64,000 nucleotides of DNA from Cryobacterium sp. Y50 (lineage in GTDB: Bacteria; Actinomycetota; Actinomycetes; Actinomycetales; Microbacteriaceae), in NCBI RefSeq assembly GCF_002929805.1, contig NZ_PJJM01000089.1, positions 20,406-84,405 on the forward strand, given 5' to 3'. Position 1 is the first letter of the stretch. Every line of letters starts with the position of its first letter. Of this stretch, positions 1 to 64,000 are shown piece by piece. The notes beneath the pieces are model-generated. The model was not told the DNA's origin. It saw only the letters and a program-made list of their open reading frames with translations, and searched no databases. The position numbers and the translations under genes were made by a program.

Positions 1-861
1 GGTGCCGGTGCTGTGGCCGGCGAACCGCTGTCCAGCCACCCCGACGTCGACCTGGTCTCGTTCACCGGCGGCCTCGAGACCGGTCGGAAGATCGCCGCGG
101 CCGCCGCTGGAACAGTCAAGAAGGTCGCCCTCGAACTCGGTGGTAAGAATCCCAACGTGATCTTCGCTGACGCCGACTTCGACGCCGCCGTGGACAACGC
201 GCTCAATGGCGCGTTCGTACACTCGGGGCAGGTCTGCTCGGCCGGCGCGCGCATCGTGGTAGAGGCATCCATTGCTGAGAAATTCGTCGACGAACTGGTG
301 CGCCGGGCCAACCAAATTCGCCTCGGCGGACCGTTTGATCCCGACGCCGAAACCGGGCCACTGATCAGCGCCGCGCACCGCGACAAGGTCACCGCCTACG
401 TCGCGAAGGGCATCGCAGAGGGCGCTCGCCTGCGCTGCGGCGGAACCTGGGGCGAGGGCGACCTCGAGGAGGGCTTCTATTACACGCCGACCGTGCTCGA
501 CCAGGTGTCGGGCGGCATGTCCGTCGTGATCGACGAGGCTTTCGGCCCGGTAGTGACGATTGAAACCTTCGAGACCGAAGCCGAGGCCGTGCGCATCGCC
601 AATGACACCGTCTACGGCCTGGCCGGAGCGGTCTGGACCCAGGACGCCGGCAAGGCCCAGCGCATGGCCAAGGCCCTCCGGCACGGAACCATCTGGATCA
701 ATGATTTTCACCCCTATCTGCCGCAGGCGGAGTGGGGCGGCTACGGTCAGTCCGGCGTTGGCCGCGAGCTCGGCCCGATGGGCCTCGGCGAGTACCAGGA
801 AACCAAGCACATCTACCAGAACACCGCACCGGCCGTCACCGGCTGGTTCGCCGCACGTTAG
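1..861 (+). CDS. Aldehyde dehydrogenase, betaine-aldehyde type (5' end missing)
   Basis: C-terminal part of an NAD(P)-dependent aldehyde dehydrogenase. The reading frame is open from base 1, so the N-terminal NAD-binding half lies outside the window. Visible landmarks are the general-base region ALELGGKNPNVIF, the catalytic cysteine in HSGQVCSAG, and the conserved end of the fold (WINDFHPYLPQAEWGGYGQSG). The lineage resembles betaine aldehyde dehydrogenases, which oxidise betaine aldehyde to glycine betaine. The stop at 859-861 is followed 8 bases later by a GMC oxidoreductase start, as in a BetB-BetA unit that makes an osmoprotectant from choline. The family is certain. The exact substrate is inferred from the neighbour. 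Confidence 0.9.
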   Translation, partial: GAGAVAGEPLSSHPDVDLVSFTGGLETGRKIAAAAAGTVKKVALELGGKNPNVIFADADFDAAVDNALNGAFVHSGQVCSAGARIVVEASIAEKFVDELVRRANQIRLGGPFDPDAETGPLISAAHRDKVTAYVAKGIAEGARLRCGGTWGEGDLEEGFYYTPTVLDQVSGGMSVVIDEAFGPVVTIETFETEAEAVRIANDTVYGLAGAVWTQDAGKAQRMAKALRHGTIWINDFHPYLPQAEWGGYGQSGVGRELGPMGLGEYQETKHIYQNTAPAVTGWFAAR

Positions 862-869
862 GACCACCG

Positions 870-2441
870 ATGACCGCACTGACTCAAACCGAATTCGACT
901 ACATCGTGATCGGCGGCGGCTCCGCCGGGGCCGCTGTTGCCGCGCGGCTGAGCGAGGACCCCACGCTCGAGGTGGCCCTCGTGGAAGCCGGCCCCGACGA
1001 CCGTGGCATCGATGTCATCCTCCAGCTCGACCGCTGGATGGAGTTGCTTGAGAGCGGCTACGACTGGGACTACCCGATCGAGCCGCAGGAGCACGGCAAC
1101 TCGTTCATGCGCCACGCCCGTGCCAAGGTGCTCGGCGGCTGCTCCAGTCACAACTCCTGCATCGCCTTCTGGGCACCGGCCGAAGATCTGAACGACTGGG
1201 CCACTTTCTACGACGCCACAGGCTGGGACGCCGCTAATACCTTCCCGCTGTTCCAGCGCCTGGAAACCAACGAAGACCAGGCGCCGCACCACGGCCAGGC
1301 CGGCCCGGTGCACCTGATGAACGTGCCGGCCACCGACCCTTGCGGCGTGGCCCTCCTCGATGCCTGCGAGCAGACCGGAATCCCGCGCACCACGTTCAAC
1401 TCCGGCACAACCGTTGTGAACGGGGCGAACTTCTTCCAGATCAACCGGCAGGCGGACGGAACGCGCGCGTCGTCATCCGTTTCTTATATTCACCCGATTC
1501 GGGATCGTGCCAACTTCACCCTGCTCACCGGAATGCGGGCCCGCAAACTCACTTTCGACGAGAGCAAGCGCTGCACCGGCGTGCAGGTCGTCGATGCTCC
1601 CGGCGGCAAGACTCACTACCTCACCACCCGCGCCGAGGTCATCCTCTCGGCCGGCGCCATCGATTCACCCAAGCTGCTCATGCTCTCCGGCGTCGGTCCG
1701 TCAGCGCAGTTGAAGGAGTTCGGCATCGAGGTAGTTGCGGACTCCCCCGGCGTCGGCGAGAACCTGCAGGACCATCCAGAGGGTGTGATTCAGTGGGAGG
1801 CGAAGCAGCCAATGCCCGAGACTAGCACTCAGTGGTGGGAAGCCGGCATCTTCACGACCACCGAGGAGGGCCTCGACCGCCCCGACCTCATGTTCCACTA
1901 CGGTTCGGTTCCCTTCGACATGCACACCGCCCGTCAGGGTTACCCGACGACGGAGAACGGGTTCTGCCTGACCCCGAACGTCACTCGGGCACGCTCCCGC
2001 GGCACGGTCAAACTGCGCTCGAGCGACTACCGCGACAAGCCTATGGTGGATCCGCGCTACTTCACCGACCCGCACGACATGCGCGTTATGGTCGCGGGAA
2101 TTCGCAAGGCCCGGGAGATCGTGGGCCAGCCGGCCATGGCCGAGTGGGCTGGCGAGGAGCTGTATCCGGGCGTCACTGTGCAAACGGATGCCGAAATCAC
2201 CTCGTACATCGAAAAGACCCACAACACGGTCTACCACCCCGCCGGAACCGTGCGGATGGGCGCCGTCGACGATTCGCTCGCGCCGCTCGACTCCGAGCTG
2301 CGGGTCAAGGGAGTTACCGGCCTGCGCGTCGCCGATGCGTCGGTCATGCCGGTTCTCGTTACCGTAAACCCGAACATCACCACGATGATGATCGGCGAAC
2401 GCTGTGCCGACCTGGTGAAGTCGGCCCGCAGCATCCGCTAA
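870..2441 (+). CDS. GMC family oxidoreductase, choline dehydrogenase-like
   Basis: FAD-dependent glucose-methanol-choline oxidoreductase of 523 residues. The N-terminus has the dinucleotide-binding motif IGGGSAGAAVAARL near residue 11, followed by the ADP-ribose-contacting acidic end LVEAGPDD. The C-terminus has the catalytic-histidine region HPAGTVRMG and a typical closing segment with VTVNPNITTMMIGER. I start it at the ATG at 870, which has AGGA about 7 bases upstream; the in-frame extension upstream overlaps the aldehyde dehydrogenase and has no conserved content. Co-orientation and tight spacing with the dehydrogenase suggest choline-to-betaine oxidation, but GMC enzymes act on many alcohols, so the substrate is not proven. 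Confidence 0.88.
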   Translation: MTALTQTEFDYIVIGGGSAGAAVAARLSEDPTLEVALVEAGPDDRGIDVILQLDRWMELLESGYDWDYPIEPQEHGNSFMRHARAKVLGGCSSHNSCIAFWAPAEDLNDWATFYDATGWDAANTFPLFQRLETNEDQAPHHGQAGPVHLMNVPATDPCGVALLDACEQTGIPRTTFNSGTTVVNGANFFQINRQADGTRASSSVSYIHPIRDRANFTLLTGMRARKLTFDESKRCTGVQVVDAPGGKTHYLTTRAEVILSAGAIDSPKLLMLSGVGPSAQLKEFGIEVVADSPGVGENLQDHPEGVIQWEAKQPMPETSTQWWEAGIFTTTEEGLDRPDLMFHYGSVPFDMHTARQGYPTTENGFCLTPNVTRARSRGTVKLRSSDYRDKPMVDPRYFTDPHDMRVMVAGIRKAREIVGQPAMAEWAGEELYPGVTVQTDAEITSYIEKTHNTVYHPAGTVRMGAVDDSLAPLDSELRVKGVTGLRVADASVMPVLVTVNPNITTMMIGERCADLVKSARSIR

Positions 2442-2460
2442 AACACGGAACAGACACAAA

Positions 2461-2494
2461 GGTGGGCGCGCCTCCCCAAGGACGCGCGCCCACC
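2461..2494. terminator. Hairpin between GMC oxidoreductase and groL (first of two)
   Basis: A perfect 11-bp stem (GGTGGGCGCGC at 2461-2471 with its complement at 2484-2494) and a 12-base loop. It follows the oxidoreductase stop by 19 bases and lies between two convergent genes. The loop sequence is shared with the second hairpin at 2516-2555. Confidence 0.7.
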
Positions 2495-2515
2495 CACTGA
2501 CCAAAGCACGACGTA

Positions 2516-2555
2516 AAAAGAGTGCGCGCCTCCCCAAGGACGCGCCCACTCTTTT
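2516..2555. terminator. Bidirectional terminator hairpin (second of two)
   Basis: Arms AAAAGAGTG and CACTCTTTT flank an inner GCGC/GCGC stem interrupted by one C-C mismatch. The A and T tracts at the two ends give a U-run on either strand, so it can stop transcription from the oxidoreductase rightward and from groL leftward. The inner sequence, including the loop CTCCCCAAGGA, repeats that of the hairpin at 2461-2494. Confidence 0.75.
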
Positions 2556-2576
2556 GTGGTGCTAGCTGGCGGGGAC

Positions 2577-4275
<1,699 letters not shown>

Positions 4276-4279
4276 ATCG

Positions 4280-4308
4280 ATTCTGGCACTCTGGGGTCGA
4301 GAGTGCAA
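4280..4308 (-). promoter_or_regulatory. groL promoter with embedded second CIRCE
   Basis: On the minus strand TTGCAC (4308-4303) is followed, after exactly 17 bases, by CAGAAT (4285-4280), a plausible vegetative -35/-10 pair. The region also contains GCACTC (4286-4291), nine bases, GAGTGC (4301-4306): the conserved core of a second, more degenerate CIRCE. That operator would occlude RNA polymerase directly. Confidence 0.7.
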
Positions 4309-4345
4309 GCGAGCATCCGGGGTGATGTCGGGCTGTCTGCAGCTG

Positions 4346-5401
4346 TCAGGGAACGAGATCGGCTGAGCCGGTACCGTTGGGCACCAACTGGAACCAGGTA
4401 TTGCCCGGTGCCAGCCGAATTGTCACGCCGTTGCCGTCGATGAAGCGGATCGGTGAGGTCTGGGCATCCTTGCTCCAGGTGGCCGCTAGGGTCTTGCCAC
4501 CGGACGAGATCGACGCTTCACCGGAGGCGATCAACTCGGTCTTGGGGATACTGTTGGAGACGGTCACATCGACCCGCAACACGACCACGTTGGTGGCCTT
4601 GAGTTGGGCACCCTCGGGGGTCAGGTCGGGCACACCGTCCTGAGCGCGCAGGTAGGCGGCCGCCTCGGCGTTCCAGGTCCAGCTGCGGGCGCTGGAGTTG
4701 GAGAACTGGGTGTTGATCACCGAAATCGGCGTGCCGTCCGTAGAAGCGGATGCCGCGGCGAGGGTGGCTGCGTAGGCGTACTGCTGGGCGGGCGGGGTGA
4801 CGGAGGCATTGCGGTTGACGAATTCCGACGCGGCGAGGATCACGTTGTGCGGGGCCGACGTAGCGGAAGACCGCGAGAACAAGCCGGTCGTGTCATAGTC
4901 GAAGATGGCACTGATCTGGCCAGTCACGTTCATCGCGTCGACGAATCGCTGCTGGCCACCGGAATAGGCGACCAGACCGCCGAACGGCGCAATAATGTCA
5001 GGGTCCATCGGCCGGATCGACCGCACCGGGCCGAGCTGATCGGGAATACTCGACTGCCAGACCGCGACATAGCGGGTAATGCCGCCCTCGACCAGTTCTT
5101 CGAACACGAGGTCGGTGCGGTCGATGGCAACCTGCGGCCGGGCCACAACGTGGTTGTCAATCTTGGCTGCCAGTGACGGGTGGGCCAACGAGCCGCCTTC
5201 GACGCTCTGCCCGGTCAGCGGTGCGATCTCGGTCGCCGCCGGGGCGACATAGTCAGAGGTCCAAGCCGTGCTGGTCGGTGCCGAGGAGGGGGTCGGGGTA
5301 CTGCCGGTGCACGCGCTCAGGAGCAGTGCCGGTAATACGAGGGCGAGCAGCCCCGCGGCCTGAAGCGGTCGAGCGGTACGGGCCGTATTTTTCATAGTCA
5401 C
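4346..5401 (-). CDS. DUF3048 domain lipoprotein (YerB-like)
   Basis: 351-residue predicted lipoprotein. The signal peptide (about residues 1-30) ends in the lipobox LLSAC, followed by a Ser/Thr/Pro-rich linker. The DUF3048 core has IAPLTG, AAKIDNHVVARPQ, FEELVEGGITRYVAVWQS, GPVRSIRPMD and a C-terminal part with TWSKDAQTSPIRFIDGNG. It should be anchored outside the membrane. Molecular function is unknown; relatives such as YerB are cell-envelope proteins. It is leftward like cspA and groL but separated from cspA by a strong terminator, so it probably has its own promoter. Confidence 0.85.
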   Translation of the reverse strand: MTMKNTARTARPLQAAGLLALVLPALLLSACTGSTPTPSSAPTSTAWTSDYVAPAATEIAPLTGQSVEGGSLAHPSLAAKIDNHVVARPQVAIDRTDLVFEELVEGGITRYVAVWQSSIPDQLGPVRSIRPMDPDIIAPFGGLVAYSGGQQRFVDAMNVTGQISAIFDYDTTGLFSRSSATSAPHNVILAASEFVNRNASVTPPAQQYAYAATLAAASASTDGTPISVINTQFSNSSARSWTWNAEAAAYLRAQDGVPDLTPEGAQLKATNVVVLRVDVTVSNSIPKTELIASGEASISSGGKTLAATWSKDAQTSPIRFIDGNGVTIRLAPGNTWFQLVPNGTGSADLVP

Positions 5402-5408
5402 CGGTAAA

Positions 5409-5444
5409 CACTAACGCCGCCCGTTGCAGCGGGCGGCGTTAGTG
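5409..5444 (-). terminator. Terminator downstream of cspA
   Basis: A perfect 15-bp stem (5409-5423 with 5430-5444, sequence CACTAACGCCGCCCG) with loop TTGCAG. It starts 16 bases beyond the cspA stop on the minus strand. There is no long U-run, but the stem is very stable. Confidence 0.8.
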
Positions 5445-5460
5445 TGAAATGCGAGGCGGG

Positions 5461-5664
5461 TTAGGCCGGTCGAACCGATTCAGCCTGAGGGCCTTTCGCT
5501 CCGGCACCAACCTCAAAGACGACCTGCTGGCCTTCTTCGAGAACCTTGTACCCGCTCATGTCAATGGCGGAGTAGTGGACGAAGACGTCTTGCCCTCCGC
5601 CGTCGACGGTGATGAAGCCGAAACCCTTTTCAGCGTTGAACCATTTTACGGTTCCGTTCGCCAT
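5461..5664 (-). CDS. cspA: Cold-shock protein CspA family
   Basis: 67-residue single cold-shock domain that binds single-stranded RNA and DNA and acts as an RNA chaperone. Both RNA-binding motifs are present: KGFGFI (RNP1, about residues 14-19) and VFVHY (RNP2, about 28-32). The ATG at 5664 has AAGGAG upstream. The 284 bases between it and the next gene on the right would hold its promoter and a long 5' leader, as is common in cold-shock genes. I see no clear promoter boxes there. Confidence 0.96.
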
Positions 5665-5948
5665 GTGTTACTCCTTGCTCAGTTATCAACGGCAACGGCC
5701 CATTGGCTGTTCCGGGCCGTGCCGCAGAGATTGCGTTCATTCTGTGCGAGCAGCAAATCCCCGAGAACAAGATGTCTGTTGCAAGTTACCTACTGGTGCA
5801 AGTTTCCTTGGGCGAGCTTTCTTGATCCGGGCGGGTTTTGCCCGAACAAAATGTGTGACCAGAACGGATATTACTGAAATCGGAGCAGAAGAATAGGGGC
5901 TTGACGAATCAAATCATGGCCACTAAGAACACAGCTTTCGCGTTTCGC

Positions 5949-6512
5949 TCAGCCAACTGGTGAAACGTAGTCGTTGCCGACGACGACGGTCATGCTGGCG
6001 CCGGAATCGACGAAATTCGTGGAGACCACGATCTGCGCTCCCGGAAGCGAGGCAGCGACACCGCGGGCGGCGCCTTCCTGGCTCGCATCGGCGTAGTAGA
6101 TCACCGTGGTCGCCTCCGTGTCGGTACTGGCGTTCCCCGTGGCACTGACCACCCAGCCCGCGGCAGTGAGAGTGTCACTGACGGATGCTGCGACGCCGTC
6201 GTTCGCGGACCCGTTGAGCACGTTGATGGTCTGCGCCGGGTCGACGGTAGCAACAGCCGTGGGGACGCCGGTCGCTGTTGGCGGCGTAGTTGCACTGCTC
6301 GCGGGCAGCCCGGGAATGCTGGAGAAGTCGAGGTTATTATTAATCGCGAGGATACCGACAGCACCGATGGCAATCAACAGCACGGTGACTCCCAGCGCCC
6401 ACCAGAATCCAATCCAGCCGCGACCCCTCTTGCCCGGGGCGCGATGGGCACCTACTCGGTCGAGGGCGTGCGGGTGGGTGTCGAAACGGTCTTTCGCAAA
6501 TTTTTGCGCCAT
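5949..6512 (-). CDS. Membrane-anchored LytR C-terminal domain protein
   Basis: 187 residues. A basic cytoplasmic N-terminus is followed by one transmembrane helix (about 34-57), a Pro/Thr/Ala-rich linker and a LytR_C domain beginning near TINVLNGSANDGVAASVSD and ending in VVVGNDY. It lacks the LytR-CpsA-Psr catalytic domain that such a domain often accompanies, so this is the free-standing form. Its role is unknown, probably at the cell wall. It is preceded 84 bases upstream by the DUF3263 gene on the same strand, and the two may be cotranscribed. Confidence 0.85.
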   Translation of the reverse strand: MAQKFAKDRFDTHPHALDRVGAHRAPGKRGRGWIGFWWALGVTVLLIAIGAVGILAINNNLDFSSIPGLPASSATTPPTATGVPTAVATVDPAQTINVLNGSANDGVAASVSDTLTAAGWVVSATGNASTDTEATTVIYYADASQEGAARGVAASLPGAQIVVSTNFVDSGASMTVVVGNDYVSPVG

Positions 6513-6596
6513 GGTAGTGGAATCCTTGGTTGGCCGGCCGGGCCGGAATCGAGCTGAAGCGCAAGGCTCCGTGCTGGCCGAAAAGCGGGTGGGTGC

Positions 6597-6869
6597 CTAG
6601 TCGCGGGTGGGCAGCGAACGACTGGCGCGTGCCTCGGATCGGACGGAACGCATCCGCTGCAATCGTTTCACCAGCATGGGATCAAAGGCCAACGCCAACG
6701 GCGAGTCAACCAGTGCGCCCAATAATTGATAGTACCGGGCGGTCGACAGGCTGAAGGTGGCCCGGATGGCCTCCTCCTTGGCGCCGACGTGCCGCCACCA
6801 TTGCCGTTCGAAGGCGAGCACGGCCTGGTCGCGTTCGCTCAACTCGGTTGTCGGGGCGTGTTCACTCAT
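6597..6869 (-). CDS. DUF3263 family small protein
   Basis: 90-residue protein typical of DUF3263: LSERDQAVLAFERQWW near the start and the helix-turn-helix-like stretch IRATFSLSTARYYQLLGALV in the middle, then a basic tail. The conserved core reads like a small DNA-binding helix-turn-helix, but its function is not established. It is the first gene of the leftward DUF3263/LytR_C pair. Confidence 0.88.
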   Translation of the reverse strand: MSEHAPTTELSERDQAVLAFERQWWRHVGAKEEAIRATFSLSTARYYQLLGALVDSPLALAFDPMLVKRLQRMRSVRSEARASRSLPTRD

Positions 6870-7050
6870 TGCTGCGTCCCTCCCCCTGTTGGCTGTCCGT
6901 CAGACTCATCCTATTTGCGGGCGGCTGAATGTTACCTCCGGCACGCCCTGCCGCGCTGGGACACGCCGTGTGGAATGCGCGCGAGGCCAAGCGAGTTTAG
7001 GCTTAGTAGACGCGGCCAGTGCCCGGTCGCCGGAACGAAGGGATCTGAAC

Positions 7051-7452
7051 ATGGACTACGCAATCAAGAAATCAGACAGCGAATGGCGCTCCGAATTGGG
7101 CGCGGAGAAGTTTGCGGTACTACGCGAAGCCGGCACCGAGCGCCCCGGCACCGGCGAGCTGCTCGACGAGGGTCGGGCTGGCCTCTACACCTGTGGTGCC
7201 TGCAACGCCGAGCTGTTTCAAAGTGGCACCAAGTTCGATTCCGACTGCGGCTGGCCGAGCTTTTACGAGTCGGTTCGGCCCGAAGCGGTCGAACTGCTCG
7301 AGGACCGCTCCATGGGAAGCGTGCGCACCGAGGTGCGCTGCGCGAAGTGTGGCTCGCACCTCGGCCACGTTTTTCCCGACGGTTTTGGTACCCCGACCGG
7401 CGACCGGTACTGCATGAATTCGCTGTCGCTGAGCTTCACGCCCGCCGAGTAA
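7051..7452 (+). CDS. msrB: Peptide-methionine (R)-S-oxide reductase
   Basis: 133-residue MsrB, which reduces methionine-R-sulfoxide in oxidised proteins. The two CxxC zinc sites (CGAC and CAKCGSHLGHVF), the substrate motif SDCGWPSFY and the catalytic-cysteine region RYCMNSLSL near the end are all present. The ATG at 7051 has GAAGGGAT upstream; longer frames add unconserved residues. The nitroreductase-like gene starts four bases after its stop, so the two are likely one redox transcription unit. Confidence 0.96.
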   Translation: MDYAIKKSDSEWRSELGAEKFAVLREAGTERPGTGELLDEGRAGLYTCGACNAELFQSGTKFDSDCGWPSFYESVRPEAVELLEDRSMGSVRTEVRCAKCGSHLGHVFPDGFGTPTGDRYCMNSLSLSFTPAE

Positions 7453-7456
7453 CGCG

Positions 7457-8104
7457 GTGTCGACGACGGAGGCGGTTGCCAACCCGGAAGTGGCAGGTTC
7501 GGTCGGAGCGAGTTCTGGTGTTCCCGGCCCGGACACGACCGGTTCCACAGCGGATACCGCGGCGGTCTTCAAAGCTGTCGCTGAACGGCGCAGTCACTCC
7601 AGGGTGACGGCGTTCGCCCCCAGCCGGGCGGAGTTACTTCCGCTCGTGGCGGCGTCCGCGCGGGTGGCCGATCATGGCGCGTTGCGTCCGTGGCGGCTGC
7701 TCGAGTTGCGCGGTGACGCTCGGGAGCGGCTCGGAGCGGCGTTTGTGGCGGCATCCGCTTGTGAAGGGCTCGAGGCGATCAAGCTGGCCGGCAAGCCGCT
7801 GCGCGCACCGCTGCTGATCGCGATCGTCGCATCGCGGCAGGCGAACTGGAAGGTTGCTGGCTGGGAACAGGATGCGGCGGCTGCGGGCGTCGCGCACCTG
7901 CTCACGCTGCTGCTCGAAAACGCTGGCTGGGGGGCGATGTGGCGCACCGGGCCACTGGTTCGATCGGCGCCGGTGCGGGTGCTGCATCGCCTTGCCGACG
8001 GGGAAGAGCTGCTCGGCTGGCTCTACGTTGGGGGAATTCCCGAGGAGTCGAAGCCGGGCGTGCGGCTGTCGATTGATCCAGAGGAGTTTCTGGGGGTGTT
8101 GTAG
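7457..8104 (+). CDS. Nitroreductase family protein
   Basis: 215-residue FMN-dependent nitroreductase-like protein. After a disordered Ser/Thr/Gly-rich leader of about 35 residues, conserved pieces are RRSHSRVTAFAPSRAELLPL, ADHGALRPWRLLELRG and LLLENAGWGAMWRTG, resembling the YdjA-type putative NAD(P)H nitroreductases. The start is a GTG four bases after msrB. The substrate is unknown. Confidence 0.8.
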   Translation: MSTTEAVANPEVAGSVGASSGVPGPDTTGSTADTAAVFKAVAERRSHSRVTAFAPSRAELLPLVAASARVADHGALRPWRLLELRGDARERLGAAFVAASACEGLEAIKLAGKPLRAPLLIAIVASRQANWKVAGWEQDAAAAGVAHLLTLLLENAGWGAMWRTGPLVRSAPVRVLHRLADGEELLGWLYVGGIPEESKPGVRLSIDPEEFLGVL

Positions 8105-8152
8105 GCGATGTTCGGGCTTGCGGTTTTCGTCCCTGGCCCACCTTGGAGCGCC

Positions 8153-8189
8153 GGGCCCAGGATCTATCATGGGCCCGCTCTTCGGGCCC
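8153..8189. repeat. GGGCCC-box intergenic element, copy A
   Basis: Three GGGCCC boxes at 8153, 8171 and 8184 (spacings 18 and 13). It sits between the convergent nitroreductase and DMT genes. Spacing and the central ATCATGGGCCC match copy B at 9301. Confidence 0.6.
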
Positions 8190-8222
8190 AGGCGGGATGG
8201 ACACCACGTTCAGGGACTACCG

Positions 8223-9221
8223 TTATGCGCGGGCATGACCGGGGCGACGCCAGCGCACCGCCGCGATGACGACGGCCACCAGCGCGAGCGCGGTTCCGGC
8301 CAAGGTTGCCACGCCGAGCGGATGCCCCGCGGTGGGCGCGAACAGATCCAGCGCGAGGGCGCAGAGTAGCTGGCCGGCGACGATGCACAGGCCGAGCATG
8401 AGTACGCCGGTGGTGCGCACGACGAGTGCAGCCCCGGCGATGAAGATGCAGCCGATGAGTCCGCCGGTGTAGAGCCACGGGTTGTCCGGCAGGTCGAGGG
8501 CGAAACCGACCAGCAGACCGTGCACGAACGCCGCGAGTACGAGCGCGACGGATCCGGTGAGGAAGTTCAGAAAAGTTGCCGTGAGTGCGCTCTGCGCGGT
8601 GACCCGCACCTGACCGTTCACGGCCTGCTGCCAGCCCTGGGCGATGCCCGCCACGAGGGGCAGCACGAGCAGCCAGAGCGCGTCGATTCCGCGCAATTCG
8701 CCGCTCACCGTGCAGGCGACGGCGACCAGAGCGAGCACCGCGCCGACGATTTTGGAGGCGTGCAGCGGTCGGCGCCCACCCGGGCCGATGCCAAACCGGT
8801 CCATGAGTACGCCGCTCACGGTCTGGCCGGCCACGACTGCGACGGTGAACAGGGCGATGCCAAGTGGCGCGGCAACGAGGCCCTGCGACAGCACGAACAG
8901 GGCGCCGGCCAGGCCGCCGAACAGGTGCCACCAGGACAGGTGCTTTGCTTTCACACCGCGGGCAACGAGTTGGAGGCCACGGCGTCCACGACGGAAGACG
9001 ACGAGGCCGAGGCTGAGAACGACCAGCCCGGAGCCGAAGGAGATGACGGCGGCGGTGAATCCGTCACCGATTTGATGCCCCAGTTCGCCATTCACCCGCG
9101 ATTGCACGGCATACATGGCCCCGATCAGCACCGAAAACAGGAGCGCCAGCCAGATCGGCACAGCGGATGCCGCGGGCGCGGTCGGAGCATCCGCTCGGGT
9201 TTGTGCGTTGGCTGGGTTCAC
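8223..9221 (-). CDS. DMT superfamily transporter (DUF606/YdcZ type)
   Basis: 332-residue integral membrane protein with about ten hydrophobic helices in two homologous halves. The repeat signature can be seen twice (AMYAVQSRVNGELG near residue 35 and IAQGWQQAVNGQVRV near 195), typical of the DUF606 branch of drug/metabolite transporters. Substrate is unknown. The gene stands alone, leftward, flanked on both sides by GGGCCC-box repeats. Confidence 0.85.
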   Translation of the reverse strand: MNPANAQTRADAPTAPAASAVPIWLALLFSVLIGAMYAVQSRVNGELGHQIGDGFTAAVISFGSGLVVLSLGLVVFRRGRRGLQLVARGVKAKHLSWWHLFGGLAGALFVLSQGLVAAPLGIALFTVAVVAGQTVSGVLMDRFGIGPGGRRPLHASKIVGAVLALVAVACTVSGELRGIDALWLLVLPLVAGIAQGWQQAVNGQVRVTAQSALTATFLNFLTGSVALVLAAFVHGLLVGFALDLPDNPWLYTGGLIGCIFIAGAALVVRTTGVLMLGLCIVAGQLLCALALDLFAPTAGHPLGVATLAGTALALVAVVIAAVRWRRPGHARA

Positions 9222-9300
9222 TTGGCAATACTACGAGATGGGTGCGTGCGGGTAGTGCCCGACCGGACTGCAACCTGCCCGGAGCCAACCCTAGGTCGCT

Positions 9301-9337
9301 GGGGCCATGATTCATCATGGGCCCAGTTTCCGGGCCC
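9301..9337. repeat. GGGCCC-box intergenic element, copy B
   Basis: Boxes at 9301 (GGGGCC variant), 9319 and 9332, with the same 18 and 13 base spacings as copy A and the shared core ATCATGGGCCC. It lies between the DMT transporter start and the ABC-F stop. Confidence 0.6.
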
Positions 9338-9372
9338 GATCGAAACAGGGGGCAGGGCGCTGGCGCGGCGCG

Positions 9373-10968
9373 TCAGGCGGCGCGCATCTCGATTTCGCCG
9401 GGGGCGGCACCGTCGCTGCCGAAGACCAGGCGGCGGTTGGCAATCTTGTCAGTGAAGAAGCGATCGTGGCTGACCACCACGACAGCGCCGGGAAAGTGCA
9501 CGAGGGCGCGTTCCATCACCTGAGTGCTCGACATGTCCAGATGGTTGGTCGGTTCGTCGAGCAGCAGCACCGAAGCTCCGGAGAGCAGGCACTGCGCCAT
9601 CGCGACGCGGGCGCGCTGACCGCCCGAGAGATTGCCAATCTTCTGCTTGAGGTCGGCCTCGCTGAACTGGAACATAGTCAGAAAACGGTTGACCGATTTC
9701 TTGGTCGCGGTGAGGGCGAGGCTGCCGGGCATGGCATTGACGGCATGACTGACAGTGTCATTTTCGTCGAGTTCGGTGAGAATCTGGTTGTACGACACAA
9801 CGCCGGCGCCGCTGGCCCAGGCGACCGAACCGTGGTCGGCCGTCTCCTCGCCGGTGAGCACCCGCAGCAGGGTCGTCTTTCCGCTGCCGTTGCTGCCAAG
9901 CACGACGATGCGGTTGCCACGGCGCACCTCGAAACTGAGGTTTTCGAACAGCACCTTGTCGCCGAAACTCTTGGCCAGGCCGTCGACCCGGCAGAGGACG
10001 TCCTTGACGGGCAGGTTGCCGTAAATCTCGGTGATGATCTGGTCGACCGGGCGCGGTGTGCGCGATTTCTTGATGTGCGCGAGCTGGTTGCCGAGCTGGC
10101 GGCTCTCGGCCTTAGCGGCCTCGCGGCGGTCGGCGATGCCCTCGGCCTCGAAGGCGAGCAGCTCGGATTCGTGCACGAACTGTGCCTCGAGGGTCTTAAG
10201 CCGAAACTGCTTCTGCACGATGTACTCGCCGAAGCTGCCGGGGTATTCGTGTAGGTGAAAGTTCTCGACCTCGATGATGCGGGTGACGACAGCGTCAAGA
10301 AACTTACGGTCGTGCGAGACGACGATGGCAGCACCCTTGAAGCTCTTGAACCAGGCTTCGAGCCACTCCACGCCGGCCACGTCGAGAAAGTTGGTGGGCT
10401 CGTCGAGCAGCAGCACGTCGGGCGCTTCGAGCACGATCTTGGCCAGGGCAGCCCGGTTGCGCCAGCCGCCGGAGAGCTCATCGATCGCACAGACGCGGTG
10501 CGCCTGATCGAATCCGAGGGTGGTCAACGCGGTGTCGATGTGCCGCTTGTAGTCCCAACCGTCCAGCCGGTCCATCTCCTCGAACAGCTCGCCCTGCCGC
10601 CCGATCAGCAGGTCGAGTTCAGCGCTGGCCGACGAGTCGAGCGCGATTGCCGCGTCAATCGCGGCGAGCTCGGCCTCGACCGCCTTCACGGCAACGAAGA
10701 GTTCGTCGAGCACCTCGGTGATGGTCTGCTCGCCGTTGAGTTCGGAGAACTGGGAGAAATAGCCAACCCGAATGCCATCTTCGAGGGTGACCTCGCCGGT
10801 GTCCGGCGAGACCTGGTCGAGAATCAGCTTGAGAATGGTGGACTTGCCGGAGCCGTTCTTGCCGATCAGGCCGACCCGGTCGCCGGGTTCGAGGCGAAAG
10901 AATGCCTCCCGCAGAATCTGGGTGTTCTCAAAGCGGATGCTGACATCGTTCAGCCGGATCAGGCTCAT
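9373..10968 (-). CDS. ABC-F family ATPase
   Basis: 531 residues with two ABC ATPase domains in one chain and no membrane segment, the ABC-F architecture. Walker A motifs are GKNGSGKST (first half) and GSNGSGKTT (second half); signature motifs are LSGGWRNRA and LSGGQRARV, each followed by LLLDEPTN. The two halves are joined by a charged linker. ABC-F proteins bind the ribosomal E site and modulate translation; some protect against ribosome-targeting antibiotics. The lack of a long linker or C-terminal extension favours a housekeeping translation factor, but resistance cannot be excluded. Strong Shine-Dalgarno GGGAGGGAA. Confidence 0.93.
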   Translation of the reverse strand: MSLIRLNDVSIRFENTQILREAFFRLEPGDRVGLIGKNGSGKSTILKLILDQVSPDTGEVTLEDGIRVGYFSQFSELNGEQTITEVLDELFVAVKAVEAELAAIDAAIALDSSASAELDLLIGRQGELFEEMDRLDGWDYKRHIDTALTTLGFDQAHRVCAIDELSGGWRNRAALAKIVLEAPDVLLLDEPTNFLDVAGVEWLEAWFKSFKGAAIVVSHDRKFLDAVVTRIIEVENFHLHEYPGSFGEYIVQKQFRLKTLEAQFVHESELLAFEAEGIADRREAAKAESRQLGNQLAHIKKSRTPRPVDQIITEIYGNLPVKDVLCRVDGLAKSFGDKVLFENLSFEVRRGNRIVVLGSNGSGKTTLLRVLTGEETADHGSVAWASGAGVVSYNQILTELDENDTVSHAVNAMPGSLALTATKKSVNRFLTMFQFSEADLKQKIGNLSGGQRARVAMAQCLLSGASVLLLDEPTNHLDMSSTQVMERALVHFPGAVVVVSHDRFFTDKIANRRLVFGSDGAAPGEIEMRAA

Positions 10969-11103
10969 GTGTGTTCCCTCCCGAGGTTTCTACGGCGGGC
11001 ATTCGCTGAAAAAAACCCCAGCCGTCAGTGTACGTGGCGGCGCTGTGGGACCGTGGCGGCACAGAAAAACCCCTACATCCCAGCCGGGAGGAGGGGGTAA
11101 GGG

Positions 11104-11176
11104 GGCCGGCCACGGGACTTGAACCCGTAACCCCCACTTTACAAGAGTGGTGCGCTACCAATTGCGCCAGGCCGGC
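11104..11176 (-). tRNA. tRNA-Thr (anticodon TGT)
   Basis: Full cloverleaf on the minus strand: acceptor GCCGGCC/GGCCGGC, D-stem GCGC/GCGC around AATTGGTA, anticodon stem CCACT/AGTGG with loop CTTGTAA (anticodon TGT, reading ACA), and T-arm ACGGG-TTCAAGT-CCCGT. The discriminator position reads C and CCA is not encoded. It stands alone between the ABC-F gene and the DsbA-like gene. Confidence 0.95.
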
Positions 11177-11242
11177 ATGAGGCCAGGGCCTCGAATAACC
11201 ATCCTAAATGATTCTCGAGGCTTTGCCGCCATCGGCCGGGCG

Positions 11243-11278
11243 AAGCGGATGCGACGGCTCGAGCAGCAGCATCCGCTT
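11243..11278. terminator. Hairpin formed by an inverted pair of the AGCGGATGC word
   Basis: AAGCGGATGC (11243-11252) and GCATCCGCTT (11269-11278) form a perfect 10-bp stem; the 16-base loop holds the inner palindrome GCTCGAGC. It begins 6 bases past the stop of the DsbA-like gene and probably ends its transcript, although no U-run follows. Confidence 0.6.
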
Positions 11279-11283
11279 AGCAG

Positions 11284-12198
11284 CTACCCGCCCGGGGTCG
11301 GGGTGGGGGTCGGCGTCGAGGTCGAGTAGGTCTCGCCGAGGGCCTGCTGAACGAAGGAGGCGAATTCCTTGGGGTCGTCGAGCGAGCCGGTGTAGGGCTT
11401 TCCGTTGACCAAAACGGTCGGGGTGCCGGTGATGGCCTTGATCGACGAGTTGGCAATCGGTCCGTCGAGGGACCTGTCTGTGGCGGCCTGAACCCAGGAC
11501 TCGAAGGTTCCGTCGTCGATGCAGGTGTTGATGCTCGAGAGCGCGGTGCTCACGCCGGAATCCTTGACCACGGCCTTGATTTCATCGTTGCTACGGCCGG
11601 GCGCCGATTCTTCGGGCTGATCGACGAACAGGGCCGAGCTCAAGGCGAAGAAGTCGTCCGGCGAGTAGTTGGCGACGCAGGCTGCCGCATTGGCCGCCCG
11701 CAGGGAATACTTGGTGCCGGCGGACTTGCTCGTCAGAATCGACACCGGATGAATCTCGATCGTGGCGGCGCCGGAATCGACCCACTGGGCAATTTGCTCA
11801 TTGTTGGCGGCTTCGAAGTCTCCGCAGAACGGGCAGAGGTAGTCGAGATAGACACGAATGTTGGCGACGGCGCCGGTGGGATCGGGTTCGGAGGGCCGAA
11901 CGGCGGCATCGGGCTGTAGCGCCGGGGTGAGCGCCGTGATCATGCCTTCGCCGATGAGGACGCCATCGCTGGCCATGTTCCTGGGGCCGGGACCGGCCGG
12001 TTTGATCGAATTGACGATGATGACGGCAACGAGAACAACGATGGCGATGCCCGCGATGCCGATGCCGCCCTGCAGAAAGACCTTGTTTCGACGGTCCTTT
12101 TTCTTTTGGCTGACGCGCAGCTGCTTGGCCTTGATGCGGGCCGCGTCACGGCGTCGGTTTTTTGAGGGACTGCTGTCGCTGGGTCCGCCAATAGTCAT
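11284..12198 (-). CDS. Membrane-anchored DsbA-like thioredoxin-fold protein
   Basis: 304 residues from the ATG at 12198. A highly basic cytoplasmic N-terminus (KNRRRDAARIKAKQ) is followed by one transmembrane helix (about 45-67) and an extracytoplasmic DsbA-type thioredoxin domain with the active site CPFC in YLDYLCPFCGDFE and the cis-proline region TGTPTVLVNG. It should act on disulfides of exported proteins. The tail is a short Thr-Pro repeat. I chose 12198 because the in-frame extension to 12360 is unconserved and runs through the promoter region of the divergent ATPase gene; the Shine-Dalgarno is weak. Confidence 0.88.
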   Translation of the reverse strand: MTIGGPSDSSPSKNRRRDAARIKAKQLRVSQKKKDRRNKVFLQGGIGIAGIAIVVLVAVIIVNSIKPAGPGPRNMASDGVLIGEGMITALTPALQPDAAVRPSEPDPTGAVANIRVYLDYLCPFCGDFEAANNEQIAQWVDSGAATIEIHPVSILTSKSAGTKYSLRAANAAACVANYSPDDFFALSSALFVDQPEESAPGRSNDEIKAVVKDSGVSTALSSINTCIDDGTFESWVQAATDRSLDGPIANSSIKAITGTPTVLVNGKPYTGSLDDPKEFASFVQQALGETYSTSTPTPTPTPGG

Positions 12199-12415
12199 AA
12201 AGATCGCTTTCGAGAAGTGAGCGCGCGCGTCAGCGCACCTTTGGAATATTAGATCCCCTGACTGGGAATCGGCCAAACGGGGCGGACGGGCGATAACCGG
12301 CACCGGGACATCCGTCGTGTAATAATAAAAGCGTCGTGTGCTTCGGCGCCCGGCGGACAAATCCTATTCACAACGGATCGTCCGGCACGTTCCTGCCGGT
12401 GAAGGAGTAATAATC
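12199..12415. promoter_or_regulatory. Divergent promoter region, DsbA-like gene and ugpC
   Basis: 217-base gap between divergent genes. On the plus strand TAATAAT at 12320-12326 is a good -10 candidate about 90 bases before the ATPase start, but I do not see a convincing -35. The ATPase ribosome-binding site GAAGGAG lies just before its ATG. Confidence 0.35.
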
Positions 12416-13513
12416 ATGGCTTCAGTGACCTTTGACAAAGCAACTCGGCTCTACCCGGGTTCCACCCGACCGGCTGTTGACCAGCTCGATCTGCAGGTCG
12501 CCGATGGCGAATTCCTGGTTCTGGTCGGCCCGTCCGGCTGTGGAAAGTCCACCTCGCTGCGTATGCTCGCCGGCCTCGAAGAGGTCAACGACGGCAACAT
12601 CCTCATCGGCGACCGCAACGTGACGGATGTTCCGCCGAAAGACCGCGACATCGCCATGGTCTTTCAGAACTACGCGCTGTACCCGCACATGACGGTCGCC
12701 GAGAACATGGGCTTCGCGCTCAAGATCGCCGGAATCAACAAGGACGAGCGTGCCGCCCGCGTACTCGAGGCCGCCAAGCTGCTCGACCTGGAGCCCTACC
12801 TCAGCCGCAAGCCGAAGGCCCTCTCCGGTGGCCAGCGTCAGCGCGTCGCCATGGGCCGCGCGATCGTGCGTCAGCCGCAGGTGTTCCTGATGGATGAGCC
12901 GCTCTCCAACCTCGACGCCAAGCTGCGTGTGCAGACGCGTACGCAGATCGCTTCCTTGCAGCGTCGACTCGGCGTCACGACCGTCTATGTGACCCACGAC
13001 CAGACCGAGGCGCTCACCATGGGCGACCGGATTGCGGTACTCAAGGACGGCATCCTGCAGCAGGTCGGTTCGCCCCGCGACCTGTACGCGAAGCCGCAGA
13101 ACGTGTTCGTGGCCGGATTCATCGGCAGCCCCGCAATGAACCTGTTCCTCGCGGACACCGTCGACGGTGGCATCAAGTTCGGCACCGCGACCGTCCCCGT
13201 GCAGCGCGACACCCTCGCTGGCTCGACCGGCAAGAAGGTCACCGTGGGAATTCGTCCGGAAGATATTCAGATGTCGTCGACCGCCGGAGACGGACTGCAG
13301 ATTGAGGTCGATCTGGTCGAAGAGCTCGGCGCCGACGGCTACCTCTACGGTCACTCCACGATCGAGGGCAAGCGCACCGACATCGTCGCTCGCGTCGACG
13401 GCCGCTCCCACCCGAACGCCGGCGAGACGGTGTACCTCACAGCTACTCCGAACCACCTGCACGTGTTCGACGCTGAAACCGGTCTGCGCCTCGGCGGCGC
13501 CGTCACCGACTAG
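12416..13513 (+). CDS. ugpC: Sugar ABC transporter ATP-binding subunit (UgpC/MsiK type)
   Basis: 365-residue CUT1-family ATPase. It has Walker A GPSGCGKST, Q-loop VFQNYALYPHMTV, signature LSGGQRQRV, Walker B VFLMDEPLSNLDAKLR and the H-loop THD. The C-terminal third is a regulatory OB/TOBE domain (GIRPEDIQM). No permease or binding protein lies nearby. That fits MsiK-like ATPases of actinobacteria, which energise several sugar importers from one stand-alone gene. The substrate cannot be read from the sequence, so the ugp name is only the family label. Start is the ATG at 12416 with GAAGGAG upstream. A UUCG-loop terminator follows. Confidence 0.93.
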   Translation: MASVTFDKATRLYPGSTRPAVDQLDLQVADGEFLVLVGPSGCGKSTSLRMLAGLEEVNDGNILIGDRNVTDVPPKDRDIAMVFQNYALYPHMTVAENMGFALKIAGINKDERAARVLEAAKLLDLEPYLSRKPKALSGGQRQRVAMGRAIVRQPQVFLMDEPLSNLDAKLRVQTRTQIASLQRRLGVTTVYVTHDQTEALTMGDRIAVLKDGILQQVGSPRDLYAKPQNVFVAGFIGSPAMNLFLADTVDGGIKFGTATVPVQRDTLAGSTGKKVTVGIRPEDIQMSSTAGDGLQIEVDLVEELGADGYLYGHSTIEGKRTDIVARVDGRSHPNAGETVYLTATPNHLHVFDAETGLRLGGAVTD

Positions 13514-13530
13514 TCAGCTTTTCGGCTTTC

Positions 13531-13562
13531 GGCTGGAGGGAGTTCGCTCCCTCCAGCCTTTT
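13531..13562 (+). terminator. Intrinsic terminator after ugpC
   Basis: Perfect 12-bp stem (GGCTGGAGGGAG, 13531-13542, with 13547-13558), a TTCG tetraloop and a following TTTT. It ends the ABC ATPase transcript. Confidence 0.92.
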
Positions 13563-13577
13563 GGTTAGGGTCACACT

Positions 13578-14888
13578 ATGAGCGGTTCCCTCAATATCAC
13601 CGCGGCTACGGCCGACCCTGCCCTACTCGACCTGCCGTGGCATCTGCCTTTGGATGCCTGGCCGAATGAGAACATCGCCTCGTTGCCCAAGGGCATTTCC
13701 CGGCACCTGGTGCGGTTCGCTCATCTGAGCGGGCGGGTGGTCGCCATCAAGGAGACTACGAACGAGATGGCTAAGCGCGAGTACGACATGCTGCGCACCC
13801 TGGCCAATCTGGAGATTCCCTGCGTCGAGCCGGTCGCCGTCATCACCAATAGAACGGATGCCGACCTCGACCCCCTGAATTCGGTTCTGGTCACCCGGCA
13901 CCTCAAGTTCTCACTCCCCTACCGCGCCCTCTATTCACACGCCCTGCGTCCGGATACGGCCACCCGGCTGGTTGATGCCCTTGCCGTGCTGCTGGTGCGG
14001 TTGCACATGATCGGATTCTTCTGGGGCGACGTGTCGCTGTCGAACACTTTGTTTCGGCGAGATGCCGGCGCCTTCGCTGCCTATCTCGTCGACGCCGAGA
14101 CCGGACAGTTGTACTCCGGCGGGCTCTCGAATGGACAGCGCGAGAACGATTTGGAAATCGCCCGGGTGAACATTGCCGGGGAATTGATGGACCTCGAAGC
14201 GGGCGGCCGCGTTGCCGACGAACTCGACCCGATCCGGATCAGCAACGGCATCGTTGCGGCTTACCGACTGCTCTGGAAGGAGCTCACCGGCTCAGAGTCG
14301 TTCTCTAGTTCCGAACGGTGGCGCATCACCGAACGGGTCGAGCGCCTCAATAACCTCGGCTTCGACATCGAGGAACTCGCGATCAAGACCGATGGGACTG
14401 GTTCGCGCGTGCGGATTCAGCCCAAGGTTGTCGACGCCGGACACCATCAGCGCCGTCTGCTGCGCCTGACCGGCCTCGACGCCGAAGAAAACCAGGCTCG
14501 TCGGCTACTCAACGACCTCGACTCCTACCGCGCTGCGTATGGCGAGCCGGCCGCCGACGAGGAAATGGTCGCGCACGAGTGGCTCGTTCGGGTGTTCGAG
14601 CCGGTGGTGCGGGCAATTCCCGTGGAGTTGCAGGGCAAGCTCGAGCGGGCGCAGGTGTTCCACCAACTCCTCGATCACCGCTGGTATATGGCGCAGAACC
14701 AGTCGCGGGACATTCCGCTCGCCGAGGCCGTGAGCTCGTATGTGCAGGATGTGCTGCGGCACCGCCGCGACGAGGCTACCGTAATGGATCCACTCACCGG
14801 GGCGATTACGCTGCCGATCCGGGTGCAGCCCGGCGACGATACCTCGGTCGACCCCGATGATGCCGACGACTGGACCCTCAAGGTTTAG
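13578..14888 (+). CDS. DUF4032 protein with kinase-like fold
   Basis: 436 residues. The N-terminal half looks like a lipopolysaccharide-kinase/Rio-type fold: VAIKET (ATP-lysine strand), LVRLHMIGFFWGDVSLSNTLF (catalytic-loop-like GD...N) and YLVDAETGQLY (metal-binding DxE-like). The C-terminal half is the DUF4032 region (VVDAGHHQRRLLRLTGLDAEENQA). It is common as a single gene in actinobacteria and its substrate is unknown. The start overlaps no neighbour; it follows the ugpC terminator by 15 bases. Confidence 0.85.
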   Translation: MSGSLNITAATADPALLDLPWHLPLDAWPNENIASLPKGISRHLVRFAHLSGRVVAIKETTNEMAKREYDMLRTLANLEIPCVEPVAVITNRTDADLDPLNSVLVTRHLKFSLPYRALYSHALRPDTATRLVDALAVLLVRLHMIGFFWGDVSLSNTLFRRDAGAFAAYLVDAETGQLYSGGLSNGQRENDLEIARVNIAGELMDLEAGGRVADELDPIRISNGIVAAYRLLWKELTGSESFSSSERWRITERVERLNNLGFDIEELAIKTDGTGSRVRIQPKVVDAGHHQRRLLRLTGLDAEENQARRLLNDLDSYRAAYGEPAADEEMVAHEWLVRVFEPVVRAIPVELQGKLERAQVFHQLLDHRWYMAQNQSRDIPLAEAVSSYVQDVLRHRRDEATVMDPLTGAITLPIRVQPGDDTSVDPDDADDWTLKV

Positions 14889-14917
14889 CGCTTTCTCCCA
14901 GTTGCCTACTGGTACTT

Positions 14918-14949
14918 CTTTGCGACCGGGCCCGGGCCCGGTCGCAAAG
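14918..14949. terminator. 32-bp perfect palindrome between convergent genes
   Basis: CTTTGCGACCGGGCCC followed directly by its exact complement. It can form a 13- to 14-bp hairpin on either strand, with CTTT/AAAG ends, and is well placed to stop both the DUF4032 and rlmB transcripts. The centre is two fused GGGCCC boxes. Confidence 0.75.
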
Positions 14950-14968
14950 GGAGATACGAGTGCGGGGT

Positions 14969-16105
14969 CTACTGCTTGGCGGCCTGTTTCGCGGCCTTGA
15001 TCTGAGCACGGAGGCGGGCCACCTCGTACAGGGTGACTCCGGCGGCGATTCCGGCGTTGAGTGATTCGGTCGAGGCGCTGATCGGAATCGAGACGATCGC
15101 GTCGCAGGTCTCGGTGACGAGGCGGGACAGGCCCTTGCCCTCGCTGCCGACGACGATGACGATCGGGCGCTCGGCGAATCCGGTACCGAGGTCGGGCAAG
15201 GACACGTCGCCGTCGCCAGCCAGGCCGAGCACGAACACGCCTTGCGCCTTGAGTGCCTTGAGCGTCTGGGTAAGATTGCTCGCCATCGCGACGGGGGTAC
15301 GGGCGGCGGCGCCGGCGCTGGTCTTCCAGGCAGAGGCGGTGACGCCAACCGAGCGGCGCTGCGGCACGATGATTCCGTGGCCGCCGAATGCAGCGGTCGA
15401 ACGGATGATCGCACCCAGATTGCGCGGGTCGGTGATGCCGTCGAGGGCCACGAACAACGGCTTGTGGCCGCGGCTGATGGTCAGTTCGAGCAGTTCCATC
15501 GGGTGCGGGTACTCGTAGGCCGGAACCTTGAGCGCGAGGCCCTGGTGCACGGCGTCGCGACCGGCGAGACGGTCGAGTTCGGGGCGCATAACCTCGAGAA
15601 TGGGGATGTTGCGGCTCGTCGCCATGAGCAGCACCTCTTTGACCCGCTCATCCATTTCGATGCGCGCTGCGATGTAGAGGGTCAGTGCCGGGATCTTCGC
15701 GCGCAGCGCCTCAAGCACCGAGTTGCGGCCGGTGACGATCTCGTGCTCGTCGATCTGTTGGGCGCGACGGGTCGAGGATCCGCCGCCGCCGGTGTTGCCG
15801 GTGCCGCGCTGCGGGCCTCCCTGCGACGCGCCGCGGGAACCACCACGAGCAGCGGGGCCGCCACGCGAGCCGCCACGGTTGGCGGAAGCATCCGCTGCCG
15901 GGCGCGAGTTGAAACCGCCGGCGGCGGTGAAGCGCTCGGCCGCAGCCTTGCGCTTGCCAGCGGGGTGGTAGGGACGGTCTTCGGCCTTGGGCGTGGGCTT
16001 CTTACCCTCGAGCGCCTGGCGGCCCTGGCCACCGGAGCCGACCTGGGCTCCGCGGCTGCCCTTGCGCACCGATCCGGTGCGCGATTTGCGGTCTAAGTTC
16101 TTCAT
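14969..16105 (-). CDS. rlmB: 23S rRNA 2'-O-methyltransferase RlmB (TrmH/SpoU family)
   Basis: 378 residues. The first ~125 are a basic, Gly/Arg-rich disordered extension (repeated RGGS/GGP stretches) that probably contacts RNA. A substrate-binding domain and the SPOUT knot follow, with motifs ITDPRNLGAIIRSTAAFG, VVGSEGKGLSRL and SIPISASTESLN. RlmB methylates the ribose of G2251 (E. coli numbering) in the peptidyl-transferase loop. It starts one base inside the cysS stop (TGATG), a sign of translational coupling in the ispDF-cysS-rlmB operon. Confidence 0.93.
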   Translation of the reverse strand: MKNLDRKSRTGSVRKGSRGAQVGSGGQGRQALEGKKPTPKAEDRPYHPAGKRKAAAERFTAAGGFNSRPAADASANRGGSRGGPAARGGSRGASQGGPQRGTGNTGGGGSSTRRAQQIDEHEIVTGRNSVLEALRAKIPALTLYIAARIEMDERVKEVLLMATSRNIPILEVMRPELDRLAGRDAVHQGLALKVPAYEYPHPMELLELTISRGHKPLFVALDGITDPRNLGAIIRSTAAFGGHGIIVPQRRSVGVTASAWKTSAGAAARTPVAMASNLTQTLKALKAQGVFVLGLAGDGDVSLPDLGTGFAERPIVIVVGSEGKGLSRLVTETCDAIVSIPISASTESLNAGIAAGVTLYEVARLRAQIKAAKQAAKQ

Positions 16106-17520
16106 CAGTCAAAGCTCCAATGGGCACCCGACGGGGTGTCTTCGATGGTGATTCCGGCGGCGACGAGTTCGTCCCGGATTCGGTCTGCGGCCGCGTAGTC
16201 GCGGTTTTCCCTGGCGAGGGTGCGGTCGCTGAGCAATCGCTCGACCAACGCGCTCAGGGCCACCATGGCCGGTTCGTCCGTCGCCACGGCCCAGCCGGGC
16301 GACAAAGGGTTGATTCCCAGCACTTCGCTCATCGCGAGTACTTCACTACGAGCAGATGCCGCAGCATGCAGGTCTTCGGTATCCAGCGCGGCGTTGCCGG
16401 CCCGAACGGTGTCGTGGAGCACACCGAGCGCCTGTGGAACGGCGAGATCGTCGTCCATGGCCGCGGCGAACTCGTCGGGCACGACCTCGACGCCACTCCC
16501 GGCGAACCGGGTACCGGCAAGGCGCCGGTCGGCACGGTCGAGAAAACTTTCGATGCGGTCGAGGGCCGCTTCGGCCTCGGCCAGGGACCCGTCGTTGTAG
16601 TCAATGGTCGAGCGGTAGTGGGCGGCGCCGAGAAAATAGCGCACGACGATGGCGCGAGCCTGGTCGAGCAGTTCGGCCGCGAACACAGAGTTGCCGAGCG
16701 ACTTGGACATCTTCTGCCCGTTCACGTTCACCAGGCCGTTGTGCACCCAGTAGTTCGCGAAGTCACTGCCGGCCGCGTTCGACTGGGCCAGCTCGTTCTC
16801 GTGGTGCGGAAACCGCAGGTCGAGTCCGCCGCCGTGAATGTCGAACCGGTCGCCGAGGTAGCGGGCGGCCATGGCCGAGCACTCGATGTGCCAGCCGGGG
16901 CGACCAATGCCCCACGGCGACGGCCAGGCGGCTGAGTCCGGTTCGCCCTCCTTATGGCCCTTCCACAGGGCGAAGTCGTGGGGGTCGCGCTTGCCGCGCG
17001 GGGAGGAATCCGCTGCCGTTTCCATATTGTCCGGCGACTGGTGCGTGAGCGCGCCATAGGCGGCCCAGCTCGCACTGGAGAAATACACGTCGGCCGAACC
17101 GTCAGCGGCCGGGTAGGCGTGGCCGCGTTCGATCAGGGTCGCGATGAGGGTCTGCATCTCGGTGATGCTCGCCGTCGCGCGCGGCTCGTAGGTGGGGGCG
17201 AGGATGCCGAGGCGCTGGTAGCCGGCGGTGAACTCGAGCTCGTAGCGATAGGCGAGCGCCCACCACTGCTCGCTCGAACCCTTGGCGTTGATCAGAATCT
17301 TGTCGTCGATGTCGGTGACGTTGCGCACGAACGTGACGTTCAGTCCGCGGTAGCTGAGCCAGCGGCGCAACTGGTCGTAGACCAGGGCGCTGCGCAGGTG
17401 ACCGATGTGCGGGCTGGACTGCACGGTGGGTCCACACACGTACATTCCGACCTGGCCCGGTTCGCGGGGGACAAAGTCAAGCAAGGCCGCAGCCTTCGAA
17501 TCGTACAGTTGCATGGTCAC
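16105..17520 (-). CDS. cysS: Cysteinyl-tRNA synthetase
   Basis: 471-residue class I synthetase. HIGH motif HIGH in [14 protein letters not shown] loop KMSKSLGN, and zinc ligands including the Cys in MYVCGPTVQ are all present. The start is either GTG at 17520 or ATG at 17514; the GTG gives a four-base ATGA-like overlap with ispDF. Gene order (ispD, ispF, cysS, then the rRNA methyltransferase) matches mycobacteria, though there ispD and ispF are separate genes. The related MshC of mycothiol synthesis differs in neighbourhood and motifs, so I call this the true synthetase. Confidence 0.95.
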
Positions 17521-18851
17521 GCCTCCCAGTTTAGGTCAGGGGTCTGACCCGGCCCTGGTGCCGCAGGCGGTAGCGGGTAGAGCAGCGCCGTTGCCGTCGC
17601 CGCGACGCCCTCGCCGCGACCGGTGAATCCGAGGGCGTCGGTCGTGGTTGCCGCGATATTGATCGGTGCAGAGAGGATGCCGGCGAGTCGCGTTTCTGCC
17701 TCGGCACGACGCAGCGAAAATTTGGGGTGGTTACCGATGATCTGCACCGAGACGTTGCCGACCTGGTATCCGGCGGCAGCAACCAGGCGCACCGTTTCGG
17801 CAAGAAAGACGTCGCCGTGGGCGCCGCTGAACCGCGGATCAGTCGTGCCGAACACGCTGCCGATGTCGCCGAGGCCGGCCGCGCCGAGCAGGGCGTCGCA
17901 GATGGCGTGCGCGGCGACATCGCCGTCACTGTGGCCGCTGAGGCCGCGCTCCCCCGGCCAGTACAGCCCGGCCAGCCAGAGATCGGTCGTGCCATCGGCA
18001 GCGAAGGCGTGCACGTCGAGTCCGGTGCCAATGCGCGGCGGGAGCGGGGACTGCGGCGGGGTCGCGGCGACCACGTGCAGAATCAGTTCGGCTCGTTCGA
18101 GGTCTTCGGGCGTGGTGATCTTGAATGCGAGGGGGTCGCCGGGAATGACGGTGACCGTATGTCCGGCATCGGCGACGAGAGCGGCATCGTCGGTGAGCGC
18201 TTCGAACCGACCGTTCTGCACGGCCCAGGCGCGGGCGGCGGCGAGCATGGCGCGAGGAAAGCCCTGCGGGGTCTGTACGGCTAAGAGCTCGGAGCGGTTA
18301 ACGGTGCCGAGGATTGTGCCGGATGCGGCGACCCGTTTGATGGTATCCACGACCGGGAGCCCCGGAATAATGCCGTGTCCGGTAGAACGCACAGCGTCGA
18401 CGACGGCGTCGCACAGGCTGGCGGGGGTGAGGGCACGCGCGGCATCGTGCACGAGCACCACGTCGATACCCGGGAGCAGGGCTGCGACGCCCTGGTCGAC
18501 CGAGTCCTGGCGGGTGCCTCCGCCGGCGACGATCGTCAGGGCCGATGCGGGCGCCTCATGACGGGCGGCGGTAGCGGCGGCGATGGCGCGCGCATCCGCT
18601 ATCCGGTCGCTGGGGGCAACGACAATGATCTGCACGGGCCAACGCATTCCAAAAATGGAATCCAGGGCGTGGTCGAGTAGGGGGCGCATATGCAGCAAAA
18701 CGAATGCTTTAGGTTCGGCGTGCCCCAGACGGTTCCCACTGCCGGCAGCGACGACGATCACAGCAACGGTGGGCGCCGTCACGGCCGAGCGCGTGCGGTC
18801 GGCGAGAGCGCCGGGCTGGGGCACGGCCTGCGACACGAGGGGAACAGTCAT
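17517..18851 (-). CDS. ispDF: Bifunctional IspD-IspF (MEP isoprenoid pathway)
   Basis: 444 residues joining two MEP-pathway enzymes. Residues ~25-260 are 2-C-methyl-D-erythritol 4-phosphate cytidylyltransferase ([11 protein letters not shown] nucleotide loop, [18 protein letters not shown]). Residues ~285-444 are 2-C-methyl-D-erythritol 2,4-cyclodiphosphate synthase (DVHAF metal site, [37 protein letters not shown]). The two act at non-consecutive steps, with IspE between them. The start at 18851 (ATG) is preferred; the frame extends to 18935 but that part covers the carD terminator. It overlaps the cysS start by four bases. Confidence 0.93.
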
Positions 18852-18896
18852 ATTTGGAGGGTATCTATCTGGGGCGGTTGCGGGGCACGAACATGC

Positions 18897-18923
18897 AAAA
18901 GGCGGCACCTCGCGGCGCCGCCT
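18897..18923 (-). terminator. Terminator downstream of carD
   Basis: Stem AGGCGGC/GCCGCCT around a 10-base GC-rich loop, followed on the minus strand by TTTT. It begins 22 bases after the carD stop and separates carD from ispDF. Confidence 0.8.
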
Positions 18924-18944
18924 CTCACGAAGCAAAGTTAATGA

Positions 18945-19427
18945 TTATGAAGCGAGGACCTCATCCAGAACGGTGGAGGCACGCTCTTCATCGGTCTTCT
19001 CGGCGAGCGCCAACTCGCTGATCAGGATCTGCCGGGCTTTGGCCAGCATGCGCTTCTCTCCAGCGGACAGGCCGCGGTCCTGATCGCGACGCCACAGATC
19101 GCGCACGACCTCCGACACCTTGATGACGTCGCCGCTGGCGAGCTTCTCGAGGTTAGCCTTGTACCGGCGGGACCAGTTGGTGGGCTCCTCGGTGAACGGT
19201 GCCCGCAACACTTCGAACACCCGGTCGAGGCCCTCCTGGCCGATCACGTCGCGCACGCCGACCAGGTCGACATTCTCGGCGGGAACCTCAATTGTCAGAT
19301 CACCCTGGGTGACGTTGAGCTTGAGGTAGAGCTTCTCTTCACCCTTGATGATGCGCGTTTTGACCTCGGTGATCGTTGCAGCGCCGTGGTGGGGATAAAC
19401 AACAGTTTCGCCAACCTCAAACAGCAT
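18945..19427 (-). CDS. carD: CarD-family RNA polymerase-binding regulator
   Basis: 160 residues. The N-terminal RNA polymerase-interaction domain begins [17 protein letters not shown]; the C-terminal helical DNA-binding part includes [13 protein letters not shown] and ends in [12 protein letters not shown]. CarD binds the beta subunit and stabilises open promoter complexes, including rRNA promoters, in actinobacteria. It precedes ispDF on the same strand and diverges from the lpqE-like gene, an arrangement shared with mycobacteria. Confidence 0.95.
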
Positions 19428-19600
19428 AGAGATCCCTTCAGCAGAATCTACGATACCACGTCAAGGTGGTGCTATAGTACGCGCGCCCCCACGAGGCGCG
19501 CCAACGACATCCCGCTGCCCAAACTCGCCGCTAAGCTAGTCACAAAGCGAATTCTGCAGCGCCGGCCAACCGTCGACCGCTGCTTCGGTATGGAGGTCCT

Positions 19601-20116
19601 GTGAGAGCGCGCATCGCTGCATCCGTTGTATTGGCGGCTGGCATTCTGTTGGGCACGAGCGCATGCGGATTTTTCGCACCGCAAGCCACGTCCATCGAGT
19701 ACAACGCGAGCGACGGGGTCAGCGGTGACGTTGGCGAGATCCACATTCGCAACGGTCTGCTGATCTCGACCGACGGAGAACGGGCCAACCTGATCGTGTC
19801 CGTCGTGAACACGACCGACTCCGAGCAGAATCTGCTCGTGCAGTACGAGTCCAGCACCGGTACGGTCTCACAAGATGTTCCGGTCGAGGCCAACACGACC
19901 GTAACGTTCGGCACCGAGGGTGAGGAATCGGTCATTCTGGAGAACATGAACAGCCAGCCTGGCTCGCTGTTTCCGGTGTTCTTCCAGTACGGCGAAGAGA
20001 CCGGCGTCGAGCTGCTCTTGCCGGTTCTGACCGGCACTCAGGGTGAGTATTCCACCCTGCTGCCGACGCTCGCGCCGACCGAGACCCCCGAACCGACCGA
20101 GACCCCCGCAGCGTAG
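19601..20116 (+). CDS. lpqE: LpqE-like secreted lipoprotein
   Basis: 171 residues from a GTG. A signal peptide with lipobox GTSAC is followed by a beta-rich domain with DVGEIHIRNGLLIS and VVNTTDSEQNLL and a Pro/Thr/Glu tail. Position next to carD and divergent from it, together with the fold, matches mycobacterial LpqE, related to the PCu(A)C copper-chaperone fold. No obvious Met/His copper site is visible, so copper binding is doubtful here. The symbol is by similarity and synteny. Confidence 0.72.
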   Translation: MRARIAASVVLAAGILLGTSACGFFAPQATSIEYNASDGVSGDVGEIHIRNGLLISTDGERANLIVSVVNTTDSEQNLLVQYESSTGTVSQDVPVEANTTVTFGTEGEESVILENMNSQPGSLFPVFFQYGEETGVELLLPVLTGTQGEYSTLLPTLAPTETPEPTETPAA

Positions 20117-20128
20117 ATTCTTCAGCAA

Positions 20129-20162
20129 ACAGGCCGCCAGCCCCTCGGGGACGGCGGCCTGT
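20129..20162 (+). terminator. Terminator after the LpqE-like gene
   Basis: ACAGGCCGCC pairs with GGCGGCCTGT, with an inner CCCC/GGGG stem. It starts 13 bases after the stop and lies between convergent lpqE and regX3. No long U-run. Confidence 0.8.
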
Positions 20163-20264
20163 CTTGTGCCTGCGGCAGCCTGCGCTGCGTAGCCGGCGTG
20201 ACGTGCGCGAGTGCGCGCATCCATTGCCCGCCTGGTCAAGCGGATGCCGTCCGTCCCTGACGGC

Positions 20265-20948
20265 TCAGGCCTCGAAGCGGTAGCCGAGCCCGCGCACGGT
20301 GACGAGCATGGTCGGGTCAGACGGAACCGCCTCGATGCGCGAACGAATACGTTTGATGTGCACATCGAGCGTCTTGGTGTCGCCAAAGTAGTCCGTGCCC
20401 CAGACCCGGTCGATGAGCTGGCCGCGGGTGAGCACCCGGCCGGCGTTGCGCAGCAAGAACTCGAGCAGCTCGAATTCCTTGAGCGGCATGTTCACGAGTT
20501 CGCCGGACACTGAGACGGCGTGCCGCTCGACGTCCATGCGCACGGTGCCGGCGACGAGCGTGGTGTCGTCGTCACCGCCGCCCTGCTCGTCGTGGCGCCG
20601 CAACACCGCACGGATTCGCGCGACGAGTTCGCGCGTCGAATACGGCTTGGTCACGTAGTCATCGGCGCCGAGTTCAAGTCCGACGACGATATCGATTTCG
20701 GAGTCCTTGGCGGTGAGCATGATGATCGGCACCATCGACCGGGTGCGGATCTCGCGGCACACCTCGGTGCCCGGAATTCCGGGAAGCATGAGGTCGAGCA
20801 AGATGAGATCGGTGCCGCCCTGGTCGAATTCGCTGATCGCGCTCGGCCCATCTTCGGCCACGACGACCTCGTAGCCCTCACGTTCGAGCAGGAAACTCAG
20901 CGGCTCGCTCAGCGCGCTCTCGTCTTCGACCAGAAGGATGCGTGTCAT
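20265..20948 (-). CDS. regX3: Response regulator RegX3 (OmpR family)
   Basis: 227 residues. The receiver domain has acidic pocket ED (residues 8-9), phospho-acceptor Asp52 in LLDLMLPG and Lys101 in VTKPYS. A winged-helix domain follows (RGQLIDRVWGTDYFG, LDVHIKRIRSRI, VRGLGYRF). In actinobacteria RegX3, or PhoP, activates phosphate-scavenging genes under phosphate limitation. The start overlaps the senX3 stop by four bases (ATGA), so kinase and regulator are coupled, and phoU diverges from them. Confidence 0.93.
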   Translation of the reverse strand: MTRILLVEDESALSEPLSFLLEREGYEVVVAEDGPSAISEFDQGGTDLILLDLMLPGIPGTEVCREIRTRSMVPIIMLTAKDSEIDIVVGLELGADDYVTKPYSTRELVARIRAVLRRHDEQGGGDDDTTLVAGTVRMDVERHAVSVSGELVNMPLKEFELLEFLLRNAGRVLTRGQLIDRVWGTDYFGDTKTLDVHIKRIRSRIEAVPSDPTMLVTVRGLGYRFEA

Positions 20949-22132
20949 AGTGTGTCTCCTGCGGCCGCACGTGCGGCTGGTTGAGGCTTCTTAGGGCCGG
21001 GTTCGATCGGCTGCGCCGCCTCGGGGAGACGGATGGTGAAGGTGGATCCGCTGCCCGGCTGGGACCAGACGCGAATGTCTCCGCCGTGGTTCTGCACGAC
21101 GTGTTTGACAATAGACAGGCCCAGTCCGGTTCCGCCGGTGTGGCGCGACCGCGCCTGGTCGACCCGGAAAAACCGTTCGAAGACCCGGTCCAGATCGGCT
21201 TCGGCAATGCCGACGCCCTGATCGGTGACGGTGATTTCGACGATGCCCTTCTGCAGGCGTACGCCGACGCCCACGCGCGATCCCTCGACGGAATAGTTCA
21301 CCGCGTTGGCGACAAGGTTGTGCACGGCCACGATGAGCAGAGCTTCATCGCCGTAGATGCGGGCATCGGACTTTTTGCCCAGAACGATGGTGATGCGTTC
21401 CGCTTCTGCGACGACTCGACACTGGTCGACGGCCGCGGCGACAATGTCGTCGACGCTGAGATTCTCCGGCTCGGCGAGCACGTCCTGCGCCTGCAACCGG
21501 GACAGTTCGATGATCTCCTGGGTGAGGCGACCGAGCCTGGCCGACTCCGTCGTTAACCTGTTGGCGAAGCGGCGAACCTGCGCCGGTTCATCCGCTGCCT
21601 GATCGAGCGCCTCAGCGAGCAGACCAACGGAGGCGATGGGGGTTTTCAGTTCGTGACTGATGTTGGCCACGAAGTCGCGGCGCACCTCGTCGAGGCGGAA
21701 GGCTTCGGTGCGGTCCTCGGCCAGGAGCAGCACGTAGCGAGTACCAAGCCGGGCCAGGCGCACCCGAAAGCGCATGCTCGCGTCGCCGAACGGGCCGCGG
21801 GAGAGCACGAGGTCTTCGCTGATCGGCTCGCCGGTACTGCGTACGAGCCGGGCGAGTTCGAGCAGTTCGGGATGCACGAGCTGGTGATTCCAGACCAGAC
21901 CAAGGGTGAGGGCGCCCGGGCTGGTCTTGATGACGTTGTTCGACGGGTCGAGCACGACGCCGGCGGTTTCGAGCGCGTCAAGCACCTGGTCGATCCCGTC
22001 GGGCACGGCCGGGTTCACCACTTCGCTGGCGCGGCGTCCGTGCCGTTCGGCAACGTGCAACAGCGTCACGAAGCCAGCCCCGACGCCGAGGCCGAGTGCC
22101 AGCGACAGCAACACCAGCCACGTCGATTCCAT
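20945..22132 (-). CDS. senX3: Sensor histidine kinase SenX3
   Basis: 395 residues. One N-terminal transmembrane region (about 5-26), a PAS-like segment (VLDALETAGVVLDPSNNVI), the HisKA dimerisation helix with phospho-acceptor His160 in DFVANISHELKTP, and a catalytic domain with N box VHNLVANAVNYS, DQGVGI and GGTGLGLSIVKHV. Phosphate signals are thought to reach SenX3 through the Pst/PhoU system. It is cotranscribed with regX3 and divergent from phoU, with gpmA nearby as in mycobacteria. Confidence 0.94.
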   Translation of the reverse strand: MESTWLVLLSLALGLGVGAGFVTLLHVAERHGRRASEVVNPAVPDGIDQVLDALETAGVVLDPSNNVIKTSPGALTLGLVWNHQLVHPELLELARLVRSTGEPISEDLVLSRGPFGDASMRFRVRLARLGTRYVLLLAEDRTEAFRLDEVRRDFVANISHELKTPIASVGLLAEALDQAADEPAQVRRFANRLTTESARLGRLTQEIIELSRLQAQDVLAEPENLSVDDIVAAAVDQCRVVAEAERITIVLGKKSDARIYGDEALLIVAVHNLVANAVNYSVEGSRVGVGVRLQKGIVEITVTDQGVGIAEADLDRVFERFFRVDQARSRHTGGTGLGLSIVKHVVQNHGGDIRVWSQPGSGSTFTIRLPEAAQPIEPGPKKPQPAARAAAGDTL

Positions 22133-22205
22133 AACCTACAGGTTACTGACCCTCTGGGGCTTTACTTCGCAGCGAAGGCTGCCGGAGACCTGTACTTTAG
22201 AAAGA

Positions 22206-22238
22206 GTTCAAGACCACGGCACCTGCCGTTAACCTAAA
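22206..22238. promoter_or_regulatory. Possible PHO-box-like repeats between senX3 and phoU
   Basis: GTTCAAG (from 22206) and GTTAACC (from 22228) lie exactly 22 bases apart, i.e. two 11-base units, in the short divergent region. PHO boxes of actinobacteria are 11-base direct repeats beginning GTTCA. The middle unit is not conserved, so the call is weak. Confidence 0.35.
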
Positions 22239-22314
22239 TCCGGCATTCTGTGTCGGAGGCCAAGGCGGGTCTCACAGGCCCGTGCGTGCCCGCGCGGCAA
22301 GGAAGGACCACAGC

Positions 22315-22971
22315 ATGCGCGACGTATTCCAGCAGGAACTGGCAGAAGTTCAACAGCGACTGGTCGAGATCTCTCGGCTCGTCGCCATCTCGATGGACAA
22401 GGCCACTCACGCTTTCAACGAGAGTGACGTCAGCCTCGCCGAAGAAGCCATCACCGAAGACGAGAAGATCGACGAGCTAACGGTTGAGCTCGACGAGCTC
22501 GCGATCACCATTCTGGCCCGCCAGCAGCCGGTCGCGCGCGACCTGCGCATCGTCGTGAGCGCCCTGCGCATCAGCGCCTCCCTTGAGCGGATGGGCGACC
22601 TCTCGACGCACATCGCCCAGCTGGCCCGGTACCGTTTTCCCGACAAGGTCATTCCCAAGGGCCTGCGCGGCACGTTCGCCGAAATGGGCGCGCTCGACGT
22701 GGTCATCGCGAATATGCTCACCGAGCTGCTCCTGCACCAGGACATGGCCCTCGCCGAGACCATTCGCAATGAAGACGACAAGGTCGACGCGCTGCACGTG
22801 AGCGTCTTCGACGCCGTCCTCGGCGCAACCTGGAAAGGACTCGCCGCCGACACCGTCGATGCGACCCTGGCCAGCCGGTACCACGAGCGGTTCGCCGACC
22901 ACGCGGTGTCGATCGCGAAGAAGGTGCAGTACCTCGGCACGGGAGACTGGCACCAGGACAACCAGCTCTAG
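22315..22971 (+). CDS. phoU: Phosphate signalling protein PhoU
   Basis: 218 residues forming two PhoU helical repeats: FQQELAEVQQRLVEISRLV, EDEKIDELTVELDE, LRIVVSALRISASLERMGDLSTHIAQ in the first half and NEDDKVDALHVSVF, YHERFADHAVSIAKKVQYL in the second. Metal-binding acidic clusters (EDEKID, NEDDKVD) are retained. PhoU links the Pst transporter to SenX3 and represses the response when phosphate is plentiful. Start ATG 22315 has GGAAGGACC upstream. No pst genes are in the window. Confidence 0.94.
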   Translation: MRDVFQQELAEVQQRLVEISRLVAISMDKATHAFNESDVSLAEEAITEDEKIDELTVELDELAITILARQQPVARDLRIVVSALRISASLERMGDLSTHIAQLARYRFPDKVIPKGLRGTFAEMGALDVVIANMLTELLLHQDMALAETIRNEDDKVDALHVSVFDAVLGATWKGLAADTVDATLASRYHERFADHAVSIAKKVQYLGTGDWHQDNQL

Positions 22972-23104
22972 CCTGCTCTCGGTTTGAGCGAGCGCTCGCA
23001 TGAGCGCGCCCAAAATGGGCACCCGCTGCGGTAATCGGCGTAGCGCCCACCGACATCGGGCGCGGCCACGACGCCGAGTGCCGTAGCCGCAGAAATTGGC
23101 ACGG

Positions 23105-23134
23105 CAAGGCCCAGAGCGTTCGCTCCGGGCCTTG
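23105..23134. terminator. Hairpin between phoU and gpmA
   Basis: CAAGGCCC pairs with GGGCCTTG, and inside it GAGCG pairs with CGCTC around TT. It begins 7 bases past the gpmA stop on the minus strand and lies between convergent genes. Confidence 0.75.
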
Positions 23135-23140
23135 GGCGAG

Positions 23141-23893
23141 TTACTTTTTGTTACCCTGGGCTGCGACGGCGGCGGCTCCGGCGGCCGCGGCCTCGGGGTC
23201 GAGATACTCCCCCGGTCCGAGCGGCATGAAGTCTTCGCCGAGCCGGTAAACCAGGGGGATTCCGGTGGGGATGTTCAGTTCGGCGATGTCGGCATCGCTG
23301 ATGCCGTCGAGGTGCTTCACCAGGGCGCGCAGCGAGTTACCGTGCGCGGTGACCAGGACGGTCTTGTTCGCGCGCAGGTCGGGCACGATGTCCGACTGCC
23401 AGTAGGGCAGCATCCGCTCAACGACGTCCTTGAGGCATTCGGTGCGCGGAAGGGCGGCGCCGAGGTCGGCGTAGCGCGCGTCATGCGCCTGCGAGAACTC
23501 GCTGGAGTCGTCGAGCACGGGCGGCGGGGTGTCGTAGGAGCGGCGCCACAGCATGAACTGCTCCTGGCCGAACTTGGCCTGGGTGGCCGCCTTATCGAGG
23601 CCCTGCAGCCCGCCGTAGTGGCGTTCGTTGAGGCGCCAGGAACGCGTGACCGGGATCCACGAGCGGTCAGCTTCTTCGAGCGCGAGGTTCGCTGTCTGGA
23701 TGGCGCGGGAAAGCAAGCTGGTGTGGAGCACGTCGGGCAGCAGACCGGCGTCCTTGAGCAGCACGCCGGCGCGGACAGCTTCGGTGGCACCCTGCTCGCT
23801 GAGGCGAACGTCCACCCAGCCGGTAAACAGGTTCTGCTGATTCCAGGTGCTTTGGCCGTGGCGGAGGAGGACGAGTGTGTAGGGGGCAGACAT
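23141..23893 (-). CDS. gpmA: 2,3-bisphosphoglycerate-dependent phosphoglycerate mutase
   Basis: 250 residues. [12 protein letters not shown] near the start carries the phosphohistidine (RHG), with [23 protein letters not shown] and the second catalytic His in [14 protein letters not shown]. It interconverts 3- and 2-phosphoglycerate in glycolysis and gluconeogenesis. It is followed by a short Ala-rich tail. Proximity to senX3-regX3 matches the gpm1-senX3-regX3 cluster of mycobacteria. Confidence 0.95.
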
Positions 23894-23956
23894 GTGCCCA
23901 CTCTATCGAGCGTGGGTGGCGAAATAGCGCCGGAGCACACCCGCCTGCGGGGGCTA

Positions 23957-24039
23957 ATTCAGGAAAACTGGTCACAGCGGATGCTGCCACCCGCGCAAAC
24001 ACGAGGGAAGCAGCATCCGTCACAGAGAGTTTCCTGAAT
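23957..24039. repeat. 83-bp imperfect inverted repeat between gpmA and ygfZ
   Basis: Outer arms ATTCAGGAA...ACT (23957-23969) and AGTTTCCTGAAT (24028-24039); inner arms CGGATGCTGC (23978-23987) and GCAGCATCCG (24010-24019). It lies about 40 bases after the ygfZ stop on the minus strand. It may be a terminator for ygfZ, but the two-tier arms also look like a small miniature element. Confidence 0.6.
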
Positions 24040-24078
24040 AAGCCACCAAAAGTCGGCGAGCCCTTGGAGCCGGGAAGG

Positions 24079-25341
24079 CTAGCGAACCGGGGTGCGGGCA
24101 CCCAGGCGCGGCAGGCGGGGGATATCGGCGACGGATCCGGCGGACTGTGGCACGATGATCTCCTGGCTGGCCGAGATGGAGATTCCCTCGGACTCGACAT
24201 AGAGGGTCGACGTGGCCGGAATGATGCGCTTGATCACGGCGAGCGCGATCGGCCCGAGCTCGTAGTGAATGGCGCTCGAAGTGATGGTGCCGACGGCGAC
24301 TCGCTCGGGCTCTGCCTCTGAACTGCCTGGCCTGACGCGGTCGGCCTGCACCGGGTCGCCGGGCGCGGGCAGCACGCCTTCCGACCCGTCGAGGTGCAGC
24401 ATGACCAAGCGGCGCGGCGGGTGGCCGAGGTTGTGCACCTTGGCCACGGTTTCCTGCCCGCGATAGCAGCCCTTGCTGAGGTGCACGGCGGTGCGCAGCC
24501 AGTCCAGCTCATGCGGGATGCTCTTCTCATCGACCTCCCGCGCCCGTCGCGGACGCCACGCGGCGATGCGCAGCGCCTCCAGGGCGAGCAGTCCGGCCGG
24601 TTTTACCAGTTCAGCGGATGCCGCGGCGCCGGTTGGTGAGGATGGGGCAGGGGCAGGGGCGGTGGCGGTGGCGGTGAACGCTGTCGCGGCGGCGCCGGCG
24701 GCGAGTGAATCACGCAGCGCGGGGAGGCTGGCGCGGGCCACGAGGGTTTCGGTGTAGGTCCAGCGGGTTCCGGGATGCTCGGGCACTTCGGCGTACTGGT
24801 AGCCACCACGGGCGACGGCAGCCCAGGGATCCAGCCAGGTCAGCGGCACGCCGTTCGGGGCGGCGGCGGTGATACCAACAGAAGCTGGGGCATCCGTCAT
24901 GGCGCCGATGGTGGCGTACACGAGGGTGTGGTCGACAACCTGCACCCGCAGCATGAACTTCATGCGGTCGAGGAAGGTCTGCAGGCCGGGCAGCTCGGCG
25001 GCCTCGACGAGAAGCCAGGTTTCGACGCCGTCATCCAGCACGCGGACGGCGTACTCGAGGTGTCCGGTGGGGTCGAGCAGCAGCATCTCGGTGGATCCGC
25101 CGGGGGCGAGGCTTTTGAGCTCCTGGCTCGCGATGGAGTTGAGCCAGCTGAGGCGGTCGGGGCCGGCGACGGAGAGCACGCCGTGGTGCGAGAGGTCGAC
25201 GATGGCGCGTCCGGCGACGAGGGAGCGTTGTTCGATCATGGGATTGCCGTAGTGCGCGGCGACGCCGACGTCGATTCCCTCGGACTGCACCGCGCCGGGC
25301 AGTCCCAGCAGCGGCGAGACGGTTGTTGCCGGGTCAGTCAT
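24079..25341 (-). CDS. ygfZ: Folate-binding YgfZ/GcvT-like protein
   Basis: 420 residues from ATG 25341. The tetrahydrofolate-binding GcvT fold is recognisable (LSWLNSIASQELKSL, LLLDPTGHLEYAVRV) and the YgfZ signature KGCYRGQE is intact. YgfZ family proteins help assemble or repair iron-sulfur clusters using folate. A stretch of about 28 residues rich in Ala, Thr and Pro (after LRDSLAAGAAA) interrupts the fold just before the helical part with LLALEALRIAAWRPR; this is unusual. A GTG at 25407 would add 22 poorly conserved residues and cannot be ruled out. Confidence 0.9.
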   Translation of the reverse strand: MTDPATTVSPLLGLPGAVQSEGIDVGVAAHYGNPMIEQRSLVAGRAIVDLSHHGVLSVAGPDRLSWLNSIASQELKSLAPGGSTEMLLLDPTGHLEYAVRVLDDGVETWLLVEAAELPGLQTFLDRMKFMLRVQVVDHTLVYATIGAMTDAPASVGITAAAPNGVPLTWLDPWAAVARGGYQYAEVPEHPGTRWTYTETLVARASLPALRDSLAAGAAATAFTATATAPAPAPSSPTGAAASAELVKPAGLLALEALRIAAWRPRRAREVDEKSIPHELDWLRTAVHLSKGCYRGQETVAKVHNLGHPPRRLVMLHLDGSEGVLPAPGDPVQADRVRPGSSEAEPERVAVGTITSSAIHYELGPIALAVIKRIIPATSTLYVESEGISISASQEIIVPQSAGSVADIPRLPRLGARTPVR

Positions 25342-25454
25342 GGCGCTCAATTCTGCCGATCCGGGTTGACGGTCGGCGATCGTGCTTGGGGGCGTGCTCG
25401 TTGGCACGGCTCATGCACCTACAACACTACGGCCCGCAGATTTATTCGACGGGC

Positions 25455-25500
25455 GGGCCGGGTCACTGCCTGACCGGGTTCACCTGAGGAAACCGGGCCC
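25455..25500. repeat. GGGCCC-box intergenic element, copy E
   Basis: Contains GGGCCG at 25455, GGGTTC at 25476 and GGGCCC at 25495. The 19-base spacing of the last two, and the segment between them, resemble the right half of copy C near 63672. It lies between ygfZ and the nitrobindin-like gene. Confidence 0.45.
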
Positions 25501-25530
25501 AGGCACGGTTGAAGGAGGGGCGTGCGGCGG

Positions 25531-26346
25531 CTAGGAGACTCGGGCGAGGCGGCCGGAGGCGTGAGTACGCAGATCCTGGCCGAGAGCGGCGATGTCCCAG
25601 GCCCAGAGCAGGTGATTGTCGACGAGGCCGTAGAGGCGGGTGGCGGCCGCGTAGGGCTTCGATCCGGCGGTACGCAGTACGGCATCCGTGGCGAGGTCGA
25701 TGCGCGGGCCCTTCACCTGGCCGAGGTAGAGCTCTGCGACGCCGCCGGGATGCACGAGAGTGACCTCGATATCGAAGCCGCCGTCACGATTGCGCAACGT
25801 TTCAACGGCCGCCGCCGAGGTGAACGGGCGCTCCCCCAAGCCCGGCAACATGCCGGGCCCCGGGTCGCCGTCACCCTGGTTACGGCTAAGCCGCCAGTAC
25901 CCCGTTTCGGTGACCAGGGGGAGCTTCTCGTCGGACAACATCTCGTCGGACAACATCTCAGGGGGCAGCATCTCAGGGAGTAGCGGAGAGGCTGGCGTAG
26001 CGACATCCGTTCCCGAGGAAACGGTCTTTCCCTGCAGAGCGGATGCGGCAGCGCGGGTTTTGGCGGAATCCGTTTCAGAGGCGGAGCCAGTAGCGGTCTC
26101 AGACGCGGGCACGGCGGTGTCCGCTTCAGCGGCTGCAGCATCCGTATCCAGAGGCTCGAGCCAGGTATATGAGCTGTAGTTCAGGTGCGGCAGGCCGTCA
26201 TGGCTGAAGCTGATGCGGTGGCCGAAGGTGCGGCTGACCGACTCCGTGCCGATTTTGTATTCGAGCACACCGGAACCTTCCCAGACTCCGATCAACCAAG
26301 AGAGTGGAACAAGTTCGGACGGCAAGCCGACCGGAAGGTCAAACAT
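25531..26346 (-). CDS. Nitrobindin-like heme-binding beta-barrel protein (FABP family)
   Basis: 271 residues. The nitrobindin motif GxWxGxG is seen as GVWEGSG near residue 20, followed by barrel strands with SFSHDGLPHLNYSSYTW, TGYWRLSR and a C-terminal strand with NHLLWAWDIAALGQ. Family members bind heme and handle nitric oxide or peroxynitrite. Compared with the usual length of about 160-200 residues it carries an extra low-complexity block of ~75 residues (about 68-143) between barrel strands, ending in short repeats of the form EML-PPEML-SDEML-SDEKL. The gene follows a 37-codon membrane-peptide frame by 6 bases. Confidence 0.82.
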   Translation of the reverse strand: MFDLPVGLPSELVPLSWLIGVWEGSGVLEYKIGTESVSRTFGHRISFSHDGLPHLNYSSYTWLEPLDTDAAAAEADTAVPASETATGSASETDSAKTRAAASALQGKTVSSGTDVATPASPLLPEMLPPEMLSDEMLSDEKLPLVTETGYWRLSRNQGDGDPGPGMLPGLGERPFTSAAAVETLRNRDGGFDIEVTLVHPGGVAELYLGQVKGPRIDLATDAVLRTAGSKPYAAATRLYGLVDNHLLWAWDIAALGQDLRTHASGRLARVS

Positions 26347-26352
26347 GCGTAC

Positions 26353-26466
26353 TTACCGCTGCCCCCGGAACAGCTTGAAAACGACCATGCCGGATACCCA
26401 GGCGATCGACAAGCTGGCCAGTCCGAGCAGGCCTAAAAAGAAAAGTTCCAGCGCTAACAGATCCAT
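26353..26466 (-). CDS. Putative 37-residue single-span membrane peptide
   Basis: A frame from ATG 26466 to TAA encodes 37 residues, starting MDLLALELFFLGLLG and ending FKLFRGQR. It has one long hydrophobic helix and a positively charged C-terminus, the profile of a small membrane protein. It lies between the three-helix membrane protein upstream (20-base gap) and the nitrobindin-like gene downstream (6-base gap), all leftward, so it fits an operon. No strong Shine-Dalgarno is visible, and similar peptides can arise by chance. Confidence 0.45.
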   Translation of the reverse strand: MDLLALELFFLGLLGLASLSIAWVSGMVVFKLFRGQR

Positions 26467-26486
26467 GCTGCGAGTCTAGCGGGAGC

Positions 26487-26741
26487 TCAGAGCACAGCCA
26501 CGACAATCGTCGCCACGACGAGGATCACGAGGGCGCCCGCGATGCTCAGCGTGACCCGTTTCACGTAGCCCTCTTTGGTTCCGGTGGCGATCTGCAGGCC
26601 GAGTGTGACGAGCGTGCAGCCGGCCAGGGTGAGCCCGAACCAGCCGAGCGCCGAATTCGGGGTAGCGAGCAATCCGGTAAGAACAGCCCCCACAATCGCC
26701 AGTAACCACACGGTCGCGATCGTTCTCCAGTGCCAGCTCAC
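26487..26741 (-). CDS. Small integral membrane protein, unknown function
   Basis: 84 residues from GTG 26741: three hydrophobic helices (about 8-26, 34-55, 64-84) separated by short loops, the second loop being TGTKEGYVKR. I do not recognise a named family. An ATG at 26768 would add nine residues but would run further into the divergent glnR promoter region. It begins a leftward group with the 37-residue peptide and the nitrobindin-like gene. Confidence 0.6.
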   Translation of the reverse strand: MSWHWRTIATVWLLAIVGAVLTGLLATPNSALGWFGLTLAGCTLVTLGLQIATGTKEGYVKRVTLSIAGALVILVVATIVVAVL

Positions 26742-26813
26742 GTCTCTATTGTGCCCGAACGGTCGCATCCCGTGGCACGCTAGTATGAAATTCGAGACAC
26801 TTGGAGGGCGCCC

Positions 26814-27506
26814 GTGGCGCAGTTGTTGATCCTGACCTCGGCGGCCAACAATGACGTACTCCCCGCCCTGGCGCTGCTTTCCCACAATGCAAAACTGATT
26901 CCCGCCCAGGCGGATCAGCTCATTCACGCTCCGGATTCCGATTTGATTTTGGTCGATGCCCGAAGCAACTTCGCCGTGGCCAAGTCGCTCTGCCAGATTC
27001 TGCGCACGATGGGCACCGTCACTCCCCTGCTGCTCGTCGTCACCGAGGGCGGACTGGCCGCGGTCAGTCCCGACTGGGGAGTCGACGATGTCATTCTCGA
27101 CACGGCTGGCCCAGCCGAAGTGGATACCCGTATCCGCCTGAGCATCGGCCGGCTCGCCCACACCGTGCCCTCGAACACGATCCGCGCGGCCGGAGTCGTG
27201 ATCGACGAAGCGAGTTACTCGGCCAAGGTGCACGGAAAACCGCTCGACCTCACTTATAAGGAGTTCGAGCTGCTGCGGTTCCTGGCCGCGCATCCTTCAC
27301 GGGTATTCACTCGCGAACAGCTCTTAAGCGAGGTCTGGGGCTACGACTACTTCGGCGGCACTCGCACGGTCGACGTGCACGTGCGACGCCTGCGCGCCAA
27401 GCTGGGCGACCAGGAATCGCTCATCGGCACCGTGCGCAACGTCGGCTACCGATTCAATGTGCACGAAGAAAATGATGAGCGAGTTCCCAATTCTCTCCGC
27501 GCTTAA
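26814..27506 (+). CDS. glnR: Orphan OmpR-family regulator GlnR
   Basis: 230 residues from a GTG. The C-terminal winged helix is conserved ([58 protein letters not shown]). The N-terminal receiver is atypical: an Asp is present in LILVDARS but the acidic pocket and the conserved Lys are not clear, as expected for GlnR, which works without phosphorylation. GlnR controls nitrogen assimilation in actinobacteria. No kinase is adjacent. Its 3' end overlaps mshD by 35 bases, the same glnR-mshD order as in mycobacteria. Confidence 0.88.
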
Positions 27507-28350
27507 TAAAACGGATGCCGCGGGGCTGGTCGAATTTCACCGGATCGCCGCGGAGGCGCTCGCCTTTGACGGCTACGCGCCCTTCAACGAGCAGGCGCTG
27601 TTCGACCTGCACAGCGGCCTACGTAGCGCCTATCTGGTGCGATCGAACGACCTTCTGGTGGGGGCGGCGCTCGCCGGGCGCGGGGAGATCGACCTGGTTG
27701 TTGCACCGGAGTCGCGGCGACGCGGATTTGGGCGGGCGGCGGCGATCGAGCTCGTCGCGACGGTTCCGAACGGACTGACTATGTGGTCGCACGGCGATCA
27801 TCCGGGAGCGCGTGCCCTCGCCATTGAGCTGCGCTTCGTCGCCGCACGCACTCTGCTCGAGCTGCGTCTGCTCCTGGACGAAGCTGGGCCGGCGGCATCC
27901 GCTTTGCTGGAAGCCGACAGCATAGACGTGTTCCGCCCGGGCATCGACGATGCCGAATGGATCGCGCTAAACGCCCTGGTCTTTGCGACGCACCCGGAAC
28001 AAGGCGCGATCACATCGGCCGATCTCACGGCGCGGCAGGCCGAGTCATGGTTCAGCAGCGATGACTTTCTGATTTTGCGGGACGCCGACGGTCGCATGAT
28101 CGGCTACAACTGGCTCAAGGTCGACGGGGCGATCGGCGAGATTTATGTGGTCGGGGTGCATCCGGATGCCGCCGGTCGAGGATTCGGACGCGCGCTCATG
28201 CAGGCGGGGATCCAGCGACTGCGCGACGCCGGCTGCGTCACCGCCGCCCTCTACGTTGAGGCCGACAGCGCCGGTGCCGTGCACCTGTATCGGTCGCTCG
28301 GTTTCACCGACCACACGGTTGACGTGCAGTACCGCCGCCTCGCCGACTGA
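27472..28350 (+). CDS. mshD: Mycothiol synthase (two-domain GNAT acetyltransferase)
   Basis: 292 residues with two GNAT domains: the N-terminal one with [20 protein letters not shown] and the C-terminal one with the acetyl-CoA loop [21 protein letters not shown] and [20 protein letters not shown]. MshD acetylates Cys-GlcN-Ins, the last step of mycothiol synthesis, so the organism should use mycothiol as its main thiol. Two consecutive ATGs (27472, 27475) follow GAAGAA; either may be the start. It begins inside the end of glnR. Confidence 0.92.
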
Positions 28351-28418
28351 TCCCTTCTCGACTGACCCTGTCGCGTCGGACACCGTCTCGACTGACCCAA
28401 CGCCACCATGTCAGAAGC

Positions 28419-28434
28419 TGCACCAGCTGGTGCA
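28419..28434. promoter_or_regulatory. 16-bp perfect palindrome upstream of ppk
   Basis: TGCACCAGCTGGTGCA reads the same on both strands. It lies 149 bases before the ppk start in the 232-base mshD-ppk gap. Size and symmetry suggest an operator for a dimeric regulator; no identity can be assigned. Two copies of TCTCGACTGACCC lie just to its left (near 28367 and 28386). Confidence 0.4.
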
Positions 28435-28582
28435 ACGTCATCCGTGCCAGGGGCGATTCGCAACGTAACTCCGTCGATATAACCGGGGCGACGCGCCGAA
28501 AAGTCAACGGCTTCGAGATTATTTCGCCTCCCGTTCACCTCGTTCGTCGCGGTGGCGTGATTAAGGGTGTCAGGATGGATAA

Positions 28583-30754
28583 ATGGACGGCGAAACCACC
28601 CAAGCAGACTCGGGTCTCACAGACTTCGATGACGACTTTGACCCACTTTTCGGCAAACTCGACCCGGCGCTGCCCGACGACCGCTACCTCGACCGCGAGC
28701 TGAGCTGGCTCGCTTTCAACCAGCGCGTGCTCGAATTGGCCGAGGACGAGTCGCTGCCCGTGCTCGAACGCACCAACTTTCTCGCCATTTTCGCGAGCAA
28801 CCTCGACGAGTTCTTCATGGTGCGCGTCGCCGGGCTGAAACGCCGCATCCTCACTGGGCTGGCTGTACCGACCAACGTGGGCCGGGCTCCGCAGGACGTG
28901 CTCAGTGACATCTCGGCCGTCGCCCACGCCCTGCAAGACCGCCACGCCCTCGCCTTTCAGAACCTCGTGCGCCCCGCCCTCGCCGAGGCCGGCGTCGAGG
29001 TGGTCGACTGGCAGAGCCTCGGCGACACCGAACGTCGCTCGCTGCGCACCTATTTCTCGAATCAGATCTTTCCGGTACTGATGCCTCTGGCAGTTGACCC
29101 GGCGCATCCGTTTCCCTATATTTCCGGACTCTCGCTCAACCTGGCCGTGCGGGTACGCAACACCAAAACCGGCAAGCAGGAGTTCGCCCGGCTCAAGGTT
29201 CCGCCAATGCTGCCGCGCTTTGTGCGGGTCGACCGCAATGAGTCGGTCGATCGCATCCGCTACATCGCCCTCGAAGATCTCATCGCCAACCAGCTCGACG
29301 ATCTGTTTCCAGGCATGGAAATTCTGGAACACCACGTGTTTCGGGTCACCCGCAACGAAGACGTTGAAATTGACGAAGATGAGACCGAAAACCTGATCAA
29401 GGCACTCGAGAAAGAACTGCTGCGTCGACGGTTCGGGCCGCCCATTCGCCTGGAGATCACCGAGGACATGGACGAGGTCACCCTCGGCCTTCTCGTGCGC
29501 GAACTCGACGTGACCGAGCAGGAGGTCTACCACCTGCCAGCACCGCTCGACCTCGGTGGATTGTTCGACCTGCGCATCGACCGTCCCGACCTGCACTTCG
29601 CCAAGCACGTGCCGACCACGGCAGCCCAGCTACTGCCGAGCGAGCCGAACGCCGAGCAGGACATCTTCGCGGCCGTCGCACACCGGGACGTACTGCTACA
29701 CCACCCCTACGAGTCCTTCGCGACGAGCGTGCAGGCATTCTTGGAGCAGGCCGCGGCCGACCCGAACGTGCTTGCCATCAAGCAGACGCTGTACCGCACC
29801 TCCGGTGACAGCCCCATCGTCGAGGCACTCATCGCCGCCGCCGACAGCGGCAAGCAGGTGCTCGCGCTGGTGGAGATCAAGGCCCGCTTCGACGAGCAGG
29901 CCAATATCACCTGGGCGCGCAAGCTTGAAAAGGCCGGCGTGCACGTGGTCTATGGGCTGGTCGGCCTCAAAACGCACTGCAAGCTCGCCCTCGTGGTGCG
30001 CTACGAGAAGGGTGTGCTGCGGCACTACAGCCATATCGGCACCGGAAACTACAACCCGAAGACCAGCCGCATTTATGAAGACCTCGGTCTGCTAACAGCG
30101 GATGCCCAGGTCGGCAAGGACCTTACCCGCCTGTTCAACGAGTTGTCGGGGTACGCCATAGAGAAGAAGTTCAAGCGGCTTCTCGTGGCTCCCCTGCACC
30201 TGCGCAAGGCCTTGCTTAAGCAGATCCAGACCGAAACCGAGAACGCCCTCGAGGGCAAGACCAGTGGCATCCGGATCAAGGTCAACTCAATGGTCGACGA
30301 AGACATCATCGACGCGCTGTACCGGGCGAGCCAGGCCGGCGTGCACGTCGACGTCTGGGTGCGCGGCATCTGCAGTCTCAAGCCGGGCGTGGTCGGCATG
30401 AGTGAGAACATTCGGGTGCGGTCCATTCTGGGCCGGTACCTCGAGCATTCGCGCCTGTTTTCTTTTCACAACCTGGGCGAAACGCAGGTGTTCATCGGCA
30501 GCGCCGACATGATGCACCGCAACCTTGACCGCCGGGTCGAGGCCCTCGTGCGCCTGATCGACCCTGAGCACCTGGTCGAGATCGAGGCCCTGTTCGAACG
30601 GGCCATGGATCCGCGCACCTCGAGCTGGTGGCTCGACGAGACCGGGCATTGGACCCGCCACGACGTCGACGAGAACGGCGTGCACCTCAGCGATATGCAA
30701 AACCGATTGATGCAGCAGATCAGCGCCCGCAAACGACCGGCGGGGCGTCGCTAG
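28583..30754 (+). CDS. ppk: Polyphosphate kinase 1
   Basis: 723 residues. Conserved PPK1 pieces: [17 protein letters not shown] near the start, [17 protein letters not shown], the nucleotide/polyphosphate site [18 protein letters not shown], the catalytic-His regions [12 protein letters not shown] and [20 protein letters not shown], and C-terminal [10 protein letters not shown] and [17 protein letters not shown]. It reversibly makes polyphosphate from ATP. The mutT1-like gene starts at its stop codon (TAGTG), so the two are coupled. Confidence 0.97.
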
Positions 30755-31701
30755 TGGCGTCCAAAACCACGGATACCAACGTTTATGCTGCCGGCGCGGT
30801 CTGCTGGCGCCTGATCGACGGTCGCATGCACGTGCTGCTCATTCATCGCACGGTGCACGGTGACGTCACCATCCCCAAAGGCAAGGTGGACCCGGGTGAG
30901 TTGCTGCCCCGCACCGCGGTGCGTGAAGTCGGGGAAGAGACCGGGCTGGACGTAGCTCTCGGAGTTCCGCTCGGCGTGTCGCACTACGACATGCCAGACG
31001 GTCGAACCAAGGTCGTGCACTACTGGGCAGCCGAGATCACGCCGGACGCGATCGCACGCTCGACATTCGTTCCGAACGGCGAGGTCGCCGCGATTGAATG
31101 GGTCACCATCAAAAAGGCCCGCAGCTATCTGAGCTACCCGGCAGATGTGGAGATTCTCGAGACGTTTTCGGCATTCGTCGAGGCCGGCGTGACCCGCACG
31201 TTTGCGGTTATCGCACTGCGCCACGGCAAGGCCGCGCCACGCACCGGAGCGGGGCCTGACGCCCGTCGTCCGCTGACGGCGCGCGGGGTAACGCAGGCTG
31301 CGGGCCTGGTCGCGACGATCACGGCCTGGCGACCGTTGCGCATCATCTCGAGCACGGCGACGCGGTGCGTGACGACGGTGGCTCCGCTCGCAGCCGCCAC
31401 GGGCATCCCGATCAAGCAAACGGACCTGATCAGCCAGGACGCACTCGAAAATGGTGAAGCAGATGTTCGCTCCATCGTCGGCAAGCGCGTGCGCTCCCGC
31501 AAGACCGCTGTTTTGTGCAGCCACGGTCCGGTGCTGCCCGAGATCATGCGGGAAATCGCGCTGGCTACCGGGAGCCAGCCGACCTCTGCGCTGTTCGACG
31601 CCGCAGACCTCGACACCGGCGGGTTCTCGATCGTGCACCTGTCGTCGGAGAACCCGGCCGCGGGCATCCTGGCCATCGAGACGTTCCGCGCGACCGCCTA
31701 A
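30754..31701 (+). CDS. mutT1: MutT1-type Nudix hydrolase fused to a histidine phosphatase domain
   Basis: 315 residues from a GTG that shares its first base with the ppk stop. Residues ~8-140 are a Nudix domain with the box GELLPRTAVREVGEETGLDV. Residues ~150-315 are a histidine-phosphatase domain with the RHG motif in IALRHGKAAPR and the second His in LCSHGPVLPEI. This architecture matches mycobacterial MutT1, which hydrolyses 8-oxo-GTP/dGTP and diadenosine polyphosphates, and which also neighbours ppk there. Confidence 0.9.
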   Translation: MASKTTDTNVYAAGAVCWRLIDGRMHVLLIHRTVHGDVTIPKGKVDPGELLPRTAVREVGEETGLDVALGVPLGVSHYDMPDGRTKVVHYWAAEITPDAIARSTFVPNGEVAAIEWVTIKKARSYLSYPADVEILETFSAFVEAGVTRTFAVIALRHGKAAPRTGAGPDARRPLTARGVTQAAGLVATITAWRPLRIISSTATRCVTTVAPLAAATGIPIKQTDLISQDALENGEADVRSIVGKRVRSRKTAVLCSHGPVLPEIMREIALATGSQPTSALFDAADLDTGGFSIVHLSSENPAAGILAIETFRATA

Positions 31702-31786
31702 CCGGCGTTTCACAGCCGCGCTCAAGCTTGCGTTGGGCGCTGGCGGTTTACGTCGACACCGCTCAGCACGCCGTCGGGAAGCCGGG

Positions 31787-32617
31787 TTACGGGATGGGGA
31801 CGGGCGTGATGCCAAACTGGGCGAGGCCGGCAGCGCCACCGTCTTCGGCGGTCAACACCCAGATACCGTCCTTGTGCACGGCAATGCTGTGCTCCCAGTG
31901 CGCTGCGGCCTTGCCGTCGCTCGTGGCTACGGTCCAATCGTCGTCCCGGGTGTAGGTATCGATCGACCCGAGCACGACCATCGGCTCGATAGCGACGACG
32001 AGCCCCGGCTTCACATCCGGACCTTTCGGGCGCACGCGGTAGTTGAACACCGGCGGATCCTCGTGCATCGAGCGGCCGATGCCGTGGCCGACATAGTCCG
32101 TGAGAATGCCATAGCTGCCCTGCGACTCCACGTAATCTTCAATGGCGTCACCGACCTCATTGAGGTGACGGGCGGTGTGTAGCCGGGCGATGCCGTGCCA
32201 GAGCGATTGCTCGGTCACGTTACACAGCTTCTGCCGTTCGGCCACAAGCTCGGGTCGGCTGGCGTCCGGCAGCACGAAGCTGAACGCGGCGTCGCCGTTC
32301 CAGCCTTCGATGATGGCGCCACTGTCGATTGAGACGATGTCACCGGCCGCGAGGCGCCGCTCAGAAGGGATGCCGTGCACAACGTCGTCGTTCACCGAGG
32401 CACACACGGTGTGGTGATACCCGGCCTCGAGCTTGAAGTTCGGCTTACCGCCGAGCGCGACGATGGCGGCCTCGGCCGCAGCGTCGAGTTCGAGGGTCGT
32501 AGCCCCGATCACCATGGCAGAGCGGGCGGCCTTGAGCGATGCGGCGGTGGCCAGGCCCGGGGCGACCATGAGGCGCAACTGGGCGGGGTTCTTGTAGATG
32601 GAACGACGAAAACTCAC
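31787..32617 (-). CDS. map: Methionine aminopeptidase type I
   Basis: 276 residues from GTG 32617, which has TAGGAAATC upstream; the open frame to 32680 adds unconserved residues. All metal ligands are visible: Asp in IDSGAIIEGWNGDAAF (two), His in GHGIGRSMHEDP, Glu in AIEPM and Glu in WEHSIAV, plus the substrate His in YHHTVCASVNDD. It removes N-terminal Met from new proteins. It is the last gene of the spc operon here and converges on mutT1; infA and rpmJ, which often follow, are absent. A short GC hairpin (32689-32712) lies between adk and map. Confidence 0.95.
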   Translation of the reverse strand: MSFRRSIYKNPAQLRLMVAPGLATAASLKAARSAMVIGATTLELDAAAEAAIVALGGKPNFKLEAGYHHTVCASVNDDVVHGIPSERRLAAGDIVSIDSGAIIEGWNGDAAFSFVLPDASRPELVAERQKLCNVTEQSLWHGIARLHTARHLNEVGDAIEDYVESQGSYGILTDYVGHGIGRSMHEDPPVFNYRVRPKGPDVKPGLVVAIEPMVVLGSIDTYTRDDDWTVATSDGKAAAHWEHSIAVHKDGIWVLTAEDGGAAGLAQFGITPVPIP

Positions 32618-32737
32618 TGATTTCCTACAAACTAGCTCCGAGAAGGGGAGCGATCTTTTCTTATTTGCGTTGTGGTGCACATGATGATGGGCCGAGTCGT
32701 TAGGCCCGGCCCAAACTCGTGTTAGAGCCTGGTCGTG

Positions 32738-33322
32738 CTACTGACCACGCAGGCCGCGGTCGGCCAGGGCGGCGAGAATGCGCTCGGTGACCGCCTCAAC
32801 GGCACCGAGGCCGTCGATCGTGACCACGAGGCCACGAGCGCTGTAGACGTCGATCAGCGGAGCGGTCTGCTCCGCGTAGACATCAAGACGATGGCGGATG
32901 ACGTCGGCCGTGTCGTCCGCGCGGCCCTGCTCGGCCGCACGCTTCAGCAGCCGCGTGACGACCTCGTCGGTGTCGGCGGTGATGAGAACGACTACGTCGA
33001 GCTGAGTGCCCCCTGCACTCAGCAGACGATCGAGCTCATCGACCTGATCGGTCGTGCGCGGATAACCGTCGAGCAGAAAGCCGCCGGCAGCATCCGCTTC
33101 CTTGAGCCGGTCAGCGACTATGGCGTTGGTGAGGGTGTCGGGGACGTACGCTCCGGCGTCCATGAACGACTTGACCTCGACGCCCAGCGGGGTGTTGTTG
33201 GTCACGTTGTAACGAAAGATGTCGCCGGTGGAGATGGCGGGAATGTCGAAGGCAAGCGCCAGGCGCTCCGCCTGGGTGCCTTTGCCAGCGCCGGGCGGGC
33301 CGATCAATAGTAAGCGCGTCAT
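32738..33322 (-). CDS. adk: Adenylate kinase
   Basis: 194 residues. The P-loop [10 protein letters not shown] starts near residue 8, with [22 protein letters not shown] and a short LID segment lacking zinc cysteines ([19 protein letters not shown]). It equilibrates AMP, ATP and ADP. The ATG overlaps the secY stop by four bases, so secY and adk are translationally coupled. Confidence 0.97.
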
Positions 33323-34641
33323 TTAAGAAGCCCCTCATAGTGTCGCTGTTGCAGTTGCGAGTCGATCTGCTTGACCGTCTCGAGCCCCACGCCGACGATG
33401 ATGAGAATACTCGCGCCGCCGAACGGGAAGTTCTGGTCGGCACCGATAACTGAGAATGCAACGAGCGGGATCAACGCGATAAAACCCAGGTAGAGCGAAC
33501 CCGGAAGCGTAATGCGGGTGAGCACGAAGTCGAGGTACTCGGCGGTCGGCCGGCCGGCGCGGATGCCGGGAATGAATCCGCCGTACTTCTTCATGTTGTC
33601 CGCAACTTCTTCGGGGTTGAAAGTGATCGCCACGTAGAAGTAGGTGAAGCCGATGATCAGGAAGAAGTACATGGCCATGTACAGCGGCTGGTCGCCGCCG
33701 GTGAGGTTGTTGGAGATCCAGACGACCCAGGCCGGAGCTTCGGTGCCGGCGGCCGGCTGGTTGAATTGCGCGAGCAGGGCCGGCAGGTACAGCAGCGAGG
33801 AGGCGAAGATCACGGGGATCACGCCGGCCATGTTGACCTTGATCGGAATATAGGTGTTGTTGCCGCCGTAGGTGCGGCGCCCGACCATACGCTTGGCGTA
33901 CTGCACCGGTATTCGCCGCTGGGATTGCTCGACGAAGACCACGCCGGCGACCACCAGAATTCCCACGATCAGCACGATGATGAGGGTGTCGAGGCCCTGC
34001 TGCTGGCCGATGGCGCCGAGCGATCCAGGGAACAAGGCTGCGATCGAGATGAAGATCATGAGCGACATGCCGTTGCCGACGCCGCGTTCGGTGACGAGCT
34101 CACCCATCCACATGATGACGCCGGTGCCGGCGGTCATCGTGATGACCATGAGCATGATGGCGTACCAGGCGTCGTTGGTGATCAGCTGCGTGCACTCGGT
34201 GCTGGCGGATGTCCCAAACAGGGCGCCGCTGCGGGCGACGGTGATCAGCGTGGTCGACTGCAGAATGCCGAGGGCGATCGTGAGGTAACGGGTGTACTGG
34301 GTCAGTGTGCTCTGACCCGAAGCACCCTCCTTGTAGAGGGTGTCGAAGTGAGGGATGACCACGCGCAGCAGCTGCACGATGATGGAGGCAGTGATGTAGG
34401 GCATGATGCCGAGGGCAAACACGCTGAGCTGGAGCAGGGCGCCACCACTAAACAGGTTGACGAGCTCGTAGAGGCCGCTCGAACCCTGGTTGGCCGCCAG
34501 ACACAGCTGCACGTTGGCGAAGTCCACGAACGGGGCCGGGATGAACGAGCCCAACCGGAACAGAGCAATGATGCCCAGGGTGAAGCCGATCTTCTTGCGA
34601 AGGTCGGGTGTGCGGAAGATCCGCGCAATGGCGCTGAACAA
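33319..34641 (-). CDS. secY: Protein translocase subunit SecY
   Basis: 440 residues with ten transmembrane helices; the channel of the Sec translocon in the cytoplasmic membrane. Recognisable pieces are [58 protein letters not shown] and the cytoplasmic loop [17 protein letters not shown] start it at TTG 34641, which sits five bases after a perfect GGAGG and gives the usual N-terminus ([14 protein letters not shown]); the longer frame to 34695 adds unconserved residues and lacks a good ribosome-binding site. Confidence 0.95.
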
Positions 34642-34707
34642 AAAGGCCTCCAGATATTTACGCAGACCGACCCGCGCGGGTCGACAGGAGTACATCGACT
34701 AAATACG

Positions 34708-34768
34708 ATCGAGCTTGTCGAATCACACCAAACGATTTAACTCGATTGACGGATTCGACAAGCTCGAT
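34708..34768. repeat. Inverted repeat with GAGCTTGTCGAA arms between rplO and secY
   Basis: 17-bp perfect arms (34708-34724 and 34752-34768), inner end GAGCTTGTCGAATC, with a 27-base loop. It sits in the only sizeable gap (142 bases) within the lower spc operon. Words of the form TTCGACAAGCTC recur as intergenic repeats in several high-GC bacteria (from memory), so I regard it as a REP-like element rather than a gene-specific signal. Confidence 0.65.
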
Positions 34769-34783
34769 TGAGCGTCTACGGGT

Positions 34784-35344
34784 TTACTTTACAGATCCGC
34801 CCGCGGCAACAATTTTCTGCTCAGCTGAAGCAGAGACCTTGTCAACCGTCACGTTCAGCTTAACGGTAATCTCACCGGTGCCGAGAACCTTGACTTTTTC
34901 GTTGTCACGAACCGCACCCTTGGCGATCAGGCTGGCGATGGTGACATCGCCGCCGTTCGGGTAGAGGAGTTCAAGCTTTTCCAGGTTGACAACCTGGTAC
35001 TCGACGCGGAACGGGTTCTTGAATCCACGCAGTTTCGGGGTGCGCATGTGCAGAGGCATCTGCCCACCCTCGAAGCCGACGCGTACGCTGTAACGCGCCT
35101 TCGTACCCTTGGTGCCTCGACCCGCGGTCTTACCCTTGGATCCTTCACCACGGCCAACGCGCATGCGGGCCTTCTTCGCTCCGGGAGCGGGGCGAAGGTG
35201 GTGTACCTTCAGCACGTGCTCGCGGGGCTCAGTCGACTCGGCTGCAACGGGGGCCTTCTTCGGTGCTGCGGCCTTTTTGGGGGCAGCGGCCTTCTTCGTG
35301 TCGGGCTTGTCGGCTACCTTGGTAGCTTCCTTCTCGTCAGCCAT
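34784..35344 (-). CDS. rplO: 50S ribosomal protein L15
   Basis: 186 residues, longer than the usual ~145 because of a Lys/Ala-rich N-terminal extension of ~40 residues (repeated AAPKKA). The L15 core follows: [47 protein letters not shown], and the C-terminal KVLGTGEI with [12 protein letters not shown]. It assembles the large subunit around 23S rRNA domain II. One base separates it from, or couples it to, the upstream rpmD. Confidence 0.97.
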
Positions 35345-35526
35345 TAGTCAATCTCCTCGACCTTTACGAGGTGAGCGACGGTGTTGACGTAGCCACGGTT
35401 CTGCGAGTTATCCTCGCGGATCGTAACGGCGCCAATGCGTCGCAGACCCAGACTGCGAAGAGTGTCGCGCTGGTTCTGCTTCTCACTAATTTTGGACTTG
35501 ATCTGTGTGATCTTCAGCTGGGCCAT
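35344..35526 (-). CDS. rpmD: 50S ribosomal protein L30
   Basis: 60 residues, usual length. It carries [27 protein letters not shown] (split across the frame as expected) and ends [12 protein letters not shown]. Start and stop codons each share one base with rpsE and rplO, so it is tightly coupled within the operon. Confidence 0.97.
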
Positions 35527-36233
35527 CAGGCACCTGCCTTCGCGGTTGCGGCTGCTGCAGCTGCAGCAGCGTCGGCACGCAGGAAACGGGCCGGAGCCAC
35601 GTCTTCATAGGCCAGGCCGCGGCGAGCCGCAACCGCACGCGGCTCTTCGAGCTGGTGCAGCGCCTCGACCGTGGCGTGCACGATGTTGATGGTGTTCGAC
35701 GAACCGAGCGACTTGCTCAGCACGTCGTGGATGCCAGCGCATTCGAGTACGGCGCGCACCGGGCCACCGGCGATAACGCCGGTACCTGCTGCTGCCGGAC
35801 GCAGCAGAACGACGCCGGCTGCGGCCTCACCCTGTACGGGGTGCGGAATGGTCAGGCCAACGCGAGGAACGCGGAAGAAGTTCTTCTTCGCTTCTTCCAC
35901 GCCCTTGGAGATAGCGGTCGGGACCTCGCGGGCCTTACCGTATCCGACGCCGACCAGTCCGTTACCGTCGCCGACGACGACGAGAGCGGTGAAGCTGAAG
36001 CGACGACCACCCTTGACAACCTTCGACACACGGTTGATGGTGACGACGCGCTCCAGGAACTGGCTCTTGTCGGCATCGCGGCTTCCGCGGTCCTTGTTCG
36101 GGTTGCGCTCACGGCCACCACGACGAGCCTCGCGGGGCTCGTTCTGCGGCGGCGTCGTGGAAGCAGCGGTTTCAACCGGTGCAACCGCTTCGGCAGCAAC
36201 AGGTGCTGTGGTTTCGATCTTTTCAGTGCTCAC
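35526..36233 (-). CDS. rpsE: 30S ribosomal protein S5
   Basis: 235 residues from a GTG overlapping the rplR stop by four bases. The core has [40 protein letters not shown] and [19 protein letters not shown]. It is longer than the typical ~170: a ~45-residue Ala/Glu/Pro N-terminal extension and an Ala-rich C-terminal tail (nine alanines with few breaks). S5 affects decoding fidelity. Confidence 0.97.
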
Positions 36234-36601
36234 AGGTTCAATCCACCCTCTCGAGCTCCTTCAGCGATGGCTGCGACGCGTCCTGCGTACTTGCTGCCAC
36301 CACGGTCAAATACAACGGCTTCGATGCCGGCGGCTTTCGCACGCTCAGCGACGAGCTCACCGACCTTGCGGGCCTTGGCGGTCTTGTCACCATCGAAGGT
36401 GCGCAAGTCCGTTTCGAGCGTGGACGCCGACGCAAGCGTGAAGCCCTTGCTGTCGTCAACGACCTGCACGAATACGTGACGAGCCGAGCGGGTGACGACG
36501 AGGCGCGGGCGAAGCGCCGTTCCCTCGATCTTCTTGCGAAGACGAGTGTGTCGACGTCCGCGGGCTGCGGCCTTGCTCTTGCCTCTAGTTCCGAGTCCCA
36601 T
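36230..36601 (-). CDS. rplR: 50S ribosomal protein L18
   Basis: 123 residues, usual length. Basic N-terminus ([12 protein letters not shown]) and the 5S-rRNA-binding core [22 protein letters not shown], ending [26 protein letters not shown]18 binds 5S rRNA with L5. Two bases separate it from rplF. Confidence 0.97.
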
Positions 36602-36603
36602 GG

Positions 36604-37140
36604 CTACTTACCACTCTTTCCGGCCTTGCGGCGAACAATCTCGCCGGCGTAACGCACACCCTTGCCCTTGTAGGGCTCTGGCTTGCGAATCTTACGGATG
36701 TTGGCGGCAACCTCGCCGACGGCCTGCTTATCGATTCCGCTGACCGTGAGCTTGTTGACGCTCTCCACGGTCAGAACGATCCCGACCGGCGGCTCGACGA
36801 CGACCGGGTGCGAGAAGCCGAGGGCGAACTCAACAGAGGTACCCTTCTGCGCCGCGCGGTAACCGGTACCGACGATTTCGAGACCCTTGGTGTAACCAAC
36901 GGTTACGCCGATGATCTGGTTGTTGATCAGGGTGCGAGTCAGACCGTGCAGCGAACGCGACTGGCGTTCGTCGTTCGGACGGGTGACGAGAACGTGACCG
37001 TCCTCGATCGACACTGTGATGGGGTTGGAAACGACGAGCGCGAGCTCGCCCTTCGGACCCTTGACGGAGACGGCCTGGCCGTCAGCCACAACCGTGACCC
37101 CGGCAGGGATCGGGATGGGGAGTCTTCCAATACGTGACAT
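36604..37140 (-). CDS. rplF: 50S ribosomal protein L6
   Basis: 178 residues, usual length. Starts [15 protein letters not shown]; the C-terminal rRNA-binding motif is [20 protein letters not shown]. Located near the sarcin-ricin loop. Preceded by rpsH with a six-base gap. Confidence 0.97.
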
Positions 37141-37146
37141 TCTCAG

Positions 37147-37545
37147 TTACCACACGTAGGCGAGAACTTCTCCGCCTACGCCCTTCTTCTCAGCCTGGCG
37201 GTCGGTAAGCAGACCGCTGGAGGTGGACAGGATGGCAACGCCGAGGCCGCCGAGAACCGTGGGGATCTCAGTCGACTTTGCGTACACGCGGAGGCCGGGC
37301 TTGGAAACCCGCTTGATGCCCACGATGGAACGCTCACGGTTCGGACCGAACTTGAGGTCCAGCGTGAGGGTCTTACCTACTGTTGCATCCTTGACGGTCC
37401 AGGCAGAGATGTAGCCCTGTGCCTTGAGGATGTCAGCGATGTGCGCTTTCAATTTGCTATGCGGCATCGACACTGTGTCGTGGTACGCCGAGTTAGCGTT
37501 GCGCAGTCTGGTCAGCATGTCTGCGACCGGATCTGTCATTGTCAT
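37147..37545 (-). CDS. rpsH: 30S ribosomal protein S8
   Basis: 132 residues from ATG 37545, preceded by AAAGGCACC. Conserved pieces: [39 protein letters not shown] and the closing [23 protein letters not shown]8 organises the 16S central domain and in some bacteria represses the spc operon. The usual upstream neighbour rpsN (S14) is missing; a 187-base gap with a hairpin stands in its place. The frame upstream to 37851 is antisense-like noise. Confidence 0.97.
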
Positions 37546-37685
37546 TTTGTGGTGCCTTTCTCGCCTGGTTTCGCCGTTCGTTACGCGAATGACGACCTGT
37601 GGTGGTGAGGAAACCGATCGGTTGACCGGCTTCCGGGGTGAAAATCTGTGTGCGCCTGACATTTCTGTGCGGCGGGGCCAACCAT

Positions 37686-37719
37686 GAGTTGGGAGCTTGC
37701 AAGCGCAAGCTCCCAACTC
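37686..37719. other. Hairpin in the rplE-rpsH gap
   Basis: Perfect 14-bp stem (GAGTTGGGAGCTTG at 37686-37699 with 37706-37719), loop CAAGCG. It begins 14 bases after the rplE stop on the minus strand. There is no U-run, so it is more likely an mRNA processing or attenuation element than a full terminator, as the operon continues. Confidence 0.7.
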
Positions 37720-37732
37720 TAGTTGAAAAACG

Positions 37733-38341
37733 CTACTTCTGTGCGTCGGACGTTTTGAACGGGAAGCCGAGCGCTTTGAGCAGCGCGCGACCCTCGTCGT
37801 TGGACTTCGCGGTCGTAACAACCGTGATGTCCATACCGCGAACGCGGTCAATGCGGTCCTGGTCGATCTCGTGAAACATGACCTGCTCGGTCAAACCGAA
37901 GGTGTAGTTGCCCGCACCATCGAATTGCTTGTCGGAGAGGCCGCGGAAGTCACGGATACGAGGAAGGGCCAGGCTGAGCAGCCGGTCCAGGAACTCCCAC
38001 ATGCGGTCGCCACGAAGGGTGACGTGGGCGCCGATGGGCTGTCCCTCACGCAGTTTGAACTGCGCGATCGACTTGCGAGCCTTGGTGACCTGCGGCTTCT
38101 GGCCGGTGATCTTGGTGAGGTCAGAAACCGCACCGTCCATCACCTTGCCGTCGCGTGCTGCTTCTCCGACACCCATGTTGACGACAATCTTCGTCAGGGT
38201 GGGGATGCGGTGCACGTTGGTGAAGCCGAGTTCCTCGGAGAGCTTGGCACTGATCTCATCGCGGTACTTCTGCTTCAGACGCGGCAGGGCCTTGACGGGC
38301 GCGGCGCCGCCAGTGCCTTCAACAACTGCGGTGTCAGTCAT
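37733..38341 (-). CDS. rplE: 50S ribosomal protein L5
   Basis: 202 residues with a ~17-residue N-terminal extension. Core: [79 protein letters not shown]5 binds 5S rRNA and contacts P-site tRNA. It overlaps the rplX stop by one base. Confidence 0.97.
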
Positions 38342-38700
38342 TAGAGGTCCTTCCCTGACTTCTTGGCGTAACGAATGCGGACCGTCTTGGTGACGCCGTC
38401 CTTCGTTACCTCTTCCTGGCGGAAGCCGACGCGGGTCGGCTTCTTGGTCTCCGGGTCGACGATGGCTACGTTGGACACGTGGATGGCGGCTTCGAAGGTC
38501 TCGATGCCACCCGTCTTGGTGCCGCGCTGGGTCTGTCCGACGCGAACGTGCTTGGTCACGAAGTTGATGCCCTCAACGAGGACACGGTTCTTCTCGACGT
38601 CGACGGAGATGATCTTGCCCTGCTTGCCACGGTCTCCCCCGCGAGCCTGGCTGCGGCCGCTGATGACCTGAACGAGGTCACCCTTTTTTATTCTGGCCAT
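38341..38700 (-). CDS. rplX: 50S ribosomal protein L24
   Basis: 119 residues. The KOW motif is seen as [25 protein letters not shown], followed by [24 protein letters not shown]. One of the first proteins to bind 23S rRNA in assembly. Two bases from rplN. Confidence 0.97.
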
Positions 38701-38702
38701 GA

Positions 38703-39071
38703 TTAAATAACCTCCGGTGCCAGCGAGATGATCTTCATGAACTTCTTGTCGCGAAGCTCGCGACCGACCGGTCCGAAGATTCGGGTGCCGCGGGGGTCAC
38801 CGTCTGCCTTCAAGATCACTGCAGCGTTCTCATCGAACTTGATGTAGGAGCCGTCTGGACGACGGGTTTCCTTCTTGGTGCGAACGATGACAGCTTTGAC
38901 GATGTCACCCTTCTTGACGTTTCCGCCCGGGATTGCATCCTTGACCGTGGCGACGATGACGTCGCCCAGGCCGGCGTAACGACGGCCGGAGCCGCCGAGA
39001 ACACGGATGGTCAAGAGTTCCTTGGCGCCGCTGTTGTCGGCAACCCGTACTCGTGATTCTTGCTGAAGCAC
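38703..39071 (-). CDS. rplN: 50S ribosomal protein L14
   Basis: 122 residues, usual length, from a GTG. Landmarks: [47 protein letters not shown] and [21 protein letters not shown]. Highly conserved large-subunit protein at the subunit interface. Confidence 0.98.
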
Positions 39072-39105
39072 TTTATAACTCCTTTACGTCAAGTAAGCGC
39101 GAGGC

Positions 39106-39405
39106 TTACTTGGCCTTCTCAAGAATCTCGACCAGGCGCCAGCGCTTGGAGGCGCTAAGCGGACGGGTCTCACTGATCAGGACCAGGTCGCCGATGCCGG
39201 CGGAGTTCGCCTCATCGTGCGCCTTCAGCTTGGAAGTACGGCGGATGACCTTGCCGTACAACGGGTGCTTCACGCGGTCTTCGACCACGACAATGATGGT
39301 TTTGTTCATCTTGTCGCTGGTCACGTAACCACGCAGCGTCTTGCGGTAACCGCGAACGAGAGCTTCTGCCTCGGCTGCGACGACCGTTTCGTCAGTCTTC
39401 GCCAT
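39106..39405 (-). CDS. rpsQ: 30S ribosomal protein S17
   Basis: 99 residues. Core from [20 protein letters not shown] through [19 protein letters not shown] to [21 protein letters not shown], with a short N-terminal extension. Binds 16S rRNA early in assembly. Confidence 0.97.
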
Positions 39406-39407
39406 GA

Positions 39408-39752
39408 CTAGGCCTCCTTCGTCTCGACGGTCTCGGCTGCAGCGTCGTCCGTGGACTCAACTGCGGCCTTGGCCTTCTTGGTTTTTTTCTCTGCCTTCTC
39501 AGCCTTGGCCGGAGCCGGGACTGCAACCGGCGTGGCACGAATACCCAGCTCGCGCTCACGGAGAACCGTGTAGATGCGAGCGATATCGCGCTTAACCGCG
39601 CGGAGGCGGCCGTGGCTCTCGAGCTGACCGGTGGCCGACTGGAAGCGCAGGTTGAACAGCTCTTCCTTGGCCTTCTTCAGCTCTTCGAACAGCTTCTCGT
39701 TGTCAAAGGTGTCGAGCTCGACTGGGGCGAGCTCCTTGGTTCCGATCGCCAT
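39408..39752 (-). CDS. rpmC: 50S ribosomal protein L29
   Basis: 114 residues from ATG 39752. The L29 core is about 70 residues ([56 protein letters not shown]). The remaining ~40 are a low-complexity tail rich in Lys/Ala then Asp/Glu, seen in some actinobacteria. The start shares a base with the rplP stop (TAATG). Confidence 0.95.
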
Positions 39753-40171
39753 TATGCGTCGCCCTCCTCGCGCTTGATGATGCGTGCCTTGAGGGGCAGC
39801 TTGTGAATTGCACGGGTAAGTGCTTCCTTCGCAACGGCGTCGGTGACACCGCTGAGCTCGAAGAGAACGCGACCCGGCTTGACGTTGGCAACCCACCACT
39901 CGACGGAACCCTTACCGGAACCCATGCGAGTTTCGGCCGGCTTCTTGGTCAGCGGGCGGTCGGGGTAGATGTTGATCCACACCTTCCCGCCACGCTTGAT
40001 GTGACGCGTCATGGCGATACGAGCGGACTCGATCTGACGGTTGGTCACGTACGCGGGGGTCAGCGCCTGGATGCCATAGTCACCGAATGAGACCGTAGTG
40101 CCACCGGTAGCGTGGCCGGTACGACCCGGGTGGTGCTGCTTGCGGTGCTTGACTCTACGTGGAATCAACAT
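39752..40171 (-). CDS. rplP: 50S ribosomal protein L16
   Basis: 139 residues, usual length. Starts [17 protein letters not shown]; includes [36 protein letters not shown] and [19 protein letters not shown]. It contacts tRNA in the A site. Overlaps rpsC and rpmC by one base each. Confidence 0.98.
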
Positions 40172-40941
40172 TATTTAGCCTCAACTCCTGCTGCGACCGG
40201 TGCCGCTGCCGGAGCATCTGCACGAGGTGCACGGCGCGGTCGATCGTCACGACGCTCGGGGCGGGACGACTTAGCGTTGGCCTGCTCGCGAGCGAGTTCC
40301 TTGTTGGTGATGTCACCCTTGTAGATCCAGACCTTCACGCCGATGCGGCCGAAGGTGGTCTTGGCTTCGTAGAAGCCGTAGTCGATGTTCGCGCGAAGCG
40401 TGTGCAGTGGCACCCGGCCTTCACGGTAGAACTCGCTGCGGCTCATCTCGGCGCCACCCAGACGACCGGACACCTGGATGCGAACACCCTTGGCGCCGGC
40501 GCGCTGCGCACCCTGCAGGCCCTTACGCATCGCACGGCGAAAAGCCACACGTGCGGAGAGCTGCTCGGCAATACCCTGCGCGACCAGCTGGGCATCCTGC
40601 TCGGGGTTCTTGACCTCGAGGATGTTCAGTTGAATCTGCTTGGCAGTGAGTTTTTCCAGGTCAGAGCGGATGCGCTCGGCCTCCGCGCCGCGGCGACCAA
40701 TCACAATGCCCGGACGGGCGGTGTGAATGTCAACGCGAACACGGTCACGAGTGCGCTCGATCTCGATGCGGCTGACGCCGGCGCGGTCGAGGCTGGTGCT
40801 CAGCAGGCGACGGATTTTGACGTCTTCTGCGACAAAGTCAGCGTAGCGCTGACCCGGCTTGGTCGAGTCAGAGAACCAACGCGATACGTGATCGGTGGTG
40901 ATTCCCAGACGGAAGCCATAGGGGTTTACTTTCTGACCCAT
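40171..40941 (-). CDS. rpsC: 30S ribosomal protein S3
   Basis: 256 residues. N-terminal [16 protein letters not shown]-domain motif [13 protein letters not shown], and [21 protein letters not shown] in the C-terminal domain, with a basic/Ala-rich tail of ~40 residues. Forms the mRNA entry channel. Coupled to rplV by a one-base overlap. Confidence 0.98.
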
Positions 40942-41306
40942 TACTTCGTACCCTCCTCAGGAGTGGTGAGCACAACCGTGATGTGGCTGGTGCGCTTCTT
41001 GATTTCGAATGCGCGACCCTGGGCACGAGCCTGGAAACGCTTGAGGGTCGTACCCTCGTCAACGAATGCCCGGCTGATGAACAGGTCCTGCTCGTCCAGA
41101 TACGTGTTGGCTGCATCTGCCTTGACCCGGGCGTTGGCGATGGCCGAGGCCACCAGCTTGTACACCGGATCGGATGCACCCTGGGGCGCAAACTTCAGAA
41201 TTCCCAGCGCTTCCTGCGCCTGCTTGCCGCGGATCATGTCAACGACGCGACGAGCCTTCTGGGGGGTAACGCGGATGTGACGCACGCGTGCGATCGACTC
41301 CACCAT
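40941..41306 (-). CDS. rplV: 50S ribosomal protein L22
   Basis: 121 residues. [20 protein letters not shown], the helical core [22 protein letters not shown], and the tunnel-lining hairpin around [20 protein letters not shown] are present. Changes in this loop can give macrolide resistance in other bacteria; nothing unusual is seen here. Confidence 0.98.
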
Positions 41307-41332
41307 TTCTTCTCCTCCTTCACGTCCCCGCG

Positions 41333-41614
41333 TTAGCGGCGACGGCCCTTCTTGTCGTCCTTCACGTGTCCACGGAAGGTGCGGGTGGGCGCAAACTCGC
41401 CGAGCTTATGACCGACCATGCTCTCGGTGACGAACACCGGGATGTGCTTGCGTCCGTCGTGCACTGCGATGGTGTGTCCGAGCATGTCGGGGATGATCAT
41501 CGAGCGGCGCGACCAGGTCTTGATTACGTTCTTGCTCTTGGCTTCGTTCGCCGCGAACACCTTGCGAAGCAGGTGGTCGTCAACGAAAGGGCCTTTCTTA
41601 AGACTTCTTGGCAT
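41333..41614 (-). CDS. rpsS: 30S ribosomal protein S19
   Basis: 93 residues, usual length. [38 protein letters not shown] and [21 protein letters not shown]. Head protein of the small subunit, paired with S13. Confidence 0.98.
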
Positions 41615-41623
41615 CGTCTACTC

Positions 41624-42463
41624 CTACTTACGCTTCTTGCCGACGGTGCGGCGACGAACAATGAGCTTGTCGCTTTCCTTATTCGGGTGGCGGGTGCGCC
41701 CTTCCTTCTGGCCCCAGGGGCTGACGGGGTGACGTCCACCGGACGTCTTACCCTCACCACCACCGTGCGGGTGATCGACCGGGTTCATGGCAACACCACG
41801 AACAGTCGGGCGAACGCCTTTCCAGCGCATACGTCCGGCCTTGCCCCAGTTGATGTTCGACTGCTCGGCGTTGCCGACCTCGCCGATCGTCGCGCGGCAG
41901 CGAGCATCCACGTTGCGGATTTCACCAGACGGCAGACGAAGCTGGGCGTAGACGCCCTCCTTCGCTACCAGACGAACGGATGAACCGGCTGAGCGGGCCA
42001 TCTTGGCGCCACCACCCGGACGCAGTTCGATCGCGTGAATGATGGTACCGGTAGGGATGTTCTTCAACGGCAGGTTGTTGCCGGGCTTGATGTCAGCCCC
42101 GGCTCCCGACTCGATGATGTCGCCCTGGCTGAGCTTGTTCGGCGCGATGATGTAACGCTTCGTGCCGTCAATGAAGTGCAGGAGCGCGATGCGCGCCGTG
42201 CGGTTCGGGTCGTATTCAATTTCAGCGACGCGGGCGTTGACGCCGTCCTTGTCGTTGCGCTTGAAGTCGATCACGCGGTACTGGCGCTTGTGGCCACCAC
42301 CGATGTGACGGGTCGTGATGCGGCCCTGGTTGTTACGTCCACCAGTCTTGGAGAGCGGACGCAGCAGCGACTTCTCTGGGGTGGAACGCGTGATTTCCGC
42401 GAAGTCGGCAACGGATGAACCGCGTCGACCCGGGGTCGTGGGCTTGTACTTACGAATAGCCAT
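41624..42463 (-). CDS. rplB: 50S ribosomal protein L2
   Basis: 279 residues, usual length. Contains [20 protein letters not shown], the functionally important [14 protein letters not shown] near the C-terminus, and [15 protein letters not shown] with the conserved peptidyl-transferase-proximal His. Essential for subunit association. Confidence 0.98.
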
Positions 42464-42485
42464 TAGTTATCCCTCTGCCTGTCGC

Positions 42486-42788
42486 TTAGCCGACGGCCGT
42501 GAAGATGTCGATGGAGCCAGACTTGAGCGTGACAATGGCACGCTTGGTGTCCTTGCGCTTGCCCATGCCGAACTTGGTACGGCGAGTCTTGCCCACGCGG
42601 TTCAGGGTGTTGATCGAAGCGACCTGCACCTTGAAGATCTTTTCGATCGCGAGCTTGATCTCCGTCTTGTTCGAGCGGGGGTCAACGATGAAGGTGTACT
42701 TACCCTCGTCAATCAGGCCGTAGCTCTTTTCAGAGACAACCGGAGAGATGATGATGTCGCGGGGGTCCTTGTTGGTCGCGATAGTCAT
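42486..42788 (-). CDS. rplW: 50S ribosomal protein L23
   Basis: 100 residues from ATG 42788; the open frame further upstream lies inside rplD. Core: [40 protein letters not shown], and the rRNA-binding [15 protein letters not shown]. Sits at the exit tunnel as the docking site for trigger factor and SRP. Start and rplD stop overlap by one base. Confidence 0.97.
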
Positions 42789-43438
42789 TATGCGGCCACC
42801 TCTTCCTTCTTGGTCTTGCTCTCCACAAACGCGTTGAAAGCAGCGGTGGTGAAGACAATGTCGTCGCTGACGAGCACGTCGTAGGCGTTGAGCTGGTCCC
42901 ACGAGAGGATGTGCACCGTCGGGATATTGCGAATGCTGCGCAACGTGATCTCGTCGGTACGCTCGAGGACAACCAATACGTGCTTGCTCGTGGCGATCTG
43001 CGTTAGCAGCTCCAGGGCAATCTTCGTGTTGGGAGTCTCAGCTGTGAACAGTGCCTCGACGATGTGCAGGCGGCCACCGCGGGCGCGATCGCTCAGTGCA
43101 CCCTTGAGGGCTGCGGCAATCATCTTTTTCGGGGTGCGCTGGTCATAGCTGCGCGGGGTCGGTCCGTGGACGATTCCACCACCGGTCATCTGAGGAGCGC
43201 GGATCGAGCCCTGACGAGCGCGACCGGTTCCTTTCTGCTTGAACGGCTTGCGGCCGGCACCGGAGACTTCTCCACGGCGCTTGACCTTACTCGTTCCCTG
43301 GCGTGCGGCAGCGAGCTGCGCAACAACGACCTGGTGGATGAGCGGAATGTTGGCGGGAACGTCAAAGAGCTCGTCGGGAAGCTCGGCAGAGCCTGCCTTC
43401 TTGCCCTTGGCGTCAATGATGTCGAGTGCTGTAGCCAT
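42788..43438 (-). CDS. rplD: 50S ribosomal protein L4
   Basis: 216 residues. Contains [19 protein letters not shown], the tunnel loop region GGGRKP-like ([21 protein letters not shown]), and [19 protein letters not shown]. In Gammaproteobacteria L4 represses the S10 operon; no such leader structure is evident here. Confidence 0.97.
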
Positions 43439-43443
43439 AAGGA

Positions 43444-44103
43444 CTACGCTCCCTTCACTGCGTTGCGAACGAATACGAGGCGGCCACGAGCACCGGGAAC
43501 GGCACCCTTGACGAGCATGAGGCCCTTGTCGGCGTCAATAGCGTGCACCTTGAGGTTCAGCACGGTTACGCGCTCGCCACCCATACGACCGGCCATGCGC
43601 ATGCCCTTGAAGACACGGCTCGGGGTCGAGGAAGCACCGATGGAACCGGGCTTGCGGTGGTTACGGTGCGAACCGTGTGAGGAGGAAACACCCTTGAAGT
43701 TGTGACGCTTCATAACACCGGCGAAGCCCTTACCCTTGCTGGTGCCCATGACGTCAACCTTGGTGCCGGCAGCGAATACACCGTCAACGGTGAGCTCCTG
43801 GCCGAGGTTGTAGTCAGCGGCATCCGCGGTGCGGAGCTCGGTGATGTGGCGACGTGGCGTGACGCCGGCCTTGTCGAAGTGACCGGCAAGGGGCCTGTTG
43901 ACCTTGCGCGGGTCGATGGGACCAGCGGCGATCTGAACGCCGTTATAGCCGTCGACGGCCTTGGTGCGAATCTGCGTGACAACGTTCGGCGCGATTTCGA
44001 TGACGGTAACGGGAACAAGCTTGTTGTTCTCGTCCCACACCTGGGTCATGCCGAGCTTCTTGCCGAGGAGACCTTTGGTGGTCTTGGTATCTGCGTAAGA
44101 CAT
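43444..44103 (-). CDS. rplC: 50S ribosomal protein L3
   Basis: 219 residues. [16 protein letters not shown] at the N-terminus, [19 protein letters not shown] and [20 protein letters not shown] in the loop reaching the peptidyl-transferase centre. The ~10-residue N-terminal extension ([10 protein letters not shown]) is slightly longer than usual. Confidence 0.97.
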
Positions 44104-44111
44104 CGCGGGCC

Positions 44112-44420
44112 CTAGAGCTTGATCTCAATGTTGACGTCGGCCGGAAGGTCGAGGCGCATGAGCGAGTCAACGGCCTTCGGGGTCGGGTCAATGATGTCGA
44201 TCAGACGCTTGTGGGTGCGCATTTCAAAGTGCTCCCGGCTGTCCTTGTACTTGTGAGGAGAACGGATGACACACACCACGTTCTTCTCGGTCGGAAGCGG
44301 CACCGGGCCGACGACTGTAGCGCCCGCACGGGTCACTGTGTCGACGATCTTGCGCGCCGAAATGTCGATGACCTCGTGGTCATATGACTTAAGTCGAATG
44401 CGGATCTTCTGTCCCGCCAT
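44112..44420 (-). CDS. rpsJ: 30S ribosomal protein S10
   Basis: 102 residues, usual length. [43 protein letters not shown] and [19 protein letters not shown]. First gene of the leftward S10-spc operon and, in the NusE role, a transcription antitermination factor. The operon promoter must lie to its right in the 44421-44915 gap. Confidence 0.98.
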
Positions 44421-44833
44421 GTCGAACTCTCTCTCTGTCGAGGCGTCTTACAGACAACGGCACTGTTTGCCGAGGTTGCATTGGACGCCGTAGTAGCACT
44501 GCTGCTGAAAGCACCACTGTTCATATGTCAATTTGAATCACGTACGAATAATCGACGCTCATCATCAACGCCGACTCCCAGAGCAGAACCTGGGGGACGA
44601 CACGGTTTTACCCGCGCCGACCAGATCGTTGATTTATGCTGCGCTCTGCTCCCTGCGGCCTAGCCTGCAATCAGCTCTCGTTCGACGAGTGTTCTTCGAA
44701 GAGTGTGACGCGACTATGCACTGCCTGGCAGTGATTCCGGCGACGCGTAGCGCACGCCGAAAGTGTTGAACTAGAAGAGTCTGCCACACAGTTGCCACTT
44801 CATGCAACCCGGGCGTGTCGCGGCTTTCTTATC
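44421..44833. promoter_or_regulatory. Non-coding region upstream of rpsJ (S10 operon leader/promoter)
   Basis: About 410 bases without a supportable gene. TTGACA occurs on the minus strand at 44531-44526, about 110 bases before rpsJ, a possible -35, but no good -10 lies 16-18 bases downstream. The region is followed on the plus strand by two terminator-like hairpins (44834-44902), which could mark the end of an unannotated rightward transcript. Confidence 0.4.
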
Positions 44834-44860
44834 GGCCCTTCCCTGTCGGGCCATTTTTAG
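44834..44860 (+). terminator. Rightward terminator-like hairpin 1
   Basis: GGCCC (44834-44838) pairs with GGGCC (44848-44852) around a nine-base loop, followed on the plus strand by ATTTTTAG. No plus-strand gene lies upstream. Confidence 0.5.
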
Positions 44861-44863
44861 ACG

Positions 44864-44902
44864 GATGCCCACGGCCGGCCGGCCGCTGGCATCTATTTTT
44901 TT
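44864..44902 (+). terminator. Rightward terminator-like hairpin 2
   Basis: GATGCC (44864-44869) pairs with GGCATC (44888-44893), with an inner GGCC/GGCC stem, followed on the plus strand by TATTTTTTT. This is a convincing intrinsic terminator in the rightward direction; leftward, where the neighbouring gene is read, it has no U-run. Confidence 0.65.
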
Positions 44903-44915
44903 GCGCTGTACTGGG

Positions 44916-45374
44916 CTAGTCCTGGATTCCGGCAGCTACGCGTGGGCTCTGGTCGGCGCAGCTCTTGGCAGCAGATTCGGTCAGCACCCGCCGGGCCATG
45001 ATCTGACGCGACTGGTCGGAGAGGCCCGATGTCGGGTATGCGGCCAGCACCTTCGTGATGATTTCGGCAATCGATAAGGCGGCGTATTCGTCGAGACTGT
45101 CGCAAACCAGCACGCTGTAGACGCTGACCGTGCTCGCCACGATGTCGTCGAGAATCTGCCGTTCCGTTTTCGCGGTCGGCGCGGGAGCGGGGGCCGGCGC
45201 AACCGTCGGAGTTGCCGACGGGGCTGGTGTCGGCGTAGCCGCTTGCGGACCGACGGCCGATTGGGCAGCGGGGGCGAACCCGACCAAACGGGGCACGATT
45301 ACCACGGCAAGGATGCCGACGACGACAATCGCGATCGCCATCAGGATGCGCACTTCGAGCTTAGATATCTGCAT
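44916..45374 (-). CDS. Small membrane-anchored protein, unknown function
   Basis: 152 residues from ATG 45374. One transmembrane helix (about 9-32, ILMAIAIVVVGILAVVIV) is followed by a Pro/Thr/Ala-rich linker and a C-terminal helical domain with two cysteines (VLVCDSLDEY and SAAKSCADQS). I do not recognise the family. It lies between tuf and the S10 operon in the same direction but is separated from both by more than 190 bases and by the tuf terminator, so it is probably transcribed independently. A frame extending to 45491 has no conserved content. Confidence 0.6.
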   Translation of the reverse strand: MQISKLEVRILMAIAIVVVGILAVVIVPRLVGFAPAAQSAVGPQAATPTPAPSATPTVAPAPAPAPTAKTERQILDDIVASTVSVYSVLVCDSLDEYAALSIAEIITKVLAAYPTSGLSDQSRQIMARRVLTESAAKSCADQSPRVAAGIQD

Positions 45375-45514
45375 GGGCAGACCATAACCGGAAACTGAGA
45401 ATTCTGCCGGTCGACCCGGCCAATGTAATCCGCTGGAAACAGGCCGGGCTGGCAAACTCTCGGCGGGCCGAACGATGGCATCCGCTGGCAAAGTATGCAG
45501 ACCAAAGGGGATGC

Positions 45515-45549
45515 AAAAAAGGGGCCAGGCCCGGAGGCCCGACCCCTTT
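45515..45549 (-). terminator. Terminator after tuf
   Basis: On the minus strand a 14-bp stem (12 Watson-Crick pairs and two G-T) closes a TCCG loop and is followed by TTTTTT. It begins about 20 bases after the tuf stop and ends the str operon. Confidence 0.93.
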
Positions 45550-45570
45550 CAGGAGATCAGTAGGTTGAAA

Positions 45571-46764
45571 CTACTTGATGATCTTGGTCACCGTGCCGGC
45601 GCCGACGGTGCGGCCACCTTCACGAATCGCGAAGCCGAGGCCCTCTTCCATGGCGATCGGCTGGATCAGCGCGACGGTCAGGTCGGTGGTGTCGCCAGGC
45701 ATGACCATCTCGGTGCCCTCGGGCAACGTGATGACGCCGGTGACGTCCGTGGTGCGGAAGTAGAACTGCGGGCGGTAGTTCGCGTAGAACGGGTTGTGAC
45801 GGCCACCCTCGTTCTTGCTGAGGATGTACGCGGTGCCCTCGAAGTCGGTGTGCGGCGTAACCGAACCCGGCTTGACGACGACCTGGCCGCGCTCAACGTC
45901 TTCGCGCTTGGTGCCACGAAGAAGAAGTCCACAGTTCTCGCCGGCCCAAGCCTCGTCGAGCTGCTTGTGGAACATCTCAATACCGGTAACCGTGGTCTTC
46001 TGCGTCGGGCGGATGCCGACGATCTCGATCTCGGAGTTGATCTTGAGGGTTCCACGCTCGGCGCGGCCCGTAACAACGGTGCCACGGCCGGTGATCGTGA
46101 AGACGTCCTCGATCGGCATCAAGAACGGCTTGTCTTTGTCGCGGATCGGGTCGGGAATGAAGTCGTCAACAGCCTGCATGAGTTCAAGGATATTGCCGGT
46201 CCACTTCTCGTCGCCTTCAAGCGCCTTGAGTGCGGAGACCTGGATAACGGGGGCGTTGTCGCCATCGAAACCCTGGCTGGAGAGAAGTTCACGAACTTCA
46301 AGCTCAACGAGCTCCATGATTTCTTCGTCGTCAACCATGTCGGCCTTGTTCAGCGCGACGAGCAGGGTCGGAACGCCGACCTGCTTGGCGAGCAGAACGT
46401 GCTCACGGGTCTGAGCCATCGGGCCGTCAGTAGCGGCAACCACGAGGATCGCGCCGTCCATCTGAGCAGCACCGGTGATCATGTTCTTGATGTAGTCAGC
46501 GTGGCCCGGAGCATCGACGTGCGCATAGTGACGCTTGTCGGTCTCATACTCAACATGCGAAATGTTGATCGTGATACCGCGCTGGCGTTCTTCCGGAGCC
46601 GAGTCAATCGACGCGAAGTCGCGCTGAACGTTGATCTTGGACGGGAACTTATCGGCAAGAACCTTGGAGATCGCTGCAGTCAGCGTGGTCTTTCCGTGGT
46701 CAACGTGACCGATCGTTCCGATGTTTACGTGCGGCTTTGTCCGCTCGAACTTGGCCTTGGCCAC
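45571..46764 (-). CDS. tuf: Elongation factor Tu
   Basis: 397 residues from a GTG preceded by GAGGAGG. GTPase motifs: GHVDHGKT (19-26), DAPGHADYI and [10 protein letters not shown]; domains 2 and 3 follow ([37 protein letters not shown]). It delivers aminoacyl-tRNA to the ribosome. Last gene of the str operon. Confidence 0.99.
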
Positions 46765-46857
46765 TGTGGGTCCTCCTCAGGACTCGCGTGCAAATTCACG
46801 GCCGCCATTACGAGCGGCCGGTATGCGCTGGATGTGTCTACTTATGTTACTCGGGCC

Positions 46858-46893
46858 AGGTGGCCTAAGCGATTTCGGGCCCGTAGGCCACCT
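46858..46893. other. Hairpin in the fusA-tuf gap
   Basis: AGGTGGCCTA (46858-46867) pairs perfectly with TAGGCCACCT (46884-46893); the 16-base loop contains GGGCCC. It starts 7 bases after the fusA stop. A second small stem GGCCGC/GCGGCC lies at 46800-46819. These may tune readthrough from fusA into tuf. Confidence 0.6.
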
Positions 46894-46899
46894 TAGGGG

Positions 46900-49014
46900 T
46901 TATTCGCCCTTGTTCTTGTTGATGATCTCGTCGGCAACAGCCTTCGGGACCTCCGCATAGCTCTCGAACGTCATCGAGTACACCGCACGGCCTGAGGTCT
47001 TCGACCGCAGGTCGCCGATGTATCCGAACATCTCCGACAGTGGAACGTGAGCGCGAATTACCTTCACGCCCTGCGCATCCTCCATGGTCTGGATCTGCCC
47101 ACGACGCGAGTTGAGGTCGCCGATTACGTCACCCATGTATTCCTCAGGGGTACGAACTTCGACCGCCATCAGCGGCTCGAGCAGAACGGGGTTCGCCTTG
47201 CGAACGGCTTCCTTGAAGCCCATCGAGCCGGCAATCTTGAAGGCCATCTCCGAGGAGTCGACGTCGTGCGCAGCGCCGTCAAGCAGGCTGGCGCGAACGC
47301 CCACCATCGGGTAGCCGGCCAGGATACCTACGCGGAGCGCATCCTGAATTCCAGCATCCACCGAGGGGATGTACTCACGCGGGATACGGCCACCGGTGAC
47401 CTTGTTGAGAAACTCGTACGACTTCTCAGCAGTGATTTCCATCGGCTCGATCGCGATCTGGATCTTCGCGAACTGGCCGGATCCACCGGTCTGCTTCTTG
47501 TGCGTGTAGTCGTGACGCTCAACGGCCTTGCGGATCGTCTCGCGGTACGCCACCTGGGGCTTACCGACGTTCGCCTCAACGTTGAATTCACGCTTCATGC
47601 GGTCGACCAGGATGTCCAGGTGAAGTTCACCCATTCCCTTGATAACCGTCTGGCCAGTTTCCTGGTTTTGCTCGGTACGGAAGGTGGGGTCTTCTTCCGC
47701 GAGCTTCTGAATGGCAAGGCCCAGCTTTTCCTGGTCCTGCTTCGTCTTCGGCTCGATCGCGACCTCGATAACCGGGTCAGGGAACGTCATGGACTCGAGT
47801 ACGACCTGGTTGTTCGGGTCGCACAGGGTGTCGCCCGTGGTGGTGTCCTTGAGGCCGATGACCGCGTAGATGTGACCGGCGGTCACGAAGGCCACCGGGT
47901 TCTCCTTGTTGGCGTGCATCTGGAAGATCTTGCCGATGCGCTCCTTCTTACCCTTGGTCGAGTTGATGACCTGGGCTCCGGAGTCGAGACGGCCCGAGTA
48001 GACGCGAACGTAGGTGAGGCGACCGAAGAACGGGTGCACCGCAACCTTGAACGCGAGAGCCGTGAACGGCTCCTCGGCGTCGGGGTGACGCATGATGACC
48101 TTTTCTTCGTCGCGCGGGTCGTGTGCCTCAATGGCAGGCACGTCGAGCGGCGTCGGGAGGTAATCGATGACAGCGTCGAGCATCGGCTGAACGCCGCGGT
48201 TCTTGAACGCAGAACCGCACAGAACCGGGTAGATCTCGCTGTTGATGGTGAGCTTTCGAATGGCGCCCTTGATCTCGGCAACCGTCAGCTCTTCGCCGGC
48301 GAAGTAACGCTCCATGAGGTCGTCGTCGGTTTCGGCGACGGTCTCGAGCAGAAGCTTGCGGTACTCGGCGGCCTTCTCCACGAGGTCTGCAGGGATCTCT
48401 TCGATGGCGTACTTCGAGCCCATCTCCACGTCACCCTTGGAGTCGCCACGCCAGGTCAGTGCACGCATCTGAACGAGGTCAACGACACCCTCGAACTCAG
48501 ACTCTGCACCGATCGGCAGCTGGATGACCAGCGGCTTCGCGCCGAGGCGCTTGATGATGGTGTCGACCGTGAAGTAGAAGTCGGCGCCGAGCTTGTCCAT
48601 CTTGTTGACGAAGCAGATGCGCGGCACGTCGTACTTGTCGGCCTGACGCCACACGGTTTCGGACTGGGGCTCAACGCCCTCCTTGCCGTCGAACACGGCA
48701 ACAGCACCGTCGAGGACGCGGAGCGAACGCTCCACCTCTACGGTGAAGTCCACGTGTCCGGGGGTGTCGATGATGTTGATCTGGTTGTTGTCCCAGAAAC
48801 AGGTCGTCGCAGCAGAGGTGATCGTGATGCCACGTTCCTGCTCCTGCGCCATCCAGTCCATCGTCGAGGCGCCGTCGTGGGTCTCGCCGATCTTGTGGTT
48901 GACACCCGTGTAGAACAGGATGCGCTCAGTCGTGGTGGTCTTGCCAGCATCAATGTGAGCCATGATGCCGATATTGCGGACCTTACTCAGGTCGGTGAGC
49001 ACGTCAAGTGCCAC
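46900..49014 (-). CDS. fusA: Elongation factor G
   Basis: 704 residues from a GTG with GGAGGACC upstream. GTPase motifs [36 protein letters not shown] and [10 protein letters not shown] are followed by EF-G domains II-V ([50 protein letters not shown]). It drives ribosome translocation. Located between rpsG and tuf as in the classical str operon. Confidence 0.99.
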
Positions 49015-49080
49015 GGGGGTCCTCCGGAAGGGTAGGGGTGGGTCATGCGGAACAGGGCCGTAAGCATCCGCTTCCCAGCT

Positions 49081-49111
49081 GGGCAGGCGCGTTGTTTACA
49101 GGCGCCTGCCC
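49081..49111. other. Hairpin in the rpsG-fusA gap
   Basis: GGGCAGGCGC (49081-49090) pairs with GCGCCTGCCC (49102-49111). It begins 30 bases after the rpsG stop. No U-run follows, so attenuation or mRNA processing is more likely than termination. Confidence 0.6.
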
Positions 49112-49140
49112 GCTGTTCAGGAATGCTCGATGGTTCGTGC

Positions 49141-49611
49141 CTACCAGCGGTAGTGAGCGAAGGCCTTGTTCGCTTCAGCCATCTTGTGAGTGTCTTCACG
49201 ACGCTTGACAGCGGCACCGAGGCCGTTGCTCGCGTCGAGGATCTCGTTGGTGAGACGCTCGGTCATGGTCTTCTCGCGACGCGCCTTGGCGTAGCTGGTC
49301 AACCAGCGCAGCGCCAGGGTGTTGGCGCGGTGCGGCTTGACCTCAACCGGAACCTGGTACGTGGAACCACCGACGCGGCGCGAACGCACCTCGAGGGTCG
49401 GACGAACGTTGTCGAGTGCCTTCTTCAGCGTCACAACGGCATCCAGCTCGTTCTTGGCGGAGACTCCGGCGAGGGCATCGTAAACGATGCGCTCGGCGAG
49501 GCCCTTTTTGCCATCGAGAAGGATCTTGTTGACGAGCTGGCTAACGATGGGTGCACCGTAAACCGGGTCGGCAATGACAGGACGCTTGGGAGCGGGTCCT
49601 TTACGGGGCAT
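49141..49611 (-). CDS. rpsG: 30S ribosomal protein S7
   Basis: 156 residues, usual length. [67 protein letters not shown] (in two pieces) and [15 protein letters not shown]. Nucleates the small-subunit head. Overlaps rpsL by one base. Confidence 0.98.
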
Positions 49612-49985
49612 TACTTCTTCTCCATCTTTGCGCCGTAGCGGCTACGTGCCTGCTTGCGGTTCTTGACGGCCTGGGTGTCCAGTGCGCCGCGAATGATTTT
49701 ATAACGCACACCGGGGAGGTCCTTAACACGGCCTCCGCGCACGAGCACCATGGAGTGCTCCTGCAGGTTGTGGCCCTCGCCGGGAATGTAGGCGGTGACC
49801 TCGGTGCCGTTGGAAAGCTTGACGCGGGCGACCTTGCGAAGAGCCGAGTTCGGCTTCTTCGGGGTGGTGGTGTAGACGCGGGTGCAAACGCCGCGCTGCT
49901 GCGGGTTGGACTTCAGGGCGGGAGCCTTGGTCTTGGTGACCTTGGGGCTGCGGCCCTTTCTGACCAACTGCTGAATGGTGGGCAC
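49611..49985 (-). CDS. rpsL: 30S ribosomal protein S12
   Basis: 124 residues from a GTG with AAGGAG upstream. [12 protein letters not shown], the decoding-site segment [21 protein letters not shown] (Lys43-equivalent in TTPKKPNS) and [19 protein letters not shown] (Lys88-equivalent). Both lysines linked to streptomycin sensitivity are wild type by comparison with the family. First gene of the str operon. Confidence 0.98.
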
Positions 49986-50357
49986 TAATTACTCCTTGAT
50001 ATTGCTGCACGGTGACAGCTTTGTGATGGTTAGCATTCGACCCGCTCGTTCGAATTAGGTCGAGTTCATCTGGACCCGCTTGAACCCACACGATTGCTCG
50101 CGCGTGTTTTGGTGGGTATGCCGTGGGGGCTACTCGTTGAGCAAACCCTGCATGTGTGGAATCTCGGCCTGTGCTCTCAGGAGGGCATAATTCAGGCGCA
50201 CGACAAAGCGCACACCCGACGAGTCTAGCCCGGCGGAGCCTCGACGGTCAAATGGGTCGCGGTGGGGTCGCGGTGGGGTCGCGGACGGCCGTCGTCCTGC
50301 ACTTTTGCTTTCCGGGCCCGGAGCCGGTCGGTGTGAGAACCTCGCGCTGCGGCTCGG
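49986..50357. promoter_or_regulatory. Non-coding region upstream of rpsL
   Basis: 372 bases without a gene. It must contain the str operon promoter, but I cannot fix convincing -35/-10 boxes. Visible oddities are a short tandem repeat (unit GGTCGCGGTGG, about 2.5 copies from 50255) and a GGGCCC palindrome at 50314. Confidence 0.4.
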
Positions 50358-51080
50358 CTAGGGATTGCGCGGCCAGAGCGGAGAGTCGAGGGTACTCGCG
50401 AGGTCAGCGAGCAGGGCCTGCACCTGAGGCTCGACGTGCTCGGCGATCGCGGCGAGCAACCGCGGCTGCTGCTGCCGGAGTTGGGCACAGATCCGGCGGC
50501 CGACCTGGGTGGCGAACTCGTCGGCGAGGCCAATTTCTACCCTCAGTGCAGCCTTCTCTTCGGGGGTCAGCGGCGGGAAGGGGTTCTGCGCGGCGGAGGG
50601 TTCGTCGGGATCGGGGTCGCTCGCAGGGTCGGAGGCGGCATGCTTGAGGGCGGCGGGCGGTGAAACGGGGGGTTCCAGGTCGGCGAGCTCGCTGAAGGTG
50701 AAAAGGTAGGGGGCATCCGCTGCGGGTTGCGGGTCAAGGTCGAGGCCGCGAAACTCCGGCTCGAGGCCTTCGGCCGGGCGATACGCCTGAGCGGATTGGC
50801 GGCGCTCGCTCAGGTTCAGTTCGTGCGCGAGCAGCGGGAGGTTGCGCTCGGTGTATTCATCGACCGAGGCATCGATGACGATCTTCATGCGCATCGAGAG
50901 GGCGTGCTGCACGACGTGGGGCACGCCGACGGCAAGTCCGGCCGATGCGATGATCGGCGAGCCGAAGCACAATCGGCAGAGTCGGGCACGGCCGTGGTGC
51001 GTTGCGGGCCGCCACCGGGTGATCCAACGCAGCCAGTTTTCAACCTCATGGCTGACGCGCGACTCAATGGACCCTTCCAT
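50358..51080 (-). CDS. Uncharacterised protein with CRLC motif
   Basis: About 240 residues from ATG 51080. The N-terminal half has ARLCRLCFGSPIIASAGLAVGVPHVVQHAL and a predicted helical region KIVIDASVDEYTERNLPLLAHELNLSE. A Pro/Asp-rich linker (SDPASDPDPDEPSAAQNP) leads to a C-terminal helical segment (EEKAALRVEIGLADEFATQVGRRICAQL). No family recognised. The paired cysteines could bind a metal, but this is a guess. The start is uncertain and no strong Shine-Dalgarno is visible. Confidence 0.55.
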   Translation of the reverse strand: MEGSIESRVSHEVENWLRWITRWRPATHHGRARLCRLCFGSPIIASAGLAVGVPHVVQHALSMRMKIVIDASVDEYTERNLPLLAHELNLSERRQSAQAYRPAEGLEPEFRGLDLDPQPAADAPYLFTFSELADLEPPVSPPAALKHAASDPASDPDPDEPSAAQNPFPPLTPEEKAALRVEIGLADEFATQVGRRICAQLRQQQPRLLAAIAEHVEPQVQALLADLASTLDSPLWPRNP

Positions 51081-51134
51081 ACTGCACAAGGGTACTCGAC
51101 CGGCGTTGCCCGCGACATGCCACGAACGGCCCCA

Positions 51135-51635
51135 TCATCGAGGCATACTGTCGTCGCCCTTCTCCCACGGCCACTCGGGGGTGCCGGATCCGTCGGGCTT
51201 GGCCAGCAGCACAACGAAGTAGAGGAACGCGATAAGCCAGCCGCAGACCGCAACGGAGATCGCAAAGGGGCTCGTCATCTCGCCGCCGATGAAGACCACA
51301 GAACGAAAGAGTTCGCCGGCGCCGAGGCTGTAGAAGACTCCCCCGAAGAGGCAATAGGCCAGGTAGGCGGCGACTCCGGCGAGAAAGATCGGCAGCGGCG
51401 GCACCTGGGTCAGGCGTGCGGGCGAGCGCAGCACTGCGGAGAGAATAACCCAGACCAGGGCGAGGGCCGCGGTCGTGACCATGAGGGGGCCGAGGAGGGC
51501 ACCGGCATCCGTTTCATTGATGACGTCGCGATTGAGCAACAGGCTGAGCACCCCGAATGACGCCACGATGAGGGCCACGTAGAGGGCGACCGAAAAGGCC
51601 GCCATGATTATCGCGTACTTTCGGTATTCCCGCAT
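51135..51635 (-). CDS. Four-helix membrane protein, unknown function
   Basis: 166 residues with four hydrophobic helices (about 8-32, 48-68, 80-103, 121-146) and a short acidic C-terminal tail (GTPEWPWEKGDD). I do not recognise a characterised family. It is leftward like its neighbours but separated from the 51848 gene by 212 bases that include a GGGCCC-box repeat. Confidence 0.7.
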   Translation of the reverse strand: MREYRKYAIIMAAFSVALYVALIVASFGVLSLLLNRDVINETDAGALLGPLMVTTAALALVWVILSAVLRSPARLTQVPPLPIFLAGVAAYLAYCLFGGVFYSLGAGELFRSVVFIGGEMTSPFAISVAVCGWLIAFLYFVVLLAKPDGSGTPEWPWEKGDDSMPR

Positions 51636-51715
51636 GGCTCCAGCGTAGGCCCGCTGGAGCCATGCGAGACCGCAAACGGTGCAGCGAAGTTGATGCCGCG
51701 GCTGGCGTAACGGTC

Positions 51716-51758
51716 GGGCCCACCCTATGAACCCAGGCTCAGTATATTAACTGGGCCC
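51716..51758. repeat. GGGCCC-box intergenic element, copy D (divergent)
   Basis: GGGCCC at 51716 and 51753 bracket a segment containing GAACCC at 51729. On the minus strand the last two boxes are 13 bases apart, as in copies A and B, but the first spacing is 24 instead of 18. Membership in the family is less certain. Confidence 0.4.
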
Positions 51759-51847
51759 ACGCCCCGGGCCTGGACGGACAACGAGTTGCCACCCGTACAG
51801 GACGAAGCCCCGACCACCCAGGGGCGGCCGGGGCCAGAAACGGAACG

Positions 51848-52966
<1,119 letters not shown>

Positions 52967-52984
52967 GTTGAACTCCTCGTGGCC

Positions 52985-53026
52985 TTCGCCGTGACTGGCC
53001 TTTTATTGTACCAAGGGCACGGCGAA
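52985..53026. terminator. Hairpin downstream of pilO
   Basis: TTCGCCGTG (52985-52993) pairs with CACGGCGAA (53018-53026) with a 24-base loop. It begins 29 bases after the pilO stop and lies just before the next leftward gene; the loop holds TACAAT on the minus strand, a possible -10 for that gene. Confidence 0.5.
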
Positions 53027-53054
53027 TGCCACGGAGACTCGGCGTGCCAGGCCA

Positions 53055-53732
53055 TTATCCAACGGATGCCGCCGGCGGCGCTACCAGCGAATACACCAAT
53101 CCAGAGATAGTCGCGTCCACCAGCGACTCTTCGCCGGAGGCCTGCGCCGTATCGATCCCGTGCACGAGGAACAACCGGCCCCCGGATTGCAGACTGGCCA
53201 CGAATTCAAGCACCTGGGTGTACGTTCCTGTCACGGTGATCTGGAGCGGGAAGGCGGCGAAGTTGCTTCCCGTGATCAGCGCGACGGGCGCTGGCGCAGG
53301 AGCCTCTGCGGCGGGCGCTGCCGCTTGTGCAGCTGCTGCAGCCGATGAAGGCAGCACAGCAGCAGCCGGCACCTCGGGAAGTAAAGGAACATACGCCTGC
53401 GCGTCGGTCACGGTTATTCCGGTGAGGGTGAGGCCAACGGCCTGGGCCTGGGCGTCGAGCTGGTCAACGAAGGCCGGCATGGCCGAGCCGCTCGGCACGG
53501 ATTCGGCGAGCGCCTCGGCCGTCGCGGTCAACGCGTCCAGGTCTTCGAAGTCGTGCTTGAGGCGGGTGAGCAGGGCGGCGTGCCCGGCGTTCGTGCTTTG
53601 CACCGCGGCCCGGCTCGCGTCGGCGGCGTTCATGCTGTCGAGCTGCGGCTGCACGCCGAGCAGCACGCCGAGCACGACGATGACGCTCGTCACCAGCACC
53701 GAACCGATGAGCCAGAGCTTGTTCTTATCCAT
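53055..53732 (-). CDS. pilO: Type IV pilus assembly protein PilO-like
   Basis: 225 residues. One N-terminal transmembrane helix (about 8-27), a coiled-coil region (to about residue 80) and a ferredoxin-like domain with SGSAMPAFVDQLDAQAQAVGLTLTGI and FPLQITVTGTYTQVLEFVASLQSGGRLFLV. An Ala/Pro-rich loop splits the domain. PilO pairs with PilN in the inner-membrane alignment complex. Assignment rests on fold pattern and position directly after pilM and pilN. Confidence 0.85.
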   Translation of the reverse strand: MDKNKLWLIGSVLVTSVIVVLGVLLGVQPQLDSMNAADASRAAVQSTNAGHAALLTRLKHDFEDLDALTATAEALAESVPSGSAMPAFVDQLDAQAQAVGLTLTGITVTDAQAYVPLLPEVPAAAVLPSSAAAAAQAAAPAAEAPAPAPVALITGSNFAAFPLQITVTGTYTQVLEFVASLQSGGRLFLVHGIDTAQASGEESLVDATISGLVYSLVAPPAASVG

Positions 53733-53734
53733 GG

Positions 53735-54403
53735 CTAGTCCTTTGCTGTTGGATCGAAGCGGTGCGCGAACGCCACGTCATTGACGTGCATCGTGATGGT
53801 GACGGTATAGCTGCCCGTGTTTTGGTCGAGCGAGACCGAGCCGGGCAGCGCGTCGGCAAAACCGTCGAGCGTGCTGAGCGCGTTCAGCCAGGCCGGAATA
53901 TCGGGCAGAACGGCGCTTCTTGCGGTGAACGACACGGTCGCCACCCGCAGTCCCTGCAGCGGCGCGGTCGCCTGGGTGTATGCCGCGAGCGGGGTCGCCG
54001 AATCCACCTGCACCGTGCCGATCGCGACACTGCTTGGCAGTGTGCCCTGCACGGCGTCGAGGTAGCCCTTCCAATCAATTTCGGTCGAGGCGCCCAGCTG
54101 CTGCGCCGCCCGGCTCAGCGCGATCTGGTTCTGCAACGACCGTACGACGAAGTACTTGCTCTGCTCGGTCAGCAGGGTTGCGGTGCGGGCCTGCTCGGTG
54201 GCAAGTTTGGTCTGCGCGGTCAGAGCGAGCGCCGTAGACGCGCCGACTCCGAGGGCGACGAGCACGGCGATGCCCGTGACGCCAAGGGTGAGGCTGCGCC
54301 GTTGCCGCTGACCGCGCCGCTCGTCCCGCACCTCCGGCGGCAGCAGGTCGACCCGTCGGTCGCCGCCGATGACGAGCACGTCGTCGTTGTGCGCGCGCCT
54401 CAT
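53735..54403 (-). CDS. pilN: Type IV pilus assembly protein PilN-like
   Basis: 222 residues. The cytoplasmic N-terminus contains VDLLPPEVRDERR, matching the PilN segment that binds PilM. One transmembrane helix (about 41-62) and a periplasm-facing-type coiled coil and globular domain follow. Overlaps the pilM stop by four bases and pilO by near contact. Confidence 0.85.
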   Translation of the reverse strand: MRRAHNDDVLVIGGDRRVDLLPPEVRDERRGQRQRRSLTLGVTGIAVLVALGVGASTALALTAQTKLATEQARTATLLTEQSKYFVVRSLQNQIALSRAAQQLGASTEIDWKGYLDAVQGTLPSSVAIGTVQVDSATPLAAYTQATAPLQGLRVATVSFTARSAVLPDIPAWLNALSTLDGFADALPGSVSLDQNTGSYTVTITMHVNDVAFAHRFDPTAKD

Positions 54404-55515
54404 GCTGCACGCCCGAGAGCGAGGCCGAGGGCTACGGTGTAGGCGGAGCCGCTCAGCCGAAGTGCTTCAGCATCGATACCGGATGCGAGACCCACCGTTG
54501 CGAGCGGATCCCCCTGGGTCACGCCGAGGCGGGTCAATTTCGAGACCGCCTCCGGCAGGCCGGGAAGCTCGGCTCCCCCACCGCTGAGCACGATGGCCGA
54601 CACTGGGTCGCTTGGTCGGGTATTGGCGAAATAGCTGAGCGTGTTGACGATGCTGCCCAGCTGTTCGTGCATGGTATCCGCGATGATGCGGGCGGCGGCC
54701 TCATCGACCGGGCCGAAACCGGTGCGCAGGCCGCGGGACCCGGCGACATCGGGGAAATTTGGCACGGCGATGTCGGACGACTCGATCGCGGCCAGCAGAC
54801 CGACGCGACATTTCAGCTGCTCGGCAGTGGCAGCATCCGTCTGCAAACCGTCGATGAGGGCCTGGGTGAGATCGTTGGCTCCGGTGGGGATGATGCGCAC
54901 GAACTGGGGCACACCGTTCTGGGCGATCACGATGCTCGTGGTCGTCGCCCCGAGATCGATGACGGCCACGACGCCGTCGATGCCGGAGCGGGTGACCAGC
55001 AGGCGGCTGACCGCAAACGGGATCAGATCGACGTCGGTGGTTCTGAGCCCGGCCAAGCGCACAGCGGAGACGTTGGCGACGACGGCAGCCTTGACGGCCG
55101 CGATGAGCAGCCCGTTCACTGTCGGGCCGTGCTCGGTCGTCGATTCCGAAATGGGATAGAAGTCGAGCAGCGCGTCGGCGACGGGCACCGGCAGCAGGTC
55201 CTGCACCTCGAACGGGAGCGCCTGTCGAATGCGCGCGAGCGACATCTTGGGCACGCTCAAGTCGCGGGCCAGCACGCGTTGATTACCCATGCCGAGCACC
55301 ACCTGGCGAGAACGGAACCCGCCGCCCGACCACAGCGCTTTGAGCGCGGCGGCCACAGTGTGCGGCTCGATCACTTCGCCGGCGATGACGGCTCCGGGCG
55401 GCAGCGATACCTCGTGATAGCGCTGCAGCATCGGCCGTGGCTTGCCGGGATTGCGCACCTCGACGGCACGCAGGTGCGCAGTGCCGATGTCTATTCCGAC
55501 GATGCTCTGAGCCAC
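54400..55515 (-). CDS. pilM: Type IV pilus assembly ATPase PilM
   Basis: 371 residues from a GTG with AAGGAG upstream. Actin-like fold: phosphate-1 motif IVGIDIGTAHLRAVEV at the N-terminus, VVAVIDLGATTTSIVI (phosphate-2) and SAIVLSGGGAELPGLPEAV (adenosine) in the C-terminal half. It binds the PilN tail in the cytoplasm. First of the pilMNO set. Confidence 0.92.
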   Translation of the reverse strand: MAQSIVGIDIGTAHLRAVEVRNPGKPRPMLQRYHEVSLPPGAVIAGEVIEPHTVAAALKALWSGGGFRSRQVVLGMGNQRVLARDLSVPKMSLARIRQALPFEVQDLLPVPVADALLDFYPISESTTEHGPTVNGLLIAAVKAAVVANVSAVRLAGLRTTDVDLIPFAVSRLLVTRSGIDGVVAVIDLGATTTSIVIAQNGVPQFVRIIPTGANDLTQALIDGLQTDAATAEQLKCRVGLLAAIESSDIAVPNFPDVAGSRGLRTGFGPVDEAAARIIADTMHEQLGSIVNTLSYFANTRPSDPVSAIVLSGGGAELPGLPEAVSKLTRLGVTQGDPLATVGLASGIDAEALRLSGSAYTVALGLALGRAA

Positions 55516-55579
55516 GAGAAGTGCTCCTTATAAATAGGGATGGGTGAACTGACGAGTGGATGCTGGGCGCGGCCGATCA

Positions 55580-57415
55580 TTACGGAACCGTCGCTCCCCG
55601 CGCGGTGAACGCCGAACTCACTTCAACCAGCAGGTTCACGCTGTAGCGGGCCGACACCGGCGAGAGGAATTTGGGCGGCGCAATGTAGCGAAAGCGCGGA
55701 TCGTAATTGTAGTTCTTGCTGTACCCGTTGGCGCCGCCGCTGTTGGTCAATCGCACGGAGCCGCGATATTTCTGGGCGAGCGACCCGTTGATGGTCAGCA
55801 CGCCCTGATTGCCGCCGCGGTCGTAGTTCTGCACCTGAATGGTGTGGTCGAGCGAGAGCATGGCCGCGTCGATGCGCCGATTTTCAGGCAGGATGGCGCC
55901 ACCTTCACCGGGGCCAACCCCCGGGCAAATCACCCCATGCGTACTGTCGCAGTACGGGTTCCAAACCCAGATAGCATTCTGCGCGACCAGCCCGAGCACG
56001 TCGGTGGATGCATCCGAATAAATGATGTCGCCGGTGACGTAGAGAAAGTTGTCGGTGGCGATGGTCATCGTGCCGTCCAGGGTTCCCTTGACGAAGGCAT
56101 CACCCTTGCGGCAGTCATAGGACCGGGCGCTTGGCGCGGTTTCATGCGTCACGGGAAAGCCGATACCGTTGCCGACGGAGCAGGTGGCCGCGCTTTGGCC
56201 GCTCGGCCAGACGGTGCTGCTCGTATAGTTCGGATCAGTGACGACGCCCGGAACGCTCTGGACGAAGAGCAGGTTCGCGTTCAACACCGGGACGGTGGCG
56301 CCGGCCGTTGAGCCGAGCTGGCCATTGGCCATTCCCGGTAGGCCGCAGGCCGCCGGCGTGCTGCCCGCCGTCGCCGGGTCCCCGACGATGCGGGTCTTCT
56401 TGGTCCAGGGCGAACGGATGGTCATGGTGCCCGAGCTGTTCAGTACGATGCTGGTCGGGCCGGTATAGAGGCAACCCGGAGCGTCGATACCGGCGTCCGT
56501 CCGGGTTTCCTGCTTGAGCTGCATGTTGGTAGCCGGCATCGCGATGACCGGGCTGGTCGTTGGCTGGCCGCCGTTGAATACTTGACCGGAGCAGGCGCCG
56601 CCGTTCGAGTTCTGCTTGAGGTAATTCGACCCGGTCGCACCCGGGCTTCCGGTGGTGACCATGCCATTGAACGTGGCGTTACAGATACGGATGGTGTCGT
56701 TGGAGTGCGCCGGACCGTTGATGACGTCGCTGCTGCCGAAGGCGATGTCGCCACACGGTATTGAGCGACCCGCCCAGGCATAGGTGTTAGCGCAGGCGGT
56801 CAGACCGCTCTGTTCCGGATCCTGAATCTCATAGATCGTGAAATAGAGGTAGTCAATGAACCCGTCCTGGCGCAGGTTGGCAACGATGCTGCGGGTGGAG
56901 GTGCCCACCCGGCCGGTGGAGCGGATGCGCAGAACGCCCGAGGCGGAATAGGCAGAGTTGTCGACCTCGTACCGGTAGCTGGCCGTGCCGCCGCTGCCGG
57001 CGACGCTGCCCCAGCCGCCCGCCGCGCCCACGTCGAACGCGGGATTGGGCACCGAGGGAGAAGTCAGAGCGCTTCCGACGCTGAAGGCGGCGGCCGAGTT
57101 GCCGTATTGAAAGTAGGTGTTGTCGTTGACGAGGCGGCTTTCGTAGTCGGCCACCCCGGCATAGGCTGCGGCCATGGCGCCGTTCCAGTTCTGGTCGCTC
57201 GAGGCTTTGAGGCTGCCGCTGACCGAGAACGTCATCGCGGTGGCGACGAGGGTGAGCAGCAGCAGGCCGAGGCCGATCACGACGACGAGGGCGGCGCCGC
57301 GTTCATCTGGTTCACGGCTGATGCGGCGACGGAAGACGCTCAGCAACGCGAATCGCTTTCGGGGCGTCCAGGTGCTTCGGCGCCGGGAGGGGCGCCAGAA
57401 CGGGTAGACGCTCAT
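55580..57415 (-). CDS. Large pilus-associated protein, PilX-like N-terminus
   Basis: 611 residues from ATG 57415, overlapping the pilW-like stop by four bases. A basic N-terminus and one transmembrane helix (about 41-65, GAALVVVIGLGLLLLTLVATAMTFSVSGSL) resemble PilX N-terminal regions, without the classical G/FxxxE cleavage site. The remaining ~540 residues are a large Ser/Thr/Gly/Asn-rich exported domain with several cysteines. I infer a minor pilin or pilus-tip component; the big domain could be adhesive. No homologous fold is recognised in the C-terminal part. Confidence 0.72.
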   Translation of the reverse strand: MSVYPFWRPSRRRSTWTPRKRFALLSVFRRRISREPDERGAALVVVIGLGLLLLTLVATAMTFSVSGSLKASSDQNWNGAMAAAYAGVADYESRLVNDNTYFQYGNSAAAFSVGSALTSPSVPNPAFDVGAAGGWGSVAGSGGTASYRYEVDNSAYSASGVLRIRSTGRVGTSTRSIVANLRQDGFIDYLYFTIYEIQDPEQSGLTACANTYAWAGRSIPCGDIAFGSSDVINGPAHSNDTIRICNATFNGMVTTGSPGATGSNYLKQNSNGGACSGQVFNGGQPTTSPVIAMPATNMQLKQETRTDAGIDAPGCLYTGPTSIVLNSSGTMTIRSPWTKKTRIVGDPATAGSTPAACGLPGMANGQLGSTAGATVPVLNANLLFVQSVPGVVTDPNYTSSTVWPSGQSAATCSVGNGIGFPVTHETAPSARSYDCRKGDAFVKGTLDGTMTIATDNFLYVTGDIIYSDASTDVLGLVAQNAIWVWNPYCDSTHGVICPGVGPGEGGAILPENRRIDAAMLSLDHTIQVQNYDRGGNQGVLTINGSLAQKYRGSVRLTNSGGANGYSKNYNYDPRFRYIAPPKFLSPVSARYSVNLLVEVSSAFTARGATVP

Positions 57416-58092
57416 GACGCTTCCGCCGCGAGGGCAACGTTGGGCATGCCGACGGTATTGTGCAGGGTGACCGCGCTGCGGGCATCCGTCAGGGTGGCCT
57501 GCACCGTGAGATTCACCGAAACGGATGCGACGCTGCGCAGCTCGGTACTGGTGAGCAGCGTGCCGTCGCCGCCCGAGCCGAGCAGAGGCAGGCCGGCGGC
57601 GTCGCGGTAGCCGAACAGGAAGGTGCCGGGGTCGCCCGGCGCCACGGTTTCGGCGATGATGCGCGACGATTCCGGCTCGCCGGAGAACTCGTAATACCCA
57701 CCGCTGAGGGCGGTCGCGGCCCAGCGGGTTTGGACAAGTCGCCGCTCGGCGTCGAGGGACAGACGAATCCTTACCGGTTGCTGGGTCGGCATGCCGAGGT
57801 TGACGTAGGCATACAGGGTCACCGCTTCCGGAGTCGCTTCGATGAGGGCCGGGTCGGGCAGCGGATGTCCAGACACCGGATTCTCGGTGGCCGCGCGGAT
57901 GACCCGGGCGACCTCGTTCATGCCGTTGGACACCTGCCGGGTGTTGGCTGTGAGCAGCTTTGCTTGGCCGAGCGAACGGGAGGCGCTCAGATAGAGGCTC
58001 GAGATCATGGTCATGAACACGCCGAGCAGCAGCATGGCCACGAGCAGCTCGACCAGCGACAGACCGGCGTCGTTTCTCCGGGGCGGCATCAT
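57412..58092 (-). CDS. Minor pilin, PilW-like prepilin
   Basis: 226 residues with a class III prepilin signal: RRNDAG^LSLVELLVAMLLLGVF, where Glu follows the cleavage Gly by five. The hydrophobic N-terminal helix leads to a beta-rich domain (GLPLLGSGGDGTLLTSTELRSVASVSVNLTV). It is overlapped at both ends by neighbours (ATGA junctions), so the three minor-pilin genes form one coupled block. Confidence 0.82.
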   Translation of the reverse strand: MMPPRRNDAGLSLVELLVAMLLLGVFMTMISSLYLSASRSLGQAKLLTANTRQVSNGMNEVARVIRAATENPVSGHPLPDPALIEATPEAVTLYAYVNLGMPTQQPVRIRLSLDAERRLVQTRWAATALSGGYYEFSGEPESSRIIAETVAPGDPGTFLFGYRDAAGLPLLGSGGDGTLLTSTELRSVASVSVNLTVQATLTDARSAVTLHNTVGMPNVALAAEAS

Positions 58093-59459
58093 GGCGCCAC
58101 AACTCGCGGATCAAGGGTGACAACGTCGCCGGCGACCACGCCCCGGGTGAGTACGGCGAGGTTTACAGCGGGCACGGGCGTCGTCTCGGAACCGCTGGCG
58201 GCACCAGAGAAGAAGGTCCAGGAGCCGAACGGCAGGCCGAGTTGGGTCGTCGCGTCGGCGGGGAGCTGCCCGAAGTTGTAGGTCGTGGCGACTGCGCAGC
58301 CCGGATCCCCGCTGCCGGCCGGCGCGATCGTCGACTCGGCCCGCAGGAATTGCCCGGCCAGGCCGGTCACGGACAGTACGCCGAGCGGCACGTCGGCCGT
58401 GGCACTGCCGCCGGGAAGCGTACCAACGGTGACGGCTGCGGTGCCGATTGCCCCGTCGGCGGCGGGGGTTGTCCAGGCTGCCGGGTCAACCGATACGCAG
58501 CCGGGGGCGCTCGGGGTCGCCGCGATGAAACGGCCAGCGAAGACTTCATAGCCGAACGGGTGCAGCCGAAAGGTCTGCACGTTCGCGTTGCTCGGGTTGA
58601 CGGCCACGTAGGGCTCGTAGGTGCTGCGAAAGGTGGTGCTCAGGTTGTTCGGCAGCAGCGTCGTGCCCTCCGAATAGTTGGTGCCGTAGTGGGCCGTGAC
58701 GGTTCCGGCCAGATCGTAGGCGAAGGCGACGGATGCCGCTCCTCCGGCCGCGACGCCGACCGTCTGCGCCCCGCTGGTCGCCTGATCTTTGTCGACGAAG
58801 TTGGGGCGGGAGACCGTGACGTCATAGGTGCCGGGCTTGACCTTGAGCAGGTAGCTGCACCCCTCGGCGTCCGTTGCCGCTGGGGCCGCGGTGAGAGTGG
58901 CAGCACCGTTGGGGATGGCGCCCGGCACTGCGGAGATGGCGACACCGGCGGCGCCGCTGCCGGAGGCGGTGAGCACCGAGACAAGGATGGTGCCGAGTGC
59001 CGGATCGTTGATGCGGCTGCCGGGGGCGAGTGCACTGTCGGCGCGCACGACCGGAGTCGTGGCGCGCATGCTGTCCCAGGTGACGGTGACGTTGACGCGG
59101 CGGTAACGCAGCTGGCCACCGCCGGAACCGCAGTTGCCGTCGGCGCCGGTAGTGGTTTCCCAGTCGGTGGAGCGGTGCAGGGTGAAGGTCGTGCCGTTTT
59201 GTACGACCGTGCTGGTGCTTTCGAGCACGGCGAATACGTTGCCGGCCGAGCGCGCCAGGTCGATCTCCTGCGCGGCCAGGTTGACGGCCGATTCGCGGGA
59301 CCGAGCGTCGTTGCCCAGATAGAGGGAGGTGACGAGTCCGTAGCCAACGCCGACGGCGATGATGGCGAAGATCAACATGGCCACGAGCACTTCGATGAGG
59401 CTGACGCCTTCATCGTTTTGGGTGAGGTGGCCCAGGCTGAGCCGTTTTGGAGCGTGCAC
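58089..59459 (-). CDS. Minor pilin, PilV-like prepilin with large C-terminal domain
   Basis: 456 residues from GTG 59459, preceded by a perfect AAGGAGG; the open frame to 59540 adds nothing conserved. Prepilin site NDEG^VSLIEVLVAMLIFAIIAVG near residue 20. The ~430 residues that follow are beta-rich and include a carboxypeptidase-regulatory-like stretch (EGCSYLLKVKPGTYDVTVSRPNFVDKDQ). That is much longer than ordinary PilV (~150-200), suggesting an exposed, possibly adhesive, tip subunit. Confidence 0.8.
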   Translation of the reverse strand: MHAPKRLSLGHLTQNDEGVSLIEVLVAMLIFAIIAVGVGYGLVTSLYLGNDARSRESAVNLAAQEIDLARSAGNVFAVLESTSTVVQNGTTFTLHRSTDWETTTGADGNCGSGGGQLRYRRVNVTVTWDSMRATTPVVRADSALAPGSRINDPALGTILVSVLTASGSGAAGVAISAVPGAIPNGAATLTAAPAATDAEGCSYLLKVKPGTYDVTVSRPNFVDKDQATSGAQTVGVAAGGAASVAFAYDLAGTVTAHYGTNYSEGTTLLPNNLSTTFRSTYEPYVAVNPSNANVQTFRLHPFGYEVFAGRFIAATPSAPGCVSVDPAAWTTPAADGAIGTAAVTVGTLPGGSATADVPLGVLSVTGLAGQFLRAESTIAPAGSGDPGCAVATTYNFGQLPADATTQLGLPFGSWTFFSGAASGSETTPVPAVNLAVLTRGVVAGDVVTLDPRVVAP

Positions 59460-59562
59460 GAGGGCCTCCTTCGCGAGAGTCAGGTCGAGGTGTTGCAGAA
59501 CCGGGTGGCCGGGGCGGCCCGAAGGGCGGCCCCGGCTCACGCCGGTGGTGCGCTAGTGCGAC

Positions 59563-60030
59563 TTAGAACGTACAGCCCGTCGGTGCGGCGACGGCTGGGG
59601 TGGCGTCGGCATCAACCTGGGTGATTCCTCCGGCTTCGGTCACGAAGAACTGCTCCGTCGTTCCGCTCGTGGCACCGATGCAGAACGTCGTGGTCGTGAG
59701 GTTCACGTAGCTGATCGTGGTTGTGTTCGGGCCCTTGGTATAGCCGTAGTTGGTTACGCCAGGTATGAGCGCCAGGGCGACCGCGTCATCCGGCATCTCA
59801 CCCGACTCCGTCTGCAGCGCGATGATCGCGGTCTTGGCGTTGGCGAGGTCGCTCTTGACGCTCGCGTCCTTGGCGTTGTTCTGCACACCCAGGTACACCG
59901 GAATGGCGATGGCGGCGAGGATGCCGATGATGATCACAACGACGAGCAGCTCGATCAGCGTGAACCCTTTCTGGTTCTCGGTGAAACGTGCGCGGCGCTG
60001 GTTCAGGGAAGCGAGCAGGCGAATAATCAT
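59563..60030 (-). CDS. pilA: Type IV major pilin PilA
   Basis: 155 residues. Prepilin cleavage site QKG^FTLIELLVVVIIIGILAAIA with the conserved Glu5, then an amphipathic helix and a small C-terminal domain with two cysteines (FCIGATS and TGCTF) that could form the typical D-loop disulfide. The long leader of ~22 residues is basic. A 300-base gap separates it from pilC, so it may have its own promoter, as expected of the most abundant subunit. Confidence 0.93.
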   Translation of the reverse strand: MIIRLLASLNQRRARFTENQKGFTLIELLVVVIIIGILAAIAIPVYLGVQNNAKDASVKSDLANAKTAIIALQTESGEMPDDAVALALIPGVTNYGYTKGPNTTTISYVNLTTTTFCIGATSGTTEQFFVTEAGGITQVDADATPAVAAPTGCTF

Positions 60031-60180
60031 GGTGTGTCCATTCGGGTTGGAAATGAGCGGTGCAATTTGTGAGCCGGGTAAGGACTCCTGGTACGGGATT
60101 TCTGACGTGCTTTTCTGGCGACCGAGGGTACGATCGGAGCTTCAGATTAGGGGGGCAATTTTCTTCTGCACGACCCACAA

Positions 60181-60212
60181 GTGAGGGTGATTTGGGTATT
60201 ACCCACCCCCAC
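60181..60212. promoter_or_regulatory. Inverted repeat upstream of pilA
   Basis: GTGAGGGTG (60181-60189) pairs with CACCCCCAC (60204-60212) with one mismatch; TGGGTA and TACCCA form a nested alternative inside. It lies about 150 bases upstream of the pilA start and may be an operator or leader hairpin. Confidence 0.4.
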
Positions 60213-60265
60213 AACGGGATGGCTGCCGGCCGCGCGGGTACGCCAAAAGCCCCACACCGCGGGCC

Positions 60266-60296
60266 GAGAAGCCGGCACGCTCTACGCCGGCGTCTC
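60266..60296 (-). terminator. Hairpin downstream of pilC
   Basis: GAGAAGCCGGC pairs with GCCGGCGTCTC (one internal A-G mismatch) around a nine-base loop. It begins 36 bases after the pilC stop. A palindromic GTCTCGAGAC adjoins it. Confidence 0.6.
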
Positions 60297-60331
60297 GAGA
60301 CTCACGAGACGGGGTCGAGGGCGGTGCTGGC

Positions 60332-61561
60332 TTACTTGATCATGCTGGCGATGCTGAAGATGGGCAGGTAGAGGGCGATCACCATGCCACCGATAACGAC
60401 GCCCAGAAAGGCGATCAGGAGCGGCTCAATCATGGCGGTGAGCTGCTCCGTCGCCGACTGCACCTCCTGGTCGTAGAAGTCAGCGATTTTGTCGAGCATC
60501 AACTCGAGCGTTCCGGCATCCTCTCCTACGGCGATCATCTGCACGACCATGGCCGGAAAGACCGGGTGTTCGAGCAGTGGCTCCGAGATGGACTTTCCGC
60601 GCCGCACCGCCTCGCCGACCTCGGTCAGGGCATTCTCGATCATCCAGTTGCCGCTGGTCTCCCCTACGATCTTCAGCGCCTGCAGAATGGGAACTCCGGC
60701 GCCGAGCATGTTGGCGAAGTTTCGACTGAACCGCGCCACCGCGATCTTCTTCTGCAGCAGCCCGAACACCGGCAGTTTCAGCCGCAACGGGTCGAGCCGG
60801 CGGCGCACGGCCTCGGTGTGTTTGTTGCGCCGCCACCAGAGCAAGAAACCGACGCCGAGCACCGCGCCGATCGGTACGACGTAGATCATCGATTCCGAGA
60901 GGGTGACGAGTAGCTGGGTGGGCAGCGGCAGGGCGCCGCCCAGGCCGGTAAACATGTCCTGAAAGATGGGCACGATGAAGATCAGCATGATCAGCACGGC
61001 GGCGAACGACATCGCCAGCACGATCACCGGGTAGGTCATGGCTGATTTGATCGTTCCGCGCAGCTTGACCTCCTTCTCGAAGTTCTCGGCGATCGAGTTC
61101 AGCGCGCCGTCGAGAAAGCCGCCGGTCTCGCCGGCACGAACCATGTTGACCATGATCGGCGGAAAGGTCAACGGATGCTTCGCGAGCGACTCCGAAATCG
61201 ACTGCCCGGCTTCGACGTCGTCACGTACCAGGGCGAGCACCGCGGCGAGAGGTTTACTCGCGGTCTGCTCGGTGAGGATGCCGAGGGCGCGCAGCAGCGA
61301 CAGTCCGGCCCGGATCATGGTGGCGAACTGCCGGCTCATGATGGCGAGGTCCTTCAGGCGCACTCCGCGCGAGAAGGCCGCCAGGGTCAGCGACCGTCCG
61401 AGCCCGGTTCCCGGCACGACCGGGGCGATCGAAATAGGCGCGATACCCAGGGCGTTCAGCCGGGAGGCGACCTGCGCTTCACTCAGGGCATCGAGTTGCC
61501 CCTTGACGTTCTTACCCGCGGTGTCTCGCCCGGTGTAAGAGAAAGCGAGGGCGTTGGACAT
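60332..61561 (-). CDS. pilC: Type IV pilus platform protein PilC (GspF family)
   Basis: 409 residues. Two GspF domains, each with RQFATMIRAGLSLLRALGILTEQ and SRNFANMLGAGVPILQALKIVGETSGN, and three to four transmembrane helices around them (about 168-195, 215-240, 375-400). It is the inner-membrane platform on which the ATPases act. Overlaps the pilT stop by one base. Confidence 0.94.
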   Translation of the reverse strand: MSNALAFSYTGRDTAGKNVKGQLDALSEAQVASRLNALGIAPISIAPVVPGTGLGRSLTLAAFSRGVRLKDLAIMSRQFATMIRAGLSLLRALGILTEQTASKPLAAVLALVRDDVEAGQSISESLAKHPLTFPPIMVNMVRAGETGGFLDGALNSIAENFEKEVKLRGTIKSAMTYPVIVLAMSFAAVLIMLIFIVPIFQDMFTGLGGALPLPTQLLVTLSESMIYVVPIGAVLGVGFLLWWRRNKHTEAVRRRLDPLRLKLPVFGLLQKKIAVARFSRNFANMLGAGVPILQALKIVGETSGNWMIENALTEVGEAVRRGKSISEPLLEHPVFPAMVVQMIAVGEDAGTLELMLDKIADFYDQEVQSATEQLTAMIEPLLIAFLGVVIGGMVIALYLPIFSIASMIK

Positions 61562-63225
61562 CAGCTCGCCGACCGGGCGAGGTCAGCGGTCGCGCCGGGC
61601 AAGCCGGCCGCCGCTTCACGAAAGCTGGTCTGCCTAAAGCTGGGCTCGACAAACGGCTTCTCCGCAAAACCAACAGGAGCGAATCCCACCGGAGCGGATC
61701 CACTCGCAGGGAAACCGGCTTCCACGAAACCCGAATCGGCGGCGAACGAGAAGCCGCCGGTCTGCCGCGGCGCGTCGCTGCGATGAATGAGTTTCTCGAG
61801 TCCTACGGCGTTCTGGGCCTTCTCTAGCGCGGCCTGGCGCGTGACCTGGCCGGTATTCACGAGCTCGGCGAGGTGTTGATCCAGCGTGAACATGCCACGT
61901 TCCCGCCCGGTTTGCATCATCGATTCGATCTGGTGGGTCTTGCCCTCGCGAATAAGATTCGCGATCGCCGGAGTGGTCACGAGAATCTCGGTGGCCGCCA
62001 CGCGCCCGATGCCCGTCGCCGACTTGACCAGGGTCTGACAAATCACGCCCTGCAGCGTCTGGGCCAGTTGCGCGCGCACCTGGTTTTGCTGGTGCGGCGG
62101 AAAAACATCCACGATGCGGTCGACGGTCTGGGCAGCGCTCTGCGTGTGCAGCGTCGCGAAGACGAGATGCCCGGTCTCGGCCGCGGTCAGCGCCACCTGA
62201 ATGGTCTCGAGATCTCGCAGCTCTCCGATCAGGATCACGTCGGGATCCTGCCGCAACACGTGCTTCAAAGCGGATGCGAAACTGGCCGTATCCGCTCCCA
62301 CCTCGCGCTGGGTCACTACCGACTTCTTGTGCGCGTGCAGAAACTCGATCGGATCCTCGACGGTCACGATATGGTCGGCTCGCGTGCTGTTAACGAGGTC
62401 GACGAGGGCGGCGAGGGTAGTCGATTTTCCCGAGCCGGTCGGCCCCGCCACGAGCACGAGTCCGCGGGGAAGCTGTGCGAACGAGGCCACGGATTCGGGA
62501 ATACCGAGCGATTTGAGATCCTGAATCTCGCTCGGAATGAGTCGAAAGGCCGCCCCGGGCGTTCCCCGCTGCTGGTGCACATTGACCCGAAACCGGCTGG
62601 CGTTCAGGCTCGCGCCGTTTGCGTCCGCATCACTCGTGGCCGTGCCGCTCGCAGCCGCACCGCTCGTAGCTGCGCCGTGCAGCGTGTAGGCGAAGTCCAG
62701 CTCGTGATCGCGGTCGAAGATCTCCTGCTGCTCGCCAGAGAGGATGCTGCGGATTGCCCGGCTCGCCTTCTCCGCCGACCAGACCGGCGCATTGTCGATC
62801 GAGCCCAGTTTCCCGTCCCGGCGGATCTTCGGTGGGGACCCAACGGTGACGTGCAGGTCGGATCCGTGCTGCACGACGACACATTCGAGGGCCGCGAGCA
62901 GGTCAGCGTCGATCGGGCCGAGGGCCTCATCGGCCGGCTCGAGCGGGTGCACCGGTTGAGCCAGGTCGGTAGAGGATGACGGTAGCGCCTCGTCGATCGG
63001 CGCGGGAAAGACGGGGTGCTGCTCTGGCACAGAGCCAGGCGTGTCGTCGGCGAGGAACCGAGTGCGGGAACGGACCTGGGGTAGCACCTGCACCTCGCCC
63101 GGGCGGCTCTCGTCTAGCGCATCGCGCGCTGACACGGGGGGCCAGTCGACGGCGTCGCTCGCCGACGGGGTCTCGTGCCTGCCCGCATTGTCGGTCGGCG
63201 ACAGGGGGATTTTCGGGTCGTCCAT
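61561..63225 (-). CDS. pilT: Type IV pilus retraction-type ATPase PilT
   Basis: 554 residues. Core: GSDLHVTVGSPPKIRRDGKL, Walker A GPTGSGKSTT, Walker B DVILIGELRDLETI, the His box HLVFATLHTQSAAQTVDRIVDVFPPHQQNQVRAQL (in pieces) and the PilT-type AIANLIREGKTHQIESMMQTG. That last motif (AIRNLIRE in classical PilT) favours retraction over PilB. It is ~200 residues longer than usual: a disordered ~105-residue N-terminus, an Ala/Ser/Thr insertion before ASRFRVNVHQQRG, and a ~70-residue Phe/Pro/Ala-rich tail. Confidence 0.9.
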   Translation of the reverse strand: MDDPKIPLSPTDNAGRHETPSASDAVDWPPVSARDALDESRPGEVQVLPQVRSRTRFLADDTPGSVPEQHPVFPAPIDEALPSSSTDLAQPVHPLEPADEALGPIDADLLAALECVVVQHGSDLHVTVGSPPKIRRDGKLGSIDNAPVWSAEKASRAIRSILSGEQQEIFDRDHELDFAYTLHGAATSGAAASGTATSDADANGASLNASRFRVNVHQQRGTPGAAFRLIPSEIQDLKSLGIPESVASFAQLPRGLVLVAGPTGSGKSTTLAALVDLVNSTRADHIVTVEDPIEFLHAHKKSVVTQREVGADTASFASALKHVLRQDPDVILIGELRDLETIQVALTAAETGHLVFATLHTQSAAQTVDRIVDVFPPHQQNQVRAQLAQTLQGVICQTLVKSATGIGRVAATEILVTTPAIANLIREGKTHQIESMMQTGRERGMFTLDQHLAELVNTGQVTRQAALEKAQNAVGLEKLIHRSDAPRQTGGFSFAADSGFVEAGFPASGSAPVGFAPVGFAEKPFVEPSFRQTSFREAAAGLPGATADLARSAS

Positions 63226-63480
63226 GGAGTCCTTCTCGCAAGCAATGGCGTCGGGTACTGATTGCCGCGAAAGACACGGCCGCGCTGGTTGTTCGGGGTG
63301 AGACGAGCGGTCACCGAGGGTGCGGTGATCGACGCTGGCAGGCTTGGCGCTGCGAGGGTAAGTCGTGTTCGCCGAGGTCTACGTAAGGCGTAACGCTAAC
63401 GACGAGGTTGGCCGCTCGGTAGTCCCGCGATCTGGGGGTCTGCGCCCGCTGGGGCGCTGTTTTCCTGATCTCTCGCCGTG

Positions 63481-63540
63481 CGCCGCAGCGTTCAGGCGAC
63501 TCTCCCTCCGCGCCACAGCGTTCAAGCGACTCTCGCTCTT
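63481..63540. repeat. Two-copy 30-bp tandem repeat
   Basis: Units 63481-63510 and 63511-63540 match at 25 of 30 positions (both contain CAGCGTTCA-GCGACTCTC). A partial third echo, CGCAGCGTTCGTGAG, follows at about 63566. Confidence 0.7.
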
Positions 63541-63653
63541 CGCCAAGACCCTCGCCCTGCCGCCCCGCAGCGTTCGTGAGGCCCCCGCCCTGCTCCATGC
63601 CCCTCACCGCATTTCGAACCCTGCGCTTTGTTCCGGGCCCGGGCCCGGAGAGT

Positions 63654-63696
63654 GGGCCCAAGATAGGTCATGGGCTCACTCTCGCAACCTGGGCCC
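63654..63696. repeat. GGGCCC-box intergenic element, copy C
   Basis: Boxes at 63654, 63672 (GGGCTC) and 63691: the first spacing is 18 as in copies A and B, the second is 19 as in copy E. The central GAT-N3-TCATGGGC is shared with A and B. A GGGCCCGGGCCC palindrome precedes it at about 63635. Confidence 0.6.
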
Positions 63697-63974
63697 GGCA
63701 TGCCCGCACACGCTGTTTGTGGATCGACGTTTCAATCGCTCGAGCCTGCTCTGCATAAAATAGTGACAGATCTTCGATAGTTATTTCGATAAGCCATCCG
63801 TCCCACCTCAACGTTTCCGATGGTACTAACCTCCCAATCGGGCATCGGTCGGGGCACAGTGGCTCACGGGAAGCCCCGCCCATTCGCTTTAGCATCGGAA
63901 ATTTGCATAGAAATGTATCTGAGTTTCTCTCGTTTTTGTGTTCGATTCGGGGTAGAATTGTGGTGAAGGAGGCA

Positions 63975-64000
63975 ATGGCGCCCATGTTTATGGAAAACCC
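63975..64000 (+). CDS. Start of a rightward gene, cut by the window edge
   Basis: ATG at 63975 follows a perfect GAAGGAGG by two to three bases, and eight codons are visible (MAPMFMEN). TAGAAT lies 17 bases further upstream. The product cannot be identified. The AT-richer upstream segment differs from its surroundings, which might suggest an accessory gene. Confidence 0.55.

Follow-up and report, generated by a model that had tools for sequence, protein, structure and literature searches.

The window analysed here is a 64,000-nt stretch of Cryobacterium sp. Y50 DNA in which the 9-mer AGCGGATGC occurs 27 times, with 13 copies on the + strand and 14 on the − strand. Dinucleotide-shuffled windows contained a mean of 1.08 copies and a maximum of 5, and an order-3 Markov model gave an expectation of 1.07. 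No other 9-mer of the window is over-represented as strongly (z 22), and the runner-up (z 9.9) overlaps it. The original prediction had listed 24 positions for this word, every one of which is exact, and had overlooked three more (2431, 29253 and 40665). The near-equal use of both strands that it described also holds for the whole genome, where we found 1,207 copies (612 + / 595 −), about ten times the number of the reversed word (122; 61 + / 61 −); this genome-wide count, proposed there as a check, puts the word far above expectation and not near the Markov level. A second form suspected at the outset, 'ACGGATGC', is real and consists chiefly of AACGGATGC, of which the window has 10 copies (0.73 expected). 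Across a 421-kb sample of this genome, AGCGGATGC reached 111 copies (5.8 expected) and AACGGATGC 72 (3.7 expected), and the remaining 26 single-base variants of AGCGGATGC were raised by no more than about 6-fold. Because AACGGATGC is equally enriched, we write the word as A(A/G)CGGATGC. The median gap between copies is 1.3 kb.

In the first half of the window, AGCGGATGC lies within genes on the + strand at 4745..4753, 8317..8325, 10932..10940, 24613..24621, 26038..26046 and 30097..30105, and on the − strand at 2431..2439, 15888..15896, 18592..18600, 23410..23418, 27895..27903 and 29253..29261, with a further − strand copy in a predicted gene at 7751..7759. Genic copies of AACGGATGC are found at 2183..2191, 13853..13861 and 27510..27518 (all +) and at 29104..29112 (−). 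Intergenic sites, assigned as such by a codon model, include single copies of AGCGGATGC at 6650..6658 (−) and 20239..20247 (+), one of AACGGATGC at 19619..19627 (−), and three paired arrangements. An inverted pair of AGCGGATGC spans 9162..9195 (9162 +, 9187 −). A second pair, AAGCGGATGC/GCATCCGCTT, occupies 11243..11278 near a tRNA gene, with the words at 11244 (+) and 11269 (−); as predicted, this is a perfect hairpin, its 10-bp arms (11243-11252/11269-11278) matching without a mismatch. The copy at 23976 (+) does face a near copy at 24010, as had been proposed, within 23976..24019, and the 18-nt arms (23978-23995/24002-24019) match at 83%.

Further downstream, the word could be compared with orthologous loci in relatives that are rich or poor in it. 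A copy in the adenylate kinase gene (33090..33098, −) is a word in the one aligned word-rich relative. The copy at 40665..40673 (+), a word in 1/1 word-rich and 0/1 word-poor relatives, lies inside rpsC (ribosomal protein S3) and overturns the claim that the word is absent from all ribosomal protein genes, although the block 32738-45400 is still word-poor (2 copies in 12.7 kb). An intergenic copy (by codon model) at 45478..45486 (−) adjoins tuf and is a word in 1/2 word-rich relatives; the copy in the fusA-rpsG gap (49064..49072, −) is one in 5/8 word-rich and 0/3 word-poor relatives, and that in a predicted gene at 50713..50721 (−) in 7/8 and 0/2. Two genic copies of AACGGATGC, at 51505..51513 and 52917..52925 (both −), are each words in 7/8 word-rich relatives.

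The last part of the window holds a type IV pilus cluster on the − strand (53055..63225; Pfam PilO, PilM_2, N_methyl and T2SSE), a candidate uptake filament. It encodes PilO, a protein in the PilN position without a Pfam match, PilM, an 847-aa ORF without a match, a prepilin-like protein, a pilin, a protein we take to be PilC and a T2SSE-type ATPase. Five words, all on the + strand, fall here: AACGGATGC in pilO (53061..53069; 5/8 word-rich relatives), at 57520..57528 (only 1/8) and in pilC (61170..61178; 7/9 word-rich, 0/2 word-poor), and AGCGGATGC at 56920..56928 (8/8 word-rich, 0/1 word-poor) and in the ATPase gene (62269..62277; 9/9 word-rich, 0/3 word-poor).

Taken over all orthologous loci, which cover 12/37 sites and were counted once per site and genome, 59/78 words remain words in word-rich relatives, compared to 114/417 identical adjacent 9-mers and 28,228/59,573 identical background 9-mers, in a test that is lenient for words (A or G at position 2) and requires strict identity of the flanks. 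In word-poor species, 0/12 words are kept at those loci. The 18 word-rich Cryobacterium genomes form a single clade (support 100/100), eight relatives are word-poor, and word counts differ about 5-fold between sister species. When word sites were aligned to word-poor species, 566/685 alignments were ungapped, which indicates that sites arise mostly by substitution; gapped alignments were nevertheless more common at word sites (119/685) than in the background (14,965/237,316).

Copies that lie close together show a clear preference in orientation. In two Cryobacterium samples, pairs within 60 bp were inverted in 20 cases and direct in none (p 2e-6), and such pairs comprise 40 of 421 copies (9.5%), near the roughly 10% that PMC1939737, in the part drawn on here, gives for uptake words. 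In genome G135 of genus g73 the close pairs were mixed (3 ++, 2 −−, 3 +− and 1 −+).

The word is also unevenly distributed along the chromosome. Stretches with few typical genes have a 3-4-fold lower density than the rest (1.57 vs 5.17 and 1.75 vs 6.72 copies per 10 kb), and three of the low-word stretches encode resolvase, type I restriction, SdpA and AbiEii-like/SIR2 domains. Word density is positively correlated with local G+C (rho 0.63 and 0.65), which may account for part of this island depletion, and some windows of typical genes are likewise word-poor.

Related genera had been suggested as a place to look, and variant words are indeed present in other Microbacteriaceae genera. In samples of 60-421 kb, from which the dialect words were derived, we obtained A(A/G)CGGATGC for g1, GAGCGGATGCG for g73, ARCGGATGCC for g3 and CGGATGCCGC for g79, all of which share the core CGGATGC; the words of g5 (AGGATCCG) and g36 (GGAGGCGCG) do not contain the full core. 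The word-richest genus is g73, with 1,609 and 1,555 copies. These lineage-specific variants resemble the dialects of Neisseria uptake sequences.

The pilus in the window had been put forward as the machine that takes up word-bearing DNA, and this link was borne out in part. Within Cryobacterium, a type IV pilus paralogue is present in 17/18 word-rich and 0/8 word-poor genomes; this association concerns one clade, hence one event (branch support 84), and the word-rich genome G223 has no paralogue. Across 199 Microbacteriaceae genomes, in which type IV pilus markers occur in 97 and 99, enrichment could not be predicted from PilM, whether genomes (p 0.13) or genera (p 0.11) were counted, and neither a PilM match nor a PilD-type peptidase domain was found in g73, the richest genus, in word-rich g58 or in moderately enriched g12. 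ComEC is present in 195 of the 199. TadE was found in 13/14 hand-picked enriched genomes without PilM, compared to 3/7 genomes with <190 copies (p 0.025), and a Tad pilus may be the substitute filament in lineages without a detected type IV pilus.

We consider it probable, judging from sequence patterns, that the A(A/G)CGGATGC of this Cryobacterium clade is a DNA uptake sequence, bound by a filament before import by ComEC. The codon shuffle described below, the missing polarity, the inverted pairs, the island depletion, the conservation of sites and the dialects all favor this reading, which was that of the original prediction, and its incomplete point is the pilus. A surface filament, either a type IV or a Tad pilus, would bind word-bearing DNA and hand it to the ComEC channel. 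Preferential uptake of such DNA, together with homologous recombination, would then make and keep copies (molecular drive), so that thousands could accumulate and dialects could drift apart between lineages. The broader proposal, that uptake dialects run through the Microbacteriaceae, mostly based on CGGATGC and recognised by type IV or Tad pili, as a third independently evolved system and the first in Actinomycetota, seems to us as much open to doubt as to belief.

Of the alternatives, the one that survives best is a Chi-like word, at which a recombination helicase-nuclease would pause during broken-end repair, with selection for repair keeping the copies. Length and copy number suit this kind of word, dialects could track changes in the enzyme, and no pilus is required, which would suit g73. 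However, Chi of E. coli is oriented, and word strand showed no association with GC skew or gene direction, our proxies for polarity in place of a mapped replication origin (p 0.10 to 0.50, three genomes). RecC (PF04257) was absent from all 19 genomes searched, while the E. coli control matched, and a Chi-like word would not predict inverted pairs or island depletion. On polarity, and on RecC as the one enzyme marker searched, we regard this alternative, which the original prediction had also offered, as weakened and unlikely.

An intracellular nucleoid, segregation or regulatory protein that binds the word on the chromosome could explain its broad spread at the 1.3-kb median gap and why it is kept better than its flanks. 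Yet KOPS and strand-biased architecture words are polar, and this word is not, which weakens the chromosome-architecture alternative raised originally. The word is also rare in gene-atypical stretches of the same chromosome, has few copies in eight Cryobacterium, and mostly lies within coding frames; such a protein appears an improbable explanation.

A by-product of codon, codon-pair or amino-acid context bias is far less likely still. Two frames, GCA TCC GCT and ..A GCG GAT GC., do hold 100/136 coding copies in the sample from the Y50 genome, and these are the codons that had been singled out from the window. However, shuffling synonymous codons with protein and codon usage held constant yields only about 1/17 to 1/4 of the copies in three genomes (observed/shuffled 33/3.0, 48/5.1, 29/2.0 and 25/1.5 in Y50; 78/6.1, 66/5.8, 32/2.9 and 29/1.7 in Cryobacterium sp. 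PH31-L1, G201), and codon usage is ruled out as the source of the excess. Each of the six frames has coding copies, and further copies lie in intergenic DNA, contrary to a single-frame codon-pair account; intergenic and genic densities per kb are similar in Y50 (0.38/0.44) and G201 (0.65/0.61), and in G135 the intergenic density is three times the genic. The 5-fold difference between sister species also speaks against such a bias. Within genes we found no orientation bias (same/opposite 62/74 in Y50, p 0.35; 110/96 in G201, p 0.37) and no preference for gene ends. That a transposase has scattered the word as a mobile or REP-like repeat is hardly credible, since, although certain inverted pairs look like REP hairpins, Cryobacterium copies share no flanks beyond the nine bases (relative entropy <= 0.28 bit), most site alignments are ungapped and the majority of copies are genic.

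The uptake reading gains from comparison with the DNA uptake sequence (DUS) of Neisseriaceae, whose receptor is the minor pilin ComP. Similar to the word here, the DUS is, in the portions of PMC3630211, PMC7371117 and PMC1939737 that bear on it, short and not a palindrome, is found on either strand both within and between genes, and has some inverted pairs, lineage dialects around a common core, and rarity in genomic islands. Here, however, the phylum and envelope differ, the word is unrelated, a type IV pilus was not found in all word-rich genera, and the words of g5 and g36 do not contain the full core. The Pasteurellaceae USS, as partly described in PMC1626085, is likewise a 9-mer with two clade-specific forms that originated by mutation, not copying; the candidate uptake word here is different and has no flanking AT-rich tracts. 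According to excerpts of PMC2346458, every genome with uptake sequences studied there has an orientation bias, and Pasteurellaceae also have a gene-end bias; the Cryobacterium word shows neither. Chi words are likewise short and over-represented, and differ in the features given above. HIP1 of cyanobacteria is also hugely over-represented, but is a palindrome in the account excerpted from PMC1939737, whereas AGCGGATGC differs from its own complement, GCATCCGCT. Micrococcus luteus, also an actinobacterium, is transformed by means of Flp/Tad pili and ComEA/ComEC according to the relevant parts of PMC4322843 and PMC6370729, and the term 'uptake sequence' is absent from the main text of the former. 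By analogy, a Tad-type filament with ComEC is a possible route where a type IV pilus is missing.

In the literature cited here, as far as the excerpted parts extend, sequence-specific DNA uptake is limited to Neisseriaceae and Pasteurellaceae, and our data appear to be best explained by a DNA uptake sequence system, which would be new for Actinomycetota. The word would then likely serve as a password, letting the DNA-import machinery of the cell identify kindred DNA. If so, transformation acquired self-recognition once more, in cells with a different envelope, and this could work without a type IV pilus. Adding the word to donor DNA would offer a bench handle for Microbacteriaceae, and its absence could map foreign islands. 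Cryobacterium, in which some species are rich in the word and others poor, would be a test ground for why uptake words arise.

All 24 copies of AGCGGATGC counted by eye in the original prediction are exact, and three more lie at 2431, 29253 and 40665, which brings the window total to 27. These are split about equally between the strands, as had been proposed (13 on the forward strand and 14 on the reverse). Dinucleotide-keeping shuffles of the window give 1.08 copies (maximum 5) and an order-3 Markov model 1.07, and under the latter no 9-mer unrelated to AGCGGATGC has a comparable excess. The second form that had looked frequent is chiefly AACGGATGC, with 10 copies in the window versus 0.73 expected. 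A genome-wide count agrees: across the 105 contigs (4.4 Mb) of the Y50 genome, AGCGGATGC occurs 612 + 595 times on the two strands and the control, the word read backwards, 61 + 61 times. The claim that all ribosomal protein genes lack the word does not hold: the copy at 40665 lies inside rpsC, but the ribosomal block is word-poor, with 2 copies in 12.7 kb.

To define the exact word we used 421 kb of the Y50 genome (the window plus 20 stretches), where AGCGGATGC occurs 111 times versus 5.8 expected and AACGGATGC 72 times versus 3.7. Of the remaining 26 single-base variants, some lie near expectation and others, chiefly at positions 3 and 9, reach up to about 6-fold over it, and the flanks of the nine bases in Cryobacterium show only weak preferences (C at position 10 in 57%); short or masked pieces (L166–L169, L190) were left out of this flank analysis and of the synonymous shuffles of variant words given below. 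We therefore take the word to be A(A/G)CGGATGC. A k-mer table from pooled pilus loci ("high", "low" and "kineo" groups) was discarded as confounded by homologous loci, and separate stretches were used instead. The CTCAGGCTCAGG 12-mers that head the window's 12-mer list likely come from the gene of a protein with an EPEPEP stretch (51848–52966, reverse strand). Elsewhere in the window, an msiK RNA motif (RF01747; 12356–12413, forward strand) lies at the start of an ORF at 12338–13513.

If the word were an architecture motif or a Chi-like recombination site, its strand should matter. We compared the strand of the words with the GC skew and gene direction of each stretch, which served as proxies for replication direction, in 18 stretches from Y50, 20 from Cryobacterium sp. 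PH31-L1 and 11 from G135, a genome of genus g73; neither predicted word strand (p 0.10 to 0.50). This lack of polarity disfavors an architecture word. It also speaks against Chi, and RecC, the enzyme looked for, was absent in 19 of 19 genomes. Of 154 neighboring word pairs in Y50, 77 lie on the same strand; in PH31-L1 the figure is 87 of 229 (p 0.0003), an alternation beyond chance that is absent in Y50. Word pairs within 60 bp number 7 in Y50 (4.4 expected) and 13 in PH31-L1 (9.1 expected); every one of the 20 is inverted (15 convergent), and they account for 40 of the 421 copies in the two genomes. G135 has nine such pairs (2.1 expected) in mixed orientations.

A by-product of codon usage is ruled out in three genomes by shuffling synonymous codons within genes, which preserves proteins and codon usage and addresses codon usage, not codon pairs. 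For the two words in two orientations, Y50 has 33, 48, 29 and 25 copies versus 3.0, 5.1, 2.0 and 1.5 after shuffling (two of 21 pieces, L082 and L084, with at least 100 N, omitted), PH31-L1 has 78, 66, 32 and 29 versus 6.1, 5.8, 2.9 and 1.7 (400 kb), and G135 has 35 and 26 versus 4.9 and 6.6. Coding copies in Y50 fall in all six frames rather than the single frame of one codon-pair preference, with two favored frames holding 100 of 136. Within genes there is no orientation bias (same versus opposite, 62 to 74 in Y50 and 110 to 96 in PH31-L1), nor did we find a preference for gene ends; in both respects the Cryobacterium word differs from the uptake-sequence genomes covered in PMC2346458. Densities between and within genes are 0.38 and 0.44 per kb in Y50 and 0.65 and 0.61 in PH31-L1, whereas in G135 the word is three times denser between genes (0.96 versus 0.32 per kb), "between genes" being approximate because gene calls came from a simple codon model. 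Finally, the word is not a palindrome, unlike HIP1, and its copies do not share flanks as REP elements would.

The 26 Cryobacterium genomes (25 plus Y50) fall into two groups, 18 with 931–1,494 copies and eight with 197–279, with none between. In a tree of the fusA locus, with strands set, the 18 word-rich genomes form one clade (100/100) and the eight word-poor ones lie outside it in two lineages. Enriched or variant words also occur in other Microbacteriaceae genera, a comparison the original prediction had proposed. By a threshold of at least 3.5 times the control and more than 100 copies, AGCGGATGC is enriched in 22 of 199 genomes of the family, from genera g1, g3, g4, g6, g7, g9, g55, g58, g70, g73, g77 and g82 of our numbering. 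A draw of 258 genomes from across the order included 239 from other families; none of these stood out for AGCGGATGC, the sole word counted there. The largest count was 253 (control 254), and only G474 (21 versus 5) exceeded twice its control, as read from the table.

Variants differ by genus: GAGCGGATGCG in g73, A(A/G)CGGATGCC in g3, CGGATGCCGC in g79, AGGATCCG in g5, GGAGGCGCG in g36 and, more weakly, ACGGATGCC in g58 and word-poor Cryobacterium. In small samples, variants again exceed synonymous shuffles (12 and 18 versus 1.2 and 1.7 in genome G142; 13 and 16 versus 1.6 and 3.2 in G004; 8 and 17 versus 2.4 and 4.2 in G035). Samples of 20–60 kb revealed no strong word in g34, g51, g18, g78 or the small-genome genera g11 and g16. 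These genus-specific variants resemble the dialects of the Neisseriaceae uptake word (DUS) as described in PMC3630211. Other repeats were seen along the way. In a g9 genome (G008, L118–L121), a second string around GCGGGTTGAGGAGGC is over-represented beside AGCGGATGC (9- and 10-mers 8–13 times in 80 kb); in a g52 genome (G051, L197–L199), 53 kb hold some 11 copies of a dispersed repeat around TGAGGAGCC..TACTGA that is longer than the short words found in other genera; and in a g73 genome (G072, L113–L117, L164–L174) C/G runs are in huge excess (10-mers made of C, 134 versus 0.4 expected), and these may be genuine homopolymer tracts or stem from the assembly.

Copies tend to persist within the word-rich clade. 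At orthologous loci, counted once per site and genome, with 12 of 37 window sites alignable, 59 of 78 aligned sites in word-rich relatives remain words; identity is kept by 114 of 417 9-mers at a distance of 11–30 bp and by 28,228 of 59,573 background 9-mers, many of the latter from ribosomal and elongation-factor genes. The same sites in word-poor species are words in 0 of 12 cases. When word-rich sites were aligned to word-poor DNA, 566 of 685 alignments were ungapped, mostly with 1–4 differences, and 24 were words there; the 685 pool several loci per genome plus paralogues and are therefore not independent. Gaps were commoner at word sites than in background 9-mers (17% versus 6%). By these alignments, word sites arise mostly by substitution, as is reported for the Pasteurellaceae uptake word (USS) in PMC1626085.

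Some stretches are poor in words. Using typical-gene coverage below 0.6 by the codon model as a proxy for islands (10-kb windows; those containing over 100 N, and remainders under 10 kb at piece ends, were dropped), low-coverage windows average 1.57 words (n = 7) versus 5.17 in others (n = 30; p 0.001) in Y50, and 1.75 (n = 4) versus 6.72 (n = 36; p 0.005) in PH31-L1. Among such stretches, L078, with a single word in 15 kb, encodes a resolvase and a type I restriction domain next to metabolic genes; L083, with one in 14 kb, has AbiEii-like AAA and SIR2 domains; L234, with one in 20 kb, carries SdpA together with a gene of the LytR type; and in L077 from 10 kb on, the single protein scanned was an ABC transporter. 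Three 10-kb windows rich in typical genes also have one word each. Because word density correlates with local G+C (rho 0.63, 0.65), this depletion may partly be due to composition. Islands that lack the home DUS are a recognized feature in Neisseriaceae (PMC7371117).

Reading of the word by a type IV pilus would require word-rich genomes to encode one. The window carries a type IV pilus cluster (53055–63225, reverse strand), and its PilC shares 96% identity with the Cryobacterium levicorallinum protein, the next six loci also being from Cryobacterium. The proposed pilus link is partly borne out. A PilC homologue and a ComEC match occur in all 26 Cryobacterium genomes, and a group of PilC paralogues (branch support 84) in 17 of 18 word-rich and 0 of 8 word-poor ones; because the trait is confined to one clade, this is one event and not independent support. 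In Y50 the paralogue locus (L080, G000:C72:1-20000) encodes PilM, PilO, a prepilin peptidase, a pilin, two T2SSE-type ATPases and a bactofilin. It is the genome's second type IV pilus locus and includes a PilW-like prepilin of 237 aa with GFTLVEL visible by eye and no Pfam match.

Across the family, however, PilM, present in 97 of 199 genomes, does not significantly predict enrichment (p 0.13 with genomes as units, 0.11 with genera), which counts against a type IV pilus mechanism rather than proving one. A PilD-type domain (99 of 199) agrees with the PilM result, and neither was found in the richest genus, g73, in word-rich g58 or in moderately enriched g12. ComEC, in 195 of 199, is too nearly universal to discriminate. 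In a hand-picked set, 13 of 14 enriched genomes lacking PilM have TadE, versus 3 of 7 genomes with fewer than 190 copies (p 0.025). A fifteenth enriched genome, G326 (TadE present), lay outside the PilM search and is not among the 14, and G017 counts as low (68 copies versus control 12). Since Micrococcus luteus transforms via Flp/Tad pili and ComEA/ComEC (PMC4322843 and PMC6370729), a Tad pilus is a possible uptake route in Microbacteriaceae. Within this family, Rhodoluna and Aurantimicrobium take up DNA, according to PMC11577799.

Among the matches listed, the open-licence PMC literature yielded no uptake word in Actinomycetota, which is no proof of absence. Of 191 papers matching the letters of the word itself, the 10 listed included no title about uptake words. 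The word is a real, strong, clade-specific genomic word. It bears most of the sequence marks of an uptake sequence, making it a candidate uptake word, and, as far as our literature search reaches, an uptake-like word is new for Actinomycetota.
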